A DNA stretch of 64,000 nt from Calothrix sp. PCC 7103 (GTDB lineage Bacteria; Cyanobacteriota; Cyanobacteriia; Cyanobacteriales; Nostocaceae): contig NZ_KB217478.1 of the NCBI RefSeq assembly GCF_000331305.1, positions 6,846,317 to 6,910,316 of the forward strand. The letters run 5' to 3'. Position numbers and translations under genes: made by a program. This document shows positions 1 through 64,000 of this stretch, one piece after another (within the stretch, counting starts at the first letter, position 1; each line of letters begins with the position of its first letter). A model generated the notes under the pieces. It worked only from the letters and a program-made list of their open reading frames with translations. It searched no databases and had not been told where the DNA came from.

Positions 1-231
1 GCGTAAAATTTGTTCAGAATCTTCAATAGTAATATAACGAGATAAAGGAATCCCTAACAAACTGATGGATTCTTGTCGGTGAATAAGTAAAATCACCCGG
101 CTTTTACGTTCTTGCTGGAACTTTTGTAACGAACTGAAACGACGATACTCTGTTTGGCGCCGTTGCCAGATCGGTTGCAGCGAGGAGAGCAAAAGAAAAA
201 TCCAGAATAAATCACCGATACCGAAGCCCAT
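1..231 (-). CDS. SDH-type membrane-anchored serine protease, N-terminal part
   Basis: The 77 codons seen run from an ATG at 231 off the left edge. The protein starts with one hydrophobic segment (about residues 4-19, FGIGDLFWIFLLLSSL), then a basic stretch rich in Gln and Arg (WQRRQ, FQQERKSR) and the run VILLIHRQESISLLGIPLSR. This resembles the N-terminus of cyanobacterial serine dehydrogenase proteinases (SDH_protease family, ClpP/crotonase fold), membrane-anchored SppA-like enzymes. The catalytic Ser/Lys region lies outside the window, so activity cannot be judged. The family call rests on recalled similarity of this conserved N-terminus. Confidence 0.7.
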   Translation of the reverse strand, partial: MGFGIGDLFWIFLLLSSLQPIWQRRQTEYRRFSSLQKFQQERKSRVILLIHRQESISLLGIPLSRYITIEDSEQILR

Positions 232-344
232 AATTATTAATCTTGGTTAAAAAATAGTAGTTGCCGCAATTTATTGTCACAATTTTTGGCTAACCACATT
301 TCTACCTAAAGAGTTAAACTTTGTATTTTCCGACAAATCATCCG

Positions 345-2189
345 TTACATCCGTTGCCAGTCTTTGTTACGCCAAATTTTAATAGTGTCGTCGTCACTCG
401 CACTAACAAGAGTCCGTCCATCGGGGCTAAAAGCAACAGTCCTAATGTAATTATTATGACCACTTAAAGTACAAATCTCCGTTTCAGTACTTACATGCCA
501 AAGTTTAATCGTTTTATCCCAACTACCACTAGCAAGGATTTGCATATCTTGACTGAGTGCAACAGATGAAACAGCACCTTGGTGTCCTGTAAACGTTTTC
601 AACATTCTGCCTGTAACACCGTGCCAAAATTTAATCGTCTTATCGCTGCTAGCACTAATAAGAGTTTCACCAGTTGCATCAAAAGTCAGACTGTTTACAA
701 AAAACGAATGACCTACCAATGTACGTATTTCTCGACCAGTACTAACTTGCCATAACTTAATACTACAATCGGCGCCTGATGACGCGATACACTGACCATC
801 GGGGCTAAAAGCTACAGATAGCACCGCATCAGTATGACCCAAAAAAGTGTTAATAACATCACCTGTACTAATAAGGATAAGTTTGATGCTACAGTCTGAA
901 CTTCCACTTGCTAAGTACTTCCCATTGGGACTAAAAGCAAGAGAATTTACCCAATTAGTATGAGTGTTTAAAGTACGTATATTCTTACCAGTATTTAAAA
1001 ACCACAGTTTAATAGTATTATCCCAACCACCACTAGCAAGTATTTGCCCATCTGGACTAATAGCTACTGTCCAAACTGAGTCACTATGTCCAGCAAACCA
1101 GCGTCCAAAATTGCGGATATTACGACCTGTAGATAAATTCCACAGCTTTATATTATTGTCACCACTACCACTTACAATCAATTTTCCATCAGAACTAATT
1201 GCCACAGCATGAACCATACCCGCATGTCCTTTAATAGTACGGGTGCATTGCCATGTAAACTGAGGTGTAATTGGTGGTTTGGATGATTTAAGTATGATTT
1301 TGGGTGGAGGTGTTGCTGGTGATATTGTATTGGATAAGTGTATATCCTCAACATCTATAGAACTGGCAAAACTAGATAAAAGTGATAACCATTCTTTTAC
1401 AGATTGAGGACGATACTGGGGTTGCATTGCCATTGCTTGCATAATAGCCCGGTCAACACTAGTACTGATATTCGGATTAAAATGACTTGGTGGTAAAAGT
1501 GGTGTATTACGGTTACGTTCGTCAGCACTAGTGGGTACAACACCAGTTAATAAAGTGTATAACGTCGCAGCTAAACCATAAACATCAATATACTCGCCAC
1601 GTGGCGCCTCAAGTTGATATTGTTCAGGAGGTGCAAACCCTGGAGTTCGATAGACAGTGTGACGCTGTACAACACCAGGTATAAATTCTCTAGAAATGCC
1701 AAAATCAATTAATACAGCTTCTGGTTTACCCGCACGAATGATAATATTGCGCGGTTTAATATCTCGATGTAGCAAACCTTTTTGATGAATAACAGTTAAT
1801 GCATCTCCAATTTGCTGAGTGTATAAAAGCGCTTCTTTCTCTGATAATATACCTTGTTCTCTTAACCGCTTGCCTAAATCATCACCTTCGATATACTCCA
1901 TGACGATACAAGGTAATTCATACTCATCAAAAATATTTTCAATTTGCACAATATGAGGGTGACGACACACTGCAAGACGCACCCCTTCCGAGCGAAAATC
2001 TTGCCGTAATTTATCGCGGTGAACTTTCCATGTACGATTATTAAGAACTTCCTCTTTCAGAGTTTTGATTACTCGTAGTTCTGACGTTTGGTTCCTCGCT
2101 AGGTAAGTTATACCTATTCCTCCTTCACCAAGTTTCGATTCAATAATATAGCGTCCACCAAATAACGATTTTCCTCGGTTCCAATCCAT
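345..2189 (-). CDS. Serine/threonine protein kinase with C-terminal WD40 propeller
   Basis: Hanks-type kinase in the N-terminal half: glycine loop GEGGIGITYLA, catalytic loop HRDIKPRN, DFG and the APPEQ activation-segment motif are all present, so it should be active. A Pro-rich linker leads to seven WD40 repeats, each with GH...D.TIKLW-type signatures (GHAGMV, GHSDSV, THTNWV, GHTDAV, GHSFFV, GHQGAV, GHNNYI), enough for one seven-bladed propeller. No membrane segment, so probably cytosolic with the propeller as docking platform. The open frame extends to a TTG at 2234, but the ATG at 2189 (MDWNRGKSLFGGRY) matches the usual start of cyanobacterial kinases and is preferred. It is divergent from the haem sensor at 2385, and a second kinase lies beyond that. 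Substrates are unknown. Confidence 0.93.
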   Translation of the reverse strand: MDWNRGKSLFGGRYIIESKLGEGGIGITYLARNQTSELRVIKTLKEEVLNNRTWKVHRDKLRQDFRSEGVRLAVCRHPHIVQIENIFDEYELPCIVMEYIEGDDLGKRLREQGILSEKEALLYTQQIGDALTVIHQKGLLHRDIKPRNIIIRAGKPEAVLIDFGISREFIPGVVQRHTVYRTPGFAPPEQYQLEAPRGEYIDVYGLAATLYTLLTGVVPTSADERNRNTPLLPPSHFNPNISTSVDRAIMQAMAMQPQYRPQSVKEWLSLLSSFASSIDVEDIHLSNTISPATPPPKIILKSSKPPITPQFTWQCTRTIKGHAGMVHAVAISSDGKLIVSGSGDNNIKLWNLSTGRNIRNFGRWFAGHSDSVWTVAISPDGQILASGGWDNTIKLWFLNTGKNIRTLNTHTNWVNSLAFSPNGKYLASGSSDCSIKLILISTGDVINTFLGHTDAVLSVAFSPDGQCIASSGADCSIKLWQVSTGREIRTLVGHSFFVNSLTFDATGETLISASSDKTIKFWHGVTGRMLKTFTGHQGAVSSVALSQDMQILASGSWDKTIKLWHVSTETEICTLSGHNNYIRTVAFSPDGRTLVSASDDDTIKIWRNKDWQRM

Positions 2190-2318
2190 TTTATCTGATA
2201 AAAAAGCTTGATTTTTCGTATTATTGCCTAACAAACTTGCTTTATTCTCTACTTAAATATTTATTGACTTTCAGAACTGTTATTAACATACATAAACTTA
2301 AAATATCCTCAGATAATG

Positions 2319-2342
2319 TTTACCAATATCATCATTGGTAAA
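2319..2342. promoter_or_regulatory. Inverted repeat in a divergent promoter region
   Basis: TTTACCAAT-N6-ATTGGTAAA, a perfect 9-bp inverted repeat, sits 43-66 bp upstream of the ATG at 2385 and about 130 bp upstream of the divergent kinase start. Position and symmetry fit a dimeric repressor or activator site. It does not match the NtcA (GTA-N8-TAC) spacing. The binding protein is unknown. Confidence 0.35.
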
Positions 2343-2384
2343 TTTATATTGTTATATTTTTGAAAGGGTTAAATTAGTAAAAAT

Positions 2385-3293
2385 ATGTTCAAAAATCTAT
2401 ATTTGAAACAAAAGTTTACAGTATTGCTAATTGTGATATTAGTATTTGGTTTGGGTATAAGTGGATTTACATTGTCTTCTCTACTGCGGCAAAATGCTAA
2501 AAATGACATTGCTTCTACTGGTTTAATGTTAATGGAAGCAATGACTTCAGTACGTAAATATACAAGTACTCAAGTTAATCCGGAATTAGTAGACAAATTA
2601 GATACAAAATTTTTACCGCAGTCTGTACCTGGTTATTCCGCGCGTGAAGTATTTGAGATATTGCGAGGAAAACAAGATTATCGAGACTTTTTCTATAAAG
2701 AAGCAACATTAAACCCTACTAATTTGCGTGATAAAGCAGATAGCTTTGAAACAAATTTAGTTAACCAATTTCGTAATGATAGAGCATTAAAACAACTAAG
2801 TGGTTTTCGTGCAGTTTCAGGTAGAGATATATATTATATAGCCCGCCCCTTATCAGTTTCTGAACCTAGCTGTTTACAGTGTCACTCGACTCCAGATGTT
2901 GCTCCTAAAAGTCAGATTGAGCGTTACGGTAGTGCCAACGGTTTCAACTGGCAATTAAATGAAATAATCGGCGCCCAAGTTATATCGGCACCTGCAAGTA
3001 AAGTTATAGACAAAGCCAACAAATCATCGTTTGTAATTATTGGTCTAGTCTCAGGTGTTTTTATTGCAGTAATATTACTTGTAAACATGTTCTTAAATAA
3101 CCAAGTAATACGCCCACTCAAACGTATAACCCGCGTCGCCGAAGAAGTCAGTACAGGGCATATGGATGTAGAATTTGAGCAATATTCAAACGACGAAATT
3201 GGTAACTTAGCCAAAGCATTTAGACGAATGCAGTTGAGCTTAGAAATGGCTATGCGACGTCTAAAAAAATCACACGGTAACACAAGGAGTTAA
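2385..3293 (+). CDS. Membrane sensor with c-type haem domain (DUF3365/Tll0287-like) and HAMP
   Basis: The protein has an N-terminal membrane segment (about residues 11-33), an extracytoplasmic domain containing a c-type haem motif CLQCH (Cys163, Cys166, His167), a second membrane segment (about 213-237) and a HAMP domain (about 238-290, RPLKRITRVAEEV ... DEIGNLAKAFRRM), after which it stops. The ectodomain matches the DUF3365/Tll0287-like family, in which a haem is covalently bound in the periplasm or lumen. No output kinase, cyclase or methyl-accepting domain is present, so the HAMP must act on a separate partner or be a remnant. It is convergent with the kinase at 3343 and divergent from the WD40 kinase, which makes those kinases candidate partners; this is inference from position only. 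Confidence 0.85.
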   Translation: MFKNLYLKQKFTVLLIVILVFGLGISGFTLSSLLRQNAKNDIASTGLMLMEAMTSVRKYTSTQVNPELVDKLDTKFLPQSVPGYSAREVFEILRGKQDYRDFFYKEATLNPTNLRDKADSFETNLVNQFRNDRALKQLSGFRAVSGRDIYYIARPLSVSEPSCLQCHSTPDVAPKSQIERYGSANGFNWQLNEIIGAQVISAPASKVIDKANKSSFVIIGLVSGVFIAVILLVNMFLNNQVIRPLKRITRVAEEVSTGHMDVEFEQYSNDEIGNLAKAFRRMQLSLEMAMRRLKKSHGNTRS

Positions 3294-3303
3294 AAGTGCG
3301 CTC

Positions 3304-3335
3304 GTGCTGAGTAAACTTTTAACTATACTCAGCAC
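3304..3335. terminator. Bidirectional hairpin terminator
   Basis: GTGCTGAGTA (3304-3313) pairs perfectly with TACTCAGCAC (3326-3335) and is flanked by short A and T runs. It lies in the 49-bp gap between the convergent haem-sensor and kinase genes. Confidence 0.6.
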
Positions 3336-3342
3336 TTTCCAC

Positions 3343-4677
3343 TCATCCCAATAGTTTACGTGAAAATTCAATAGCATCGCGCGAATCAGTAATTTCTCTA
3401 GAAAGAAGCTGAATAAAATGATAGTGGGAAATATCTGGATTTTCTGCTAGTACTTCTTCAATAATTAAATTAGCCATTGGACCAATATAATAAGCTAAAC
3501 AAAGCTCACAACGCTCAATAAATTCTACGTCTAGTGATGGTAATCGAGTTATATAATTTTTATTCTCATTCTCGTTAAAATTATTTTGTGCGTTATTTGA
3601 AGTATTAGAAGTATTACCAATTGTACTACTAAATGTACTATATAATGTATTATCTGATTGGATACTAATTAATGGCCGTTGCCACGATGTATTAGGTATT
3701 TGTGGAGGTAACTGGACAGATAAATTATCAGACAATGTATCATACTTAGGTAACAAACTATATGGTAGGTTAATCTCGGTTTTTGGTAGATTGTTAGATA
3801 GTGGCGCCTCTAGTTGTTCTAAGTGTTGAATAACTTCAGATGCTGACTGGTAGCGGTTTTTAGGAATATCAATCAGCATTTTATTCAGAATTTGTGCAAA
3901 ACCATCGCGAACATTAGCGTAAAATCGCCATTTCCACTCTAAAGAGTATTGATCCATTAAAAACGATGGGTCACGTCCTGTTAATAACACAACTGCTGTA
4001 ACACCCAAAGCATATAAATCGCTACTAGGTGAACACATCCCGATACTAATTTGCTCGCGTGGTGCATATCCGACTTTTCCGACTAATGACATTTTGCCAA
4101 CAAAAGTTACCTGTTCGCCGTTACTGCTGTCATTAAAGTCGGCAATTTGTTTACCCACCCCAAAATCGATTAATACGGGTAAATCTTTTCCTGAAGGCAA
4201 CATGATATTATCGGGGGAAATATCACGATGAATAATATTATGTTCGTGTATATACTCAAGTATAGGTAATAATTTATTCAACCACTCGATAACTTCATTC
4301 TCAGTAAAAACTTTATCTTGCTGCTGCCGTTCGCGCAATAAAGCCGAATAAGTCTTACCATCAACGTATTCTTGCACCAAAAATAATCTGCCTTCTCCTT
4401 CAAAACACGCCAAAAAGCGGGGAATTTGTGGGTGTTCGAGTTGGTGCAAAATTTTGGCTTCGCGTTTAAATAAATTTCGACACTTTTCTATACCGCTTTC
4501 ACCCGTACCAATAGGGGCAAACTCTTTGAGAACACAAGCTTCATTGAAACGACGGGTATCAAAAGCTAAATAAGTTCTGCCAAGTCCTCCTTGTCCGAGT
4601 AGCTTTTGAATTATGTAACGATTATCAATTAATGTTCCAGCAGCTATTTCTGAACCTGCTAAGGGGAACTCAGACAT
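3343..4677 (-). CDS. Serine/threonine protein kinase
   Basis: Hanks-type kinase domain in about the first 300 residues: glycine loop GQGGLGRTYLA, VLKEF with the ATP-binding Lys, catalytic loop HRDISPDN (Ser in place of the usual Lys after HRD, as in several cyanobacterial kinases) and DFG. A low-complexity Asn/Ser-rich linker follows, then a C-terminal helical module of about 65 residues (SLDVEFIERCELCLAYYIGP onward) of a kind seen at the end of other cyanobacterial signalling proteins. The frame is open to 4716, but ATG 4677 has AGGAGT at ideal spacing and is chosen. It follows the PhnD-like gene by 55 bp on the same strand with a hairpin between them, so the two may be cotranscribed. Confidence 0.9.
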   Translation of the reverse strand: MSEFPLAGSEIAAGTLIDNRYIIQKLLGQGGLGRTYLAFDTRRFNEACVLKEFAPIGTGESGIEKCRNLFKREAKILHQLEHPQIPRFLACFEGEGRLFLVQEYVDGKTYSALLRERQQQDKVFTENEVIEWLNKLLPILEYIHEHNIIHRDISPDNIMLPSGKDLPVLIDFGVGKQIADFNDSSNGEQVTFVGKMSLVGKVGYAPREQISIGMCSPSSDLYALGVTAVVLLTGRDPSFLMDQYSLEWKWRFYANVRDGFAQILNKMLIDIPKNRYQSASEVIQHLEQLEAPLSNNLPKTEINLPYSLLPKYDTLSDNLSVQLPPQIPNTSWQRPLISIQSDNTLYSTFSSTIGNTSNTSNNAQNNFNENENKNYITRLPSLDVEFIERCELCLAYYIGPMANLIIEEVLAENPDISHYHFIQLLSREITDSRDAIEFSRKLLG

Positions 4678-4699
4678 ATGTATTACTCCTGGATGATAG

Positions 4700-4721
4700 G
4701 AGACGTGATTTATCACGTCTC
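4700..4721. repeat. Intercistronic hairpin of the GAGACGT repeat family
   Basis: GAGACGTGAT-TT-ATCACGTCTC is a perfect 10-bp stem between the PhnD-like gene and the ribosome-binding site of the downstream kinase. Related GTAGAGAC/GTCTCTAC hairpins lie at 5821-5848 and 55632-55657, so it belongs to a dispersed family. Here it could attenuate or process the dicistronic message. Confidence 0.55.
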
Positions 4722-4732
4722 TACATTGTTTG

Positions 4733-5632
4733 TTATTTGGTTTTGGTTGATATTATGGGTACTAAGACAACGGGGGTTTGTTTGACTTTTTCCTCGAACG
4801 GTCGGACTTTTTCGATGAGTTTAATAAATTGTTCGTAGTTGGGTATTTTGGCAGTAGGCACATAACCAGCATCTGCGACAATATCAGCAGGCGCCTCACG
4901 CATCGATTTTTGAATTATAGAAAGAAGATTATGGTCGAGATTGGGTGATGCGAGTACAACACCTGCTGGTATCCAACGACTTGTATGTAAAACTCGAAAC
5001 TTGGTTTGTGGAAATTCGCGCACCAAAGTTTCATAATCACTTTTAGATATAGCAATAGCTTCAACAGTGCTATCCCTTAACCAGGTTAGTGCAGCTTTTG
5101 GAGTTGGCGCCAATTTGATTTGTGCTAGTGTCATTCCATACAAGTCGTACAATGGCACATAAAAAGCAGCAGCGGAACCAGGTTTACCTAAAGCAATAAC
5201 TTGATTAGCCAAGTCGCCAATTTTTTGATAAGGTTTATCATCACGAACCAAGATTAAAGAACGCTGCGTGCTAGTAACACCCTCCATTGAAAAAATCGGT
5301 TTATATTGTGACGAAGCAATAGCAATTGCCGCTAGTCCTGGTGGTGCAAAAACGACTTCCCAGGTTTTGCGCTCTACTTGTGCAACTGCTTGTAATTCAT
5401 TGTAAGCAGGCTCAAGTTCGACAATTTTTTTGCTTTTGGTAGCAATATAATCCTTAAATTGTTCATACAAGACGAGCGAATTGGCGCCTTCACCGTAGCT
5501 AACAACACCAATACTGAGCTTATCGATATTCGAGTCGTCATCTGGCACATTTTTAGTTTCGCATCCTACTGCAAATAGTCCAATAATTAGAACTTGCAGC
5601 AGCAGAAAGCGCGATAAACTCATAAATTTCAT
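4733..5632 (-). CDS. PhnD-like periplasmic substrate-binding lipoprotein
   Basis: The N-terminus is a lipoprotein signal (hydrophobic LLLQVLIIGLFAVGC with lipobox FAVGC, Cys24). The body resembles phosphate/phosphite/phosphonate ABC-type binding proteins (PhnD/SsuA/transferrin superfamily): LSIGVVSYGEG near the start of the mature protein, SMEGVTSTQRSLILVRDD and KPGSAAAFYVPL in the lobes. No permease or ATPase gene is adjacent, so it may be an orphan binding protein acting as sensor rather than a transporter. The next gene downstream on the same strand is a Ser/Thr kinase. The ligand cannot be predicted. Confidence 0.8.
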   Translation of the reverse strand: MKFMSLSRFLLLQVLIIGLFAVGCETKNVPDDDSNIDKLSIGVVSYGEGANSLVLYEQFKDYIATKSKKIVELEPAYNELQAVAQVERKTWEVVFAPPGLAAIAIASSQYKPIFSMEGVTSTQRSLILVRDDKPYQKIGDLANQVIALGKPGSAAAFYVPLYDLYGMTLAQIKLAPTPKAALTWLRDSTVEAIAISKSDYETLVREFPQTKFRVLHTSRWIPAGVVLASPNLDHNLLSIIQKSMREAPADIVADAGYVPTAKIPNYEQFIKLIEKVRPFEEKVKQTPVVLVPIISTKTK

Positions 5633-6045
5633 TACAGAGAGTGAGTTATAGCGTGATGATTAATTATTTATTTGAATTAAAGTTGAAATGGAACAGTAAT
5701 TAAATAAATATACTTCGCAATATTTTGTTAAAAAAGTGTTATAAATTACTAATATAATATGTTTTTAATTGTCATTTTTAATTATTTCAATTGTTAATCA
5801 GTAACAAAGATTAAATACCAGTAGAGACCCGATTAATACGGTCTCTACACATGTTGATTTAATTATTTTGGATTATACCTCTGGCTTAATTCCCATTGCT
5901 TGTTAAGGAAAAACTCTGTAGATATATGTACAGTAATTTACCTTCTAATAAACCAAAGCTTGTGTCTGTTTTCAAACTGTACTACTAATTGTACAAAACT
6001 TCAATTTATATCACTGCACAGGCAGGGATACCTGTGCTACAAAAC
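5633..6045. other. Gene-free stretch with two dispersed hairpins
   Basis: This AT-rich spacer holds the promoter side of the PhnD-like gene and the 3' end of radA. It contains GTAGAGAC-N12-GTCTCTAC at 5821-5848 and a CACAGGCA...TACCTGTG-type hairpin at about 6014-6037 just downstream of radA. No coding sequence was seen. Confidence 0.6.
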
Positions 6046-7674
6046 TTAATAATCAGTACTTTCGGCTTCATCGTCGTCATCGGGGGCAAAATCTTCAACG
6101 CTGAGTGATTGTTGAGGAATTGCGGCGATAATAGCGTCGATAACTTTTGCTACTGGTATAATCTCGATATCTAATTCGGGGAATTTTTGCCCTTTTGGGA
6201 CAATTGCGCGTTTAAATCCGAGTTTTGCCGCTTCTTTAAGTCGCATTTCCATTTGCGAGACTGGACGGACTTGTCCACCTAAACCGACTTCACCAATTAG
6301 CACTGTACTCGAATCTACTATTCTGTCTCGGAAACTCGCAACTAAGGCAATGGCAACTCCTAAGTCAACGGCAGGTTCTTCGACATTTAAACCACCTACA
6401 GAAGCTACATAAGAATCTAACTTTGACATTGGAATTCCTACTCGCTTTTCTAATACTGCGAGAATTTGCACTAGACGGTTATAGTCAATACCTGTTGTGG
6501 AACGACGTGGAGATGAGTAACTTGTTGGACTTACCAATGCTTGTAGTTCAACTACAATGGGACGTGTTCCTTCACACGCTACTACTATTGCACTTCCAGG
6601 CGCCGGATCATCGCGGTTTCCTAAAAATAACTCTGATGGGTTGGGTACTTCTCGTAACCCGTTGGCAACCATTTCAAAAATACCAATTTCATGAGTGGCG
6701 CCAAAACGGTTTTTAACGGTTCGTAGTAAACGGTGCGAAGCAAACCTGTCACCTTCAAAGTAAAGTACTGTATCTACAAGGTGTTCTAATACCCTTGGTC
6801 CTGCAATTGCACCTTCTTTTGTTACGTGTCCGACTATCAACATCGTGATATCTTCGTGTTTCGCGACTTTCATTAGTGCTGCTGTACATTCGCGTACCTG
6901 TGCTACTGAACCAGGCGACGATGCTAGACTTGGAAAAAATACCGTTTGAATACTGTCTATTACCGCTAAATCTGGCTTTAAGGAATCAATTTCACGCAAT
7001 ATTTCTTCTAAATCTGTCTCTGGCAAGATGTACAAATCGGCGCCTACTGATTTAGTCGTTTCAATTAAAGGTATTTCTTCTAACTTGATGCTTTTACTCG
7101 CATTTCCGTTTTCACTGCTAATGGTATTACCATTACTATTATCATTCTCCTGTCCTTCTGTTTCTACAGGGTTAGAATCAGGTGCCTCAGTATCGATGCT
7201 TGGTGACACCCCCAAACGTGAAGCACGCAATTTCACCTGTTGTCCAGATTCTTCACCAGAAATATATAGAATACGATAACGCTGTGCGAGTTGATTCGAT
7301 ACCTGTAACAATAGCGTTGATTTACCAATACCTGGGTCTCCACCGATGAGTACCATCGAACCTGGTACTACACCCCCACCTAAAACACGGTCGAGTTCGC
7401 CGTATCCTGAAGGTAAACGTAAAACTTGACGGTCGCTAATTTGGTCGAACCTGAGAGAAGCCCGTGCTTTTGGAGGTTTCTTAGCAGTTTTGCTGGCGCC
7501 TGATTGATTATGCCAGCTACCAACACCCCGACTTGGTGAAGCATCACTGGCAGCTTGGTTAGAAATTTGTTCTTCTAGCGAATTGTAGGTACCGCAACCG
7601 GGACACCGACCGAACCACTGTGGTGATTCACAACCGCATTCGTTGCAAACGTAAATTGTACGAGACTTTGGCAT
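6046..7674 (-). CDS. radA: DNA repair protein RadA (Sms)
   Basis: The order is an N-terminal C4 zinc finger (CNECGCESPQWFGRCPGCG, residues 10-28), a RecA-like ATPase with Walker A GGDPGIGKSTLL, the RadA-specific KNRFG motif (within TVKNRFGATHEIG) and a C-terminal Lon-like domain (LDSYVASVGGLNVEEPAVDL). RadA is a hexameric helicase that promotes branch migration in recombination repair. At 542 residues it is longer than the roughly 450-460 of Escherichia coli; the extra length is a low-complexity Asn/Ser/Glu-rich insert at about residues 160-200, which looks like a disordered loop. It is divergent from rpaB. Confidence 0.97.
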   Translation of the reverse strand: MPKSRTIYVCNECGCESPQWFGRCPGCGTYNSLEEQISNQAASDASPSRGVGSWHNQSGASKTAKKPPKARASLRFDQISDRQVLRLPSGYGELDRVLGGGVVPGSMVLIGGDPGIGKSTLLLQVSNQLAQRYRILYISGEESGQQVKLRASRLGVSPSIDTEAPDSNPVETEGQENDNSNGNTISSENGNASKSIKLEEIPLIETTKSVGADLYILPETDLEEILREIDSLKPDLAVIDSIQTVFFPSLASSPGSVAQVRECTAALMKVAKHEDITMLIVGHVTKEGAIAGPRVLEHLVDTVLYFEGDRFASHRLLRTVKNRFGATHEIGIFEMVANGLREVPNPSELFLGNRDDPAPGSAIVVACEGTRPIVVELQALVSPTSYSSPRRSTTGIDYNRLVQILAVLEKRVGIPMSKLDSYVASVGGLNVEEPAVDLGVAIALVASFRDRIVDSSTVLIGEVGLGGQVRPVSQMEMRLKEAAKLGFKRAIVPKGQKFPELDIEIIPVAKVIDAIIAAIPQQSLSVEDFAPDDDDEAESTDY

Positions 7675-7710
7675 TTTAATTTAGTTAAATAATCTTAATT
7701 TTTCCTTAAG

Positions 7711-7722
7711 TTTTACGTAAAA
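7711..7722. promoter_or_regulatory. 12-bp palindrome in the radA-rpaB divergent region
   Basis: TTTTACGTAAAA is a perfect palindrome 37 bp upstream of the radA start and 119 bp upstream of the rpaB start preferred here. It could be an operator for either gene; no family consensus is matched with confidence. The AT-rich context makes chance occurrence possible. Confidence 0.25.
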
Positions 7723-7841
7723 GTAAAAGCTAGTAATCGCAAGCCTTGTAGGTTTTTACTAACGAATAATAGGAATGATATCTTAATAATATGGTAGTAA
7801 AAATTAATCATGCAAAGTTTAGTTAAGGAGCGTTGAGAAAC

Positions 7842-8570
7842 TTGGAAAGCCATAAAGAAAAAATCCTAGTGGTAGACGATGAGGCTAGCATTCGTCGAAT
7901 ATTGGAAACGCGCCTTTCGATGATTGGCTACGAAGTAGTCACTGCTGGGGATGGAGAAGAAGCTTTAGAAACATTCCGCAAAGCAGAACCCGACTTGGTA
8001 GTTTTGGATGTAATGATGCCAAAATTGGATGGGTATGGGGTTTGCCAAGAATTACGTAAAGAATCAGATGTACCTATCATTATGTTAACAGCCCTAGGAG
8101 ATGTGGCTGACCGCATCACAGGGCTGGAATTAGGTGCTGATGATTACGTAGTCAAACCATTTTCTCCGAAAGAACTCGAAGCTCGAATCAGGTCTGTACT
8201 TCGCCGAGTAGATAAGACAGGAATTTCAGGCATTCCAAGTTCAGGCGTGATTCATGTCAGCACTATAAAAATTGATACAAATAAACGTCAAGTTTATAAA
8301 GGTGATGAGCGCATCAGGTTGACAGGAATGGAATTTAGCTTACTTGAATTACTCGTAAGTCGTTCTGGGGAAGCATTTTCTCGGTCAGAAATTTTGCAAG
8401 AAGTTTGGGGATACACACCTGAGCGTCATGTAGACACCCGTGTAGTAGACGTACATATTTCTCGACTGCGTGCAAAACTCGAAGACGACCCAAGCAACCC
8501 AGAATTAATATTGACAGCACGAGGTACCGGCTACCTTTTTCAACGTATCATCGAACCGGGTGAGGAATAA
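7842..8570 (+). CDS. rpaB: OmpR-type response regulator RpaB
   Basis: Receiver domain with acidic pocket DD (residues 12-13), phospho-acceptor Asp56 (VVLDVMMPKLDGYG) and Lys in DYVVKPFSP, followed by an OmpR/PhoB winged helix (RLTGMEFSLLELLV, RHVDTRVVDVHISRLRAKLE). Near-identity to the very conserved cyanobacterial RpaB (plastid Ycf27) is evident in ASIRRILETRLSMIGYEVVT. RpaB controls high-light and photosynthesis genes and is essential in cyanobacteria studied. The open frame begins at TTG 7833, but AAGGAG ends 2 bp before it. TTG 7842 gives the expected N-terminus (M)ESHKEK and good spacing, so it is preferred; no ATG is available. Confidence 0.95.
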   Translation: MESHKEKILVVDDEASIRRILETRLSMIGYEVVTAGDGEEALETFRKAEPDLVVLDVMMPKLDGYGVCQELRKESDVPIIMLTALGDVADRITGLELGADDYVVKPFSPKELEARIRSVLRRVDKTGISGIPSSGVIHVSTIKIDTNKRQVYKGDERIRLTGMEFSLLELLVSRSGEAFSRSEILQEVWGYTPERHVDTRVVDVHISRLRAKLEDDPSNPELILTARGTGYLFQRIIEPGEE

Positions 8571-8575
8571 GTAGG

Positions 8576-8633
8576 GTGCGTGACGCTATTAAAGATTCTA
8601 AAACAAAATTACTAATTTCGTAGCGTCACGCAC
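8576..8633. repeat. Long-armed hairpin repeat 3' of rpaB
   Basis: GTGCGTGACGCTA (8576-8588) and TAGCGTCACGCAC (8621-8633) form perfect 13-bp arms around an AT-rich 32-nt loop. A diverged partial copy is found at about 43460-43527. It may terminate rpaB; it also looks like a mobile short repeat. Confidence 0.55.
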
Positions 8634-8663
8634 AATCGTAATTAAGAGTTAAGACCAAAAATT

Positions 8664-9299
8664 ATGGCAAAAGACCCAAATCGCGTAATCAGGCGCCTAC
8701 CATTAGTAGTGGGTATGCTAGGTGCCATATTATTATTTATAAATAGAATATTCACACCAGAACTAACAAACTCCCAATCACGCGCCGACGTGTTGGGAGT
8801 AATATTAAGTGCCTTATTAGTATTAACTGGGATGCTATGGCAACAAGTCCAAGCCAGAACACCAGACGCAGTTGAGTTAATTGGAGAGGAAGGATTTGAA
8901 TTAGTAACTGACTTACCAGATACAGTCAAAAATGAATTAGCCTGGGCATCGCGATTACTACTACTCAACACAGTAACGCGCTCAATCGTCGTCGTATATA
9001 AAGGTAAAGTTATATTACGGCGAGGAATATTAGGACAAAAAGCAGAAGTAAAACCAGGAGCAATATTAAATCGAGTACTCGAAAAACAAAAGCCAGTATA
9101 TTTAGTTGATGTCAAAGCGTACCCAGGACGCATAGAATTTGATTACTTACCAGAAAACACGCAAGGAATAATTTGTCAACCAATAGGTAAAGATGGTGCA
9201 ATTATATTAGGCGCCAACGCACCACGTAGTTACACCCAGCAAGACGAAAACTGGATAGCTGGAATTGCCGATAAACTAGCTGTTAGTCTAGAAGGATAA
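8664..9299 (+). CDS. Cofactor assembly of complex C subunit B (CCB2/CCB4-like)
   Basis: Two membrane helices near the N-terminus (about residues 10-27 and 44-60) precede a soluble domain with KNELAWASRLLLLNTVTRSI and KVILRRGILG, typical of the CCB2/CCB4 family. In chloroplasts these proteins help attach haem ci to cytochrome b6 in the b6f complex; the cyanobacterial members are thought to do the same at the thylakoid membrane. ATG 8664 is the only sensible start. It is followed 16 bp downstream by a DUF456 membrane protein, probably in one transcription unit. The call is by recalled family similarity. Confidence 0.8.
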   Translation: MAKDPNRVIRRLPLVVGMLGAILLFINRIFTPELTNSQSRADVLGVILSALLVLTGMLWQQVQARTPDAVELIGEEGFELVTDLPDTVKNELAWASRLLLLNTVTRSIVVVYKGKVILRRGILGQKAEVKPGAILNRVLEKQKPVYLVDVKAYPGRIEFDYLPENTQGIICQPIGKDGAIILGANAPRSYTQQDENWIAGIADKLAVSLEG

Positions 9300-9315
9300 A
9301 ACCTGTAATATATTT

Positions 9316-9831
9316 ATGCAAATTATTTATTGGTCGTTAGTAGTGGTAATGATATTTGGTATAGTTGGCGCCGTCGTTCCAGCTTTACCAGGAAGCAGTT
9401 TGATTTTAATCGCGATTATTATTTGGGGTGTAGTGCAGAAGTCTTTTGCAGCAATTAGCACACCTCTTATTGTCACTGGCGTAGTTTTACTATTAAGTAT
9501 TGGCGTTGACTTCCTTGCGGGTTACATAGGCGCCAAAAAGGCAGGTGCTAGTAATTGGGGGCAAATAGGCGCCTTTGTAGGTTTAATAGTCGGGTTTTTA
9601 GGTTTACTACCAGCGCTTCCTGTTGGTGGTCCATTGTTAGGTATGCTACTTGGACCACTTTTAGGAGCAATTATAGGTGAGTACTTGTATTGTAAAAATG
9701 TTCAAACAGCTATTAAAGCTGGTATTGGAATTGTCGTTGGTACCGTAGTTGGAAATTTAATCCAAGGACTACTAGCAATCGCCGCAGTCGCCGTATTTAT
9801 TTACACCACCTATCCACAAGTATTTAACTAA
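9316..9831 (+). CDS. DUF456 family membrane protein
   Basis: This very hydrophobic 171-residue protein has about four to five membrane segments rich in Gly, Ala and Leu, including the DUF456 signature VGAVVPALPGSSLILIAI and the repeated glycine motifs GLLPALPVGGPLLGMLLGPLLG, which look like glycine-zipper helices. Function is unknown in the family. Its start lies 16 bp after the ccb gene, suggesting cotranscription. Three GGCGCC hexamers fall within this gene. Confidence 0.85.
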   Translation: MQIIYWSLVVVMIFGIVGAVVPALPGSSLILIAIIIWGVVQKSFAAISTPLIVTGVVLLLSIGVDFLAGYIGAKKAGASNWGQIGAFVGLIVGFLGLLPALPVGGPLLGMLLGPLLGAIIGEYLYCKNVQTAIKAGIGIVVGTVVGNLIQGLLAIAAVAVFIYTTYPQVFN

Positions 9832-9879
9832 ATATTAAATATTATACATTGATGTGATGATGTGAAATAGATATCTTGT

Positions 9880-9903
9880 GGAATGGCTGTCCCCAGCCGT
9901 TCC
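9880..9903. terminator. Hairpin terminator / dispersed repeat
   Basis: GGAATGGCT-GTCCCC-AGCCGTTCC forms a 9-bp stem with one G-T wobble between the convergent DUF456 and PEP-CTERM genes. It belongs to the GGAACGGGCATCC...GCCCGTTCC-like dispersed family also seen at about 11030, 33780 and 54977. Confidence 0.55.
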
Positions 9904-9904
9904 A

Positions 9905-10651
9905 TCAAACACCCATTTTACGACGTTGACGAGTACCAAACATACCAGCCACAGCCAAGGCGCCTAAGCTAATTACAGTAGCAGGTTCAGGAACACTACG
10001 CATAGCTACACCATCACCAGTGTTAGGAAATTTAGTGCTGTTAGGATTGCCAAGTTGAATTTCAAAATTTTGTACATTCTTAATGGTGACTCGTTGTTTG
10101 TTACCATTTGGACCTTCAGCAGCGACAATTGCAGGATTGGGAGCTAAACCATTAACTTTCAAAATTTGGGTTATATCTTTGTCTTCAACATCGAATAATT
10201 CAAGAGTAAGAGAATCAACTTCTTTACCTAGAAAATCGAAGAAAAATTTACCAATTTCTAATTGACCACTTTCAACTGGATTGCCATTTATATTTCTTGC
10301 TACAGGACGGAACCAGTATTCACCAGGAGGTGTGTTTGTACCTGCATCTGTTGTACCAAATGTAATTCCAAGACCGTAATTTGTGTTTGCAGTGTCGCGG
10401 TTATCAACAAACAGAAGGCTTTTACTATAGTTAGAATCGAAAGTCTTGCTTGTAACAGAATAAGTAAAAGGGACTTGTGTTGGATTAGTAGTATCAATAC
10501 AGGTCGCGTTACTAAGACAACCAAGATTTGTTTTAATTTCACCTTCTATATTAGGAACTAAGTTAGTAGCACTTGCAGTGGAAGCGAAAGTAAGAACACT
10601 GAGACCGATAGTAGCTGCGAGAATTTTTGCGCTTAACATAACTTTTTGCAT
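9905..10651 (-). CDS. PEP-CTERM sorting domain protein
   Basis: A signal peptide (about residues 1-28, ending near ASTASATN) leads to a secreted domain of unknown function. The C-terminus carries the sorting tripartite signal: VPEP, a hydrophobic helix (ATVISLGALAVAGMFG) and the basic tail TRQRRKMGV. Exosortases recognise and remove such tails during export of surface proteins. A cyanoexosortase gene is present 10 kb away (20064-20954). Two Cys residues near the N-terminus of the mature part (LGCLSNATCIDTT) may form a disulfide. The gene stands alone between terminators. Confidence 0.9.
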   Translation of the reverse strand: MQKVMLSAKILAATIGLSVLTFASTASATNLVPNIEGEIKTNLGCLSNATCIDTTNPTQVPFTYSVTSKTFDSNYSKSLLFVDNRDTANTNYGLGITFGTTDAGTNTPPGEYWFRPVARNINGNPVESGQLEIGKFFFDFLGKEVDSLTLELFDVEDKDITQILKVNGLAPNPAIVAAEGPNGNKQRVTIKNVQNFEIQLGNPNSTKFPNTGDGVAMRSVPEPATVISLGALAVAGMFGTRQRRKMGV

Positions 10652-11174
10652 GGTTAGAATGGAAACTATTACGTGTTTATCTCAGGTTGGACACCAGATG
10701 TTTGCCTGCGTGTTTTCTCTGATTGATATTTGTATAGTATTTCCGCCTAAGTGCAATCGTCATCCCTTTTTGCCAAGGTTTACTTGAACTTGATAATGGT
10801 AATAATATTTGGTAAATTACGTAAATTCAATGTATTTTTTAACAACAGTACTTTGAAAAATCAAGTTAAAAAAGTAAGCGCGATAACTCATACTTTTACA
10901 GGTAAAAGATAAATGTTTGTATCCACTTTATAAAGTTTTAAAATAACTAACGGTGCCAAAAATCAAGATTGATACTACTCGTTAAAATTACTGACACCCC
11001 AAAATATCCAAAAATCCTTGTGGAATGAGGAAAAACCTCTTGTTTAATGGGCATCCTTGCCTGTTCCATAATAAAAAGGCGCCCCAACATTTAAGTAGGC
11101 GCCATATATAAGTAAGTGTTGTGTGTAAGAGGGCGGGCTTTCTATGCCCGCTCCACAAGAGAAGATAGGTGTAT
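10652..11174. other. Intergenic region with promoter side and degenerate repeats
   Basis: No gene seen. The left part is the upstream region of the PEP-CTERM gene. At about 11020-11075 is a decayed copy of the GTGGAATG...GGGCATCCTTGCC...GTTCCA repeat, and at 11131-11160 a GGGCGGGCTTTCTATGCCCGCTCC-type hairpin just 3' of nblB. Two GGCGCC hexamers occur at about 11081 and 11098. Confidence 0.5.
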
Positions 11175-11828
11175 TTAAGCGGGTCTTTTAGCTTCTACGG
11201 CAACAACTTCTACTTCGTCTTTGCTCAAAGACTCCAAAATAGACTGAGCTTGTTCTCCACCCAAAAGACGCAAAGCGAGGACAACTCGATGGCGAATTTG
11301 CCAGTCGGGATTTTCTGCTAGTGGTGCTATTAAAGAGACTGCTTCGGGGTTGCCTAACTCACCCAAAGAGCTTATTGCCGAAATTTTAACTAATTCGTTA
11401 CTTGAGTCAAGTGCTTCTTTTAGCAACTCAAATCCTCGTGGTTCCCCTAATGCTCCTAACGTGGCAATTACACTGAGTTGTACAATCCATTCACCTGTGC
11501 TGTGATATAGCTGATTCAAATCATCGTATGCTGTAACTAACTTTAAGGCGCCGATACAATCAGCAGCAGCAGCTTGGACATCAGGTTCTGGGTCTTGTAT
11601 CATGCGACGCAGCAATGAAAGCGATAAATCTAAATCTTGACCACCTAAAGTATCTATTTGACTAACTGCTGAGTAGCGAACGCGCGAATTAGAATCATTC
11701 AAAGCAGATTGAATCAATTCAAAACCAATACCCGGTTCTAAGTTCCTAATTAAATTTACGGCACGCAAACGGTCGCCCAAATCTTCTGAACTTAGCATCT
11801 GCTTAACACTATCAGGTGTAACGCTCAT
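11175..11828 (-). CDS. nblB: NblB-like HEAT-repeat phycobilisome degradation protein
   Basis: The protein is built of HEAT/PBS-lyase-type repeats of about 30 residues (RLRAVNLIRNL, RVRYSAVSQIDTL, DVQAAAADCIGAL, IVQLSVIATLGAL, LVKISAISSLGEL, QIRHRVVLALRLL) across nearly its whole length, as in NblB and CpcE/F relatives. NblB is needed for phycobilisome loss under nutrient starvation and has been implicated in chlorophyll dechelation. The open frame begins at TTG 11831; the adjacent ATG at 11828 (MSVTPDSVKQML) matches the family start and follows AGAGAGA. It lies 60 bp downstream of the CBS gene on the same strand. Confidence 0.82.
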   Translation of the reverse strand: MSVTPDSVKQMLSSEDLGDRLRAVNLIRNLEPGIGFELIQSALNDSNSRVRYSAVSQIDTLGGQDLDLSLSLLRRMIQDPEPDVQAAAADCIGALKLVTAYDDLNQLYHSTGEWIVQLSVIATLGALGEPRGFELLKEALDSSNELVKISAISSLGELGNPEAVSLIAPLAENPDWQIRHRVVLALRLLGGEQAQSILESLSKDEVEVVAVEAKRPA

Positions 11829-11888
11829 CAAAATCTCTCTCTTTTAAAACTTGTTTGAATAGAGGTGCATATCTAAAGACACTAGTGA

Positions 11889-12347
11889 TTAACCACTAGC
11901 CATCGCGCGTATTATGTCACCACGTGTGAGGATACCAATCACTTGACCCTCGCTGTCAAGTATCGGCAGACGGTGGATATTCTTGTCATGCATGAGTTTA
12001 GCAGCATCACGCAGCGATTTATCTGGAGCTATGGTTATTGGGTCTTTGCTCATCACCTCCCCAACCGTTTGTCCAAGCGCTTTATGTAAATCGCGTTCGT
12101 ATGTGGCAGGATTTTGTAAATAAATCACACTATCTAGAAACATAATGTAGGCAGGTGGTGTTACGCCCGTTTCTTGCCACATCAAATCTGTCTCTGAGAT
12201 TATACCTATAAGCTTTCCGTTATCGTCAACAACGGGTAACCCACTAATTCGTCGCTCTGCTAAAATTTTTATTGCTTCAGTTAAAGAAGTCTCACGCTGA
12301 ACAACAACCGGGTTGCGGCTCATCACATCAGCAACTGTTTTAGTCAT
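11889..12347 (-). CDS. CBS-domain pair protein
   Basis: Two CBS domains fill the protein: VADVMSRNPVVV ... ISGLPVVDDNGKLIGIISETDLM and VGEVMSKDPITI ... IHRLPILDSEGQVIGILTRGDII. Such stand-alone pairs bind adenine nucleotides and tune other proteins. Between them is a short insert (PAYIMFLDSVIYLQNP) often seen in cyanobacterial and plant CBSX-like proteins. It is upstream of nblB on the same strand and may be cotranscribed. Partner unknown. Confidence 0.92.
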   Translation of the reverse strand: MTKTVADVMSRNPVVVQRETSLTEAIKILAERRISGLPVVDDNGKLIGIISETDLMWQETGVTPPAYIMFLDSVIYLQNPATYERDLHKALGQTVGEVMSKDPITIAPDKSLRDAAKLMHDKNIHRLPILDSEGQVIGILTRGDIIRAMASG

Positions 12348-12612
12348 GCTTTTACCCTGTATATATATAGTTCTTTTAAATCAATTGTAAGGAAATTTTC
12401 TTATTCACTTGATGCTGCGATACAGATTGTTACCGTTTTTGCGTCCCTACCATAAACTGGCTTTCTTAAAAATTATCGTAACCAATCGTAATTATTTTTA
12501 ATTATTTAAATAATGGGATGCATATATATATAGAGAAGTATAAACTTGTATTAAAAGCCTTAAAAATTTATTTTTACCGCTAACACGTACTCACGTTATA
12601 TAAAAATTCAAC

Positions 12613-13389
12613 ATGCAAATTACATCACGTCTCAAACCCAAAGCTCCCACTCCACCTACTTTTACTTGTGTTGGTGAAGAACGTTTACATCGTAAACAGC
12701 GTCTCGCAGCAGCACTTAGATTATTTGCTAAATACGGTTTCGATGAAGGTGTTGCCGGACATATTACTGCACGTGACCCAGAATTTTTAGACAGTTTTTG
12801 GGTAAATCCATTTGGAATGCATTTTGGCGAGATTAAAGCTAGTGACCTCATCCGTGTTAACCATCTGGGAGAGGTCGTTGAGGGCGAAAATCCTGTTAAC
12901 GAAGCTGCATTTGCTATCCATTCCCAAATTCATGCTGTACGTCCTGATGTGGTTTCCGCAGTTCATACTCACTCAATTTACGGTAAAAGCTGGTCGAGTT
13001 TAGGTCGCGAACTTGACCCTCTAAGTCAAGATGCCTGCGCTTTTTACCAGCATCACAGCGTTTATCATGATTATACTGGTGTCGTTTTAGATATAGAAGA
13101 AGGTAGACGTATTGCCGAAACTCTTGGTGATCACAAAGCCTTAATTTTAAAAAATCACGGTTTACTAACGGTGGGTCACTCAGTTGATGAAGCTGCATGG
13201 TGGTTTATTTCTATGGAGCGCAACAGTCAAGCGCAATTACTCGCTGAAGCTGCTGGTAAACCAGGTTTTATTAACCACGACTCTGCAACTTTAGCACGTC
13301 ACCAAGTTGGTTCACATTACATGGGTTGGTTTAGTTTCCAACCCTTGTACGATATGATTACTCGACAACAACCTGAACTTTTAAATTGA
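12613..13389 (+). CDS. Class II aldolase/adducin family protein
   Basis: The fold markers are RLAAALRLFAKYGFDEGVAG near the N-terminus, an HTHS metal-site motif (VVSAVHTHSIYGKSW) and the ALILKNHGLLTVG segment with the third metal-binding His. The Zn-dependent class II aldolases (L-fuculose-phosphate type, araD/fucA) share this arrangement, and many bacterial members have no assigned substrate. At 258 residues it is in the usual range of the aldolase/adducin subgroup without sugar-specific neighbours. Substrate is not predictable. The upstream 265-bp gap is AT-rich and should hold its promoter. Confidence 0.88.
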   Translation: MQITSRLKPKAPTPPTFTCVGEERLHRKQRLAAALRLFAKYGFDEGVAGHITARDPEFLDSFWVNPFGMHFGEIKASDLIRVNHLGEVVEGENPVNEAAFAIHSQIHAVRPDVVSAVHTHSIYGKSWSSLGRELDPLSQDACAFYQHHSVYHDYTGVVLDIEEGRRIAETLGDHKALILKNHGLLTVGHSVDEAAWWFISMERNSQAQLLAEAAGKPGFINHDSATLARHQVGSHYMGWFSFQPLYDMITRQQPELLN

Positions 13390-13390
13390 T

Positions 13391-13472
13391 AGAAACCTGG
13401 TTTCAAAGTCGATAACTTGTAATAAAAGTGATGATTTGTCTGCGACAATGAATGCTTAGAAACCTGGTTTCT
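13391..13472. repeat. Two copies of the palindrome AGAAACCTGGTTTCT
   Basis: AGAAACCTGGTTTCA at 13391-13405 and AGAAACCTGGTTTCT at 13458-13472 flank the convergent 3' ends of the aldolase and alkaline phosphatase genes. The same palindrome with variable centre occurs at 35233, 35284 and 41446. Paired copies here and at 35 kb suggest a repeat unit made of two palindromes. Confidence 0.75.
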
Positions 13473-13476
13473 TTTA

Positions 13477-15231
13477 TTAGCTTTTACCAACAGGCGCCGC
13501 TTTTATTGCTTCGAGCATGACCTGGTATATATGAGATTGGTCTATAGCACCTTCAACTCCAGGTATCGAGTAATTCTTTGTGGTGCCTCCTGGGGGGTGG
13601 TCAATAAAGGTAATATTTTTACCAATATATTTATCAAAGGTAGCTAGATTACCTTGATAATAAACAGGTACTAAGTGATTACTATGATTGCCCCAGCCAT
13701 ATTTAATACTCGAATCACTACCCCAGAAGTGAGCAGCTTCGGTGGGTTTATGTTTGTTGTACGTTAAATCTTCGGCGCCAAATTTGGTTAATAATTCCTG
13801 AAAGTTGGGATTAAGCGTTAAATAATGGTCATGGTCAGCAGTGACGATTAATAAATTCTTTTTCCAACCACCATTTTGATTAATCCAATTAATAACAGTG
13901 CCTACAGCTTTGTCAAAATCCTTCACAGTCCCAATCAGGTTGTCCATATTATCATCGTGACAAGCCCAGTCGATATCCCCACCCTCGACCATTAACCAAA
14001 AACCATCACGGTCTTTGGCCAAAATAGTTAAGGCTGCCTGTGTTAAATCTGATAAAGTTGGATTTTCGTTGATTTCTTTTTTAATAAATTCAGCATCGGT
14101 TTCACCAGGTAACAAAGGACGTACTGTGTCAGGTTTGGGAATTTGCTCATTTTTGCTAGCGGTGGAATATACCGAAGCACTATCAAAACCAGTACTACTG
14201 TAATCACCATTTGCAGTACTAAAAGGTAAATTACCACTTTGTCCACGGGCGCCGTATAATCCCAAAAGCTTTTCGTGTTTATTTGGGTCGAGAGACTTGG
14301 CTGTTTCTAACAAAGTTTTAGCAGCATTTGGTCCTCGTTCTACAAACGTGTAACCATAAGAGTTATTCTTGGGCTTTTCTTTAAACTCTTTATAAGTTGG
14401 CTCCATCATATATATATAGTTATAAAATCCTCCTCTGGTTCCTTTGTTATCTAGGTCAAGCGGATGACCACCACCTAGTAACACAGTCGGCTTAAAGATT
14501 TTTAATGTTTGCTGGAGAATATTATCTAAGTCAGCATTAGGAGCATCATATTTGCTGCGTCGATTTACAAATGAAGCGGCAGCGCCTGGTGTAGCATGAC
14601 TAATAGGAACGGATGTAACTAAACCAGTAGATTTACCTTTGAGTGCAGCTTGTTCAAGAATAGTAGTTTGGCGCCGTTCGTAAATATCTACACCCATTGC
14701 GTTATTGTAAGTTTTGGCGCCTGTATAAAGAGTAGTAGCAGTACCAGCAGAATCAGGATAATTTATTTTGATATATTCTTTATCATTGCCGGGTGTCCAA
14801 GGGTTTTTACCTCCTTTAACTGGGTCATAGCCAACCAAATTATTCTTTGGGTTGAAAACAAAGCCAGAGGTAACAGCACTTTTACCAGTTTCAAAATTTG
14901 TTTCATCTAGGGCAGAATTATTAGGCGAAAACGAACCGTCTTTGCTTTGTATCAGCGTACTGTAATTAGTCGCCCAAGTATAACCTTCAAGCTTTTGAAA
15001 ATTTAAACCTTGTCCCTTACCTTCATTATATAGAGGGGCGCCGTTTCCAACAGCACCAACGCGCGCCATTTCCCACCCCATACCATCACCAATCATTAAT
15101 ATTACATTGACCCCATTACCGCGCGTTGACTTAGAGAGAAAAGGAGTACAGGCAACCGCAATAAACGTTACCAAGACAGCAGATGCCATCAAAGCTATCC
15201 ATTTCTGATATTTTCGGCGTATTGCAGTCAT
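13477..15231 (-). CDS. PhoA-type alkaline phosphatase
   Basis: The hallmarks of the PhoA family are present: metal Asp49 in VILMIGDGMG, nucleophile Ser161 in DSAGTATT, metal ligands in MVEGGDIDWACHDD, the TADHDH motif, and a final His in WGNHSNHLVP. The N-terminus (WIALMASAVLVTFIAVAC, Cys28) is a signal sequence with a lipobox-like end, so it is probably an exported lipoprotein that releases phosphate from organic esters. At 584 residues it is longer than E. coli PhoA. It lies 66 bp downstream of the GHL10 gene on the same strand. No clear Pho box was identified upstream. Confidence 0.93.
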   Translation of the reverse strand: MTAIRRKYQKWIALMASAVLVTFIAVACTPFLSKSTRGNGVNVILMIGDGMGWEMARVGAVGNGAPLYNEGKGQGLNFQKLEGYTWATNYSTLIQSKDGSFSPNNSALDETNFETGKSAVTSGFVFNPKNNLVGYDPVKGGKNPWTPGNDKEYIKINYPDSAGTATTLYTGAKTYNNAMGVDIYERRQTTILEQAALKGKSTGLVTSVPISHATPGAAASFVNRRSKYDAPNADLDNILQQTLKIFKPTVLLGGGHPLDLDNKGTRGGFYNYIYMMEPTYKEFKEKPKNNSYGYTFVERGPNAAKTLLETAKSLDPNKHEKLLGLYGARGQSGNLPFSTANGDYSSTGFDSASVYSTASKNEQIPKPDTVRPLLPGETDAEFIKKEINENPTLSDLTQAALTILAKDRDGFWLMVEGGDIDWACHDDNMDNLIGTVKDFDKAVGTVINWINQNGGWKKNLLIVTADHDHYLTLNPNFQELLTKFGAEDLTYNKHKPTEAAHFWGSDSSIKYGWGNHSNHLVPVYYQGNLATFDKYIGKNITFIDHPPGGTTKNYSIPGVEGAIDQSHIYQVMLEAIKAAPVGKS

Positions 15232-15296
15232 TTTAAGTTACCAAGAAATTATCGAACCTTATTGTCCCATTGTTAAAGAAAATTATTAACTAAAGG

Positions 15297-16484
15297 TTAA
15301 ATAAACAATTTACGAAAACTTTGCTCTACAGAGTCATGAGAACCACCCTTAAAAAACCAAAGCGTAGTTTCCCAGCAAAAGAAAGAAACACCTTTATACG
15401 CCGATTGTTGAACAATTTTAACTTCTTGTTTAACCTTATCAATAGACTTTGCATCTAAAAATGGGCCAGTATATAAACCAATTACCACAGGTATCTTATT
15501 TCTAATACTCAGCAAAGCGTCATTCTTTAGTTCCGACTTGAGACTTGATAACTCGTCCCGATAAACTTGCACTATTACTTCATCTAATAAACCCTTATTC
15601 ACCCAACTTTCCCAATCTTGTAGATATTTACTGTAAGCAAAATCTGGTGAATTAGGCGACAAAGAAATAACAGCATTTTTACGTACTGCTTTGATTTCTT
15701 TGTTAATTTTAGTCATCAACTGCGTTAACTTGCCAGCACGCCAAGCCATCCATTCAGAGTTATTATAATTTTTTGGCGGCACCTTTCCTGAATGTTCTTC
15801 TTTATACAATTTAACAGTATAAGCATCATAACCAAACTGAACAGGTAAAGCAAAATGGTCATCAAGCTGAATACCATCGACTTGATAACGTTTTACAACA
15901 TCAACTATTAAATCAGTGAGAAACTCTTGTACTTCTGGATGACATGGATTTAACCATGACATATTTTCGTTCGATTCCTTCGATACCTTACTACCACTTG
16001 CCGTGGTCGTCAACCATTCTGGATGGCGCTGTGTAATTGGATGATTTTCTGGTACCATTAACCCATACTCAAACCAAGGTATCACACGCAAATGTTGACG
16101 ACGTGTTTGTTTAACTAGCTCACGTAATGCATCTTGAAAAGGCAAAAGTGGTAATGAAGTTAAATAATATTGCTTAAAACCACTAACTTTTTTTGCCACA
16201 TTACTCGGATGCAATGTATAGCCACGATTCCATACTGCCGGGTAAACTGTATTTAAACGATGTTGGGCAATATTAGCAACAGCTTCATCTAAACGAGTCG
16301 TATAGTAATTTAAAGCTACACCAAAATTAGTTATCCAAATACCACGTATTTCAGAACTTTTTGATTTACTTAAATTTACAGTCGGCGCCTGCCATAATGA
16401 AATAATCAAGAAACAAGATAATAAAAATAATAAAACCCAACGTTTTCTTCTATGAGCGGTAATTTTTTGTATAAATTTAAGCAT
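15297..16484 (-). CDS. GHL10 family glycoside hydrolase-like protein
   Basis: A single N-terminal membrane or signal segment (VLLFLLSCFLIISLWQAP) precedes a TIM-barrel-like domain with the family motifs EIRGIWITNFG, NTVYPAVWNRGY, WFEYGLMVP and YQVDGIQLDDHF. GHL10 (PF02638, formerly DUF187) proteins are predicted exported glycosidases, often linked to cell-wall or extracellular polysaccharide. The DDH following QL is at the place where acid residues are expected at barrel strand ends. It lies upstream of the alkaline phosphatase on the same strand. Confidence 0.87.
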   Translation of the reverse strand: MLKFIQKITAHRRKRWVLLFLLSCFLIISLWQAPTVNLSKSKSSEIRGIWITNFGVALNYYTTRLDEAVANIAQHRLNTVYPAVWNRGYTLHPSNVAKKVSGFKQYYLTSLPLLPFQDALRELVKQTRRQHLRVIPWFEYGLMVPENHPITQRHPEWLTTTASGSKVSKESNENMSWLNPCHPEVQEFLTDLIVDVVKRYQVDGIQLDDHFALPVQFGYDAYTVKLYKEEHSGKVPPKNYNNSEWMAWRAGKLTQLMTKINKEIKAVRKNAVISLSPNSPDFAYSKYLQDWESWVNKGLLDEVIVQVYRDELSSLKSELKNDALLSIRNKIPVVIGLYTGPFLDAKSIDKVKQEVKIVQQSAYKGVSFFCWETTLWFFKGGSHDSVEQSFRKLFI

Positions 16485-16698
16485 TTGCCAATATAATTTT
16501 AGATATCACTACAACAGCAAAATATACTTTTCCTGAAAAATCTCTCTGTGTCCTAATAGTATCTGTGGTAAAAAGGTAAACAGTAAGGTAAGCAATGCCA
16601 GCCCTACAAATGTATAATGGACAGGCGCCATGCAATCTGACAAACACTTATTTCTAAACAAAGGATAAAATCGTTAAATACACCAGTAGGAGGAAACA

Positions 16699-17337
16699 AT
16701 GGTCAGCAATCTTAGAGAACTCATCGAAGAACCGGAGATAGTCGGTGCTGACGACCCAGAAGAAAGGTTTATTAGTAGCGGTGTAAGTTGGACTAATTAT
16801 GAAGCGCTATTAATGAAGCTACAAGAAAACTCTCATTACCGTGTCACTTATTTAGATGGAATATTAGAAATTGTGTCACCGTCAATTCGACATGAAAATA
16901 TTAAAAAACGTTTAGCTATTCTCTTGGAACGCTATCTTTACAAAAAGCGGATTAAATTTAAACCGATGGGAAGTTCCACCATCAGAAAGCAACTTAAACA
17001 AGCTGGCGCCGAACCAGATGAATGCTATTGTATTGGAAACGTTAAGTCAATTCCTGACATAGCTATAGAAGTAAACATCACTAGCGGTAGTATTGATAAA
17101 TTAGAAATATATCGGCGTTTAGGAGTGCTAGAGGTTTGGTTTTGGGAAAATAACAGACTTAAACTTTACCACAAAAGGGAAGATATACCTTCTGATTTTT
17201 TAGAAACTAAAGGTTATCAACAGGTTGAAGCAAGTGAGCTACTTCCAGACCTAAATATTCATTTACTAGAAGAATGCACGTTAATTTCGGACGATATTCT
17301 AGCAATTGATGAATTTGAGCAGAGAATGAGTCAGTAG
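16699..17337 (+). CDS. Uma2 family (DUF820) putative endonuclease
   Basis: The Uma2/DUF820 core, a PD-(D/E)XK-type fold common in cyanobacteria, is shown by YRVTYLDGILEIVSPS, then KFKPMGSSTIR, EPDECYCIG, SIPDIAIEVNITSG (Asp and Glu of the core) and LEVWFWENNRLKLY. A strong ribosome-binding site, AGGAGG, precedes ATG 16699. These genes are highly paralogous in Nostocales and their biological role is not established; a second one is at 33858. Confidence 0.85.
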   Translation: MVSNLRELIEEPEIVGADDPEERFISSGVSWTNYEALLMKLQENSHYRVTYLDGILEIVSPSIRHENIKKRLAILLERYLYKKRIKFKPMGSSTIRKQLKQAGAEPDECYCIGNVKSIPDIAIEVNITSGSIDKLEIYRRLGVLEVWFWENNRLKLYHKREDIPSDFLETKGYQQVEASELLPDLNIHLLEECTLISDDILAIDEFEQRMSQ

Positions 17338-17340
17338 TAG

Positions 17341-17365
17341 GTTGGGTGGAGAAACGGAACCCAAC
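17341..17365. terminator. GTTGGGT/ACCCAAC hairpin
   Basis: GTTGGGT (17341-17347) pairs with ACCCAAC (17359-17365) just after the Uma2 stop. Similar GGGTTGGG-type hairpins follow the genes ending at 31128 and lie beside 57453, so this is both a likely terminator and a dispersed repeat. Confidence 0.5.
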
Positions 17366-17556
17366 ATATATTAATATTAGGTTATGCAGGTAAGTATATA
17401 GCTTTTGAGTATCTTGATTGAATTAGAAACTATATCTAGACTTGATAATATAATAAGCAGCTTAAATAATATTGTTTAACCCAAAGTCTCAACTCTCGTG
17501 GAACTCTGTGTCTCTGTGGTCAGAAAGTAGTATGATGGGCTTCGGTCCACTACTAA

Positions 17557-19200
17557 CTACCAGCTGAATTCTGCTGTTTTGAAGGGATGTTTTGAGTCTT
17601 CGATTTCTTGAGGCGCCTCTACATTGGTTTTATTATCTACCTGTGGTAAATTATCACGAATGGTGCCACGATAAATTAAGGCGCCGACAGTTTCTAAACT
17701 AAAACCCCAACCAGAAGGTAAATTATTATCACCGTCGTTTTGCCCTAAGTCTATATATATACGAGGTGGAACAAAATATTTCACATTTGTGGCACCGAGA
17801 AATTCATCAGCTTTGACCATAATTTCATCAACAGCAGCATCAAACGCTTCGTAACTATTGTAAGGTTGTTGAAGTTGGCTCTGTACGAAACCCATAAACT
17901 CGCGCACACTACTAATTCTTGGGTCTAATGGAACTTCTGGTTGTGGTTGCATTGGGTAATCTACAGGAGGAACTCCAGGAATTTCTGTAGGAGGTGTAGG
18001 AGGAAGAGTTATGCCAAGTTGTTTTAAGATTAATGGTTCTAACGAAGCAAATAAGTTAGCTTGAGCTTGTGCAACCAAAGCATCGTTGACATGAGCTTCT
18101 CGTGGTAAAAGAGTTTTAACTGCGCGTCTTACTACTTGCGAAAGTGAAAATGGTGGAAAAGGAATACTAGAAACATCAATAGTTTGTCCATGTTGTTCCA
18201 TTAGTACATCAAGCGGTGGTAAGTCTTCTGGCACAACTGGCATTTGGATGTTAAAGAATTTAAACTCAGGATTATTGCTTGTTTTGCTGAGTAAGTTTAC
18301 TTTCCGGTTGTTTTGACGGTCTTGCAGTTTCAATAGTTCGGTTACTTTTGCTTCGTCTCCATCGAGTAGTAAACTTAAACCCTGTTTGTTGAAGGGATAT
18401 ACAGGAGTGTTTAGACCAATATATATGAACTCCGCACAGTAAGTTCTATTTTTTGGCTCATTCAAATAATCAATGGCATCGGTGGAACCTAGTGCAGCCA
18501 ACGCGCAGTTTTTCAGAAATTCTTTGAGCGACGGTCTGTCATACACTTGTAATGGGTCGCCACCGTTAAAATCATTCTCAGAGAACTCAACGAACGAGTT
18601 CATCAGTGCTAACCAGCAAATTATGGTGTCGGTGTAACCGCGTGCTTGTTCTTTTGTCACAAACTCCAAAAATACTAACCGTTGTCCAACCGCTACAAAA
18701 CCAGGATGTCCAAACATCCCATCATGATACGTTTCAGGTTCGTTCAACGATGCGTAAGATTTTCTCTCGCGCATTGCTGGAACTATGGCGCCTGCATGAT
18801 GTCCGCCACCTTTGATAATCATTTCCATTAAATCTTCTTGGTCACTTTCTCCTAAAGCCCAACGCAAATCTAAAAGTTGCCCGTATCTATCTTTGTTGTA
18901 TATATAAGTACAAATTAGTAAACCATATTCATCAAGAAATTTGACGACATCATCGTGTCCAGATACTTGTTTGTTATCAGGGTCAGTAACAATATCAGAG
19001 TTAGCAACACCAATATATCCAGGTACTTTAAATGGCTCAGTACTAATTATTGTTTCATCATCAACAACGATTTGCTTGTAAAAAAAACGCTGCATATCTT
19101 TAATTGGTTTGCCGTTTCGATGATCTGGCGATTTAATGGTATTAAATACTTTTAAATCAACGTTCTCGGCTAAATACAAGGGCAGTTGAGATTCGCTCAT
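17557..19200 (-). CDS. Unrecognised 547-residue protein with permuted-papain-like His/Cys motifs
   Basis: No family was recognised with confidence. The protein has no signal peptide or membrane segment. About residues 131-140 read GGGHHAGAIV, and about residues 252-264 read RTYCAEFIYIGLN. A small-residue-flanked His on a strand followed later by YCxEFxYxGLN resembles the permuted NlpC/P60 or YiiX/LRAT-like cysteine hydrolases, in which His precedes Cys; His134 or His135 and Cys255 would be the pair. A Pro-rich linker (about 400-425) separates a C-terminal domain of about 120 residues. The gene stands alone, with GGCGCC sites near its 3' end. Real gene: long, well-behaved frame. Enzyme class is inference. 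Confidence 0.75.
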   Translation of the reverse strand: MSESQLPLYLAENVDLKVFNTIKSPDHRNGKPIKDMQRFFYKQIVVDDETIISTEPFKVPGYIGVANSDIVTDPDNKQVSGHDDVVKFLDEYGLLICTYIYNKDRYGQLLDLRWALGESDQEDLMEMIIKGGGHHAGAIVPAMRERKSYASLNEPETYHDGMFGHPGFVAVGQRLVFLEFVTKEQARGYTDTIICWLALMNSFVEFSENDFNGGDPLQVYDRPSLKEFLKNCALAALGSTDAIDYLNEPKNRTYCAEFIYIGLNTPVYPFNKQGLSLLLDGDEAKVTELLKLQDRQNNRKVNLLSKTSNNPEFKFFNIQMPVVPEDLPPLDVLMEQHGQTIDVSSIPFPPFSLSQVVRRAVKTLLPREAHVNDALVAQAQANLFASLEPLILKQLGITLPPTPPTEIPGVPPVDYPMQPQPEVPLDPRISSVREFMGFVQSQLQQPYNSYEAFDAAVDEIMVKADEFLGATNVKYFVPPRIYIDLGQNDGDNNLPSGWGFSLETVGALIYRGTIRDNLPQVDNKTNVEAPQEIEDSKHPFKTAEFSW

Positions 19201-19586
19201 TTATTTTTTTTACAGATTTAATTGAGGTCATTAAAGACGTCATAAACTTTTATACCGCCTTTTCTAACAAATTTGTGCAAATAGGGATGTATAAATTTTT
19301 AATTTTATTGAAGTTGGTATTTTAAATTACAAAATAAAAAAACAGTAAGTATGTGTGGCAAACTTATTTTATTTGCGTCAAGCAAAATACTTACTATATT
19401 TGTTAAAGATTTCGTAAATCCTCGAATATGAGGAACACTTAAATCAAGTAGTTAGGTCTAGTGCTGTATCCGGATACAGTAGTAAATGAAACGAAGTATT
19501 TCCTGGAGATACAGAGTTGTCTGTAGTACATTTGCTTAATGTAATATAGAGACATTTTCAAGAACTATTAGAACAAGGGGAGTGAC
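19201..19586. promoter_or_regulatory. Intergenic region with a 16-bp palindrome
   Basis: This AT-rich gap lies between the divergent 17557-19200 and 19587-20024 genes. CTGTATCCGGATACAG at 19464-19479 is a perfect palindrome about 110 bp upstream of the rightward gene, a plausible operator. No coding sequence seen. Confidence 0.4.
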
Positions 19587-20024
19587 ATGGAACTCAGCAA
19601 TAGACTTTTAGACCCAGCTAAAAAAGGAATGGTTGTTTCGGACTGCTGTAATATGATTGAGGAGCAGCTTGCTTCTAAGTCTGGTATCAGTGGTATGGCT
19701 TTGAAAGCTGCTTTTGCTGCTCTTAAAGGAATTAAGCCGGGATATATTAACGGTGCTGTAGAGCAACTTTTACCTTCGTGCTTAACTGCTATTGACCCTA
19801 TTTGGAATGAAGGTGTACAAAATGGCGACCCTGTGGGACATTTGGTAGCGAGTAGTTCTGTTACAGCAGATGCTCTGCTTAGTGTTACCGATGAGAAAGT
19901 CAAAAATTCAAGTCGCCAAATAGTAAAGGGAACCTACGAAAAGCTTCGTGGTTCTGCCAAGAAGCATGTGGAGGAAGCTGTACCTGATTTTGCTAAGGTA
20001 ATTGAGAAGCACGCTCAGGTGTAA
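19587..20024 (+). CDS. DUF6918-like small protein
   Basis: A 145-residue soluble protein preceded by AAGGGGAG. Its pattern, LLDPAKKGMVVSDCCNMIEEQ, SGISGMALKAAFAALKGIKPG and a Lys-rich end with RGSAKKHVEEAVPDFAKVIEKH, matches by recall a family (DUF6918) shared by actinobacteria and cyanobacteria, of unknown function. The repeated Ala-rich helices suggest an all-alpha fold. The cyanobacterial branch could derive from transfer between phyla. Downstream is a 9-bp-stem hairpin at 20038-20058. Confidence 0.75.
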   Translation: MELSNRLLDPAKKGMVVSDCCNMIEEQLASKSGISGMALKAAFAALKGIKPGYINGAVEQLLPSCLTAIDPIWNEGVQNGDPVGHLVASSSVTADALLSVTDEKVKNSSRQIVKGTYEKLRGSAKKHVEEAVPDFAKVIEKHAQV

Positions 20025-20037
20025 ATTTAGACCAAAT

Positions 20038-20058
20038 GCACAGGCAGGATGCCTGTGC
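20038..20058. terminator. GCACAGGCA hairpin between convergent genes
   Basis: GCACAGGCA-GGA-TGCCTGTGC is a perfect 9-bp stem with a 3-nt loop, followed by CACAATTAG, in the 39-bp gap between convergent genes. Similar hairpins are at about 6014-6037 and 43797-43816. Confidence 0.6.
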
Positions 20059-20063
20059 CACAA

Positions 20064-20954
20064 TTAGGTGATGGGTTCTTTGGTGGCTTGTGTTTGTTCT
20101 GAGAAATGATTATCAATCCAATTTAGGACTGGGACTAATGATAGGAGCATTAATGCTGAGTAGATGTCACCACCCCAGCTATCGTGAAGCCATTTAAATA
20201 GTCCTTCGTTTCCTGTACCGTGGAAATATGTTAGAAGTGTGTTGCGAATAATATTGGCGCCAACACTAATTACGATAGCGCTACCGAGAAACCAACTAAT
20301 TTTACGACGCGAGCTAATGGCACCCGTCCAATGTAGTAGCATCAAACATACATATAAAGTTGTAAACAGCATTTTTAAGCCAGCGCAATACGGCGCCACT
20401 TCTACAACTCGTCCATCAACAAATATATATATACCATCTACATTGACGTTCATACCTAACTGATTCAAAGTAAAACCAGCTGTACCAGCAATAAAAGCTT
20501 GTAAAGGTACAGTAAAGGGAGCAATCAAATAAGGAACTGAAGTGGGTGTTGCTAAAAATACTAGTACTAAAGGAAACCATTGCAGTTTAAACCCAGCTCC
20601 ACCTTTGAGCCATAAGCATAAACCAGTTAAAATCAACGGCAGCGAGAGGTTTACGTATTCGCCTACTCCACTGATGTAAAAAAATGCTCCTATCAATAAT
20701 AAAACGGCGCCTAATGGGTGATTTTTAGAGCGCAGTCTATACCATAATTTTCGGTTTTGCCACACCAAGTATGCAGCAAAAGGCAAACCAATCAATCCGT
20801 GGCTAAAATACTCGTGTTCTGTACTAATACTTTTATTAACCCAACCATCAACCCAGTGTAAAAGTATAGGAGCATAAAGTAGTACTAAAACACCAATTAT
20901 GGCGAAGTTAAATAACTCGGTTGGATTTGTTGTTCTGTAGGAGCGTTGATACAT
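20064..20954 (-). CDS. Cyanoexosortase (probably type B)
   Basis: Integral membrane protein with about eight hydrophobic segments. The exosortase catalytic residues are present in order: Cys190 (EVAPYCAGLKML), Arg237 (VGANIIRNTLL) and His257 (KWLHDSWGG). Exosortases are membrane transpeptidase-like enzymes that process PEP-CTERM tails; one such substrate is encoded at 9905-10651. The sequence pattern fits cyanoexosortase B better than A, but this is from memory. No EpsI-like accessory domain gene lies next to it. It is 36 bp downstream of a DegT aminotransferase on the same strand, which suggests a link to surface polysaccharide. Confidence 0.85.
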   Translation of the reverse strand: MYQRSYRTTNPTELFNFAIIGVLVLLYAPILLHWVDGWVNKSISTEHEYFSHGLIGLPFAAYLVWQNRKLWYRLRSKNHPLGAVLLLIGAFFYISGVGEYVNLSLPLILTGLCLWLKGGAGFKLQWFPLVLVFLATPTSVPYLIAPFTVPLQAFIAGTAGFTLNQLGMNVNVDGIYIFVDGRVVEVAPYCAGLKMLFTTLYVCLMLLHWTGAISSRRKISWFLGSAIVISVGANIIRNTLLTYFHGTGNEGLFKWLHDSWGGDIYSALMLLSLVPVLNWIDNHFSEQTQATKEPIT

Positions 20955-20990
20955 AGTATGTGTGAGGGAGTAAGAAACTCCCGTAAACTC

Positions 20991-22148
20991 TTAAGTATTA
21001 AGTATTACTAATTCTTGCTCGCAGAGTACTTCGGCAATTGTTGCCACTGTTTCTTTGACCTGACTTGGCGTTAAACCTGGATACATTGGCAATGATAATA
21101 TTTGTTTTGCTAATGCTTCGGCGTTTGGGAAGTCGCCAATTTGATAACCGAGGTTAGCAAAAGCGGGTTGAAGGTGGCATGGTATTGGGTAATGAATACC
21201 TGTTTGAATTCCAGCTTCAATAAATTTTTGCTGCAAGTCTTGGCGAGATATTGAACTATCTTCAGTAATTTTAACAACGTATAGGTGATATACATGTCCT
21301 TCGTCGCTTTGATTTTGCATTGGTATTATTCCTTTTGATACCAACGGCGCCAATTCTGAATCGTAAAGCTGTGCAAGCTGCAAGCGTTGACGGTTCCATT
21401 CAGATAAATATGGTAATTTTTCTAACAACACTGCTGCTTGTAGTGTGTCTAGACGACTATTTGTACCTGGGTCGGTATGATAATATTTATACGAGGCGCC
21501 GTAATTGCGTAAGCGCATCATTTTTTGCGCGACTTCCGCATCACTAGTTAGTAACATTCCTCCATCACCAATGGCACCTAAGTTTTTACTAGGGTAAAAG
21601 CTAAATGCTGCCGCAATTCCAACTGAACCAGCGCGATATCCATCACGAGTTGCTAAGTGCGCTTGCGCTGCATCTTCAAAAATTAGTAGGTCATGGGTTT
21701 TAGCAAAATTTAGTAATTTTAAAGGCGAAACCATTTGTCCATAGAGATGGACTGGAATAATTGCTTTTGTTTTAGATGTAACAGCCGCAGAAGCAGCTTC
21801 TAAATCAATTAAGGCTGTTTTTGGGCAACAATCAACAAAAATTGGCGTTGCTCCTGCTCTTATTACCCCTATCAATGTTGCAACAAATGTGTTTGCTGGC
21901 AATATTACTTCATCACCAACACCAATGTTACAAGCTTGTAGCCCTAGAGCAATGGCATCGGTTCCAGATGCAACTCCTATGCCAAATTCCGCGTGCGATG
22001 CTGCTGAAAATGCTTTTTCAAAATCGGTTAACGCCTTACCTAAAATAAAATCTCCATTTTGCAGTACAGACTGTATTGCTGAATTTATTTTATTTTGAAT
22101 CGGTTGATGTTGGAAATTTAAATCTACAAAAGGAATTTTAACGTTCAT
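20991..22148 (-). CDS. DegT/DnrJ/EryC1/StrS sugar aminotransferase
   Basis: PLP-dependent aminotransferase of the nucleotide-sugar type: GVASGTDAIALGLQACNIG (cofactor phosphate site), PVHLYGQM, EDAAQAHLA and the internal-aldimine Lys188 in SFYPSKNLGAIGDGG. These enzymes make amino sugars for capsule, O-antigen or exopolysaccharide. The open frame starts at TTG 22157, but ATG 22148 (MNVKIPFVDLNFQHQPIQ) fits the family start. It is upstream of the cyanoexosortase with a 36-bp spacer, probably one operon. Confidence 0.93.
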   Translation of the reverse strand: MNVKIPFVDLNFQHQPIQNKINSAIQSVLQNGDFILGKALTDFEKAFSAASHAEFGIGVASGTDAIALGLQACNIGVGDEVILPANTFVATLIGVIRAGATPIFVDCCPKTALIDLEAASAAVTSKTKAIIPVHLYGQMVSPLKLLNFAKTHDLLIFEDAAQAHLATRDGYRAGSVGIAAAFSFYPSKNLGAIGDGGMLLTSDAEVAQKMMRLRNYGASYKYYHTDPGTNSRLDTLQAAVLLEKLPYLSEWNRQRLQLAQLYDSELAPLVSKGIIPMQNQSDEGHVYHLYVVKITEDSSISRQDLQQKFIEAGIQTGIHYPIPCHLQPAFANLGYQIGDFPNAEALAKQILSLPMYPGLTPSQVKETVATIAEVLCEQELVILNT

Positions 22149-22912
22149 GTTATTCAAATAATCGTAATTGAAAAATATCTTTACTTGTCTGCTTTATAAA
22201 AAATTACACTCTTATTTGATTGAGCATAAGTTAATAAACAAATCATAAATGTGAAGGAAGTGTAAATTTTGTATTAAGCTTTCTATTATTTGCCTTTTCT
22301 TTTGCAATTAGATGTATTTTTATTTCTCTACGGCAACAAGACAGAGTGCTGTCAGGACTTGTAGAGTCGGTGCCATTCTTGGTTTTTTACTAATGATTTG
22401 CAGTAATAGGCAGTCGTGAATTGATATTTATATATTTAGTTGTCTTACATTTGTTGAACCTAAAACTATAGTTTCTAATCAATAATTAGCACAATATATT
22501 CACCTACCTGCCTCAGTAATAATAATGATATTTTGAATGTTAAAAGTACAAGTACTAGCGTAAGTAAAAAAATATTGAGCTACCGTAATATTATTGATAT
22601 TGGTGATTAAAAAAAGACAGTAAGACAACGGGATATTGCTTAGATACACAGCTATTCAGGTGCCCTTGTATTGATATTCTGGCTGTAAATGATTATCTCT
22701 CGTGGGTTGAATGCGGTAGCAGTAGGGGGTGAAAGCATTTTTTATCGGGTATTAAACACTCCGTTGAATCGCGGTCTTAAGAAGGTAAAAAAAAATTGGT
22801 GATAATTGTTTGTCTGGCATAAAAATGGGGAATGCTTAGAAATAGGAATAACCAGTTATGTCGTTGGTTATATGAAATACACTATCGAGTATTTATCAAG
22901 GTAACTGTGGTA
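22149..22912. other. Long intergenic region between divergent genes
   Basis: About 760 bp without a convincing gene. It is AT-rich, and the right third (22680-22800) has lower AT content and a GGTAGCAGTAGGGGGTGAAAG segment that could be a leader or small RNA, but no closed structure was found by eye. An open frame extends leftward from 22913 to 22832, but its residues do not look conserved. Confidence 0.4.
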
Positions 22913-24472
22913 ATGTTAGAGCCGGAAAAGAAATTATTAAGTTTAAAAGACGGTTGGAATGGTTCAGACACTCGTGAGCAAAAACGTCTGAAAGCGTTAT
23001 TAGACCTAGGCTTACGCCAACCTGAAACGATTCCTGTATTCGAGGAAGCAACTCAAACTGCTGCCCATTTTCTAGAAGCTCCCATTTCGCTTTTGGGGTT
23101 TATTGACCAGGAACGTCACTGGTTTAAATCCGCAGTCGGTTTATCGCGTTTGGGATTGATGAACCAACTTGCACAAGCTAGAGCTTTACCTCGAAAGGAG
23201 TCCTTTTGTACTTCTGTTGTTGATAGCGCCCAAATTGTCGTCATTAACGATACGCATAAATACTCTAGCCCAGAACTTGTAACCACCAAATTGGTTAAAG
23301 AATATGGAGTACGTGCTTACTTAGGGGCGCCGTTAATCGATGCCAATGGAAATTGTTTAGGGTCGTTGGCAGTTTTTGACCTAGTACCGCGCACATTCAC
23401 TTCGCGAGATATCGAATTTTTACAAATCATCGCGCGTTGGAGCATGAGCGAGTTTGAAAGAAACCGCTTACTAGCAGCACCAGTGGTAAGTAGCGAAAAA
23501 TTATATGGTGATGCTGGTTGGTCACAATCTACGAATAATACCCAAGAAATTAAACTTACGGCACCGATTTTACAAAAAGAGCTTCAACAAGACCGTACAA
23601 CAAACCAGCTTAAACTTGAATTATTATCGCAACTAACACAAGAGTTACGCACCCCACTCACTTCAGTGCTAGGTATGGCAAGCGTGTTAGGACGAGAAAT
23701 TTATGGTCCGCTCACCACCAAACAGCGCGAATACCTCGAAATTATTCAGCATAGTGGTCGCTATTTGCTCTCCCTAGTCAACGAAATTACCGAGTTGGGA
23801 GCAATGGAAAGTAATATTGAAGCACTGAATGTGGCACCTGTAGATATTGAAATGCTATGCCAACAAGCAATTAACACGCTTGAAGAAGCAGCAAATCGTC
23901 GCGAGCAAGATATACGACTCTCGCTAGAACCAGGACGTAATCGAATTTTACCTCTCGATAAAGATAAAGTGCGTCAAATGTTGTACCACTTAATTTTTAG
24001 CGTCATTCAGGTTTCAGCAACAGGAAGCATCGTGAGAATTCACGTCTCATATAAAGAAGACACGTTAAATATCACAGTATGGGTGTCACATCCTTGGTTG
24101 GGAGATGGAATAACCGAAGTTGACCCATATTTCCGACTCAACCCACAACCTTTGCTTGAATTAACAAGCATCGCCCAAAACTATAATATGAATTTCGAGA
24201 ACCAAGAAATGTCAGACTTGGTGGTAATGGTAGAAAAATCGAAAGATTTACCTGTCTCAAATGGTGCCGTATCTTTAAATTCTAGTGATTTAGACTTGAA
24301 AGGACCAACCAACCACATGTCACGCGAAAGCTTGGGGTTATTGTTAAGTTGTCAACTCGCAGAACTTCATAAAGGGCAAATTTCGATTCAGGGGTCTATA
24401 GAATCTGGTTATCGCTATTTATTGTCATTACCAATACAAAACACGACCGCCGAAACCGCTACCAATGCATAA
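22913..24472 (+). CDS. GAF-domain protein with degenerate histidine kinase core
   Basis: The N-terminal half is a GAF domain (FEEATQTAAHFLEAPISLLG ... GVRAYLGAPLID ... GSLAVFDLVPRTF). A HisKA-like segment follows, but the phospho-acceptor position reads LTQELRTPLTS: Gln243 replaces His. The ATPase region lacks the N-box Asn (MLYHLIFSVIQ) and has a weak G1 box (WLGDGI). It is therefore probably a pseudokinase acting by dimerisation or ligand binding. The start at ATG 22913 (MLEPEKKLLSLKDGW) is preferred over 22832 because the extra 27 residues look non-coding; AAGG lies about 11 bp upstream. The gene is monocistronic. Confidence 0.85.
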   Translation: MLEPEKKLLSLKDGWNGSDTREQKRLKALLDLGLRQPETIPVFEEATQTAAHFLEAPISLLGFIDQERHWFKSAVGLSRLGLMNQLAQARALPRKESFCTSVVDSAQIVVINDTHKYSSPELVTTKLVKEYGVRAYLGAPLIDANGNCLGSLAVFDLVPRTFTSRDIEFLQIIARWSMSEFERNRLLAAPVVSSEKLYGDAGWSQSTNNTQEIKLTAPILQKELQQDRTTNQLKLELLSQLTQELRTPLTSVLGMASVLGREIYGPLTTKQREYLEIIQHSGRYLLSLVNEITELGAMESNIEALNVAPVDIEMLCQQAINTLEEAANRREQDIRLSLEPGRNRILPLDKDKVRQMLYHLIFSVIQVSATGSIVRIHVSYKEDTLNITVWVSHPWLGDGITEVDPYFRLNPQPLLELTSIAQNYNMNFENQEMSDLVVMVEKSKDLPVSNGAVSLNSSDLDLKGPTNHMSRESLGLLLSCQLAELHKGQISIQGSIESGYRYLLSLPIQNTTAETATNA

Positions 24473-24609
24473 GCAACCCTTGATTACATGTTGGTAACTA
24501 TTACAATTAACAAGAAAGCAACCAGCAGTTATTAACTTTTTGGAACTATGCAGATTATGATTAAGTCGCACTTCTATCTAGAAGTATACTTATAATCGCA
24601 CAGTTGTTT

Positions 24610-26034
24610 ATGAATCTAGTTTGGCAACGATTTACATTATCGGATTTGCCACTGCGGCAATATCTTAGTACTAGCTATTTACACAGTGTACTGTTTGGAC
24701 TGCTGCATTCCTGGAAGCAAAGCAGCATTTTAATGCGGTGGGGAGAGACAATAGCTGCTGTGTTAGTCAGTTTTGTATATGGACTGGCGCCTTTTGTTAC
24801 AAGCACGTTGACAGGGGTACTTTTAGGAGCATGTGGAGCTTTTTGGCTTCTATTAACAATATCTGACGAACCCACAGATACAAATGCTCCAACTGTCACC
24901 CCCATTCACTTGCTAGTATGCCTTTACTGGGTAGTTGCTCTTATAGCTACTGCTTTATCACCAGTACGACAGCAAGCCATTTCAGACTTCATAAATTTAA
25001 CTCTTTATCTATTACTGTTTGCCCTTTGCGCCAGAGTACTTAGATTACCACCATTCCGTAATTGGTTGCTAGTTTTGTACCTGCTCGTCTCGCTTGTCGT
25101 CAGCGTGTATGGAGTACGTCAAAAGGTTTTTGGCGCCGCACAGTTAGCGACTTGGGTAGACCCAGAGTCACCGCTTGCTAAAAATACAAGAGTATATAGT
25201 TATTTAGGTAATCCCAATTTACTAGCAGGATATTTACTGCCTGCGGTAATTTTAAGCTTTATCGCAATTTTTGCTTGGCGTGGAACCGCACGTAAAGCTT
25301 TAGCTGCAACAATGCTAGTTATGAACTTAATGTGCTTTCGATTTGCCGACAGTCGCGGTAGCTTTATTGGGTTAGCATTAGCTTCCATAATCGTCGTGCT
25401 ATTACTGCGGTATTGGTACAGCGAATCTCTACCCAAGTTTTGGCGAACTTGGCTAGTACCAATTTTATTAGGAAGCTTTGTCACATTATTTGCTGTAGCT
25501 TTTGGTGTGTCTGAAGAGTTTCGTTTGCGAATAGTTAGTATATTCGCAGGTCGAGGTGACAGTAGTAATAACTTCCGAATAAACGTTTGGACTGCGGTCT
25601 TTCAAATGATTCGCGACCGTCCAATAATTGGTATTGGTCCAGGCCACGCTTCATTTAACAAAGTGTATCCGCTGTATCAAGTACCGCGTTTTAGTGCGTT
25701 AAGTGCGTACTCTATCATTTTAGAAATAACCGTAGAAATGGGTTTTATTGGCTTAGGTGTATTTTTATGGCTTTTAACTGTAACATTTAACACGGGATGG
25801 CTACAGTTAAGACAATTCCGTCAAACTCGTAGTACAGATGGGCTATGGTTAATAGGCGCCATTGGGTCACTAGTAGCTATGCTCGGTCACGGTCTAGTTG
25901 ATACAGTTTGGTATCGTCCAGAAATAAACACCTTATGGTGGTTAATGGTTGGTTTAGTGGCATCTTACTGGACACTACAACCTTCCCACACCAACCAAGA
26001 AAACTCACCCAACCCCCAACCCGCAGCAAATTAA
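24610..26034 (+). CDS. ictB: IctB-type O-antigen ligase/polymerase superfamily membrane protein
   Basis: About ten membrane helices with a large loop containing NNFRINVWTAVFQMIRDRP and GIGPGHASFNKVYPLYQ, typical of the Wzy/WaaL superfamily branch that cyanobacterial annotation calls IctB (putative bicarbonate transporter). The transport role is disputed, since the fold is that of O-antigen ligases. GNPNLLAGYLLP and SRGSFIGLALA are also recognised. The open frame begins at TTG 24604; ATG 24610 (MNLVWQRFTLSDLPLR) is chosen. A strong terminator lies 75 bp downstream. Confidence 0.88.
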   Translation: MNLVWQRFTLSDLPLRQYLSTSYLHSVLFGLLHSWKQSSILMRWGETIAAVLVSFVYGLAPFVTSTLTGVLLGACGAFWLLLTISDEPTDTNAPTVTPIHLLVCLYWVVALIATALSPVRQQAISDFINLTLYLLLFALCARVLRLPPFRNWLLVLYLLVSLVVSVYGVRQKVFGAAQLATWVDPESPLAKNTRVYSYLGNPNLLAGYLLPAVILSFIAIFAWRGTARKALAATMLVMNLMCFRFADSRGSFIGLALASIIVVLLLRYWYSESLPKFWRTWLVPILLGSFVTLFAVAFGVSEEFRLRIVSIFAGRGDSSNNFRINVWTAVFQMIRDRPIIGIGPGHASFNKVYPLYQVPRFSALSAYSIILEITVEMGFIGLGVFLWLLTVTFNTGWLQLRQFRQTRSTDGLWLIGAIGSLVAMLGHGLVDTVWYRPEINTLWWLMVGLVASYWTLQPSHTNQENSPNPQPAAN

Positions 26035-26109
26035 CCACCTTGTAGCACAGGTATTAAGTCGGTTAAGGTTGTAGGTTGAATAGGCGCCGCTTGCAGCAAA
26101 AATTTAAAT

Positions 26110-26150
26110 AGGGCATTAGCAAAACTTATGGTGCGGTTTGCTAATGCCCT
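26110..26150. terminator. Strong bidirectional terminator
   Basis: AGGGCATTAGCAAA (26110-26123) pairs perfectly over 14 bp with TTTGCTAATGCCCT (26137-26150). It stands between convergent ictB and the WGxxGxxG gene, with AT-rich flanks. Confidence 0.75.
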
Positions 26151-26185
26151 AGTTATTCTATTATGACAAATTTTTTATTTCAGAC

Positions 26186-26479
26186 TTATTCGCGATATCC
26201 AGTGCTGCCAACAGCATTAGGGTCACGATAGCGAGCAGGTTCTTCACGCTTCTTACCAGCGAGACCTGCTAAACCTGCTAAACCAAGTAATCCCAGCCAT
26301 CCCCAATCAAAACCGTTATCTCTTCTGTAAGTACCATCGTTGTTAACTCCGGTAGTAGTTTGTGTCGTTGAAGTACCGTCGGTAGTACTTTGAGCATTGG
26401 CGCTCATTGATAAAGGTAAAATAGACAAACTAGCAGCTAATACGCTAGCTCTAATGACTTTGTTAAAATTGCGTTTCAT
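26186..26479 (-). CDS. WGxxGxxG-type small exported protein
   Basis: 97 residues with a Sec signal peptide (about 1-29, ending SANAQS), a Thr/Ser-rich middle and the motif WGWLGLLGLAGLAGLAGKK, the WGxxGxxG pattern, which forms a short glycine-rich transmembrane or surface helix. A tail of about 20 polar residues follows, longer than in many members. The family is widespread in cyanobacteria and bacilli and of unknown function. Confidence 0.88.
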   Translation of the reverse strand: MKRNFNKVIRASVLAASLSILPLSMSANAQSTTDGTSTTQTTTGVNNDGTYRRDNGFDWGWLGLLGLAGLAGLAGKKREEPARYRDPNAVGSTGYRE

Positions 26480-26746
26480 AGTTTTTTGCTTTCTCTTTCT
26501 TGTTACTCATTACTTTACAGAGTCGGTCACTTATAAAAATCACCCATTAGCCATAAACTAATTTGTGTTTTAACTCGCACTATAGGAATAGAAGCAACAA
26601 AATATTGTTATTTGTTAATGATTAGAGGTTACGAGCGATTTGTTGGTTATGCTGATATATATATAGTAGAAATACAAAGATTCAGAAATTTACACCCAAA
26701 AACCACTCAACAATTATCTACACATAGGAAACAAGCCAGATTATTA

Positions 26747-27214
26747 ATGAAAGACAAAAGCGAAGGTTTCAAAGTTATTGCCGACAATCGTCAAGCGCGC
26801 TTCTTATACGAAATCCTCGAAACCTATGAAGCAGGAATTCAACTGACCGGGACAGAGGTAAAGTCTATTCGCGCAGGAAAAGTGAATCTCCAGGATGGCT
26901 ATGCACTAGTTCGTAACGGTGAAGTATGGCTAATCAACGTACATATTTCTCCTTACACCCAAAGTAGCGAGTACTTCAACCACGAACCACGTCGCACCCG
27001 CAAACTACTGTTGCATCGTAAAGAAATTAGAACCCTTGTAGGTAAAGTCGAACAGCAGGGTTTAACGTTGGTACCTCTAAAAATGTACCTTAAACGCGGT
27101 CTTGTCAAAGTTAGCTTTGCTCTTGGTAAGGGTAAGAAGTTACACGATAAACGTGAAGATATGAAGCGACGTGACGACCAACGCGAAATGCAGCGTGCGA
27201 TGAAGCGATATTAA
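26747..27214 (+). CDS. smpB: SsrA-binding protein SmpB
   Basis: Complete 155-residue SmpB: FKVIADNRQARFLYEILETY, GIQLTGTEVKSIRAGKVNL, SPYTQSSEYFNHEPRRTRKL and a basic C-terminal tail (KREDMKRRDDQREMQRAMKR) that enters the decoding centre. SmpB delivers tmRNA to stalled ribosomes. The open frame continues upstream to 26612, but those 45 residues do not resemble SmpB, and ATG 26747 (MKDKSEGFKV) gives the family start. The tmRNA gene is not in this window. Confidence 0.97.
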   Translation: MKDKSEGFKVIADNRQARFLYEILETYEAGIQLTGTEVKSIRAGKVNLQDGYALVRNGEVWLINVHISPYTQSSEYFNHEPRRTRKLLLHRKEIRTLVGKVEQQGLTLVPLKMYLKRGLVKVSFALGKGKKLHDKREDMKRRDDQREMQRAMKRY

Positions 27215-27222
27215 TCCGTAGT

Positions 27223-27237
27223 GTGGGCACTGCCCAC
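27223..27237. terminator. GTGGGCA hairpin between smpB and the MEKHLA gene
   Basis: GTGGGCA-C-TGCCCAC is a perfect 7-bp inverted repeat in the 24-bp gap between the two convergent stop codons. The flanking CGTAGTGTGGGCACTGCC is shared with 38895-38920, so it is a dispersed element used as terminator. Confidence 0.5.
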
Positions 27238-27238
27238 C

Positions 27239-27712
27239 TTACACATACTTCCACTTATAAAACATAGCAGCTTGACCACAGTGGTCATTATTCTCCCCTA
27301 GCACATTCCAAATCAACAAATTCTCAACGTAAAACCTTTTACCTGTACTAGAAATACGTACACCAGAGTAATTCTCAACAAACCCTCTTTTTTGTGTCTC
27401 TTCTAACAACTTTTCTCTCTCTTCACGCACTAAAGGTTCAGCAGTTTCACGCGAAGGCGTTTGTATAAATTTATCCCAATCTAATTCCCATAGTCTCAGA
27501 GCTGTTTGATTCCCATAATTAAAAATAGGATTCGCTTCGATACCGTGGGAAATTACAACGAACGGCGCCTCAAATAAAAATTGTGCCACATCAGACGGCG
27601 CCATATCTAAATCAAAAAGTAATTGCCCCGTCCAATGCTGATAACTTCGTAACAAACTTTGAGTATGACGAATGATTGTTTCTTGTTGCCAAGGATATTG
27701 TACTTCGGTCAT
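27239..27712 (-). CDS. MEKHLA domain protein
   Basis: 157 residues matching the MEKHLA domain (PF08670): SHGIEANPIFNYGNQTALRLWELDW is the hallmark, related to PAS folds and to the C-terminus of plant HD-ZIP III factors. VENLLIWNVL near the end completes the domain. It is a single-domain soluble protein, presumably a ligand or redox sensor with unknown partner. It follows the lptF/G gene by 4 bp on the same strand, so probably cotranscribed. Confidence 0.9.
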   Translation of the reverse strand: MTEVQYPWQQETIIRHTQSLLRSYQHWTGQLLFDLDMAPSDVAQFLFEAPFVVISHGIEANPIFNYGNQTALRLWELDWDKFIQTPSRETAEPLVREEREKLLEETQKRGFVENYSGVRISSTGKRFYVENLLIWNVLGENNDHCGQAAMFYKWKYV

Positions 27713-27716
27713 TTAA

Positions 27717-28895
27717 CTACTTTCTTGCAACTCGTGTTAATAAAAATATACCAGCTCCTAAACCGAATGCATTCGGCGACCATGCGGCAATGTGAGGGGA
27801 TAAAATACCCGCGTCTCCAAGCGCACGTGTGAACACTAGCAATACATAGAAAGAGAAAATTACTATTAAACTTATCCCAAAACTGGCGCCTTTACCAGTA
27901 CGTTGAGGTACAGTACCCACCACAGAACCAACTAAACCAAACACAACACACGCAAATGGGAAAGCAATTTTTTGCTGAATACGAACCTTAAGTTTACGAA
28001 TTTTTTGGTCGTCACCACTCAAACGTTCCAGTTCAAGCTGTTCAAATGACTCAGAAATATTCATTTCCTCAGTGTCGCGTTCACGCTCTGCCAAACTTAA
28101 TGGAGTACGTGGCAATTCTATTTTTTGGCGTTTGAAACGGACTATATTACGGTAAGAATTATCGGGGGCAATTAAATAAGCTGTCCCATTATAAAAATCC
28201 CAAATATTCTCTATAGGATTCCATTCTCCAGACTCAGAAACAACAATTTGATTTAAAGCTCCCTCAGAACGGTCGATAATCGTCAAACCCTTCATCTGCT
28301 TACCATCAAATTCATCCGCATAAAATAAGCGAGTCAATATTTTTTGCTTCTTACCCTTATCATCCTTGGTTTCGCGGTATTCAGGATAAAATATGTTTTC
28401 GCGACGATACGACGGTTTATCTGATTTTATGGCATTTTCAAGAGTCAAGCCAGCTTCATAAGTGGCAGCAGGCACAATTTTCTCGTTGAAAACAAAAGTC
28501 ATACCTGTAATAATCAAGCTTAACATCACTGCTGGCATCACCATTCGGTAAACGCTGACCCCACAACTACGCATCGCAACGAGTTCGCTCTCACCCGAAA
28601 GACGACTATAAGTCATTAAAGTCGCTAGTAACGTTGACATGGGGAATGCAAATACAACTGCCCTAGGCAATTGTAAAACCAGAACCTTCAATCCAACCGC
28701 AGGTGGAAGACCAGACTCAACCAATTTTCGCATTACTTCAAATAAGCTATCAATAGCCAGTACAAGCGAAGCAAATGCACCAACACCAAACAAAAACGGT
28801 GGCAGTAATTGGCCGATAAGATAGCGGTCCATAATTGTAAATGGAACCAGCGAGCCAAGAGTGTAAAATGATTTGAGCTTTTTTGATGCCATCAT
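27717..28895 (-). CDS. LptF/LptG family lipopolysaccharide export permease
   Basis: Typical LptF/G architecture: three N-terminal membrane helices (MDRYLIGQLLPPFLFGVGAF, VGLKVLVLQLPRAVVFAFPM, then the SRLSGESELVAMRSCGVS coupling region), a periplasmic beta-jellyroll and three C-terminal helices. With LptB it forms the inner-membrane extractor of LPS. Cyanobacteria usually have a single LptF/G protein, consistent with one gene here. It is third in the apparent order lptA-lptB-lptF/G, all on the minus strand. Two adjacent ATG codons are possible starts (28895 and 28892). Confidence 0.92.
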   Translation of the reverse strand: MMASKKLKSFYTLGSLVPFTIMDRYLIGQLLPPFLFGVGAFASLVLAIDSLFEVMRKLVESGLPPAVGLKVLVLQLPRAVVFAFPMSTLLATLMTYSRLSGESELVAMRSCGVSVYRMVMPAVMLSLIITGMTFVFNEKIVPAATYEAGLTLENAIKSDKPSYRRENIFYPEYRETKDDKGKKQKILTRLFYADEFDGKQMKGLTIIDRSEGALNQIVVSESGEWNPIENIWDFYNGTAYLIAPDNSYRNIVRFKRQKIELPRTPLSLAERERDTEEMNISESFEQLELERLSGDDQKIRKLKVRIQQKIAFPFACVVFGLVGSVVGTVPQRTGKGASFGISLIVIFSFYVLLVFTRALGDAGILSPHIAAWSPNAFGLGAGIFLLTRVARK

Positions 28896-29000
28896 ATATC
28901 ACTGAAAATAACCAGCACCTGACTATTGCCTAACAACAAATTAGGTGTACCAGATGATTGATGAATTTTATATTTCGCTTCTGCTCGTACCAAACCTGGA

Positions 29001-29729
29001 CTAAACTTGAAAATTATCTCCTAAGTAATATTGCCTAACAAGGGGGTTGTTATACAGTTCTTCAGATGTTCCACTAGCAAGTATTTGCCCTTCTCGCATT
29101 ATGTACGAACGGTCGGTGATAGCAAGTGTTTCACGAACGTTGTGGTCAGTAATGAGAATACCCATATTGCGGTCGCGAAGTTGTGCGACAATTTGCTGAA
29201 TTTCGGAAACAGCAATTGGGTCAACACCAGCGAAAGGTTCATCGAGCAATAAAAAGCTGGGTCCATTTTGACCGGCAGCTAACGCACGTGCTAATTCGCA
29301 ACGGCGCCTTTCACCCCCCGAAAGCTGGATACCTTTACTTCTAGCGACTTTTTCCAAACGGAACTCCCGCAATAGGGTGTCCATACGTATTGACCATTCC
29401 CAGCGGGGTACGTTAGTTTGCTCGAGTACTAAAAGAATGTTTTCGCGTACACTCAATTGGCGAAATATGCTTGCTTCCTGCGCTAAATAGCCAATACCAA
29501 GACGCGCACGCTTGTGCATAGGTAAGGCAGTAATATCCATGTTATCAAGCCAGACCTTGCCTTGGTTAGGTTTTTCTAAACCAGTGGCAATATAAAAGGT
29601 AGTTGTTTTGCCGGCGCCATTGGGGCCAAGTAAACCAACGATTTCTCCTTGAGCAACCGAAATACTAACGCGATTAACGATTACGCGCTTACCGTAAGAT
29701 TTGTGAATATTCTCTAAAGTTATTTTCAC
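29001..29729 (-). CDS. lptB: LPS export ABC transporter ATPase LptB
   Basis: ABC ATPase with Walker A GPNGAGKTT, Q-loop in LAQEASIF, signature LSGGERRRCELARALA, Walker B FLLLDEPFAGVDP and the H-loop LITDHNVRETL, closest to LptB by the ASIFRQLSVRENI segment. It powers LPS transport with the LptF/G permease 105 bp downstream. The start codon is GTG at 29729, giving (M)KITLENIHKSYGKR. Length 242 is normal. Confidence 0.94.
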   Translation of the reverse strand: MKITLENIHKSYGKRVIVNRVSISVAQGEIVGLLGPNGAGKTTTFYIATGLEKPNQGKVWLDNMDITALPMHKRARLGIGYLAQEASIFRQLSVRENILLVLEQTNVPRWEWSIRMDTLLREFRLEKVARSKGIQLSGGERRRCELARALAAGQNGPSFLLLDEPFAGVDPIAVSEIQQIVAQLRDRNMGILITDHNVRETLAITDRSYIMREGQILASGTSEELYNNPLVRQYYLGDNFQV

Positions 29730-29759
29730 GCTTCACGCCCCTCATGACGGCACACACAA

Positions 29760-30278
29760 TTAATTTCCACGTCTTAACGCGGGTGTTCTCGGTGCAGGCG
29801 CCGGACGAGTTTGTGTTTCATCTACAATATAAATCGATTCTACCTGACGACCGCTTTGTGGTTGGGCGACAAATCTTCCTTGGTCAATTAAATAAACTAC
29901 TCGCTCGCCTCTAATACTATTGCCGCCTTGTTGTAAAATATACACATTACCGCTTAAAATAATTTGACGCTCACGACTGAAGTATTGAGCTTGTGCAGCA
30001 GTTGCTTGAATACCACGGGCAGGATAAAACATTTGTACGTTACCGCGTGCTGTAGCGACTTGGGCTTTAGCGTCGTATTCTTGAGTATCGGAACTAATGC
30101 GAATACCGCGATTTTGAGCTGCGTTTTGAGCATTCGCTGTAGAAATTAATGAGGCATTTTGACGTAATGGGTTGCTTAGATTAAAATTAAGGGCGCCGAA
30201 AAGTGTAACAGGTAACACTAAAGCTAAACCAAAACGACGAATCTGACTCTTGGTGAGGAAATTATTAGCGGGAACCAT
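29760..30278 (-). CDS. lptA: LptA/OstA-like periplasmic protein
   Basis: After a signal sequence (about residues 13-48), the OstA/LptA beta-strand repeat is visible: IRISSDTQEYDAKAQVATAR, GNVQMFYPARGIQATAAQAQ, REIILSGNV-type and GNSIRGERVVYLIDQGRF. LptA forms the bridge that carries LPS across the periplasm. At 172 residues it has the usual single OstA domain. A basic, Pro-rich tail (RPAPAPRTPALRRGN) ends the protein. It lies 30 bp upstream of lptB, same operon. Confidence 0.88.
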   Translation of the reverse strand: MVPANNFLTKSQIRRFGLALVLPVTLFGALNFNLSNPLRQNASLISTANAQNAAQNRGIRISSDTQEYDAKAQVATARGNVQMFYPARGIQATAAQAQYFSRERQIILSGNVYILQQGGNSIRGERVVYLIDQGRFVAQPQSGRQVESIYIVDETQTRPAPAPRTPALRRGN

Positions 30279-30567
30279 AAGAATTTGAGGCTTTATTTAT
30301 AACTTCGTTGTGTTAACGACTTAATTTTAGTGATTTCTAGTAGTATATCCAGGCACAGAAAGCACAATCTGGAATTCCTTACAGAACACACGGTATATTT
30401 TGTAGTTTACTATGAGAAATGTAATCGCACCTACTTAGGAACTAGGACGAACGTGCGGAGCTTTATGTTTCGTTGAACGCGACAACTTAAAATATTTCCT
30501 AAATGTCAAGCAATAGTCGATGATATAGAAACAGAAGTCCTAGTAGCTTAATTTATACCTTTGTCTT

Positions 30568-31128
30568 ATGTTTGGTAAACTTCGCTTATCTATTCTTGGT
30601 TTAACAGTAGGTGGCATTTTAACAACGATTGGTTTTGTTGCTTATGCTAACGATAACGCTACACTCAACCTAGCTGGTTTCTTTTACGGTATACCCCTAC
30701 TACTAGGAGGACTAGCGCTCAAAGCTAGCGAACTCGAACCAGTACCTTTTAGTCAACTAACTACCCCAGAAGTATTGAAGCTACGTGAAGAGCAAGCAAC
30801 TGTCACTCAAAATAAAATCCGTAAAGATATTACTCGCTACTGCTACGGACAAGAAGCTCATTTTGACCAAGCACTCGAATACTTACAGTTAAGTCCTTCA
30901 GATGATGAGATGCCAATAGTCACGGGTTTGCGTGAAACCTCTACTTCGGGAGCATATACTTTAACGTTAGAATTTGATTCACCCTGTGTCCCCTTAGAAG
31001 CTTGGCAGGCAAAGCAGGAAAAAATGACAAAGTACTTTGGGCCTAACGTTGAAGTCAAAGTCGCGCAAACAGGTGAAGAACAAATTGAGCTAACTTTAAT
31101 TACTACTAAAATTACTACTAATAGCTAA
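30568..31128 (+). CDS. DUF2854 family membrane protein
   Basis: Two N-terminal membrane helices (LSILGLTVGGILTTIGFVAY and LAGFFYGIPLLLGGLALK) and a soluble C-terminal domain (LREEQATVTQNKIRKDITRY, PCVPLEAWQAK). This is the DUF2854 pattern of cyanobacteria and plastids, where family members are thylakoid proteins of unknown role. It is convergent with crr7, with a hairpin (31135-31164) between. Confidence 0.88.
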   Translation: MFGKLRLSILGLTVGGILTTIGFVAYANDNATLNLAGFFYGIPLLLGGLALKASELEPVPFSQLTTPEVLKLREEQATVTQNKIRKDITRYCYGQEAHFDQALEYLQLSPSDDEMPIVTGLRETSTSGAYTLTLEFDSPCVPLEAWQAKQEKMTKYFGPNVEVKVAQTGEEQIELTLITTKITTNS

Positions 31129-31134
31129 AAGTGT

Positions 31135-31164
31135 GTTGGGTTGCCCTGTACACGGGAACCCAAC
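31135..31164. terminator. GTTGGGTT/AACCCAAC hairpin
   Basis: GTTGGGTT (31135-31142) pairs with AACCCAAC (31157-31164), with an inner CCC/GGG pair. It lies between the convergent DUF2854 and crr7 genes and belongs to the same family as 17341-17365. Confidence 0.6.
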
Positions 31165-31175
31165 CTACTATTTCT

Positions 31176-31436
31176 CTATTTTTCTAAGCGTACTGCGTAC
31201 CATTGCAGGTACTCTCCGGGACCAAGGTCTAACTCGCAACTGGTATCAATTAAATATTTTACTTGTGCTTCAACTGTATCAAATTGCCGCAAATCATTAG
31301 GTAAATTTTCATAGTTGATCTGAAGTAAGGTCGCTTTCAGCTTTTCGTGTAACTCCGAGACTGAGATAATTTGTTCGGGTTGGTTGGTTTCGAGGACGAC
31401 AAAATAATCTTCCTCATACATTATTGAATTTGGCAT
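31176..31436 (-). CDS. CRR7-like protein (chlororespiratory reduction 7)
   Basis: 86 residues: an acidic N-terminus (MYEEDYFVVLETNQPEQ), a helix (SVSELHEKLKATLLQI) and the conserved end LGPGEYLQWYAVRLEK. By recall this matches CRR7 (PF12095), needed in plants for assembly of the chloroplast NDH complex; cyanobacterial homologues are uncharacterised. Soluble, no signal. Convergent with the DUF2854 gene. Confidence 0.8.
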   Translation of the reverse strand: MPNSIMYEEDYFVVLETNQPEQIISVSELHEKLKATLLQINYENLPNDLRQFDTVEAQVKYLIDTSCELDLGPGEYLQWYAVRLEK

Positions 31437-31929
31437 TTTACAGATTAGTTGTATTTTCTGAAACTGTGGCTAAGTAGTATTTGCGTTCTACTTCTTAGCC
31501 ATATGTGATTATTTATTTAATTCTAATAGTGGGTGTTGTCTGAGTGGCGCCTTTTATAGCAAGCAGTAGAGCATCATTTTTTTAGAGAATGAGATCAGAC
31601 GGGAATAGATGGGAAATATATAATTACACCTATCTGTCTATAGGTTAAAAAAGTAAACCAATTTTTGTATCTTGTATACAGTATCTATGCATCACCGTCA
31701 TTTACTACCCGTATTAATTTCGTTAAATCATCACCAAATTCATAATGAGGTATTTCACTGCTGGCATTTTTATCATCTTAGATATCTAAGTAATTCAGCG
31801 TAATTAATATTTTTTAAATATACATATATAAACAGTGAAGCTTCCGCAAAATCACTATTATAGTATACAACTTTTTGCGATATAAGGCTCGCTAGCAATC
31901 AAATTGAAAATATTTTTATAACGCAACTC
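31437..31929. other. Intergenic region between divergent crr7 and GGDEF genes
   Basis: About 490 bp, AT-rich, no coding sequence. GGCTAAG...CTTAGCC at about 31468-31500 forms a 7-bp-stem hairpin with an inner TAGTA/TACT pairing, about 30 bp upstream of crr7. The remainder should hold the two promoters. Confidence 0.45.
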
Positions 31930-32970
31930 ATGTCAGGGAAAAGACCAATTACAATTTCTAGTAAACCACCTTTGATTCTTGTGGTTGATGATGATAAAAC
32001 CATGCGGTTACTACTGCGTGAGTTTATGGAAAAAGAAGGTTATCGAGTAGTTGAAGGGAATAATGGTAAAGATTGTCTAGAAGCTGTTGCTGCGGATAAG
32101 CCAGATTTGATACTTTTGGATGCGGTAATGCCAGAAATGGACGGTTTTACTTGCTGTAAAGAACTGCTTCAGATTGCCAAGAACAATCTTGCCGTTGCAC
32201 TTGCCAACTTTGACAGTGGTAATGGTTCATTTGGTAATACGGTAATTTCCAAGCTTTGGGAACGAACTCCAATATTGATGATTACTGGACTAGATGACCC
32301 AGAGTCAGTAGACCGTGCCTTTGAAGTTGGAGCTAGTGACTTTGTGACTAAACCTATTCACTGGGCAGTATTGCGTCAGCGAGTCCGAAGACTATTACAG
32401 CAAGCTCAACTTTATAAACAACTGGAAGCGGCAAACCAAGCTTTACAGCAACTTGCAAACGTTGATGGGTTGACAAATGTCGCAAATAGGCGGCACTTTG
32501 ACCAATGTATCAATTCCAAGTGGTTAACATTAGCACAAGAAAAGGCGCCGTTATCGTTGATATTGTGTGACATCGATTATTTCAAACGTTACAACGACAA
32601 ATATGGACACCCAGCAGGAGATACATGCCTGCAAAAAGTTGCTACTGTCTTGAAATACACAGCACAAAAAGACCAGAACTTAGTCGCACGTTATGGTGGA
32701 GAAGAATTTGCGGTGATTATGCCATATACCACTGCTGCCAGTGCAGTCAGTATTGCAGCATCAATGCAAGCAGGAGTGCGCGAACTGGAACTATTCCACG
32801 TCGAATCTGCTGTAAGTCAATATGTAACCTTGAGTTTAGGAGTTGGCACAATTATTCCGAGTTTTGACTCTTCACCACAAGAGTTAATAACAACTGCTGA
32901 CAAAGCCTTATACCAAGCCAAAGAACAAGGGCGAAACCGTATCATTATTAAACAAGCACAAACTTTATGA
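31930..32970 (+). CDS. REC-GGDEF response regulator (PleD-like diguanylate cyclase)
   Basis: Receiver domain (LILVVDDDKTMRLLLREFME, LILLDAVMPEMDGFTC, DFVTKPIHW) with an insert of about 30 residues between strands 3 and 4 (NLAVALANFDSGNGSFGN), then a GGDEF domain with active-site YGGEEFAVIMP and CDIDYFKRYND. It should make cyclic di-GMP when phosphorylated. The inhibitory I-site RxxD is not conserved (KDQN at that place), so product inhibition may be weak. No dedicated histidine kinase is adjacent. Confidence 0.93.
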   Translation: MSGKRPITISSKPPLILVVDDDKTMRLLLREFMEKEGYRVVEGNNGKDCLEAVAADKPDLILLDAVMPEMDGFTCCKELLQIAKNNLAVALANFDSGNGSFGNTVISKLWERTPILMITGLDDPESVDRAFEVGASDFVTKPIHWAVLRQRVRRLLQQAQLYKQLEAANQALQQLANVDGLTNVANRRHFDQCINSKWLTLAQEKAPLSLILCDIDYFKRYNDKYGHPAGDTCLQKVATVLKYTAQKDQNLVARYGGEEFAVIMPYTTAASAVSIAASMQAGVRELELFHVESAVSQYVTLSLGVGTIIPSFDSSPQELITTADKALYQAKEQGRNRIIIKQAQTL

Positions 32971-33325
32971 ATTTAATCAGAGAAATTAACACATAAAAAA
33001 ATCATTTTGTCAAATTAAAGATTTAGTAATAACACGTATAAAAAGACTTTAAAATAATTATGTTCAAATTAAAAGTGCCAGAACTGATGATTACCAATTC
33101 TGACACTCTATTTGCAGTCGATTTTTTCATGTAGGAGTCATAAAAAAGGCTGACTCCTGTTTAATTACGTTTATTTATTTTCAGGGTCTTTATATAAGCT
33201 GACCCCGTTTCAACAATTATTAGTTTCTCAGAAATTTTGAAATTTCTAAATTTCCTAATATTTTTTTTATGTTTCCTCACCTTTTATTGCGGCATGTTGC
33301 GTTGTGTGAACAATCATTACGTTAA
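32971..33325. other. Intergenic region with three successive hairpins
   Basis: Between convergent genes: an imperfect stem AGTGCCAGAACT/AATTCTGACACT (33074-33107), AGGAGTCA-N10-TGACTCCT (33133-33158, perfect 8 bp) and GGGTC-N12-GACCC (33184-33205). Each hairpin has a different stem, so they are not copies. No coding sequence. Confidence 0.5.
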
Positions 33326-33622
33326 TCATTTTGATTTTCGTTGCTCCTGTTGAAGTTCCCATCGCCAAAGAAACCCCATGAGAGCAATGACTCCGACTTG
33401 TAGGGCGAAATTAGGCAATGCGGCTTCAACATCGCGTCCAGCTAGAATTTGGGATAAAAATACAAAGGCGCCAATAAGACCAGAAGCAGCACAACCAACA
33501 TAAATAAACTTGCGAAACCCTCGGTAAGGAGCAGCCATTTCAGCCACCAAACGCGCTCTTATTTCTGGGTCAAGTTGAGACGCGCGCTTCTTAACCTGTT
33601 CAGACGAATTTTTTTCTACCAT
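33326..33622 (-). CDS. DUF3493 (LPA1/Rep27-related) small membrane protein
   Basis: 98 residues with a basic soluble start (LDPEIRARLVAEMAAPYRGFRKFIY) followed by two membrane helices (YVGCAASGLIGAFVFLSQIL and LQVGVIALMGFLWRWEL). This is the DUF3493 pattern; plant relatives (LPA1/REP27) assist photosystem II assembly and repair. Cyanobacterial function is not proven. It is divergent from the tRNA-Thr gene, about 50 bp away. Confidence 0.82.
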   Translation of the reverse strand: MVEKNSSEQVKKRASQLDPEIRARLVAEMAAPYRGFRKFIYVGCAASGLIGAFVFLSQILAGRDVEAALPNFALQVGVIALMGFLWRWELQQEQRKSK

Positions 33623-33671
33623 ATTTACGCAAATAGTGCTATGCTTGTATCGGTATTATATTGCTTCACAC

Positions 33672-33744
33672 GCCGATGTGGCTCAGTTGGTAGAGCACTC
33701 GATTCGTAATCGAGCGGTCGCGGGTTCAAATCCCGCCATCGGCT
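33672..33744 (+). tRNA. tRNA-Thr (anticodon CGU)
   Basis: Acceptor arms GCCGATG/CATCGGC, D-arm GCTCAGTTGGTAGAGC, anticodon stem CTCGA/TCGAG with loop TTCGTAA (anticodon CGT), and T-arm GCGGG-TTCAAAT-CCCGC are all paired. Discriminator T at 33744; CCA is not encoded. It reads ACG codons. Confidence 0.96.
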
Positions 33745-33857
33745 TAGTTTTAATTATGGTGTGTAATTCTCATAAGAGTGGAATGGGCATCCCTGCCCGT
33801 TCTGAGGGACAGAGGGGGTGCCTATCCCACAAGATAGTTTGATTTGAATGAAATTTT

Positions 33858-34421
33858 TTAAAGTTGTAATTCAAATCCAGGTAAAACATCTTCACCAGAA
33901 AGTATAACTGGGAGTGCAACGACTTCTACAGGTTGCCCTTGCCGATAAATCTCTACCTGTTGATCTTGAGGATTCACTAGCCAACCTAAACGTAAACCAT
34001 TTTCCAAATATTCCTTCATTTTCTCCTGCAAGCGTTTAAGAGCATCAGTTTCAGAACGCTGTTCAATCAAAAAGTCAGGTGTAAGGGGTGGAAATTTTTT
34101 ACGCTGTTCAGGAGTCAATGCATTCCAACGCTCTAAACTAACCCAAGCAGCATCGGGAGAACGATTGGCGCCACTTGGTAATCTAAAAATAGTCGAAGAA
34201 CTAAAAACTTTACCTAATTTACTTTGACGATTCCAAAAAGTTAAATCTGAAATTAAGTCAGCTTCCTGATTTCCGCTTTCTCCTCCTACTGGTGACACAA
34301 TAACTAACTCCCCATCAGCATTCAACTCTAGGCTTAAATCACGGTTTGCCATGCACAATTGATAAAATTGCTCGTCTGTCAGATGAGCGATTGGCTCTAA
34401 ATTTAGCACAACGGTATTCAT
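33858..34421 (-). CDS. Uma2 family (DUF820) putative endonuclease
   Basis: Uma2/DUF820 pattern: LTDEQFYQLCMANRDLSLEL, ELVIVSPVGGESG, DLTFWNRQSKLGKVFSSST, SPDAAWVSLERW (core Asp), PDFLIEQRSETD (core Glu) and GLRLGWLVNPQDQQVEIYRQG. It is the larger cyanobacterial subfamily, different from the 16699 gene. Role unknown; a PD-(D/E)XK-like fold is expected. A dispersed hairpin separates it from the tRNA. Confidence 0.87.
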   Translation of the reverse strand: MNTVVLNLEPIAHLTDEQFYQLCMANRDLSLELNADGELVIVSPVGGESGNQEADLISDLTFWNRQSKLGKVFSSSTIFRLPSGANRSPDAAWVSLERWNALTPEQRKKFPPLTPDFLIEQRSETDALKRLQEKMKEYLENGLRLGWLVNPQDQQVEIYRQGQPVEVVALPVILSGEDVLPGFELQL

Positions 34422-34531
34422 GGAAAATTTCCCGCTCTTTTAAATCAAATATAACTCAAATCCAAGTAAAAGGTATAAAGCGAGTAGAACTGCATAACTA
34501 CAACTTGTAGAGATATATAGATAACTATGAC

Positions 34532-34690
34532 GTGGATTCTAAAAGGGATGCTGAGAAATTTCAACAAGTAGGTATTTTGATGAAGGGATTAGTAGAAATA
34601 TTGAAAACACCTGTTTTAAATAAAGAAGGTAAGTTCAATTTAGACACAGTAACTGTTGTAGAAAAATATCGTACTTTACCAGGTAGCTAA
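34532..34690 (+). pseudogene. Possible truncated small gene upstream of 34693
   Basis: An open frame ends at TAA 34690, 2 bp before the ATG of the next gene, an operon-like junction. From GTG 34532 it encodes 52 residues (FQQVGILMKGLVEILKTPVL, FNLDTVTVVEKYRTLPGS), amphipathic and protein-like. An in-frame TAG lies at 34508 and no ribosome-binding site is seen before GTG 34532; ATG 34577 would leave only 36 residues. Either a small intact gene or the 3' remnant of a longer one that lost its start. Confidence 0.35.
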
Positions 34691-34692
34691 AT

Positions 34693-35100
34693 ATGAACGT
34701 AAAAAAAGTTCCAGTAGAAGTATTAAATGGAAGTGCAAATGCTTCTCAATGTTTACACGCTATTGTCGAAGCCTATACCGAATACAAAATAGTAGCAGAA
34801 GAAGAACGTACAAAACGACGTGGTATTCAAGCCTGGGAAAAAACGACAATTACACAGATTAAAGCCCAGCGTGATGCTTTGATAAAGTATCTTGAATTAT
34901 CATTTGACGAACGTTCACAAAACTTTCGCCTTTTATTTCAAAAAGTTGATGATGCAATAGCAAGTGGTGATAATAACCAGTTAAATTTAGCTTTGCATTC
35001 AATCACAGAGATTGCTAAGTCTAGCCCATTTAAAGATTTTGCTGATTTAGCATCAGTTAGAGCCGCTCTTGATGACCCAGACCATAATTGGGAATTTTGA
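34693..35100 (+). CDS. Hypothetical 135-residue helical protein
   Basis: Not recognised. The N-terminal half is rich in Glu, Lys and Arg and probably helical (VEAYTEYKIVAEEERTKRRG ... ITQIKAQRDALIKYLELSFD), and the C-terminus is acidic (RAALDDPDHNWEF). No signal or membrane segment. Its ATG lies 2 bp after the small frame at 34532-34690, so the two may form a unit. The spacing and partner size recall small accessory cassettes, but no toxin or antitoxin family was recognised. Confidence 0.6.
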   Translation: MNVKKVPVEVLNGSANASQCLHAIVEAYTEYKIVAEEERTKRRGIQAWEKTTITQIKAQRDALIKYLELSFDERSQNFRLLFQKVDDAIASGDNNQLNLALHSITEIAKSSPFKDFADLASVRAALDDPDHNWEF

Positions 35101-35232
35101 TTTTACATTTCAAACTTTCACTCATATCTCAACTCCCTCATACATACATTGTATTTACAATCTCTTTTATTCGCAACTTCTTAGGTTATTAAGTTTAAAT
35201 ACTTTGCTGTTTTAGATTTTGCGTTGATGCTG

Positions 35233-35298
35233 AGAAACCTGGTTTCTTTTGGTTTTGTTGAGGATTGTTGTGTTCAGTAAGGGAGAAACCAGGTTTCT
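35233..35298. repeat. Two copies of AGAAACC-N-GGTTTCT palindrome
   Basis: AGAAACCTGGTTTCT (35233-35247) and AGAAACCAGGTTTCT (35284-35298) are 51 bp apart, just 3' of the flv1-like gene. The pair mirrors the arrangement at 13391-13472. Confidence 0.75.
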
Positions 35299-35303
35299 GG
35301 GAT

Positions 35304-37007
35304 TTAGTAGTGGTTGCCGGATTTGCGGTGGTGGACTGCAGTGACGCTATCTTGGTTTAGGACTTTACCGTCGTCTACTGTGGCATATACTAACCAGTGG
35401 TCGCCTACTTCCATGCGGTCTTTGACGGTGCATTCTAGGTAGGCTAAGGCGCCCATTAATACTGGTGAACCGTTGGCTGCTTCGGTTGTTTCTAGTCCGG
35501 CAAATCTGTCTTGTCCGGGTGCGTAGTTTTTCATGAAGTGTTTACGAATTTCTCGACCTTCGGCTAATATGTTGACGACGAAGGGGTTTCCTGTGTGCAT
35601 TAAAGCTTCTAACGCGCGGTCTTTGGCTACAGATATTGTTAAACCAGGGGGACTAAAGCTTGCCTGTGATATCCACGATGCGAGCATGGCACTTGATACA
35701 TCCCCTTGTTTGGCTGTAACTACTGATAAGGAACCGAGAATTCTTCCTACAGCTTGTTCTAAGCTGCTTGCAGGTGCGCTGGCTACTCGCACTCGGTTTG
35801 TGCGTTTAATCGCTTGGGCAAAGTCGGTTCCTGCTTCTTCGCAAAATTGGATTGTTTTATCGTCGGGTTTAAATTTGACGCGGATGGGGTCAAACCCAAA
35901 ACGGTATCCTCCATCTTTAAGTTTGGTTTCTAATATGTCGATAGCTTCACCACTCCAACCATAGGAACCAAATACACCTGCTAATTTAGTTTTGCTCGCG
36001 TTAGCAAGGACAATACCTAAAGCTGTTTGTACGGGTGTGGGTGCATGTCCACCTAAAGTGGGGGAACCCATAATAAACCCGGCTGATTTTTCTACTGCTT
36101 CTTGGATTTCTGTAGGGTCGGCAAATTCACAGTTGATTGATTCGACTCTGACACCTGCTTTGGTAATACCGTGAGCTATAGCTTGAGCAACTGTTGCGGT
36201 ATTTCCGTATGCCGAAGCGTAAATTAATGCTACTGTGTTTTCTTGGTTGGTTTGTTGTTGTATCCATTCACGATACGCTTTGCTTAATTCGATTAATCCG
36301 TAGCGCACTAATGGCCCGTGGTTAGGGGCGTACATCCGTACTTTTAAGTCAGATAGCTTTTCTAGTGCAGTATCGACTTGACGCGCATGAGGCGCCATTA
36401 CGCACTCAAAGTAATATCTTCTATCCTCTAGGAAAGATTCCCAACCTTCATCAAATACTTGGTCTCCACATATATGGGCACCAAATAATTTGTCTGTGTA
36501 TAAAATTTCCGTTTCTGGGTCGTAGGTACAAAGTTCGTCAGGGTAACGAGGGTTAGGTGTAGGGATAAATTCGAGGTGGTGTCCTTTACCTAAGTCGAGT
36601 GTTTCTTCACCCCGTTTGACTAATATCGGTAAATCTGGATTTTCTAAGGCGCCGCGTAAATTGATGGCGCCGGGGTTAGAACAGACAAAGGTAAGTTGTG
36701 GTGCAATATCCAATAAAGCCTTTAGTGTTGTCGCACGGTTCGGGTTAACGTGACCGAGAATTACATAATCTATCTTTTTTATATCAACCCTTTGCTGTAA
36801 AGCGTTTAAGAAAATTTCGGTAAAAGTTTCTCCAGGTGGGTCAATAAGCGCTGTTTTATCAGCTTCGATTAAAAAACAATTGGCAGTAGTACCCTTTGCT
36901 AAAGCATACTCAATTTCAAATCTCAAGCGTGCCCAACTGCGAGAACGAAATATCCGCGTATCTGTAGCGACAGGTAAAACTTGAACATCACGAGGTTTTA
37001 TTGACAT
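35304..37007 (-). CDS. Diflavin flavoprotein A-type (Flv1-like)
   Basis: Three domains: metallo-beta-lactamase-like (1-260), flavodoxin (about 262-405, IYASAYGNTATVAQAIAHGI) and a C-terminal flavin reductase domain (about 425-567, SMLASWISQASFSPPGLTI-like). The diiron site is non-canonical: His86, Asn88, Asn90, Arg91 (GHVNPNR) replace H-x-E-x-DH, the trait of Flv1/Flv2-type partners. Flv1-Flv3 hetero-oligomers reduce oxygen to water with photosystem I electrons. It lies 33 bp downstream of the Flv3-like gene with no sll0218-like gene between, which argues against flv2-flv4 and resembles the flv1B-flv3B arrangement of heterocystous strains. Confidence 0.9.
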   Translation of the reverse strand: MSIKPRDVQVLPVATDTRIFRSRSWARLRFEIEYALAKGTTANCFLIEADKTALIDPPGETFTEIFLNALQQRVDIKKIDYVILGHVNPNRATTLKALLDIAPQLTFVCSNPGAINLRGALENPDLPILVKRGEETLDLGKGHHLEFIPTPNPRYPDELCTYDPETEILYTDKLFGAHICGDQVFDEGWESFLEDRRYYFECVMAPHARQVDTALEKLSDLKVRMYAPNHGPLVRYGLIELSKAYREWIQQQTNQENTVALIYASAYGNTATVAQAIAHGITKAGVRVESINCEFADPTEIQEAVEKSAGFIMGSPTLGGHAPTPVQTALGIVLANASKTKLAGVFGSYGWSGEAIDILETKLKDGGYRFGFDPIRVKFKPDDKTIQFCEEAGTDFAQAIKRTNRVRVASAPASSLEQAVGRILGSLSVVTAKQGDVSSAMLASWISQASFSPPGLTISVAKDRALEALMHTGNPFVVNILAEGREIRKHFMKNYAPGQDRFAGLETTEAANGSPVLMGALAYLECTVKDRMEVGDHWLVYATVDDGKVLNQDSVTAVHHRKSGNHY

Positions 37008-37040
37008 AAGAGTTAGGAGTGCTAAGTGCTGAGTGAGGAG

Positions 37041-38765
37041 TTAGTAGTGATTACCAACTTTACGGTGGTGTACTGCGGTTAATCCTTCGGGTTTGGAAAC
37101 TCTGCCGGCGTTGACTGTACAGTAAACTATCCAGTGGTCACCTGCATCGAGTCGGCTTCCGACTTCACACTCCATGTACGCTAATGCATCAGTCAGAATA
37201 GGGGCGCCGTTTTGGGCAGGTTGAGTACGTACTCCTTCAAAACGGTCTGCACCTGGTGCAAATCGTTTGAGGAAGTGTTTCATTAAACCTTGATAATTAC
37301 CTTCTTCCAAAACATTCAGGACAAATTTATCACCGACTTGCATCAGTGATTCAATTGCCCGGTCTTTGGCGACAGCAACACTAAAACCTAATGGTTTAAA
37401 GCTCGCTTGCGCTACCCATGAAGCTAACATCGCGCTTTGTACATCACCTCTCTTCGCTGTAATAATGTATAAACCGCCACTGATTCTTCCTAGGGCTTTA
37501 TCCAAATCGGCACCTAGCGATTTCATTTGTTTGATGCTTTTATCGCGCGTTACCCATTGTGCTAAGTCAGTCCCAGCTTCTTCGCAAAGTTTATAGGTGT
37601 TATCGGTTGGAGTTTCACGGATTTCAATAACGGGGAATGCAATGTGTAAACCTAACGCACGGAATTTGTTGAGTAGGGGATAAGTTGGTTCGTCGTTGCC
37701 ACCACCTGTTTCAAAAATACCGATAGCTTGTTTCTCTTTAGCAGAACCCAATATTGTGCCAATGGCGCCTTGAATATTAGCATCGTTGGTTGTTGGTGGC
37801 ATACCCACGACAATACCCGCAACTCGGCTAACAAGTTCGCGTAGTTCCTGTAAATCAGGATTGCTACCCAAGTCGATCATTTCTACAGCTACACCTGTTT
37901 TGGTAATACCATTGGCAAGTGAATGAGCAAGTCGATCAGAGGCGCCATACTCAGAGACGTAAAATATACCAACTGCGGTTTCGGCTTTTGCTTGGGTTTG
38001 ACTCCAAGTACGGTATCTTTCTGTTAACTCCTGGACATTGTGCAATAACAGTGGACCGTGACCCGTGGCGATCATGTCAATGTGTTCGAGTTCACCCATC
38101 CGCTTGAGCGCAGACAAGACCGAGCGCGCGTTTGGCGCCATCAGACATTCGTAGTAGTATTCATAATCGGGAGAAATTGCTTCCAAATTTTCATCGAACG
38201 TCGCATCGGAACAGTAATGCAAGCCGAATGCGTCACAGGTGTAGAGAGTTTTGGTTTTGTGGTCGAATGTAAAAATGGTGTCGGGCCAGTGTAAATTGGG
38301 AGCAATCACAAATTCCAACTCATGCCCGTTACCCAAATCCAACTTATCGCCGTTTTTGACGATTTGCCGCTTGAATGGAATATGTACAAGATTCTCTAAA
38401 AATTGAATCGCTACCTTTGAACCAACTACAGTAATATCTGGCGCCAGTTTCAAAACGTCTTTGACTAAACCACTGTGGTCAGGTTCTGTATGGCTGATAA
38501 TTAAATAGTCTATTTCACTAAAGTCGATTAATCCTCTAACCGCATCTAAATATAGATGACGGAACTTTTCATGGGAGGTATCTACAAGGGCTATTTTCTC
38601 TCCACGAATTAAAAATGAGTTGTACGTGGTGCCATTTTGCAGCCCAAATTCAATATCAAAGCGGTCTCTATCCCAATCTAGCGAGCGAACTGCCGTTGTA
38701 TCGCAAGCTATATCAGCAATCTGTATAGTAAGTCTTTTTTGAGTCTTTTCGGTGAGTGCTACCAT
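37041..38765 (-). CDS. Diflavin flavoprotein A-type (Flv3-like)
   Basis: Same three-domain architecture (lactamase-like, flavodoxin IFYVSEYGASDRLAHSLA, flavin reductase). The diiron ligands are canonical: His92, Glu94, Asp96, His97 (SHTEPDHSG), with further His in PNLHWPD and ATGHGPL, as in Flv3/Flv4. It is first in the pair, with a strong GGAGGAG ribosome-binding site just before ATG 38765. Together with the Flv1-like protein it should protect photosystem I, or nitrogenase if heterocyst-specific. The A or B paralogue assignment rests on gene adjacency, not on phylogeny. Confidence 0.9.
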   Translation of the reverse strand: MVALTEKTQKRLTIQIADIACDTTAVRSLDWDRDRFDIEFGLQNGTTYNSFLIRGEKIALVDTSHEKFRHLYLDAVRGLIDFSEIDYLIISHTEPDHSGLVKDVLKLAPDITVVGSKVAIQFLENLVHIPFKRQIVKNGDKLDLGNGHELEFVIAPNLHWPDTIFTFDHKTKTLYTCDAFGLHYCSDATFDENLEAISPDYEYYYECLMAPNARSVLSALKRMGELEHIDMIATGHGPLLLHNVQELTERYRTWSQTQAKAETAVGIFYVSEYGASDRLAHSLANGITKTGVAVEMIDLGSNPDLQELRELVSRVAGIVVGMPPTTNDANIQGAIGTILGSAKEKQAIGIFETGGGNDEPTYPLLNKFRALGLHIAFPVIEIRETPTDNTYKLCEEAGTDLAQWVTRDKSIKQMKSLGADLDKALGRISGGLYIITAKRGDVQSAMLASWVAQASFKPLGFSVAVAKDRAIESLMQVGDKFVLNVLEEGNYQGLMKHFLKRFAPGADRFEGVRTQPAQNGAPILTDALAYMECEVGSRLDAGDHWIVYCTVNAGRVSKPEGLTAVHHRKVGNHY

Positions 38766-38945
38766 AGCTCTCCTCCTGTATAAATTAAGTATTTATTACG
38801 TCTTGTTCTATTGTGGCATGAGTTAAATGTAAATAATTATTAAAAAAACTATCGATGAGTTAAATAAAACAAAAGAGACCAAGGTAATAATTCGTAGGGT
38901 GGGCACTGCTTACCTTACGAGGTATGGAGTTCAGGGAAGGGTAAT

Positions 38946-39680
38946 ATGTTGGAAAGCTGGTTGGGGTTAATGATTGGCAATTCTCGATTGCATTGGGGAT
39001 TATTTGAGTGCAAAGATTTTATCTATAGCTGGGATAGCGATTACTTATTAACCCCAGAGTTACCCTGTCCTCTGAATCCTGATCTGCCTTTGTATCTTGC
39101 TTCTGTTGTTCCCTTACAGACTGCAATATGGCAAAATTACCCAAATGTCAAGATTATTTATTTAGAAAATATTACACTAAAGCAAATGTATCCAACTTTG
39201 GGTATTGATCGAGCTTTAGCTGTATTAGGCGCCGGTCAAGTTTTAGGGTTTCCTGTACTAGTCATTGATGTTGGAACTGCACTAACCTTTACTGGCGCCG
39301 ATAATAATCAAGCGTTGTTAGGTGGGGCTATTCTACCAGGATTGAGTATGCAAATGACAATGTTAGAAATACGAACTGGCGCCTTACCTAAAGTTAACCT
39401 ACCGCAAAAGCTACCTTCACGCTGGGCAATAAACACTCCTGAAGCGATACAAAGCGGAGTAATTTATACATTACTTGCGGGAATTATTGATTTCGTCACT
39501 TCCTGGTGGCATGACTTTCCACAAAGTCAAGTTGTAATGACTGGGGGAGCGTGTACGCTGTTATATTCTTATTTACAATCTGCTTATCCAGAAATAGCCA
39601 CACACATAGTTGTAGAACGTAATTTAATATTCTGGGGCATGAGCTTATCTTGTGGAGCGGGCATAGAAAGCCCACCCTAA
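38946..39680 (+). CDS. coaX: Type III pantothenate kinase
   Basis: ASKHA-fold type III pantothenate kinase: GLMIGNSRLHWGLF (usual GNT/S phosphate loop), VLVIDVGTALTFTGAD, GGAILPGLSMQMTMLEIRTGALP and VVMTGGACTLL. It phosphorylates pantothenate, the first step to coenzyme A, and is potassium-dependent and not feedback inhibited. AGGGAAGGG precedes the ATG. It contains three GGCGCC hexamers. The 3' end runs into a dispersed GGGCATAGAAAGCCC hairpin that includes its stop. Confidence 0.93.
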   Translation: MLESWLGLMIGNSRLHWGLFECKDFIYSWDSDYLLTPELPCPLNPDLPLYLASVVPLQTAIWQNYPNVKIIYLENITLKQMYPTLGIDRALAVLGAGQVLGFPVLVIDVGTALTFTGADNNQALLGGAILPGLSMQMTMLEIRTGALPKVNLPQKLPSRWAINTPEAIQSGVIYTLLAGIIDFVTSWWHDFPQSQVVMTGGACTLLYSYLQSAYPEIATHIVVERNLIFWGMSLSCGAGIESPP

Positions 39681-39708
39681 CATATAGAACATTAAATTTT
39701 TACAAGTC

Positions 39709-40545
39709 TTAATTAAAAACTGCCCAGTTAACTTTACGGGTTTTAATAAAGTCACGAATTTGTTCTGCAACAGCGTTACTACAAAAATGCGGTAAATTCT
39801 GCTCTCCGTGAGCAATCGTATTTCTAATAGCTCCGGGTATTAATTCAGCGTAAGTGTTACTTATGGCAATTGCTTCTTGTGTATCTTTGCCGCCTTGTAA
39901 AATTAAAACTGGAACTACTAAGAAAGCAAGACGATTTTCGAGAAGTTCCGCGCGAACTTCGGGAAGTTGACGCTGAAATAATAGCTCACACGCTGTTGGA
40001 TATTGCTCCATTATTAAACGCTGGCGCCATTCTTCTTGAACTTTGATTTGCCAACCAAACATTTTGGCAATTGGACGTATTAATTTTAATAAGGCAAACG
40101 CTAACTCTGAACGCTGAAGTATATTTTTCATTTGCTTCAAACGTTTGTCGGTTGAAAAAGTTGCTACACCTTCAGGAGAAACCAAAATCAACCCAAGAAC
40201 TCGCTCTGGATATTTCAAAGCATAACTTGCCGCTATCCAGGCGCCTAATGTATCTCCAACTAAATATACGCGCTCTAACTTTAATGCTAAAAGAAACTCT
40301 GCCAAGCACTCGACTTGCACATCTATTGAATAATGAATATCGGGAACCTCAGACTCTCCAAATCCTAATAAATCTGGCGCCAAACAATGATAATCGTGCG
40401 ATAACGACTCCATCACAGGTACCCATTGACTACCCTCGTTCCAGCTACCATGCAAAAAAATAACATTAGAACCTTGACCAACTTCGCGCCAAAATATAAG
40501 CCCTTGAGAGAGCTTTCTCCGAGAGTTACGAAATAAACTATCCAT
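39709..40545 (-). CDS. Alpha/beta hydrolase with Thr at the nucleophile position
   Basis: Canonical alpha/beta-hydrolase layout: oxyanion segment VIFLHGSWNEGSQW, CLAPDLLGFGES, nucleophile elbow VGDTLGAW, acid Asp in LILQGGKDT and a His in NLPHFCSN. The elbow reads G97-D-T-L-G101, so Thr99 takes the place of the usual Ser (ACA codon, one base from TCA). It may have altered or no hydrolase activity. About 278 residues, no signal; a short lid region is present. Standalone gene, convergent with coaX. Confidence 0.88.
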   Translation of the reverse strand: MDSLFRNSRRKLSQGLIFWREVGQGSNVIFLHGSWNEGSQWVPVMESLSHDYHCLAPDLLGFGESEVPDIHYSIDVQVECLAEFLLALKLERVYLVGDTLGAWIAASYALKYPERVLGLILVSPEGVATFSTDKRLKQMKNILQRSELAFALLKLIRPIAKMFGWQIKVQEEWRQRLIMEQYPTACELLFQRQLPEVRAELLENRLAFLVVPVLILQGGKDTQEAIAISNTYAELIPGAIRNTIAHGEQNLPHFCSNAVAEQIRDFIKTRKVNWAVFN

Positions 40546-40693
40546 TTTAATGTAGAAGCAAGGAGTAAAAAGTTAATAAAAGCTTGACTGCGTTGTTATT
40601 GACTTCTGTTATACACGCAGTTCATCGGGAACGTGCGGAAATAAAAGTCAGAGTTATTAATTTTAGGTACTCAAAATAATAAATACGATAGTA

Positions 40694-41227
40694 CTAAGAA
40701 ACTGTCGTCAAACCTTCTAAGTAGTCTTTTAATTGTTGAGCATGGTCGTGGGACATTGGTTCGTTTGGTATGGAATCTGGATAGAACGCTTGTATTTCTA
40801 TGACTTCCATTGTGTCTTGAACCGACATATTGCCTTGGACTTCTGCTTCGACGACTACACAGATAGAATGAATTCTGGGGTCACGGTCGGGCTGAGAGTA
40901 CACGCCAACTAAGCGGGTAATTTTTACCAAATCTAACCCAGTTTCTTCTTTTAACTCACGCTCAACCGTAATAGGTATATCTTCTCCCCAATCAACCATA
41001 CCTCCAGGTAAAGACCAAAGACCGTTGTCACGGCGCCGAATTAACACAATTTTTCCGTCAGGTAAAATTGGAATTATACTTGTACCAGGAACGGGGTGAC
41101 GAAATATAACACCAAGTACAGTTTGTCCAAAACGCCACAAGCCAAGTGTGGACTTAATTACGAAAGCAAACAAGGCAAAAATATTCAATATCCGTTTGGG
41201 AAAGTAATTTAGCTTCAAGTGTTCCAA
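40694..41227 (-). CDS. NUDIX hydrolase
   Basis: Contains a full Nudix box (GGMVDWGEDIPITVERELKE followed by ETGLDL) with REXXEE-type metal-binding residues. Upstream are TSIIPILPDGKIVLIRRRDN and LWSLPG, typical of the family. The first 40 residues (ILNIFALFAFVIKSTLGLWR) are hydrophobic, which may be a membrane anchor. The start is TTG 41227; no nearby ATG gives the full N-terminus, so the exact start is uncertain. Substrate unpredictable. Confidence 0.9.
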   Translation of the reverse strand: MEHLKLNYFPKRILNIFALFAFVIKSTLGLWRFGQTVLGVIFRHPVPGTSIIPILPDGKIVLIRRRDNGLWSLPGGMVDWGEDIPITVERELKEETGLDLVKITRLVGVYSQPDRDPRIHSICVVVEAEVQGNMSVQDTMEVIEIQAFYPDSIPNEPMSHDHAQQLKDYLEGLTTVS

Positions 41228-41628
41228 GTCGCCACGATTATTTATTCAAATACCTAATTAAATTAGCTAATTTAAGCTATGTCATTAATTTCTGATTGAA
41301 TTATAAATTTCGTGGTTTTGGGCTATATTCTAACCATTACCCTAGAACAAATCAATATTAGCATCCACTAAATATTTCAGCAGTGTATGCTTAAATACGT
41401 ATTTTACATTTATTGAATAATTATACAAGAAACTTGAGAAACGCAAGAAACCCGGTTTCTGGTTCTTTAATATTTGACATAACAGCAGCCTGTAATGTAT
41501 GCTAGATTGCTGTTCTATAAATAATCAAAGCTAGAACGGCAGAAACTACTTGATAGGATTGGTAACTGTAAGATTACCAAGCAGATGCCAAAGCATAGCT
41601 TTTTTGTTGTTTACAAAATGAGGTGAAC
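41228..41628. other. Intergenic region with AGAAACCCGGTTTCT
   Basis: About 400 bp between divergent genes. AGAAACCCGGTTTCT at 41446-41460 is a fifth copy of the palindrome, preceded by AAGAAACTTGAGAAACGC. The rest is AT-rich and should hold the promoters of the NUDIX gene and the small basic protein. Confidence 0.5.
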
Positions 41629-41796
41629 ATGGCCAAGCGCCGTAACCCAAAAAAAGAAAAGGCGCTACGGAACCAGGCTTACGCCCGAAAGTTCCGTAAA
41701 CGGACGACTACGGGAAGAATGCAGCGAAGATTCCAACAAAGAGCGCCTAAGAGCGAAGAAGAAGAGAGTACAGCAGCAATGGACGCTGAGGGATAA
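41629..41796 (+). CDS. Small basic conserved-looking protein (55 residues)
   Basis: ATG 41629 is preceded by GAGGTG at good spacing and the frame ends with TAA at 41796. The first 40 residues are strongly basic (MAKRRNPKKEKALRNQAYAR, KFRKRTTTGRMQRRFQQR) and the last 15 acidic (KSEEEESTAAMDAEG). The composition suggests an RNA- or ribosome-associated protein with an acidic tail. It is too short for typical ORF length cut-offs. I believe similar proteins are conserved in Nostocales, but no function is known to me. Confidence 0.75.
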   Translation: MAKRRNPKKEKALRNQAYARKFRKRTTTGRMQRRFQQRAPKSEEEESTAAMDAEG

Positions 41797-41895
41797 TAAT
41801 ACATTATTGCGCTCGCTCGTTCATAAAAGTCGCTGTTACAAAGTTGGGGGATACATTACTGTATCTCCCAATTTGCTTTTTAATAGATCGCGTCT

Positions 41896-43290
41896 CTACT
41901 TAGTTGGTAGGTTTAAAATGGCACGAGCATTCTTTAATGCTTCTCGAACTTGAGTAAAGCCAGTACCACCGTAGCTGTTACGTGCGGCAACGACTTGAAG
42001 CGGGTTAATAGCTTGGTAAATATCTGCTTCAAAAGCTGGATGTAATTGTTTCCACTCTTCTAAAGTTAAATCTTTAAGAAGTTTATTTGTGGCAATACAA
42101 GTTTTAACAACTTTGCCCACAAGATTATAAGCTTCGCGAAATGGAACTCCCTTGGTTGCTAAATAGTCAGCTACATCAGTAGCGTTAGAAAAATCTTCGC
42201 ATACAGCGTCAGCCAAGCGATGAGTACGGAACTGCAACCCAGAGCGTAGCAATATTGTCATTGACTCTAAGCAAGCTGTGACGGTTTTGACGCTATCAAA
42301 CAAACCCTCTTTATCTTCTTGTAAGTCTTTGTTATATGCCAATGGTAGTCCTTTCATCATCACCAACAGGGCTTGGAGATGACCGAATACACGACCAGTT
42401 TTACCCCGTACCAGTTCTGGAACATCGGGGTTTTTCTTTTGGGGCATAATACTTGAACCAGTTGCACAGCTATCTAATAAAGTCACAAAGCCAAATTCTT
42501 GACTTGCCCAAAAAATTACTTCTTCAGCAAGACGGCTCAGGTGAACCATAATTAAACTAGCTGCACACGTAAATTCAATCGCAAAGTCTCTATCGCTGAC
42601 ACCATCTAGACTATTTTCGTAAACAGCATCAAAATGTAATAGTTCAGCAGTATAGTGGCGGTCGATAGGAAAAGTTGTTCCTGCTAAAGCACCGCAGCCA
42701 AGCGGTGATATATTAACACGGCGCCGAACATCACTCAACCGTTGGCAGTCACGCTCTAGCATTTGGAAATAAGCAAGAAGATGGTGAGCTAAACTCAGTG
42801 GTTGCGCGCGTTGTAAATGCGTATAACCAGGTATTAAAGTTTCAACATTTTGTTCGGCAATATCCAGTAATACAGATTGAAATTCTCGAATTTGGCGTTG
42901 AATTTGTTCAATTTGCGCTCGTAAATAAAGACGTGTATCAGTACCAACTTGGTCATTACGCGAACGAGCAGTGTGTAATTTTTTTCCTACATCACCTGTA
43001 ATTTCGGTAAGGCGCCGTTCCACAGCAAAATGTACATCTTCAGCATCAACACCTGGAGTAAAATTACCAGAGCGATATTCTTGACGAATTTGTTCCAAAC
43101 CAGACACAAGCTGTTCGCCTTCCGATTCAGAAATAATACCAGTATGAGCAAGCATTTTAGCGTGTGCCTGCGAACCAGTAATATCATACTCAATTAATTC
43201 AATATCAAAGTTAATACTCGCATTAAAGCGAGCAATATGAGGATGCAGTCCTGATTCAAATCGTGGACTCCAATTCGGTTGCTGAGTCAT
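41896..43290 (-). CDS. argH: Argininosuccinate lyase
   Basis: Fumarase/aspartase superfamily: signature [49 protein letters not shown] and [17 protein letters not shown]. It cleaves argininosuccinate to arginine and fumarate, the last step of arginine synthesis; arginine is also a cyanophycin building block (cph genes at 50.9-54.6 kb). The open frame extends to 43362, but ATG 43290 ([15 protein letters not shown]) is the family start, giving 464 residues. Confidence 0.97.
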
Positions 43291-43578
43291 AAACAAAATA
43301 TTGGGAAGAGTTAGTAGGGTGGAATGTCGCTTACTTAACGTATTAATGGTGCGTGAAAGCACTGCAATGAAAGCGTTACATTGATTGATAGTAATAGCGC
43401 AGATCGCACCCTACCCCAATGCGCGTTGGCGCCTCCAAATGCTTAAGTCAGCGACATTCATTAGTAGGGTGCGATCAGGCCATAACAATCGTAAAACAAA
43501 ACTAATAAACTAGTAGCGTCACGCACAGAAGCGAGGAGCGGAGTTAGGAGTTAGGAGTTTTTATTCTTAACTTTGTTT
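43291..43578. repeat. Repeat-rich spacer upstream of argH
   Basis: Holds a partial copy of the GTGCG...AGCGTCACGCAC repeat (about 43465-43526, cf. 8576-8633), a related GCAGATCGCACCCTACC stretch at about 43395, and two GTTAGGA heptamers at 43543-43556. No coding sequence seen. Confidence 0.55.
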
Positions 43579-43782
43579 TTAGCCGTAGCTAGTTAGATTC
43601 CGAATCATATAGCCAATAGCCAGCCCAATCAACAGTGCCCATGCTTGCCCAGTTTGTACAAAGTGGGTAAACGATTTTTGTATCTGACCCAAAAGATTGG
43701 GGTCAGTAACGTTTTGAGCCAAAACCGTCAAATCTATATGCCCCAGTCCAAATTGAAACACCCAATCACTAAAAATATCCAT
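43579..43782 (-). CDS. Small membrane protein (67 residues), unknown
   Basis: Soluble N-terminal half (LGHIDLTVLAQNVTDPNLLG, QIQKSFTHFVQTGQ) and one C-terminal membrane helix (AWALLIGLAIGYMIRNLTSYG). No family recognised. Codon use and hydrophobicity fit a real small protein; ATG 43782 follows CAAGAGAACTT. A CACAGGCATCCTGCCTGTG hairpin lies just upstream at about 43797-43816. Confidence 0.6.
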   Translation of the reverse strand: MDIFSDWVFQFGLGHIDLTVLAQNVTDPNLLGQIQKSFTHFVQTGQAWALLIGLAIGYMIRNLTSYG

Positions 43783-43889
43783 AAGTTCTCTTGTGGCACA
43801 GGCATCCTGCCTGTGTATTAATTTTATACAAATTAAATAATGACAAAACTGTCATAACCTGAATACACAAGTAATGTCCACTACTTACC

Positions 43890-43973
43890 TTAAGCAGAAA
43901 TACTGACAGTCAGTACAAAGCTGAGAGCGAAAGCAGCTAATATTACCCAATTTTTTGTTAAAAAACGTACCAT
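43890..43973 (-). CDS. Candidate 27-residue single-helix membrane peptide
   Basis: ATG 43973 to TAA 43890 encodes a short basic start (MVRFLTKNW) and one hydrophobic helix (VILAAFALSFVLTVSISA), the layout of tiny thylakoid or NDH subunits. The ribosome-binding site is weak (TAAAG) and no match to a known small subunit was recognised, so this is tentative. Confidence 0.3.
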   Translation of the reverse strand: MVRFLTKNWVILAAFALSFVLTVSISA

Positions 43974-44020
43974 TTTAAACTTTACCGACCGTATTTGTAG
44001 AATAAAATACAGTCATAACC

Positions 44021-44809
44021 TCAACACTCTTGAGGTGCCAACCGCAATTTCTCGGCTGTTCGTAAAATTTGTCCAGCTAGTACAGCAGAGCCAAAGCCAT
44101 TATCAATATTTACAACTCCAATACCTGCTGCACACGAATTTAACATCGTTAACAGTGGTGCCAGTCCAGCAAAACTGGCACCATAACCAATACTAGTAGG
44201 CACAGCAATTACAGGACAATCTGCTAAACCCGCAACAACACTAGGTAAGGCACCTTCCATACCAGCAACAACAATTAACACAGAAGCAGATTCAATAACG
44301 TGACGGTTATTAAGTAAACGGTGAATACCAGCAACACCAACATCCCATAGTCGCTGCACACGAAAACCGCAAAGTTCAGCAGTCACGGCAGCTTCTTCAG
44401 CAATTGGTAAATCAGCAGTACCAGCAGAAATAATACCAATAGTACCGTGATATTTCGGTTCTATTCTATCGGGAGTAATGGCGCAAATCCTCGCCATTTC
44501 GTAATAACGCAGTTCTCTAACTTTTGGTTGTAATAATTGATATACATCGGGTGAAATGCGTGTTGCCATAACTACAGGGTTACGCTGACGCATTACATTC
44601 ATAATTTGGGCAATTTGCTCTGGAGTTTTGCCCTGTCCCCAAATAACTTCCGGAAAACCTGTTCTGAGTTCCCGATGATGGTCTATTTTCGCAAATTCTC
44701 CAACAGGTTCGTATGCTAAATCTTTAAGTTTATCAAATGCGGTATCAGTACTCAGACTACCATTCGCAACGGATTCGAGAAGGAAGCGTAGATTTTGGTC
44801 ATTGGTCAT
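44021..44809 (-). CDS. larB: Nickel pincer cofactor biosynthesis protein LarB
   Basis: C-terminal PurE-like domain: TIGIISAGTADLPIAEEAAV, VGVAGIHRLLNN, ASVLIVVAGMEGALPSVVAG and VIAVPTSIGYGASFAGLAPL match LarB. LarB carboxylates and hydrolyses nicotinic acid adenine dinucleotide in synthesis of the nickel-pincer cofactor of LarA-type racemases. larC, larE and larA are not in this window. It lies 4 bp downstream of a binding-protein gene on the same strand, which in other organisms can be a nickel/peptide-type transporter part; whether this pairing is meaningful is uncertain. Confidence 0.9.
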   Translation of the reverse strand: MTNDQNLRFLLESVANGSLSTDTAFDKLKDLAYEPVGEFAKIDHHRELRTGFPEVIWGQGKTPEQIAQIMNVMRQRNPVVMATRISPDVYQLLQPKVRELRYYEMARICAITPDRIEPKYHGTIGIISAGTADLPIAEEAAVTAELCGFRVQRLWDVGVAGIHRLLNNRHVIESASVLIVVAGMEGALPSVVAGLADCPVIAVPTSIGYGASFAGLAPLLTMLNSCAAGIGVVNIDNGFGSAVLAGQILRTAEKLRLAPQEC

Positions 44810-44813
44810 TTTA

Positions 44814-46634
44814 TTATTCTTTAACTTTTAATTCATATTTATTCCATAATGTCGCACCTTGGGCGCCAAGCGCAGAAAATTTTACGTTTTGAATACGGTT
44901 ACTTATTGCTACTAAAGACAATGGAGTTACTAAGTAAATTTCCGGAAGATATTCCTGCGTTATTTGTTGAGTTTTGCCGTAAATTTCCTTACGTTTATTG
45001 TCGTCTAATTCTTGTGCTGCTTCGATATATAGGCGCCCAATTTCTTCTTCCCAATCATTAATTTTTCTATCGATTAATTGTTCTTGTCCTCGCTGTGGGT
45101 TTTGATTGAATGAATGCGAGTTGCCATCTGGTATCCATTTATTGGCGCCATCGTTAGGTTCAAGCGAACCAGTAAAGCCAAGAAGGTAACATTCCCAATC
45201 AAGACCATTATTTAGCTTATCAACAAGTGTATTAAAAGATATTGGATTTGCGTCTACCTGTATACCAATTTTAGCTAAATCACCCTTGATTTGTGCTGCC
45301 ATTGTCACGCGGGTTTTATTTTCCACGTTTGTATTCAACGTAAAACGCACACGATTTCCCTCTTCATCTACTAACTGCTTTTTACTATCATATTTAAATC
45401 CAGCATTTAAAAGTAATTTCTTCGCTTTTTCGAGATTATACTCGTAGATTTTCAAACCTTTTGCAGGTGATAAATAATACGGGCTTTGAATATCAAGAGG
45501 TGAGTTATGTAATTCCCCCAAACCCCGAAATACATTATTTAACATTGTCTCACGGTCAATAGCATGAGCAACTGCGCGTCTAAATGCCACATTATTAAAC
45601 CAACGTGATTTTATTGGGTTAACTAGAGGTTGCCCATTTTGGCGTTTGCCAGTGTTCAAGTTAAAAGAAATAAAGGTCTTACTAAAAGTCGGACCGCCAT
45701 TATATATAGTAAAATCACCACGTTTTTCTTCGTTCTTGAGTAAAGAAAAGTTTTCTGGGGAAACAGTCAACGTGTCCAAACCACCCGAACGGAATTGCAG
45801 TACTCCGGTATCAGTAGATTCAATAATTTCCCAAACAACTCGTTCAACGTAAGGCAACCTGTTACCTTGAGTATCTTGGCGCCAATAATAAGGATTACGT
45901 TTAAATATTACCCGTTGACTAGGAATATATCTATCAATCAAATATGGTCCATTTACAATAATATCCTTTGGGTTAGTACCAGTACCCCATGTCGATAGAA
46001 ATAATGAATTGCCATTTGTGTCTTTAGTTTTTGTAGTTTTTTCTAAAATATGTTTCGGTAAAATTCCCACACCGTCAGGGGAACCAGTAGTAGAAAATAA
46101 AAACGGAGCAAACGGTTCAGGAAAAATAAATTCTACAGTACGCTTATCAATTTGACGCACTTTGGGAAACGTGCGACTCTTACCAATTTTGAGAGTATCT
46201 TGCCAACTTGTAGGAATATCTTGATTAAAAACAATATCTTGATAAGTAAAAATAACATCTTCTGCCGTTAAAGGCTGACCATCTGACCACTTCAAATTAT
46301 CCCGCAAAGTAAAAGTAATACGTTTATTATCCTTAGATAGCTGCCAAGACTCAGCTAAGGCAGGCTCAATTTTCCTTGTTATCGCATTAATAGTAGTTAA
46401 CCCTTCAGCTGTGAACAAAAACACATTCGGAAATTCTTCATTGAGAGCAAAATTAAAAGTTTTAGGGTCACTCAGCAAAGTAGTAGTCCACTGCGACTCA
46501 TTGCTTTTAGTCCTTAAATTACTAGGGTTACAACTAGTGATAGCAACCTGAAAAAAAACAAACAGTCTGCAAATCAACACAACTGTAATAAAACGCCGAT
46601 AACCTTTTTGTAAGAACACTCGTGTGCATCCCAA
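44814..46634 (-). CDS. Family 5 (peptide/nickel-type) ABC substrate-binding lipoprotein
   Basis: SBP_bac_5 pattern: LAESWQLSKDNKRITFTLRD, LKWSDGQPLTAEDVIFTYQD, VNGPYLIDRYIPSQRVIFKR and RNPYYWR. The N-terminus is a signal sequence ending in a lipobox (AITSC). Start: TTG 46634 or GTG 46619; no ATG near the signal sequence, so the start is approximate. It is a clear paralogue of the gene at 46889 and lies 4 bp upstream of larB. No permease or ATPase genes follow. Ligand could be oligopeptides or nickel chelates. Confidence 0.88.
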   Translation of the reverse strand: MGCTRVFLQKGYRRFITVVLICRLFVFFQVAITSCNPSNLRTKSNESQWTTTLLSDPKTFNFALNEEFPNVFLFTAEGLTTINAITRKIEPALAESWQLSKDNKRITFTLRDNLKWSDGQPLTAEDVIFTYQDIVFNQDIPTSWQDTLKIGKSRTFPKVRQIDKRTVEFIFPEPFAPFLFSTTGSPDGVGILPKHILEKTTKTKDTNGNSLFLSTWGTGTNPKDIIVNGPYLIDRYIPSQRVIFKRNPYYWRQDTQGNRLPYVERVVWEIIESTDTGVLQFRSGGLDTLTVSPENFSLLKNEEKRGDFTIYNGGPTFSKTFISFNLNTGKRQNGQPLVNPIKSRWFNNVAFRRAVAHAIDRETMLNNVFRGLGELHNSPLDIQSPYYLSPAKGLKIYEYNLEKAKKLLLNAGFKYDSKKQLVDEEGNRVRFTLNTNVENKTRVTMAAQIKGDLAKIGIQVDANPISFNTLVDKLNNGLDWECYLLGFTGSLEPNDGANKWIPDGNSHSFNQNPQRGQEQLIDRKINDWEEEIGRLYIEAAQELDDNKRKEIYGKTQQITQEYLPEIYLVTPLSLVAISNRIQNVKFSALGAQGATLWNKYELKVKE

Positions 46635-46888
46635 ATCCTAAAGAGTTATCTATTATACACACAAAACACCTTACCATTATGAAATTATATTCAATTAAAG
46701 GCGCGGATTAATTTTATTTCCCTTTATCGATAGTGATAATCAAGGTAACTCGACTGACGGTTTATAAGTGCAGGTAAATTTTAAATTAGCATAAAATTTC
46801 AATTATCAATTTATCTATAAATAACTAAATAAATAACTAATTTTTTGTAGGGCGAGCAGGGATGCCTGCTCCACCAGAGAAGAGATGT

Positions 46889-48694
46889 TTATTGAGTTTG
46901 TTTGACTTTAATGTCTTGGATATTCCAGAAGGAACCACCTGTTGCAGAGTGTTTAATTCCTACAAACTTATCGCGTACAGCAGATAGTGAGTAGGGGTTA
47001 ACTAAGTGAATTAAAGGTAGATATTCCTGTGCAAGTTGCTGTGACTCAGCGTAAATTGCTTTACGTTTTGCTTCGTCAAATTCTTGTGCAGCTTTTACAT
47101 ACAGTTCACCAATTTTTGCTTCCCAAGGATAAACTACTCGTCCTTCAATTGGTTTTGCTCCCGCACGTGGTTTTAAGTTAAACATATGTGAACCACCATC
47201 TGGAGTCCACAAGTTAGCGCTGGAGTTTGGCTCGAAACCGGCGCCGAAACCAATCATTCCTGCATCCCAATTAAGACTATTATCAAGTTTATCTAAGAAG
47301 GCACTCCAAGCTACAGGGGTAAAGTCAACCGTAATGCCGACTTTTTCTAAGTCTTGTTTAATTTGCGCTCCCATTGCTTCGCGGATTTTGTTTCCAGCGT
47401 TTGTAAGCAGTGTAAACCGAACGCGGTTGCCTTCATCATCAAGTAACAGTCCGCGACTATCATATTTAAACCCAGCTTTGGTAAGTAGCTGTCGCGCACG
47501 TTCAGGACTGTAGTTATATACTTTTAGTCCTTCTTGGGGAGATAAGTAGAAAGGACTTTTTGCATAAAGCGGAGAATCTTGTGGTTCTCCCAAACCTCGA
47601 TAGATATTATTTATCATTGTTTGTCTATCGATGGCGTAAGCAACAGCTTGACGAAATTCAACTGTATTAAACCAGCGTGACTTTATTGGGTCAACAAGCG
47701 GTACACCGTTACGTTTAGCTTTGTTAAGGTTAAACATCATAAACGTTGTGCTTGCTGCAGGTCCACCATTGTAAATTTTAAAATTACCTTGGTCTTCTTG
47801 AGCTTTCAGCAGCGAGAAATAATCAGGTGTTACAGCGACATTATCAAGTCCACCCGAACGAAACTGAATTAACCCAGTATCGGTTGATTCGACAATTTGC
47901 CAAATTACTCTTTCTATATATGGTTGTTGTTGACCTTTGGCATCTTTACGCCAGTAGTAAGGATTGCGGGTAAATATAATACGTTCACCCGTATTATATC
48001 TGGCAACCTTGTAAGGACCGTTAACGATAATTTGGTCTGGGGGAGTATCGACACCCCACTTCGAGAGGAATACTGGTTTTCCTTCAGAGTCTTTAGTTTG
48101 AATAAATGGACGAAGCGCATGTGCTGGTAAAAGCGGTAAACCTGTTACACCTAGAAACGGACTAAATGGTTCAGGTATACTAAATTCTACACGTCGTTCG
48201 TCTAATTTACGCACAGTAGGTAATAAACCTTTGGCGCCGACTCTGAGAATATCACGCGCGTCAGTAGGGATTGCTTCGTTGAGATAAATATCATTAAAGG
48301 TAAAAACAACATCATCAACTGTTAGGGGTTTCCCATCCGACCACTTCAACCCCTCACGCATCGTAAAAGTAATTTTGAGTTTATCAGATGAAATTTGCCA
48401 AGATTCAGCTAAACTAGGTTGTATTTCCCCTGTAAATGGGTCTTCAGTTATCAATCCTTCAAAAGTCAACCCAAATATATTAGGAGACTCGTTACTTAGT
48501 GCGTAGTTAAAAGTCTTTGGGTCACTAAGAATGCTTATAACAAGCTGATTCGTTTCAGTTGCACTGGTTTTTAGTCCTGCTGGGTTACAAGCATTCAAGG
48601 TCAGGGTAACGAACAACCCAACTAACCCAATAATCCAAATCCGCTTTAATTTTAATATTTTGGTCAATATTCGGGTCAAAATAGCCATATTCAT
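46889..48694 (-). CDS. Family 5 (peptide/nickel-type) ABC substrate-binding lipoprotein, paralogue
   Basis: Same domain and spacing as the 44814 gene: LAESWQISSDKLKITFTMRE, LKWSDGKPLTVDDVVFTFND, VNGPYKVARYNTGERIIFTR, RNPYYWRKD. Lipobox TLNAC at about residue 36. Long blocks (ESTDTG.. QFRSGGLD, FR.AVAYAIDR) are shared between the two, so they arose by tandem duplication. Separated by 254 bp, which includes a dispersed GCAGGGATGCCTGC hairpin. Confidence 0.9.
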   Translation of the reverse strand: MNMAILTRILTKILKLKRIWIIGLVGLFVTLTLNACNPAGLKTSATETNQLVISILSDPKTFNYALSNESPNIFGLTFEGLITEDPFTGEIQPSLAESWQISSDKLKITFTMREGLKWSDGKPLTVDDVVFTFNDIYLNEAIPTDARDILRVGAKGLLPTVRKLDERRVEFSIPEPFSPFLGVTGLPLLPAHALRPFIQTKDSEGKPVFLSKWGVDTPPDQIIVNGPYKVARYNTGERIIFTRNPYYWRKDAKGQQQPYIERVIWQIVESTDTGLIQFRSGGLDNVAVTPDYFSLLKAQEDQGNFKIYNGGPAASTTFMMFNLNKAKRNGVPLVDPIKSRWFNTVEFRQAVAYAIDRQTMINNIYRGLGEPQDSPLYAKSPFYLSPQEGLKVYNYSPERARQLLTKAGFKYDSRGLLLDDEGNRVRFTLLTNAGNKIREAMGAQIKQDLEKVGITVDFTPVAWSAFLDKLDNSLNWDAGMIGFGAGFEPNSSANLWTPDGGSHMFNLKPRAGAKPIEGRVVYPWEAKIGELYVKAAQEFDEAKRKAIYAESQQLAQEYLPLIHLVNPYSLSAVRDKFVGIKHSATGGSFWNIQDIKVKQTQ

Positions 48695-49079
48695 ATATAT
48701 AGGATTCCTATGCTTAAATCATATGAGTATATCTACTTAGTTAGTAAATTAATTCCGTAAATACACTGTTTGTGGCAATTATCATAGCAAATTTTTTGAT
48801 TTCAACATGGAGATGGAGGCGCCTTATTTGCACTTTAGGGGTTTTGCGCTTGTAACCAATGTAGGAAATTTGTAGTTTTGCTGAAATATCTAATACCATT
48901 ATTTTGTAATAAAAAATTATTACTAATATGCGTGAGTAGTGCCACCTTTTATTAATTGCAAAAAACCTATCTCTTGCAATTATTTTACATAGGCTGTTCT
49001 ATATTAAGGGTATCTAGTTTTATATTGGGGGTGGGCAAGGATGCCCGCTCCACAAGATAGCTCCACAAGATAAGAGCAT
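48695..49079. other. Intergenic region
   Basis: AT-rich upstream region of the 48694 gene and 3' region of ispF. A GGGTGGGCAAGGATGCCCGCTCCACAAGATA element with a short second copy of its end (CTCCACAAGATA) lies at about 49028-49072. No coding sequence seen. Confidence 0.5.
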
Positions 49080-49562
49080 TTATTCATTTGCTTGTAATAG
49101 AACTACTGCGTAAGCGCAAATTCCTTCTTCGCGTCCAACTGGACCTAGTTTTTCATTTGTAGTAGCTTTAATGCCTATTTGTGTTGGTTCTAATTGCAAG
49201 ACTCCTGCTATTTTGTCGCGCATTTTTTCGATGTGAGGTTTTAGTTTTGGACGTTCTGCTACTACTACTGAGTCGATGTTGCCAATTTTCCAACCTTTAC
49301 TTAGTATTAATTGATTTACTTGGCTTAACAAAACTAAACTATCGGCACCTGCCCATTTTTGATCTGTTGGTGGAAAATAGTGTCCGATGTCACCTAAAGA
49401 TAAGGCGCCTAACATCGCGTCCATTATTGCATGAGTTAGTACATCAGCATCACTATGTCCAAGTAAACCGAGTTCGTGGTCTATTTCAACGCCACCGAGT
49501 ATAAGACGGCGCCCAGTAGTTAAGCGATGGATATCGTAGCCGTTACCAATACGAATTGACAT
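49080..49562 (-). CDS. ispF: 2-C-methyl-D-erythritol 2,4-cyclodiphosphate synthase
   Basis: 160-residue Isp[12 protein letters not shown] with metal ligands Asp and His, [19 protein letters not shown] with the SDADV signature, and [20 protein letters not shown] at the end. It makes MEcPP in the non-mevalonate isoprenoid pathway. Next gene upstream on the same strand is trmD, 107 bp away, across a heptamer tandem repeat. Confidence 0.97.
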
Positions 49563-49568
49563 AAAAAA

Positions 49569-49610
49569 GTTAGGAGTTAGAAGTTAGAAGTTAGGAGTTA
49601 GGAGTTAGGA
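49569..49610. repeat. Six tandem GTTAGGA/GTTAGAA heptamers
   Basis: GTTAGGA, GTTAGAA, GTTAGAA, GTTAGGA, GTTAGGA, GTTAGGA without spacers between ispF and trmD, a short tandemly repeated repetitive (STRR) element as known in heterocystous cyanobacteria. Further copies at 43543-43556 and near 37009. A second motif, AACTCATAAACT, is repeated at about 49630-49668. Confidence 0.85.
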
Positions 49611-49669
49611 ATTAATTTTTATCGGTAACTCATTAACTCATAAACTAATTAACTCATAAACTCAGAACT

Positions 49670-50371
49670 CTAATTTTCTTCTTTTTGTTGTTCTTCCCAA
49701 GCCTTGAGCAAGTCGGGACGCCTAGCCCGTGTGCGTTCGATTTGTTGAGATAGGCGCCATTTGGCAATTTCTTTATGATTACCACTTAAGAGGACGCTAG
49801 GGACTTTCCAGCCACGAAAGTTGGCGGGGCGAGTATATTGGGGGTAGTCGAGGAGATTTTCTTCAAAACTTTCGTATTTGATAGACTCGACTTTGGCAAC
49901 GGTGCCAGGAAGCAAGCGGGTGACGCCGTTGATTAATGCCATTGCAGGAATTTCACCACCGGTTAAAATAAAATCTCCAAGGGAGACCTCACGGGTAACA
50001 ATTTGTTGTACTCGCTCATCAATACCCTCGTAATGTCCGCATATGACAATTAGCTGGTCATAGTTAATTGCTAGCTCTCGTAACAAAGGTTGATTGATGG
50101 TTTGTCCTTGAGGACTCATCAATATCACCTCTCTTCGCGGTAGAATTGGCAGCGACTCAACGGCGGCAAAAATGGGTTCGGGCTTCATCAGCATCCCGAC
50201 ACCACCACCGTAAGGTTCGTCATCGACTTTACGATGCTTGTCGTTAGTAAAGTCGCGTGGGTTAACCAGATTGACTTGGGCAATCTGTTTGGCTAATGCT
50301 TTACCCAACAGTCCTGAGTTGAGAACTGAGGTAAAACAGTCTGGAAACAGCGTAACTATATCAAAGCGCAC
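49670..50371 (-). CDS. trmD: tRNA (guanine-N1)-methyltransferase TrmD
   Basis: SPOUT methyltransferase with RFDIVTLFPDCFTSVLNSGL, DDEPYGGGVGMLMKPEPIFA, VICGHYEGIDERV, EVSLGDFILTGGEIPAM and LLDYPQYTRPANFRG. It methylates G37 of tRNAs reading CNN and related codons. The start codon is GTG at 50371. 233 residues, usual size. The next gene on its left is ispF, a common cyanobacterial neighbour. Confidence 0.97.
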   Translation of the reverse strand: MRFDIVTLFPDCFTSVLNSGLLGKALAKQIAQVNLVNPRDFTNDKHRKVDDEPYGGGVGMLMKPEPIFAAVESLPILPRREVILMSPQGQTINQPLLRELAINYDQLIVICGHYEGIDERVQQIVTREVSLGDFILTGGEIPAMALINGVTRLLPGTVAKVESIKYESFEENLLDYPQYTRPANFRGWKVPSVLLSGNHKEIAKWRLSQQIERTRARRPDLLKAWEEQQKEEN

Positions 50372-50871
50372 AGTAATTCGTATTCGAGGACACTATCGTT
50401 AAGTTTGAATGTCGATTGTAGGGCGAGCTTTCTATGTTGTGTAGAACACATCAATTTGTATGTCGCGTGTTTGAAAGTACTGTAAATAGTACGTCAGATA
50501 GCACAAAAATTTTTCTAATTACTTAATTTATGTTTAAATATTGTCACATCTAGATTTAAATTAATAGATTAACTGGTTTAACAACTTCTAGAATGCCTTC
50601 TGCTACTTAAAGAACGCTCCGTGTGTCAAGACCTGCTTTTATAGAGCAGTTTTCCGCGATTGGCTGTTCGACTGGTGAATCAACACCCAAATAGATAGCA
50701 ATACGGGACATGTAGGGGACATGCTGCTTTTATATCGCAGAGGGTATCGAATGGTAATTGCCTCAATTCGATAAGAGCCAGTAATGTCCTTTAAGGAAAC
50801 GGGAGCAAAATCATTAGATAAAGCTTGCGTACTTGTTTTATTCACCTGAAGTTGTTAACAGGAGATACACA
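50372..50871. promoter_or_regulatory. 500-bp upstream region of cphB with paired 17-mer hairpins
   Basis: CTGCTTTTATAGAGCAG (50633-50649) and CTGCTTTTATATCGCAG (50724-50740) are 15/17 identical, each with CTGC/GCAG ends, 91 bp apart. GGGACATGTAGGGGACATG (about 50705-50723) is a direct repeat just before the second. These may be regulator sites for the cyanophycin genes. No NtcA-type GTA-N8-TAC site was found by eye. Confidence 0.4.
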
Positions 50872-51735
50872 ATGCGGCAATTAAAAGCTAAATGGCTGGA
50901 AATGACGACACCCCAAGCAACTAAAACCGCCGTTCTCGTAATTGGAGGCGCCGAAGATAAGGTTCATGGACGCGAAATACTGCGAACTTTCGTAGCCCGT
51001 TCTGGTGAATCCGATGGTTATATTACTATTATTCCATCAGCATCGCGAGAACCCGGTATTATCAGTGGACGCTATGTCCGTATTTTTGAAGAAATGGGTG
51101 CCTCGAAAATTGAGGTTTTGGACATTCGCGAACGCGAGCAGTGTGAAGACCGTAATTTTAAAGAGTCCCTAGAAAACTGTACAGGGGTTTTTTTGACTGG
51201 AGGCGACCAGTTACGGCTATGCGGCGTTCTCTCAGATACTTCAGCGATGGATATTATTCGGCGCCGGGTACGTTCTGGGGAATTAACGCTAGCGGGCACG
51301 AGCGCTGGCGCAGCAGTGATGGGTCATCACATGATTGCCGGCGGGGGTAGCGGCGAGTCCCCTAACCGTTCGTTAGTTGATATGGCCACTGGCTTGGGCT
51401 TAATTCCCGAAGTGATAGTTGACCAACATTTCCACAATCGTAATAGAATGGTACGTTTGGTAAGTGCCATTGCGTCGCACCCTGACCGTATTGGCATTGG
51501 TATTGATGAAGACACATGCGCGATGTTTGAGCGCGACGGTTGGCTACAAGTCTTGGGTAAAGGCAGCGTTACCATCGTTGACCCTACCGAAGTCACCCAC
51601 ACTAACGAACCTTACGTTGGCGCCACCGAACCGTTAACGATTCATAACATGCGGATGCATATTCTCAGCCACGGTGATAAATATCACCTTTATCAACGCA
51701 CTGCCCTACCCGCCAACTACCGAATTTCCAGCTGA
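50872..51735 (+). CDS. cphB: Cyanophycinase
   Basis: Peptidase S51-type cyanophycinase, 287 residues: VLVIGGAEDKVHGREILRTF, TIIPSASREPGII, nucleophile Ser144 in LAGTSAGAAVMG, and DQHFHNRNRMVRLVSA. It releases beta-Asp-Arg dipeptides from the inside of cyanophycin. The open frame starts at 50833, but ATG 50872 with AGGAG at good spacing (MRQLKAKWLEM) is the true start. It is directly upstream of cphA, the usual order. Confidence 0.96.
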   Translation: MRQLKAKWLEMTTPQATKTAVLVIGGAEDKVHGREILRTFVARSGESDGYITIIPSASREPGIISGRYVRIFEEMGASKIEVLDIREREQCEDRNFKESLENCTGVFLTGGDQLRLCGVLSDTSAMDIIRRRVRSGELTLAGTSAGAAVMGHHMIAGGGSGESPNRSLVDMATGLGLIPEVIVDQHFHNRNRMVRLVSAIASHPDRIGIGIDEDTCAMFERDGWLQVLGKGSVTIVDPTEVTHTNEPYVGATEPLTIHNMRMHILSHGDKYHLYQRTALPANYRISS

Positions 51736-51905
51736 CGGAATAGTGTGTCAGGGGTTACACTGAGTTGACCGCTCATTACGACGTTGCACGAGAAAAAGTG
51801 AGAATAATACGATGTAAGAAGAAAAAACTGTTTTATAAGAACAGTGAAGCGGTCATTCGAGTAAGAAACTAGAAATTGACTCCGAATCTCCATCTACCTA
51901 TTCCC

Positions 51906-54608
51906 ATGAGAATCCTCAAAATCCAGACCTTACGCGGTCCCAACTATTGGAGCATTCGACGCCACAAGTTGATTGTCATGCGCCTCGATTTAGAGAACCT
52001 CGCCGAGACGCCCTCGAATGAAATCCCCGGTTTTTACGAAGGATTAGTTGAGGCGCTGCCAAGTCTGGAGGGTCACTATTGTTCGCCTGGCTGTCGTGGT
52101 GGCTTCTTAATGCGAGTCAAAGAAGGTACGATGATGGGTCACATCATCGAACATGTTGCCTTAGAACTGCAAGAACTAGCCTCGATGCCTGCTGCCTTTG
52201 GACGTACACGTGAAACTGCCACACCAGGAGTCTACCAGGTTGTTTTTGAGTATGAAAACGAGGAAGCAGGACGCTACGCTGGCAGAGCAGCAGTAAGACT
52301 GTGCCAAAGCATCGCTGACCGAGGACGGTATCCAAAAGCCGAACTTGAGCAAGATTTGCAAGATTTGCGTGACTTCGCCCGCGAAGGAGCGCTTGGACCT
52401 TCGACCGAAGCCATTGTTAAGGAAGCTGAGAAAAAAGGTATCCCCTGGATGACTCTTGGCGCCCGTTTCTTAATTCAATTGGGCTATGGCGCTGCTTCTA
52501 AGCGCATTCAAGCGACCATGACCAACAATACTGGTATTTTGGGAGTGGAACTAGCGTGCGACAAAGAAGCAACTAAACGCATTTTGGCATCATCAGGAAT
52601 TCCTGTTCCCAGAGGTACAGTCATCAATTTCCTTGATGATTTACAAGAAGCTATTGAGTTTGTTGGTGGCTATCCAATTGTGATTAAACCATTAGATGGC
52701 AACCACGGACGCGGTATTACAATTGATATTCGTAGTTGGGACGAAGCCGAAGCTGCATACGATGCCGCGCGTCAAGTCTCTCGTGCGGTAATTGTGGAGA
52801 GATATTACGTTGGACGTGACCACCGCGTATTAGTAGTGGACGGCAAAGTTGTAGCGGTGGCAGAACGTGTACCCGCACACGTTGTAGGTGATGGCAAATC
52901 TACAATTTCCGAACTAATTGAAGAAACCAACAATGATCCAAATCGTGGTGAGGGACACGACAAAGTACTTACAAAAATAGAATTAGACCGCACTAGCTAT
53001 CAATTGCTAGAACGCCAAGGTCTTACTTTAAATAGTGTTCTACCTAAAGATAGAATTTGTTATTTACGTGCAACTGCCAATTTAAGCACTGGTGGTATAG
53101 CAGTTGACCGAACCGACGAAATTCACCCTGAGAATATTTGGCTAGCGCAGCGCGTTGTTAAAGTCATAGGCTTGGACATCGCCGGTATGGATGTTGTTAC
53201 TTCCGATATCAGCCGTCCTTTGCGCGAAACCGATGGTGTAATTGTCGAGGTTAACGCTGCTCCTGGTTTTCGGATGCACATAGCTCCTTCACACGGTACA
53301 CCCCGTAACGTCGCAGGCGCCGTGGTTGATATGCTGTTCAAAAATGAACAAGCAAGTCGCGTCCCTATTCTCAGCGTAACTGGTACCAATGGCAAAACTA
53401 CTACCACCCGCTTGTTAGCGCACATCTTCCGTCAAACAAGCAAAGTAGTAGGATATACTACTACAGACGGAACTTATATCGGAGATTACTTAGTAGAAGC
53501 AGGCGATAATACCGGACCCCAAAGCGCCCAACTAATTCTACAAGACCCAACAGTAGAGGTTGCAGTCTTAGAAACAGCGCGCGGAGGAATCCTTCGTTCT
53601 GGTTTAGCATTTGAAGCTTCTAACGTAGGAGTGGTGTTAAATGTTGCAGCCGACCACTTAGGATTAGGCGATATTGATACTATCGACCAGCTTGGGCATC
53701 TTAAAAGCGTAGTCGCTGAAGCTGTATATCCAGATGGTTATGCAGTACTTAATGCCGATGACCCACGAGTAGCGGCAATGGCAGAAAAAACCAAAGCGAA
53801 CATTGCTTACTTCACAATGAAGTCGGACTCACAGCTAGTGCGCGACCACATTCAAAAAGGTGGAGTTGCAGCACTGTATGAGAACGGTTACATATCGATA
53901 TTAAAAGGTGACTGGACACACCGAATTGAGAAAGTAGAAAATATTCCTCTCACAATGGGTGGACGGGCGCCGTTTATGATAGCGAATGCGTTAGCAGCAT
54001 CGTTAGCGGCATTTGTACAAAACGTTAATATCGAGCAAATTCGAGCCGGGTTAACAACATTCCGTGCATCGGTGAGTCAAACACCAGGACGGATGAACTT
54101 GTTTAACTTAGGTAACTACCACGCACTAGTAGACTACGCTCACAACCCCCACAGCTACGAAGCACTAGGGTCATTCGTCCGTAACTGGACAACTGGACAG
54201 CGAATAGGTGTAGTTGGAGGACCTGGAGATAGACGCGACGAAGATTTTGTCATGCTCGGTAAACTTGCCGCTGACATTTTCGACCGAGTAATTATCAAAG
54301 AAGACGACGACACACGTGGGCGCCAACGCGGTTCAGGTGCTGAGTTAATCTTGAAAGGGATCAAGCAAGTTAAACCAAACTTTACTTACGAAACCGTACT
54401 TGACGAAACTCAAGCAATTAACAAAGCACTCGACGCGGCACCAGACAACAGCTTAGTCGTAATATTACCCGAAAGCGTCAGTCGCGCCATTGAATTAATT
54501 AGAGCGCGCGGAGTTGTTAAAGAGGAAACACAACAAACTCAACCTACAACCGTTAGTGACTCCTCACAAGTAGGCGCCTCATCTACCACAGTAGTAAATC
54601 GATTGTAG
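51906..54608 (+). CDS. cphA: Cyanophycin synthetase
   Basis: 900-residue CphA1-type enzyme: N-terminal domain (MRILKIQTLRGPNYWSIRR), ATP-grasp region (PIVIKPLDGNHGRGITIDI, GVIVEVNAAPGFRMH) and a Mur-ligase-like domain with P-loop SVTGTNGKTTTTRLL and GVVLNVAADHLGLGDIDTID. It polymerises aspartate and arginine into the nitrogen store multi-L-arginyl-poly-L-aspartate. ATG 51906 fits the family start; the open frame continues to 51876 without similarity. No clear ribosome-binding site precedes it; the 170-bp leader contains GACCGCT/AGCGGTC (51767-51773, 51848-51854) and CTGTT...AACAG hairpins. Confidence 0.97.
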   Translation: MRILKIQTLRGPNYWSIRRHKLIVMRLDLENLAETPSNEIPGFYEGLVEALPSLEGHYCSPGCRGGFLMRVKEGTMMGHIIEHVALELQELASMPAAFGRTRETATPGVYQVVFEYENEEAGRYAGRAAVRLCQSIADRGRYPKAELEQDLQDLRDFAREGALGPSTEAIVKEAEKKGIPWMTLGARFLIQLGYGAASKRIQATMTNNTGILGVELACDKEATKRILASSGIPVPRGTVINFLDDLQEAIEFVGGYPIVIKPLDGNHGRGITIDIRSWDEAEAAYDAARQVSRAVIVERYYVGRDHRVLVVDGKVVAVAERVPAHVVGDGKSTISELIEETNNDPNRGEGHDKVLTKIELDRTSYQLLERQGLTLNSVLPKDRICYLRATANLSTGGIAVDRTDEIHPENIWLAQRVVKVIGLDIAGMDVVTSDISRPLRETDGVIVEVNAAPGFRMHIAPSHGTPRNVAGAVVDMLFKNEQASRVPILSVTGTNGKTTTTRLLAHIFRQTSKVVGYTTTDGTYIGDYLVEAGDNTGPQSAQLILQDPTVEVAVLETARGGILRSGLAFEASNVGVVLNVAADHLGLGDIDTIDQLGHLKSVVAEAVYPDGYAVLNADDPRVAAMAEKTKANIAYFTMKSDSQLVRDHIQKGGVAALYENGYISILKGDWTHRIEKVENIPLTMGGRAPFMIANALAASLAAFVQNVNIEQIRAGLTTFRASVSQTPGRMNLFNLGNYHALVDYAHNPHSYEALGSFVRNWTTGQRIGVVGGPGDRRDEDFVMLGKLAADIFDRVIIKEDDDTRGRQRGSGAELILKGIKQVKPNFTYETVLDETQAINKALDAAPDNSLVVILPESVSRAIELIRARGVVKEETQQTQPTTVSDSSQVGASSTTVVNRL

Positions 54609-54614
54609 GGGAAT

Positions 54615-54670
54615 CTCGTTGTAAGCGCTTCAGCGCTTTCAATTTCAAGTACTTAAGTACTTACAACGAG
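54615..54670. terminator. Branched bidirectional terminator between cphA and tatA
   Basis: Outer stem CTCGTTGTAAG (54615-54625) with CTTACAACGAG (54660-54670) is perfect over 11 bp. Inside are two further hairpins: AGCGCT-TC-AGCGCT (54624-54637) and AAGTACTTAAGTACTT (about 54646-54661), so a three-way junction can form. It separates convergent cphA and tatA. Confidence 0.65.
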
Positions 54671-54676
54671 CATTTT

Positions 54677-54862
54677 CTACTTCTTCTCATCAATATCATC
54701 ATCCTGACCAGGTGCCTCCGCATTCGGATTATTCAACTCATCCTTAAACCCCCGTAAAGTTTTACCAAGCGCACTACCCAACTCAGGAATTTTTTTCGGT
54801 CCAAATACTAATAGTGCAACTACACCAATAACCGCCACTTCCGTCCATCCTAATCCAAACAT
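54677..54862 (-). CDS. tatA: Twin-arginine translocase TatA/E subunit
   Basis: 61 residues: one membrane helix (LGWTEVAVIGVVALLVFGPKK), the FGPKKIPELG hinge, amphipathic helix LGKTLRGFKDELNNP and an acidic tail (GQDDDIDEKK). It forms the Tat pore for folded proteins in plasma and thylakoid membranes. Other tat genes are elsewhere. Confidence 0.95.
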   Translation of the reverse strand: MFGLGWTEVAVIGVVALLVFGPKKIPELGSALGKTLRGFKDELNNPNAEAPGQDDDIDEKK

Positions 54863-55056
54863 AAGTACTACCTACAAAAAATCTTTCTTAAATAACTATA
54901 ATTGATCCCCCCAACCCCCCAAAACATCGGGGGCTATAAATTTTCTTCTCTTGTAGAACTTCTTGTGAAACTTCTTGTGGAACGGGCATCCTTGCCCGTT
55001 CAGTCTTGCCTGTGCATTGGATATAATTTTTTACCACAAAGACTATTAAGACACTC

Positions 55057-55164
55057 AGAAGCAGGTACCGCGCGTCCACCAAATTGTTCCGGCGCCATAT
55101 ATCCATAAGTACCAACAACAGTCGTAGTTCCACCTTCTTTTGCTGCGACTGTTTGCACCGAGTT
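55057..55164 (-). pseudogene. Remnant of a serine/threonine kinase gene
   Basis: The minus-strand frame reads SVQTVAAKEGGTTTVVGTYG then YMAPEQFGGRAVPAS, the activation segment of a cyanobacterial kinase (compare TVVGTYGYMAPEQFGG in the gene at 61915). Upstream the DFG is lost (VINSVQ where DFGSVQ is expected), and downstream similarity stops at PAS, where a GGAACGGGCATCCTTGCCCGTT-type repeat begins. It is a 36-codon relic of a deleted gene. Confidence 0.75.
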
Positions 55165-55224
55165 TATTACCCTATAATTTTGTACAATTAGATGAGCGTT
55201 ATTAAAAATTAAGTTTTATTAAGT

Positions 55225-55425
55225 ATGAAAATCAAGGCAGTTATTTGGCAAGAAGATGATGTATGGTGCGGTTCTGTACCTGCTTTACCCGGATGCCATA
55301 CTTGGGGTGATAGTTATGAACATTTATTAGAAATGCTACAGGATGCTATTACTGGTTGGCTAGAAGTTGCTAGTGAGCAAGAGGAAATAGAACCAGAAAA
55401 ACAGGTGATTGAATTATCTCTATGA
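55225..55425 (+). CDS. hicB: HicB-like antitoxin
   Basis: 66 residues with the HicB partial RNase H-like fold: KIKAVIWQEDDVWCGSVPAL, PGCHTWGDSYEHLLEMLQDA and a Glu-rich tail without a DNA-binding domain. It neutralises HicA. Its TGA overlaps the ATG of hicA by 4 bp (ATGA), so the two are translationally coupled; antitoxin first is the reverse of the classical E. coli order but common in cyanobacteria. Confidence 0.88.
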   Translation: MKIKAVIWQEDDVWCGSVPALPGCHTWGDSYEHLLEMLQDAITGWLEVASEQEEIEPEKQVIELSL

Positions 55426-55622
55426 AAGCAATTTCTGGTAAGAAGTTATGCAAAATAGTTGAGCAAAACGGTTGGGTATTAAAGCGAGTTACTGGTAGTC
55501 ATCACATTTATGCACAAGGAGGAGCTATCTTATCTATTCCTGTTCATAGTAATCGAGATTTACCAATAGGTACTTTGAAAAGTATTATGAATGATGCAGG
55601 GCTGACGGAAAAAGATTTATAA
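55422..55622 (+). CDS. hicA: HicA-like mRNA interferase toxin
   Basis: 66 residues with the dsRBD-like HicA fold: SGKKLCKIVEQNGWVLKRVT, catalytic His in GSHHIYAQGG, and SIPVHSNRDLPIGTLKSIMN. It cleaves mRNA when free of HicB. Intact catalytic His and full length suggest a functional module, embedded among remnants and repeats, as expected for an addiction cassette in an accessory region. Confidence 0.9.
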   Translation: MKAISGKKLCKIVEQNGWVLKRVTGSHHIYAQGGAILSIPVHSNRDLPIGTLKSIMNDAGLTEKDL

Positions 55623-55631
55623 TTTTATAAG

Positions 55632-55657
55632 TAGAGATGTTACATGTAACGTCTCTA
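55632..55657. terminator. Palindromic hairpin after hicA
   Basis: TAGAGATGTTACATGTAACGTCTCTA-like palindrome with a single T-G wobble, 9 bp after the hicA stop. Same family as 4700-4721 and 5821-5848. It may terminate hicBA. The 300 bp to the next gene are otherwise AT-rich and empty. Confidence 0.55.
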
Positions 55658-55922
55658 TGGCAATTTTACGTTTATCTTGGTAAATAACGTCTTAAAACTC
55701 GTAGCCTTCGACAAATTCAATCATTATTTTTGCTAGTTTTAATAAGACACTGTTGGATTCAAATTTTGTGAGTCAAACACGCTAGCTTTTAATTATTATA
55801 AAATTATTAAATTAATAAGTATTTAGTTAATTATACTTAAATAATGTGGAGTCGTCAGTTTAATTCCGGCGCCTCCACGTACATAATAGTTTGTGTAAAT
55901 TTAATTACTTACACGCTCGATT

Positions 55923-56366
55923 TTATTCTTGTGTTTCTTCGCTTGGTTCTGACTCGGTTTGTTCCGCTTCTGGCTCAGGTTCAGCTTTTGCAACAGGTCT
56001 AACTGGTTTTGGACCGCGCGCTAATGCTGGATTAGCTGGTGGTCTCGAATCATCACCGAAGGAACCTTTTTTACCTTTGCCGGAACGTTTATCTTTACGG
56101 TCGTTTCTATCATTACGGTCGTTACGGTCATCACGGTCGTTACGCTTTGAACCTCTAGGGTTTGAATCACGAGAGTCTTCAACATCTGAATCTTCGGAAT
56201 CTTTGTCAGTTCTCTTTTTGAGTACAGGTAAAGGAACAGGTGAAGACTGGGGTTGTGATTCTAATTGTGCTTTTGCTTGTGGTTCTGCTTGTGGTTCTGC
56301 TTGTGGTTCCGATTGAGTTTCAGCAATCGCCTGACGTTCAGATTTCTTGATTGGACGTTCTACCAT
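55923..56366 (-). CDS. Low-complexity charged protein, likely disordered
   Basis: 147 residues with no hydrophobic segment. Regions: basic start (MVERPIKKSERQ), EPQA repeats (about 19-32), an Asp/Arg/Asn block with tandem NDR units (about 76-91), a Gly/Lys block (KDKRSGKGKKGSFGDD) and an acidic end. Such RG/RD-rich disordered proteins often bind RNA or other proteins. The opposite strand is also open in this span because of the repeat composition. Minus-strand coding is favoured by the ATG 56366 and promoter-like upstream. Function not recognised. Confidence 0.65.
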   Translation of the reverse strand: MVERPIKKSERQAIAETQSEPQAEPQAEPQAKAQLESQPQSSPVPLPVLKKRTDKDSEDSDVEDSRDSNPRGSKRNDRDDRNDRNDRNDRKDKRSGKGKKGSFGDDSRPPANPALARGPKPVRPVAKAEPEPEAEQTESEPSEETQE

Positions 56367-56515
56367 TGTTAATTTATATTAATGTAATTGTATAATACCG
56401 CGCTTTGGTGATATGTAAAGTCGCAGTATCACTTTCAGTTGAAACGGTATATAACGAGTTTACAAGGAGTAGAGTAAAACAACATGCGGTTTTCATACTC
56501 CTTGGAGGTTTTAAA

Positions 56516-57118
56516 ATGGCGTACAACGATTTCACTTGGAGCAAGGTTAGGCAAGATTTTGGGCTAACGGCAATTGAAGGGAGGCGCTTTTTCGGTGAAA
56601 TTGAACCAGTGGCGCCGAGTGATTTGTTAACAATGTTACTCGCACGCTCTTTACCTTGGGCAACTGCTACAGGAAACGAAAAAGCTCGTTCGGAAGGTAT
56701 TATTAATCCAATTTTGTTAGAAGTGCGCGATATATTAGAGCAGCAAATTAGCGTCTTTTCTGGCGAGAAGTTTGATGTTGACCCAAGCGTTGGGCTGAAC
56801 GGTTTCTGCGATTTCTTAATTAGTAAATCATCTGAACAAATCGAAGTTGAGGCGCCTGTCGTTGTAGTTGTAGAAGCGAAGCAAGAAAATATAAAATCTG
56901 GGTTGGGATAATGTGCGGCAACAATGGTAGCTGCTCAAAGGTTTAATCAAAGTAAACAGCTATCAGTTAAAGCAATTTACGGTAGCGTTACTACTGGGAC
57001 GCAATGGCGGTTTTTGAAGCTTGAGGGAAATATTTTAACTTTAGATTTAATGGATTATCCAATTCCACCTGTAGAGCAAATTTTAGGCTTTTTGGTTTGG
57101 ATAATGAAGCAAAATTAA
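56516..57118 (+). pseudogene. PD-(D/E)XK-like gene interrupted by an in-frame stop
   Basis: ATG 56516 follows TTGGAGG. The frame runs through AYNDFTWSKVRQDFGLTAIE and VVVVVEAKQENIKSGLG, then TAA at 56909-56911, and continues in the same frame with CAATMVAAQRFNQSKQ to 57118. A CAA codon (Gln) in place of TAA would read GLGQCAATMVAAQRFN, a natural continuation, so a single C-to-T change split a gene of 200 residues. NGFCDFLIS (Asp) and VVVEAK (Glu, Lys) fit a PD-(D/E)XK nuclease core. Family otherwise unrecognised. Similar cyanobacterial proteins are of unknown role. Confidence 0.75.
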
Positions 57119-57139
57119 TTACATGGGATACTGAACGGC

Positions 57140-57400
57140 GCCTAATTTCCTAGAGGATAAGTTAGATATAGATATATCCTCTAGGAAAAGACCTTTCGGT
57201 CGCGAAAATTTCTAGATAAAAACTAATATATCTGTTCGTCTAGAAAAATAGTCAACGGTGCCTAATTTCCTAGAGGATAAGTTAGATATAGATATATCCT
57301 CTAGGAAAAGACCTTTCGGTCGCGAAAATTTCTAGATAAAAGTAATATATATATGTTCGTTTAGAAAAAATAGGTAACGTGCCTAATTTCCTAGAGGATA
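57140..57400. repeat. Tandem array of ~120-bp structured repeats
   Basis: Three units start with GCCTAATTTCCTAGAGGATA at 57140, 57260 and 57381 (periods 120 and 121); the third stops after about 20 bp. Each full unit holds a perfect 14-bp stem TTTCCTAGAGGATA/TATCCTCTAGGAAA, a small GACC-TTTC-GGTC hairpin, and TTTCTAGA/TCTAGAAA arms around an AT-rich loop. In unit 2 the last arm reads TTTAGAAA, a change that keeps a G-U pair in RNA. Not CRISPR: no spacers. It lies between the broken nuclease-like gene and the 949-residue hydrolase gene. Confidence 0.85.
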
Positions 57401-57452
57401 ATTTTGATATATAAGAATTGTTGGGTTACGCTGCCGCTCCACCCAACCTACT

Positions 57453-60302
57453 TTAGAAGGTGATGGGTGCTACTGGTTCGATGTCTGAGTTAAAGCCACC
57501 TATTTGGTTGGTTCTTAGTACCCATGCAGTGGCGCCAAGTTTGAGAAATGTTTCTAAGATGGTATCGTTGGCTACACGGGGGAGTATGGCACGCCAAGAG
57601 AGTAAGCCAGTAACTAGGTTTTTGATGGGGTCGTCTTCTAAGCTGCTTCCTAAACTTTTGCCTGGTTGTTGCCAGTCTACACGCGCACCAAAAGGAAGAA
57701 TTTGACGTTTTAATTTTTTACCTAGTTCTTCAAGTTGGGTTAAATTATCTGCTTGGTCGGGATGTTGTTCTATCCATTCGTCAATGAGAGAATTAGAACG
57801 GATGGCTTGAGTTATTTGTTTGAGTGCTGCATATAAAGCTTGGTTAGAGTCTTGAGAACAGTTGTTTGCGGCGCCTACATAAGTACCTCCTGTTCCGTCA
57901 CCGATACGATAGCGTGCTGCCATAATTTCGAGTTGGCGAATCATTTGGTTTAAAGGCGAGTATACTGTGCCTTCAGTAGTTTCAAAGTATCCTGTGAAAG
58001 GTTCAAATTTGATTAAAGTATCACATACGGGACGTATTCCTGCCCAACCATATTGACGGTCGCCTAAAAATCGTGACCAGTGTAATGTGCCTGCTGTTAA
58101 TCCATCTATATTTTGGGTGTATATTTGATGGTACACAATATCAAATCGTAGTTCGTCTGTTAATGGTTCGCGTACTACTGTTGCTACACCATAAGCGAAG
58201 TGTCCAAAGTATACAGGACCTTTTGCTGCTGCCTCAGTTTTTCTACCTCCAATGCCTCCATAATTATGTAGTAGCAGCGCGCGTTCTCCTTCTCGCCATG
58301 TTTGTTCGCTCTGTATATTGGAGCCGTCATAGCAAAGTAAAGCTGAACTTATTTTACCTTTTTGCAGGGCTAAATTATCCCAAGATTCTTTTTTGATATA
58401 GTGTTTTACTTCAGATTTACCGATGATTTTACGTTCTGGTTTTAATTGAAAAAGCGCGCGGGGAGCAATTGAACGCACTACAAATCGTTTAGACTCATTT
58501 TGGGCGCCATATATATACCACCCTGTTTGATTAATCGGTGATTTTTCAATATCTTGGTTAGTAAATGGTTGTACGCCATCAACATTCGCTACTACAGAAG
58601 GCATTGATACAAATTCTTCGGCGCCATCAAATTGTTTAGAATGACGGTTATAGTGAATAACCCGGAATAAATCATTCCCTATTGGCTCAATAAATTTTAC
58701 TAATGCGTAGTATAAACCTGTTATTTGTATTGGTTCACGTTTAATACAAAGATAATCTTTATCTCCTATCTCCATTAATACTGGGTCATCCAACATTACC
58801 ATGATGTCATCATAAGGATGGGCGCCTGCTAATGATTCGAGGGGGTTTACTAGGCGCCAGTGATTAACACGGGTAGGAAGAATTAGGCCTTGCTCGGTGC
58901 TATACTCTGCTTCAGCATTGAAATGTACGTCTTTTGTTACCGAACGTACATCTAAAAGTAACTCTGGAATATCTGAAAAGCGTAATTGCACCACTTTTCC
59001 AAGTAAATACTCATAACCTTTTGCTGTATGATGCACCTCAAATAAAACTTCTTTAATAAAACAACGCTGATTTTTTGGTGGCAAAATTAGGCGCCCCATC
59101 CAAGCACCAACAGCTTGATACTCTGGAGGTAAAGATTGCTGTAGCGGGTAAAAGTCTGGATGGTTAAATATAGCTTCCCAATATTTTTCGTAGTTGCTTT
59201 GATGACGTGGAGGAGCAAGTTCTTTTAAATAAACTGTATCTTGTAAAATTCCAGATACCCAATCTATCGTTTGCTGTAAATAAGTGCGACCATCAGGTAA
59301 ACGTTTATCTGGATCCATCACTCCCCCAGGTAATTGATGACCAACTTTACCCAAAGAAATTAAGCTAACTTTACCGCGTCGCTTTGCACGGTTCCAATAA
59401 GATAGAAAAAATAACTTCCAACGTTTAGGAAAAGCAATGGCGCCTAACCTTTCCAATGGGTCTTTTTTACCAGCTAGATGATAAACATGTTGAATTTTAA
59501 GAATATTATTATTACCACTGAAAACTCCCCCTAGGGAAATGATATCAATTGGTGGTGAAAAAAGTACATCATCAAGATAGGGAGCAGCAGCCATTGATAT
59601 TTGTCCCCCACCGCTAAACCCAATTAAGGTGATAGGAACATTACTACCAGCCTGATAACCATGTTTTATTAAACTGTTATATATTACTTGTGCGGTTCCT
59701 CGGTTATAAATGGCGCCATATCGTTGGTCTGCAGAAACCCACACTACTAATGCATTGCGTATATTAATGATGGCGCCAAGAATATTCGCAGGATTTTTAA
59801 TACGCAGTTTATCAGCAAATCGCCAAAACCAAGATAATGGATAATCTTCTGTTAAAGAACGATTTAATACAGAATATGGCATTACTCCTCGTATCAAATA
59901 AAAACTTTCGGGTAATGCTGCCGTTAAATCCCTGAGAAATCGCTCAACATCAGGTAAGTATTCATACTTAGCTTGTCCAACTCCGTCTAAGTAAATAATA
60001 TAATGAGATACTTTATGTGGTGGCGCCTCAGTTTGCGTTTCAACTTCAGAGTAAATACTTGTATCAACAGTATCACCAAACCATCCAGCCCACCATCCAA
60101 GTGCCTCTATAGGCGCCAGCATTGCCGCTAAAATTAAAGCAATAAAACTAATAATACCTAAATTAACTGTAATTTTAAATGTGCGTGTTAATGCTGCATA
60201 AGTACCATTTATAACAGGTTGAAACTGAAATAAAGCTAACACACCAAGCAACGCTACCAGAGCAATGACAGAAAATTTGATAACTTGCTTTCTAGTACTC
60301 AT
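57453..60302 (-). CDS. Large membrane-anchored alpha/beta hydrolase-like protein
   Basis: 949 residues. Two N-terminal membrane helices (about 11-28 and 47-65) precede an alpha/beta-hydrolase-like domain: YIIYLDGVGQAKYEYLPDVE, nucleophile elbow GFSGGGQ with Ser230, Asp281 (HLAGKKDPLE) and His322 (KVGHQLPGG) as possible triad. A long middle region (330-690) is unrecognised. Near the C-terminus His701 (YFGHFAYGVA) and Cys815 (AANNCSQDSNQAL) are in the order of permuted papain-fold (LRAT/NlpC-like) enzymes. Some databases call such proteins CAAX protease, but the CPBP motifs were not seen. Its start overlaps the upstream Yip1-like gene by 4 bp, so coupled expression is expected. Confidence 0.8.
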   Translation of the reverse strand: MSTRKQVIKFSVIALVALLGVLALFQFQPVINGTYAALTRTFKITVNLGIISFIALILAAMLAPIEALGWWAGWFGDTVDTSIYSEVETQTEAPPHKVSHYIIYLDGVGQAKYEYLPDVERFLRDLTAALPESFYLIRGVMPYSVLNRSLTEDYPLSWFWRFADKLRIKNPANILGAIINIRNALVVWVSADQRYGAIYNRGTAQVIYNSLIKHGYQAGSNVPITLIGFSGGGQISMAAAPYLDDVLFSPPIDIISLGGVFSGNNNILKIQHVYHLAGKKDPLERLGAIAFPKRWKLFFLSYWNRAKRRGKVSLISLGKVGHQLPGGVMDPDKRLPDGRTYLQQTIDWVSGILQDTVYLKELAPPRHQSNYEKYWEAIFNHPDFYPLQQSLPPEYQAVGAWMGRLILPPKNQRCFIKEVLFEVHHTAKGYEYLLGKVVQLRFSDIPELLLDVRSVTKDVHFNAEAEYSTEQGLILPTRVNHWRLVNPLESLAGAHPYDDIMVMLDDPVLMEIGDKDYLCIKREPIQITGLYYALVKFIEPIGNDLFRVIHYNRHSKQFDGAEEFVSMPSVVANVDGVQPFTNQDIEKSPINQTGWYIYGAQNESKRFVVRSIAPRALFQLKPERKIIGKSEVKHYIKKESWDNLALQKGKISSALLCYDGSNIQSEQTWREGERALLLHNYGGIGGRKTEAAAKGPVYFGHFAYGVATVVREPLTDELRFDIVYHQIYTQNIDGLTAGTLHWSRFLGDRQYGWAGIRPVCDTLIKFEPFTGYFETTEGTVYSPLNQMIRQLEIMAARYRIGDGTGGTYVGAANNCSQDSNQALYAALKQITQAIRSNSLIDEWIEQHPDQADNLTQLEELGKKLKRQILPFGARVDWQQPGKSLGSSLEDDPIKNLVTGLLSWRAILPRVANDTILETFLKLGATAWVLRTNQIGGFNSDIEPVAPITF

Positions 60303-60967
60303 CTTCGTTTTCTCCGGTGTGTGTGCTTATTTCCAAAACCCGTTTGCAAAGTTTCTTCTAATTGTCGCAAATCAGTGACAAGATAAGTTCCTGCCGCAGT
60401 ATTTGATAACCACTTCCCAAAACTTGCTACTGGTCTACCAATACTACGCTGTGCCACCTGAAGTACAAACCAACCAATAATACCGCACCAGAATACTTGC
60501 CACAAAGTTAAACCAGTGGTAATTGAAAATCCTCGCACAAATGCTAACAAATTCCACAGCGATAGCAAAATTTGAATTGGAATCCCCAAATATGGCAACG
60601 CAATGAAAAACGAAAGCAATAACGGCGCCGTTGCTAGTCCCAAAGTGCGATACACTACACTTAACTGAACATCTGCTCTAAATAGTAAATTACTAACACC
60701 CCAAACGCTCAAAACCCAAAAGAAATAGCTAAAAGCAAATAATAATGCTGAAATTAGTAAACACAAAACAAAACGTAATCTACTAACTCGATTTACAAAT
60801 AATACAATTGCCTGAGCCAGGGCATTAGAAAGACCCACCAATAATAGTAAAATAAAAACTGACCTCTTACCTTGAGGAAAAGTTTCCATAATCCTAAATG
60901 CTTCTGGATTCAGCGTTATTGCTGCTATTACCACTTCCCAGAATTTATTTAGTATTTGTGTACTCAT
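60299..60967 (-). CDS. Yip1-like polytopic membrane protein
   Basis: 222 residues with five or so membrane helices (SVFILLLLVGLSNALAQAIV, FVLCLLISALLFAFSYFFWV, APLLLSFFIALPYLGIPIQI and others) and a soluble tail (SIGRPVASFGKWLSNTA, basic end HTHRRKRR). The helix pattern recalls the Yip1/YIP1 family. It is upstream of and overlaps (ATGA) the 949-residue hydrolase gene, a strong sign that the two proteins work together in a membrane complex. Function unknown. Confidence 0.75.
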   Translation of the reverse strand: MSTQILNKFWEVVIAAITLNPEAFRIMETFPQGKRSVFILLLLVGLSNALAQAIVLFVNRVSRLRFVLCLLISALLFAFSYFFWVLSVWGVSNLLFRADVQLSVVYRTLGLATAPLLLSFFIALPYLGIPIQILLSLWNLLAFVRGFSITTGLTLWQVFWCGIIGWFVLQVAQRSIGRPVASFGKWLSNTAAGTYLVTDLRQLEETLQTGFGNKHTHRRKRR

Positions 60968-61063
60968 ATATTGGCGCCTAATTATTTAGGTTTAAAATAA
61001 TATTACATCTCAATTAGCTGTTCTATACGGTCTAATCTATCTGCACTCTGGCTCATTAGCTAC

Positions 61064-61624
61064 CTACCTCGGTTCTAATTTTACAAACATGAATGGTGTA
61101 TCCGGTGTTACTGAAAACGCATCGAACGAATAGTTACTCCAGGTTTTTTGTTTTTCGTTGAAACCACTCAAAACCCCATTCACATAAATGTTCTCAGTAC
61201 GTTCTTTCCCATATTGGCGCACAATGCGCTGCTGTGCAACTGGAATCATAAAGTTGTTTCCACTGCCTGCATTCGATAATTCATTTCTGGGAATGACTCC
61301 TATTTTTATTGCCGCTCCTTTGCGCGCGTTCAATGCTGCATTAATTGCATGAAGTGCGCGTTCTGCTGTTTGCTGATTTTCCCAAAATAATGTTTTAGTT
61401 GAATTTTTAAAAATTTCACTAAATGTCCCGTAGACAAACTTTGCATTGTAGCGTCGGTTATCAATTGTTAAATTATTAATTGCTATTATATTTCCTCTTT
61501 TGTCTTTAACTAAATTAAAGTTTACGTTTCTTTGCGTGGATGTTTGGGCAGGTGTTGAGATTATTGCGCTGGGGTAAAATAAGGTTAAGGCACCTGCTAT
61601 CAAAAGTGAAGAAGTAATTTTCAT
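61064..61624 (-). CDS. Secreted hypothetical protein
   Basis: 186 residues with a Sec signal peptide (SSLLIAGALTLFYPSAIIST, cleavage near PAQT). The mature part contains VNFNLVKDKRGNIIAINNLT, AERALHAINAALNARKGAAI and a C-terminal SVTPDTPFMFVKLEPR. No family recognised and no PEP-CTERM tail. A perfect 12-bp inverted repeat lies 28-57 bp upstream of the ATG (61652-61681). Confidence 0.7.
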   Translation of the reverse strand: MKITSSLLIAGALTLFYPSAIISTPAQTSTQRNVNFNLVKDKRGNIIAINNLTIDNRRYNAKFVYGTFSEIFKNSTKTLFWENQQTAERALHAINAALNARKGAAIKIGVIPRNELSNAGSGNNFMIPVAQQRIVRQYGKERTENIYVNGVLSGFNEKQKTWSNYSFDAFSVTPDTPFMFVKLEPR

Positions 61625-61651
61625 ATCTATTCAACTATAAACTTTATACAT

Positions 61652-61681
61652 AGCGTATATTACTACTCCGTAATATACGCT
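61652..61681. promoter_or_regulatory. 12-bp inverted repeat upstream of the secreted protein gene
   Basis: AGCGTATATTAC-TACTCC-GTAATATACGCT is perfect over 12 bp with a 6-nt spacer, ending 28 bp before the ATG at 61624. It could be an operator or a 5' UTR hairpin. The adjacent stretch TAATACTCCGTGTCATTAAT at about 61811 repeats part of it. Confidence 0.45.
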
Positions 61682-61914
61682 GTGACATAATGATTTATAA
61701 TTATCTAAACTTTATGATTAAAGAGGTATTTATGAAGTTTATTTAAATGCCAATTTGCAACGGATACAAAGGATGTAACGGATGAGTTCTGCATTATGAA
61801 TGTAGATAATGTAATACTCCGTGTCATTAATTCTGAGGCATTAAGAAAATAAACCACGCTCGTTCACGAAGGAAGAAGTAAAGTAAAAGTGCCAGTAGAT
61901 GTAGTCATTTAAAA

Positions 61915-63297
61915 CTAACCATCCGTTACTTCCGTTGCCAACCACTCATTTACTTCGTGTGCTAACCATTCTAGCTCAACTTCAGATATTATACTGCCAG
62001 TATTAACTTTAAGTTGATATTCGTTAACACCAGCATGAATAGTTAGCTGTGAAGGAATCTCTACATGTTCACCATCCGTGTCTTTGGTAAAGTGCTTAGG
62101 TGTGTAAACTACTTTATCGATATTACTTATAGCTTCTGGACGCGGATTATGAAATTTGGCGCCAAATAATTCATATGTCAAAGATATGTGATATTGATTT
62201 AGTAGCAAGCGAGTTTTACCGATTAAGCAAAATATTACCCAGTAAACCATGAAAACACCTACTCCCCAAAAGGGTAAGGAAAATAAAGCTAAGGCGATAT
62301 TTATAAAAGATGGCATACTCAAGGCACCTGCTGTCCAAACAAATATTCCCGTATTCCAAGCAACGGCAAATAATGCGATAAATATTAGCGATGCGTCAAG
62401 ACCTGATGGTGGTATTAATATTTCTAAGGCGCCTGAACTTTTATTTAATTGAATTTTGCTCCCGCTTGGCTTAATAGTAGCGGGTACTAGTTGAGATGGC
62501 GCCTCTAATATATCTATCGCATAGCGTGCAGAATGTAATCTTCTATCTAAACTGGGTTGCGTCATTGACTGTAACCAGTTTGTAAAATCTATACTTAAAT
62601 TAATTGCTTGTTTAAATTGAATTTTTAAATCATTTTGCGGTAAGTCAGCAGGATGTGTACCTGTACAACAGTGAATTAATGTGGCACCTAAACTGTAAAG
62701 GTCGGATGCGGGAACTGCGCTACCTCCAAATTGTTCTGGTGCCATATACCCATAAGTTCCAACAACGGTATGCTCTAAGTTAGAAGATGTGATTGTTTTA
62801 ACTGCACCAAAATCTATTAAATAAGCTTGTATATTATTAGGTTTTATATCTAGCAATATATTACTAGGCTTGATGTCACGATGGATAACTGGAGGATTTT
62901 GTTCGTGTAAATAAATAAGTATTTCTAATATTTGTCGTGCAATTTCTTTAACTTCTATCTCTGTAAAGCTATGCCATTGTTTAAGATGTTGTTCTAATGT
63001 TGGAGAATTTATATAAGTTTGGACAAGGGCAAAATATTCAGGTGTTTGGGAGTCAAAACTATCTATGTAGCGCGGAAGCTTAGGGTGCCTTAAGTTTTTC
63101 AAAATTTGCACTTCGCGCTCAAACAGCTTTAAATCATCCCACTCAAATCCGTCATTGAATAACAGTAGCTTGATAACAACCAATTCTTGTGTTCTCAAGT
63201 CACGTGCTAGTAAAGTTCTTTTCCCCGCTTTCTTACTCAGTTCGCTTTGAATTTCGTAATTTCCCAATGTTTTGCCAATTATATTTTTCACTACCAA
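61915..63297 (-). CDS. Serine/threonine protein kinase with membrane-anchored C-terminus
   Basis: Kinase domain (about residues 12-265) with TLLARDL, VVIKLLLF (Lys), HRDIKPSNILLD, DFGAVKT, APEQFGGSAVPASDLYSLGA. The glycine loop is unusual (SELSKKAGKRTLLAR; no GxGxxG), so nucleotide binding may differ. Two membrane helices (about 298-317, 325-358) and a C-terminal soluble domain (about 365-460, EVELEWLAHEVNEWLATEV) follow. Start is TTG 63297 or GTG 63291; no ATG is available. It encodes the only complete copy of the tail duplicated at 63337-63474. Confidence 0.9.
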   Translation of the reverse strand: MVVKNIIGKTLGNYEIQSELSKKAGKRTLLARDLRTQELVVIKLLLFNDGFEWDDLKLFEREVQILKNLRHPKLPRYIDSFDSQTPEYFALVQTYINSPTLEQHLKQWHSFTEIEVKEIARQILEILIYLHEQNPPVIHRDIKPSNILLDIKPNNIQAYLIDFGAVKTITSSNLEHTVVGTYGYMAPEQFGGSAVPASDLYSLGATLIHCCTGTHPADLPQNDLKIQFKQAINLSIDFTNWLQSMTQPSLDRRLHSARYAIDILEAPSQLVPATIKPSGSKIQLNKSSGALEILIPPSGLDASLIFIALFAVAWNTGIFVWTAGALSMPSFINIALALFSLPFWGVGVFMVYWVIFCLIGKTRLLLNQYHISLTYELFGAKFHNPRPEAISNIDKVVYTPKHFTKDTDGEHVEIPSQLTIHAGVNEYQLKVNTGSIISEVELEWLAHEVNEWLATEVTDG

Positions 63298-63336
63298 CCC
63301 CTACCCGACTCTTTGGTGATACTCAAACCGAATCAA

Positions 63337-63474
63337 TCACGCGCGTTCGTGTGCTAACCATTCCACTTCAGCTTCGGTGTTGAATCCTCCACCAATTTGA
63401 TACTTTTGTTTTCCTGCCCACAGAATAAGCTGTGGGGGTATTTCTATTTTGGCGCCTTTGAAAGTCAGATTCAT
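63337..63474 (-). pseudogene. Duplicated fragment of the kinase C-terminal tail
   Basis: A 45-codon frame from ATG 63474 reads KGAKIEIPPQLILWAGKQKY and FNTEAEVEWLAHERA, which parallels VEIPSQLTIHAGVNEYQLKV and EVELEWLAHE at the C-terminus of the kinase at 61915. It lacks a kinase domain, so it is a relic of a second, deleted kinase gene or a partial tandem duplication. Could also be expressed as a small protein. Confidence 0.6.
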
Positions 63475-63835
63475 ATTGCTGAGGTATATATACCCTAACA
63501 GCTAATCTCTTCTCTTTTAGCTTTGTGAAACCGAGGTAGTTTGAAACAAAGAATTTCCCAGCTCGCGCGCTAACTGAGTTCGGTTAAGTTTGAAGCGGAT
63601 GCTGAGAAACAACGCAAATAATACGGTCTTGTCCATTAAAAAACTGGCGCCCCTTCAGGGGATGGACATGATAGCGAGCAGTAAGTTAGCAGGAAACGCT
63701 ATGGTCATTACACCGAGTGTCGCAAGCTCTTTTTTCAGACGAATTTTACTTGTGATACCAATTTTTTGTGAAGCTGCATAGAAACTATGCTTATATAGCA
63801 AGGCTTTAAGCCAATTGATTATGTGCAGCTTCGTA
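63475..63835. other. Intergenic region
   Basis: No convincing gene. GGCGCCCCTTCAGGGGATGG (about 63648-63666) contains a CCCCTTCAGGGG hairpin. The only longer frame (63590-63781, plus) has no start context or recognisable pattern. Confidence 0.4.
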
Positions 63836-63934
63836 TTAAAATGGTATGAGTGGTTTTTTGACAGTTAATGGTGCATAATCACGGTTTAGTACTTCTATCG
63901 CTTTGCGCTCAATGGAGATGCGTTTTTCGCTCAC
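63836..63934 (-). CDS. Short frame at the right edge, overlapping an upstream frame
   Basis: GTG 63934 to TAA 63836 encodes 32 residues (VSEKRISIERKAIEVLNRDY, PLTVKKPLIPF). Its GTG overlaps the TGA of the upstream frame (GTGA). Either a tiny coupled gene or, together with the 63931-64000 frame, one gene split by a frameshift; the residues look protein-like. Confidence 0.3.
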   Translation of the reverse strand: MSEKRISIERKAIEVLNRDYAPLTVKKPLIPF

Positions 63935-64000
63935 TTGGTTCGACCATCAACCGTTAAAAGATAGGGAGCATCCCAATTTTGCCAAAATATAAATTTGTCA
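63931..64000 (-). CDS. C-terminal end of a gene running off the right edge
   Basis: Minus-strand frame ending in TGA at 63931 reads DKFIFWQNWDAPYLLTVDGR-TK, with aromatic-rich, protein-like content. Too short for a family call. Confidence 0.3.
   Translation of the reverse strand, partial: DKFIFWQNWDAPYLLTVDGRTK

What the first reader, a model, noticed from the sequence alone, without database searches (positions are those of the whole stretch)
1..64000. GGCGCC is hugely over-represented, apparently replacing HIP1
By eye I counted about 110 GGCGCC hexamers in 64 kb, in both coding and intergenic DNA. At roughly 40% GC about 4-5 are expected by chance. I noticed no GCGATCGC, the HIP1 octamer that is abundant in most cyanobacteria. 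The sites are dispersed, about one per 580 bp, often as AGGCGCCT or TGGCGCCA. It looks like a HIP1 analogue built on another palindrome, perhaps shaped by methylation or by mismatch-repair bias.
Basis: partly seen in the sequence, partly recalled or inferred. Interest (0 to 1): 0.7.

Follow-up and report, generated by a model that had tools for sequence, protein, structure and literature searches.

The report
GGCGCC repeats replacing HIP1 in Calothrix
A branch of the cyanobacterium Calothrix carries about 1,500 scattered copies per million bases of one short DNA word, GGCGCC, in place of the word most cyanobacteria repeat; this was published for one genome in 2015, and here it proves to be shared by a whole genus that also shares a lone DNA-methylating enzyme predicted to mark that word.

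Summary
The window holds 115 GGCGCC (3.9 expected from base composition) and no GCGATCGC; the 11.58-Mb genome holds 17,704 GGCGCC and 163 GCGATCGC. It is not new for this genome: Elhai 2015 (PMC4390886) reports GGCGCC as the alternative HIP of Calothrix PCC 7103, which this genome matches (14 HIP1 per Mb in both; identity inferred).

New here: (i) the trait is genus-wide: 7 of 7 genomes at 1,150-1,711/Mb, the other 185 family genomes at about 111/Mb or less, against Elhai's view that exceptional HIPs are sporadic; (ii) an orphan HindV-type (predicted GRCGYC) m5C methyltransferase sits at one conserved locus, without HindVP endonuclease; (iii) recent losses are mostly C-to-T at the third base, the footprint expected of 5-methylcytosine there; (iv) at purely synonymous positions GGCGCC is the best-kept of 414 and 457 codon pairs in two distant congeners; (v) near-misses show no excess conversion to GGCGCC, so the mismatch-repair ratchet gets no support (low power); (vi) decay is fast in three of five close lineages, including this one. 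Methylation itself was not measured.

The parts
156..63651 (.). 115 dispersed GGCGCC sites (alternative HIP)
   Evidence: one search lists all positions; M0 expectation 3.9
57453..60302 (-). 949-aa ORF holding 12 of the 115 sites, the most of any ORF of 150 aa or more by my count (one per 237 bp; some shorter ORFs are denser)
   Evidence: positions 57531-60112, recounted; ORF
1..64000 (.). absence of GCGATCGC and CGATCG (0 each) and depletion of GATC (21) and GGCC (13)
36000..55900 (+). stretch used to find orthologous regions in six congeners; site gain and loss were measured on the 253.7 kb around it
   Evidence: The methyltransferase L013 lies outside the window, at G000:C7:8004469-8005407

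Best explanation
GGCGCC is the alternative HIP of a whole Calothrix/Dulcicalothrix clade. An orphan HindV-type m5C methyltransferase (L013, predicted GRCGYC), fixed at one chromosomal locus before the clade radiated, methylates the third base, giving GG(m5C)GCC. The methylated site is then kept at DNA level, independently of the protein encoded, most likely because the methylated palindrome is used by the cell (weak purifying selection), with directional repair as the main alternative. Loss runs mainly through deamination of that C to T. In three of five close lineages, this genome among them, maintenance has probably weakened recently. Shown: enrichment, clade-wide sharing, conserved locus, missing REase, synonymous-site retention, C3>T excess. 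Inferred: the methylation, the enzyme's specificity, and selection rather than repair bias.
For: Seven of 7 genus genomes at 1,150-1,711/Mb, the 185 others in the family sample at about 111/Mb or less. L013 at the same locus in 7 of 7, one of them cut by a contig end; no RE_HindVP over cut-off in 7 of 7. In relatives, 18 of 18 full-length HindVP REases lie within 62 bp of an L013-family gene (17 full, 1 partial; coordinates), and the target-recognition region is alike. Over 195 genomes of the order: intact R-M median 0.8 GGCGCC/Mb (n=18), REase fragment 11.6 (8), orphan MTase 34.0 (10), neither 9.7 (156); the two densest genomes are both orphan-MTase. Synonymous retention at conserved Gly-Ala: 0.81 (n=123) in G298, 0.64 (n=119) in G285, against 0.29 and 0.14 for the product of its codons outside the pair; GGCGCC ranks 1 of 414 (G298), 1 of 457 (G285) and 1 of 255 (G310) codon pairs by retention over expectation. 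C3>T is 63 of 91 loss changes, 15 expected at generic rates; site versus non-site GCG p=3e-7.
Against: The footprint is clear only in own, G220 and G262 and absent in G310 plus G321 (9/446 vs 41/2412, p=0.69); that grouping was made after seeing the data. With ancestors defined by G298=G285 instead, site versus non-site GCG is 48/266 vs 182/1324, p=0.085. In own, G220 and G262 non-C3 positions show no constraint (23 observed, 22.6 expected), and GGCGCC ranks only 38 of 536 codon pairs in G220. Constraint seen on G298, stems, G310 and G321 (11 vs 38.9) is not seen in the unpolarised G285 comparison (46 non-C3 changes, 0.99 of generic). Two other GC-only palindromes, GCGCGC and CGCGCG, are kept about as well as GGCGCC (p=0.40 in G298, 0.19 in G285). 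Of 10 orphan-MTase genomes 7 have only 24-40 GGCGCC/Mb, so an orphan enzyme alone is not sufficient. Other GRCGYC sites are depleted (GACGTC 0.08, GACGCC/GGCGTC 0.21 of M0), so what maintains GGCGCC is narrower than the predicted target. No methylation data.
Confidence: 0.58

Rival explanations
1. Elhai's ratchet: a GmeC-directed mismatch-repair system converts near-misses to GGmCGCC and stops at about one site per kb; the sites need have no function.
For: Published model (PMC4390886, Discussion read). Density is in the range the model expects; gaps under 50 bp are scarce (0.034 vs 0.078 expected). The inferred methylated base is the internal C, as the model requires. Three of the four other one-base neighbour classes counted are scarcer in the genus than in two outgroups (GACGCC/GGCGTC is not scarcer than in G197).
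Against: Near-misses became GGCGCC in 1 of 184 lineage-windows (about 0.75 expected): no excess, though up to about 7-fold cannot be excluded. The second HindV-type MTase, which Elhai thought may have been critical, is missing from G310 and G285: all 13 and 9 PF00145 matches were typed, yet G310 has 1,701/Mb. The trait is clade-wide, not sporadic.
Confidence: 0.27
2. Codon or dipeptide usage, base composition or dispersed repeats inflate the count.
For: Sites are denser in genes (1.70/kb) than outside (0.99/kb), and frame 0 (Gly-Ala) is the commonest (485 of 885).
Against: 485 of 981 Gly-Ala pairs are GGCGCC where codon usage predicts 13.9; all three frames and unassigned DNA hold sites; 1,012 of 1,015 contexts are distinct; other family genomes have few, the two outgroups of similar GC 10 and 40 per Mb.
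Confidence: 0.02
3. A DNA-uptake or recombination signal (like DUS or chi), with methylation incidental.
For: Density and clade-specificity fit; such selection would also keep synonymous sites.
Against: Nothing tested here ties the site to uptake or recombination; the C3>T footprint points to methylation of the site itself.
Confidence: 0.08
4. A short-patch T:G repair enzyme (Vsr-like) specific for the site turns GGTGCC back to GGCGCC and so enriches it; lineages that lost it now decay.
For: Would explain why C3>T losses differ between lineages (54/888 vs 9/446, p=0.0006).
Against: GGTGCC/GGCACC is not depleted but about 2.5- to 7-fold commoner in the genus than in two outgroups; 0 of 31 ancestral GGTGCC/GGCACC windows reverted.
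Confidence: 0.08

Closest known systems
Alternative HIP of Calothrix PCC 7103 (Elhai 2015, PMC4390886)
   Same: Same word, same genome as far as can be told (HIP1 14 per Mb in both), same loss of HIP1, same GATC depletion, two HindV-type (GRCGYC) MTases.
   Different: Described there from one genome plus 19 kb of Calothrix D253 and called sporadic; here 7 of 7 genomes of the genus. Two genus members have a single HindV-type MTase. The likely methylated base is inferred here from mutations.
HIP1 (GCGATCGC) of most cyanobacteria
   Same: GC-rich palindrome, about 1 per kb, genic and intergenic, linked to orphan MTases (per Elhai).
   Different: Different word and enzyme; HIP1 is nearly absent here (163 in 11.58 Mb against 1,756-6,152 in five other family genomes).
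HindV / HindVP-type GRCGYC restriction-modification systems
   Same: L013 shares 54-68% identity with MTases lying next to full RE_HindVP in relatives, and their target-recognition region.
   Different: No REase in the genus, and GGCGCC is enriched instead of avoided.

Membership tests
Highly iterated palindrome (HIP, sensu Elhai) | GC-rich palindrome far above expectation, 1000-2000 per Mb, dispersed | tested here: met
   1,528/Mb; 31x M0 in 464 kb; 1,012 of 1,015 contexts distinct
Highly iterated palindrome (HIP, sensu Elhai) | HIP1 low where an alternative HIP is high | tested here: met
   31-163 GCGATCGC per genome in 7 of 7 genus genomes; 1,756-6,152 in the 5 other family genomes
Highly iterated palindrome (HIP, sensu Elhai) | a methyltransferase predicted to act on the site is present | tested here: met
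   L013 orthologue in 7 of 7, one partial at a contig end; specificity predicted from HindVP-linked relatives
Highly iterated palindrome (HIP, sensu Elhai) | site is methylated in the cell | not testable with these tools
   only the indirect C3>T footprint
HindV-type R-M system | MTase of the HindV type | tested here: met
   18 of 18 full HindVP REases in the order sample lie within 62 bp of an L013-family gene (coordinates); that HindVP means GRCGYC is recalled
HindV-type R-M system | cognate RE_HindVP endonuclease | tested here: not met
   0 of 7 genus genomes over cut-off; so an orphan MTase, not an R-M system
GmeC-directed mismatch-repair ratchet | near-misses convert to GGCGCC faster than generic rates | tested here: inconclusive
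   1 gain in 184 lineage-windows, about 0.75 expected
DNA-uptake sequence | preferential uptake of DNA holding the word | not testable with these tools
   none

The most novel reading that the evidence does not exclude
It would be the first alternative HIP shown to persist as a clade trait, with natural keeping and losing lineages to compare.
Probability: 0.3. Interest if true: 0.75.

Novelty: already known. Interest (0 to 1): 0.45.

Why it matters
The function of HIP1, present in most cyanobacteria, is an open question. A clade that swapped the word and kept the replacement offers a comparison that separates the word from its role: same family, different palindrome, different methyltransferase.

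Tried and rejected
Considered and rejected: L009/L010 and L020 as the GGCGCC enzyme (L010 lies beside RE_TdeIII, L020 beside RE_Eco29kI; L009 is 76% identical to L010); dispersed repeats; codon usage; a simple rule that an orphan MTase suffices (8 of 10 orphan genomes have only 24-132/Mb); number of extra HindV-type MTases as the cause of faster decay (own, G220, G262, G321 and G298 have extras, G310 and G285 none, and G321 decays slowly); G059 as a second GGCGCC case (its word is CGGCGCCG; AGGCGCCT and TGGCGCCA are not enriched). Not every C5 MTase of the own genome was assigned a specificity. Neighbour ORFs of MTases were scanned only in part: 10 in NCBIfam, 10 in Pfam. The script ended in a format error after printing the tests cited.

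Limits: alignment is a star on the own sequence, 101-164 kb per close genome; ancestral states need unanimity of others, which favours conserved sites, more so for deep branches; lineage groups were drawn after seeing the rates; sizes of other G handles are rounded by the tool. No structure was predicted.
Full report
OBSERVATION. The window has 115 GGCGCC and no GCGATCGC or CGATCG. The genome, 11,584,393 bp in 12 contigs, has 17,704 GGCGCC and 163 GCGATCGC. In 464 kb sampled, GGCGCC is 31 times the composition expectation and 1.85 times the maximal-order Markov value, which the sites themselves inflate; GATC stands at 0.10, GGCC at 0.15, GACGTC at 0.08 and GACGCC/GGCGTC at 0.21 of expectation. 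In 653.7 kb, 881 sites are in assigned ORFs (1.70/kb) and 136 outside (0.99/kb); 485 of 981 Gly-Ala dipeptides are spelled GGCGCC where codon usage elsewhere predicts 13.9.

ALREADY IN PRINT. Elhai 2015 (PMC4390886; abstract, outline, the 12 of 23 passages that a word search showed, and the whole Discussion read) reports GGCGCC as the alternative HIP of Calothrix PCC 7103, with HIP1 at 14 per Mb, GATC at 16% of expectation, two predicted GRCGYC MTases, and a proposed GmeC-directed mismatch-repair ratchet. The present genome has 163/11.58 = 14.1 HIP1 per Mb and the size I recall for PCC 7103. The names of the six congeners follow from contig lengths shared: G310 = Dulcicalothrix desertica PCC 7102, G321 = Calothrix PCC 7716, G298 = NIES-4105, G262 = HK-06, G285 = MAG C42_A2020_038, G220 = MAG FI2-JRJ7. 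The own record itself was not shown, so the identity with PCC 7103 is inferred. Searches for other reports (listings only, in the held open-licence library) gave no other paper holding both GGCGCC and Calothrix; a 2018 paper on HIP1 selection (Xu and colleagues) is recalled and not held.

A GENUS TRAIT. Of 192 family genomes searched, 7 of 7 of the own genus hold 1,150-1,711 GGCGCC per Mb; the other 185 hold at most about 111 (sizes rounded by the tool). All 7 have 31-163 GCGATCGC in total; the five other family members of the same call have 1,756-6,152. The most distant member is 81.9% identical in the aligned region. This contradicts Elhai's statement that exceptional HIPs occur sporadically, not in clades. 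That member, G285, still has 1,105 GATC per Mb in the sampled region against 205-490 in the rest and 2,690-3,870 in two outgroups, so the swap did not wait for the extreme GATC loss.

THE ENZYME. PF00145 gives 15 matches in the own genome. L013 and L014 (59% identical) are the HindV type. In a sample of 195 genomes of the order, 18 full-length RE_HindVP genes all lie within 62 bp of an L013-family gene (17 full, 1 partial; coordinates). L013 looks like that group in the part where C5 enzymes read their target (its place is recalled); in the whole protein one R-M-conserved column differs, outside that part. RE_HindVP does not reach its cut-off in any of the 7 genus genomes. L013 lies between the same two genes in 6 of 7 genomes (with two short ORFs also there in G298); in G262 the contig ends inside it, with the other side syntenic. 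Extra HindV-type copies lie at scattered places in own, G220, G262, G298 and G321. So the second copy that Elhai thought may have been critical is not needed: G310 has 1,701/Mb.

ACROSS THE ORDER. GGCGCC per Mb by class (195 genomes; 3 genomes with only MTase or REase pieces fall in no class): intact R-M median 0.8 (n=18), MTase with REase fragment 11.6 (n=8), full MTase without REase trace 34.0 (n=10), neither 9.7 (n=156). The two densest genomes are both in the orphan class, but 8 of the 10 have only 24-132. Classes were not corrected for GC or kinship. G059, the densest, has GC 53.7% in the sample and its word is CGGCGCCG, so it is not a clean replicate.

HOW SITES COME AND GO. Own sites are intact in G310, G298 and G285 at 0.88, 0.76 and 0.57, hexamers with 4 GC at 0.725, 0.416 and 0.288; 0 of 74 in outgroup G197. 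But GCGCGC and CGCGCG, also enriched here, are kept nearly as well (65 of 91 pooled in G298, p=0.40; 48 of 99 in G285, p=0.19). The sharper test is synonymous: at conserved Gly-Ala, GGCGCC is kept at 0.92, 0.91, 0.80, 0.84, 0.81 and 0.64 in G310, G321, G220, G262, G298 and G285, against 0.62, 0.67, 0.67, 0.66, 0.29 and 0.14 for the product of its two codons outside the pair. Ranked against all codon pairs with 20 or more cases, by retention over the product of the two codons, GGCGCC is 1 of 255 (G310), 1 of 414 (G298) and 1 of 457 (G285), but 38 of 536 in G220; GCGCGC, with 19 and 16 cases below the limit, also exceeds expectation (0.79 vs 0.40, 0.50 vs 0.21).

THE FOOTPRINT. On five terminal lineages, 667 ancestral site-lineages show 85 losses with 91 changes, 63 of them C3>T (15.0 expected at generic rate). 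Against other GCG contexts: 63/1334 vs 145/6871, p=3e-7. This is what deamination of 5-methylcytosine at base 3 would leave. With ancestors defined by G298=G285, C3>T is 48 of 85 changes, and 48/266 vs 182/1324 against other GCG is p=0.085. Own GGTGCC/GGCACC words have GGCGCC in at least one relative in 75 of 95 cases.

RESULTS THAT CUT AGAINST A SIMPLE STORY. The footprint is concentrated: C3>T at sites versus non-site GCG is 0.0573/0.0295 in own, 0.0625/0.0180 in G220, 0.0629/0.0218 in G262, but 0.0115/0.0111 in G310 and 0.0257/0.0205 in G321. Own, G220 and G262 together 54/888 versus G310 and G321 9/446: p=0.0006 (grouping made after the fact). On the G298 branch, three stems, G310 and G321 non-C3 positions are constrained (11 changes, 38.9 expected), in own/G220/G262 not (23, 22.6 expected); the unpolarised G285 comparison, which mixes gains in the others with losses in G285, shows none either (46 changes, 0.99 of generic; 57 vs 85.5 if added to the first group). 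Gains are few: 5 in the five terminal lineages against 85 losses, and near-misses gained the site 1 time in 184 (about 0.75 expected). Long-term keeping and present decay can be reconciled by a recent lapse of maintenance in three lineages, or by slightly harmful losses not yet removed; the low losses in G310 (2 of 87) and G321 (11 of 136) at like branch lengths favour the first.

VERDICT. A true, strong, already published feature, here extended to a genus, tied to a vertically kept orphan enzyme, with a mutational footprint pointing to the probable methylated base and synonymous-site evidence of DNA-level maintenance. What reads the site is unknown.

Noticed in passing
outside the window: G000:C12:1215005-1216153 (L020): CCGCGG occurs 8 times in 11.58 Mb (1-8 per genome in all 7 genus members); in the own genome an m5C MTase lies beside an RE_Eco29kI endonuclease, whose known target (recalled) is CCGCGG.
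   Followed up: partly
own genome, 464 kb sample: Many other palindromes are nearly missing: CCATGG, CCGCGG, CGTACG, GAGCTC, GTCGAC, GTGCAC, TGCGCA 0 each, TTCGAA 1 against 154 expected, suggesting many R-M systems.
   Followed up: no
own genome, 464 kb and 253.7 kb samples: GCGCGC and CGCGCG are also enriched (109 and 145 against 23.9) and about as well conserved as GGCGCC; unexplained.
   Followed up: partly
L143-L162 (genome G059): Another possible alternative HIP: CGGCGCCG 388 in 352 kb (41x), with CGGCGCTG and CAGCGCCG 22-23x; only 74 GCGATCGC in 3.8 Mb, while two of three congeners searched have over 3,000.
   Followed up: partly
genome G007: 134 GCGATCGC in 3.7 Mb against 3,110 and 3,424 in congeners G036 and G078: a likely HIP1 loss; a replacement was not looked for.
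   Followed up: no
genome G170: 15,293 GCGATCGC in 6.4 Mb (about 2,390/Mb) together with 3,403 GGCGCC (532/Mb) and 13 CCGCGG: both words high in one genome.
   Followed up: no
L010:2680-3462: RE_TdeIII endonuclease beside MTase L010; a 76%-identical MTase L009 lies elsewhere with no RE found in the two neighbours scanned.
   Followed up: no
L257:6673-8649 (L011): A 658-aa m5C MTase with a long C-terminal part lies 2.7-2.8 kb upstream of L013 in own, G310 and G262, and is not there in the fetched stretches of G220, G298, G321 and G285.
   Followed up: no
own, 653.7 kb sample: GGCGCC pairs closer than 50 bp are less than half as common as a random spread gives (0.034 vs 0.078).
   Followed up: no
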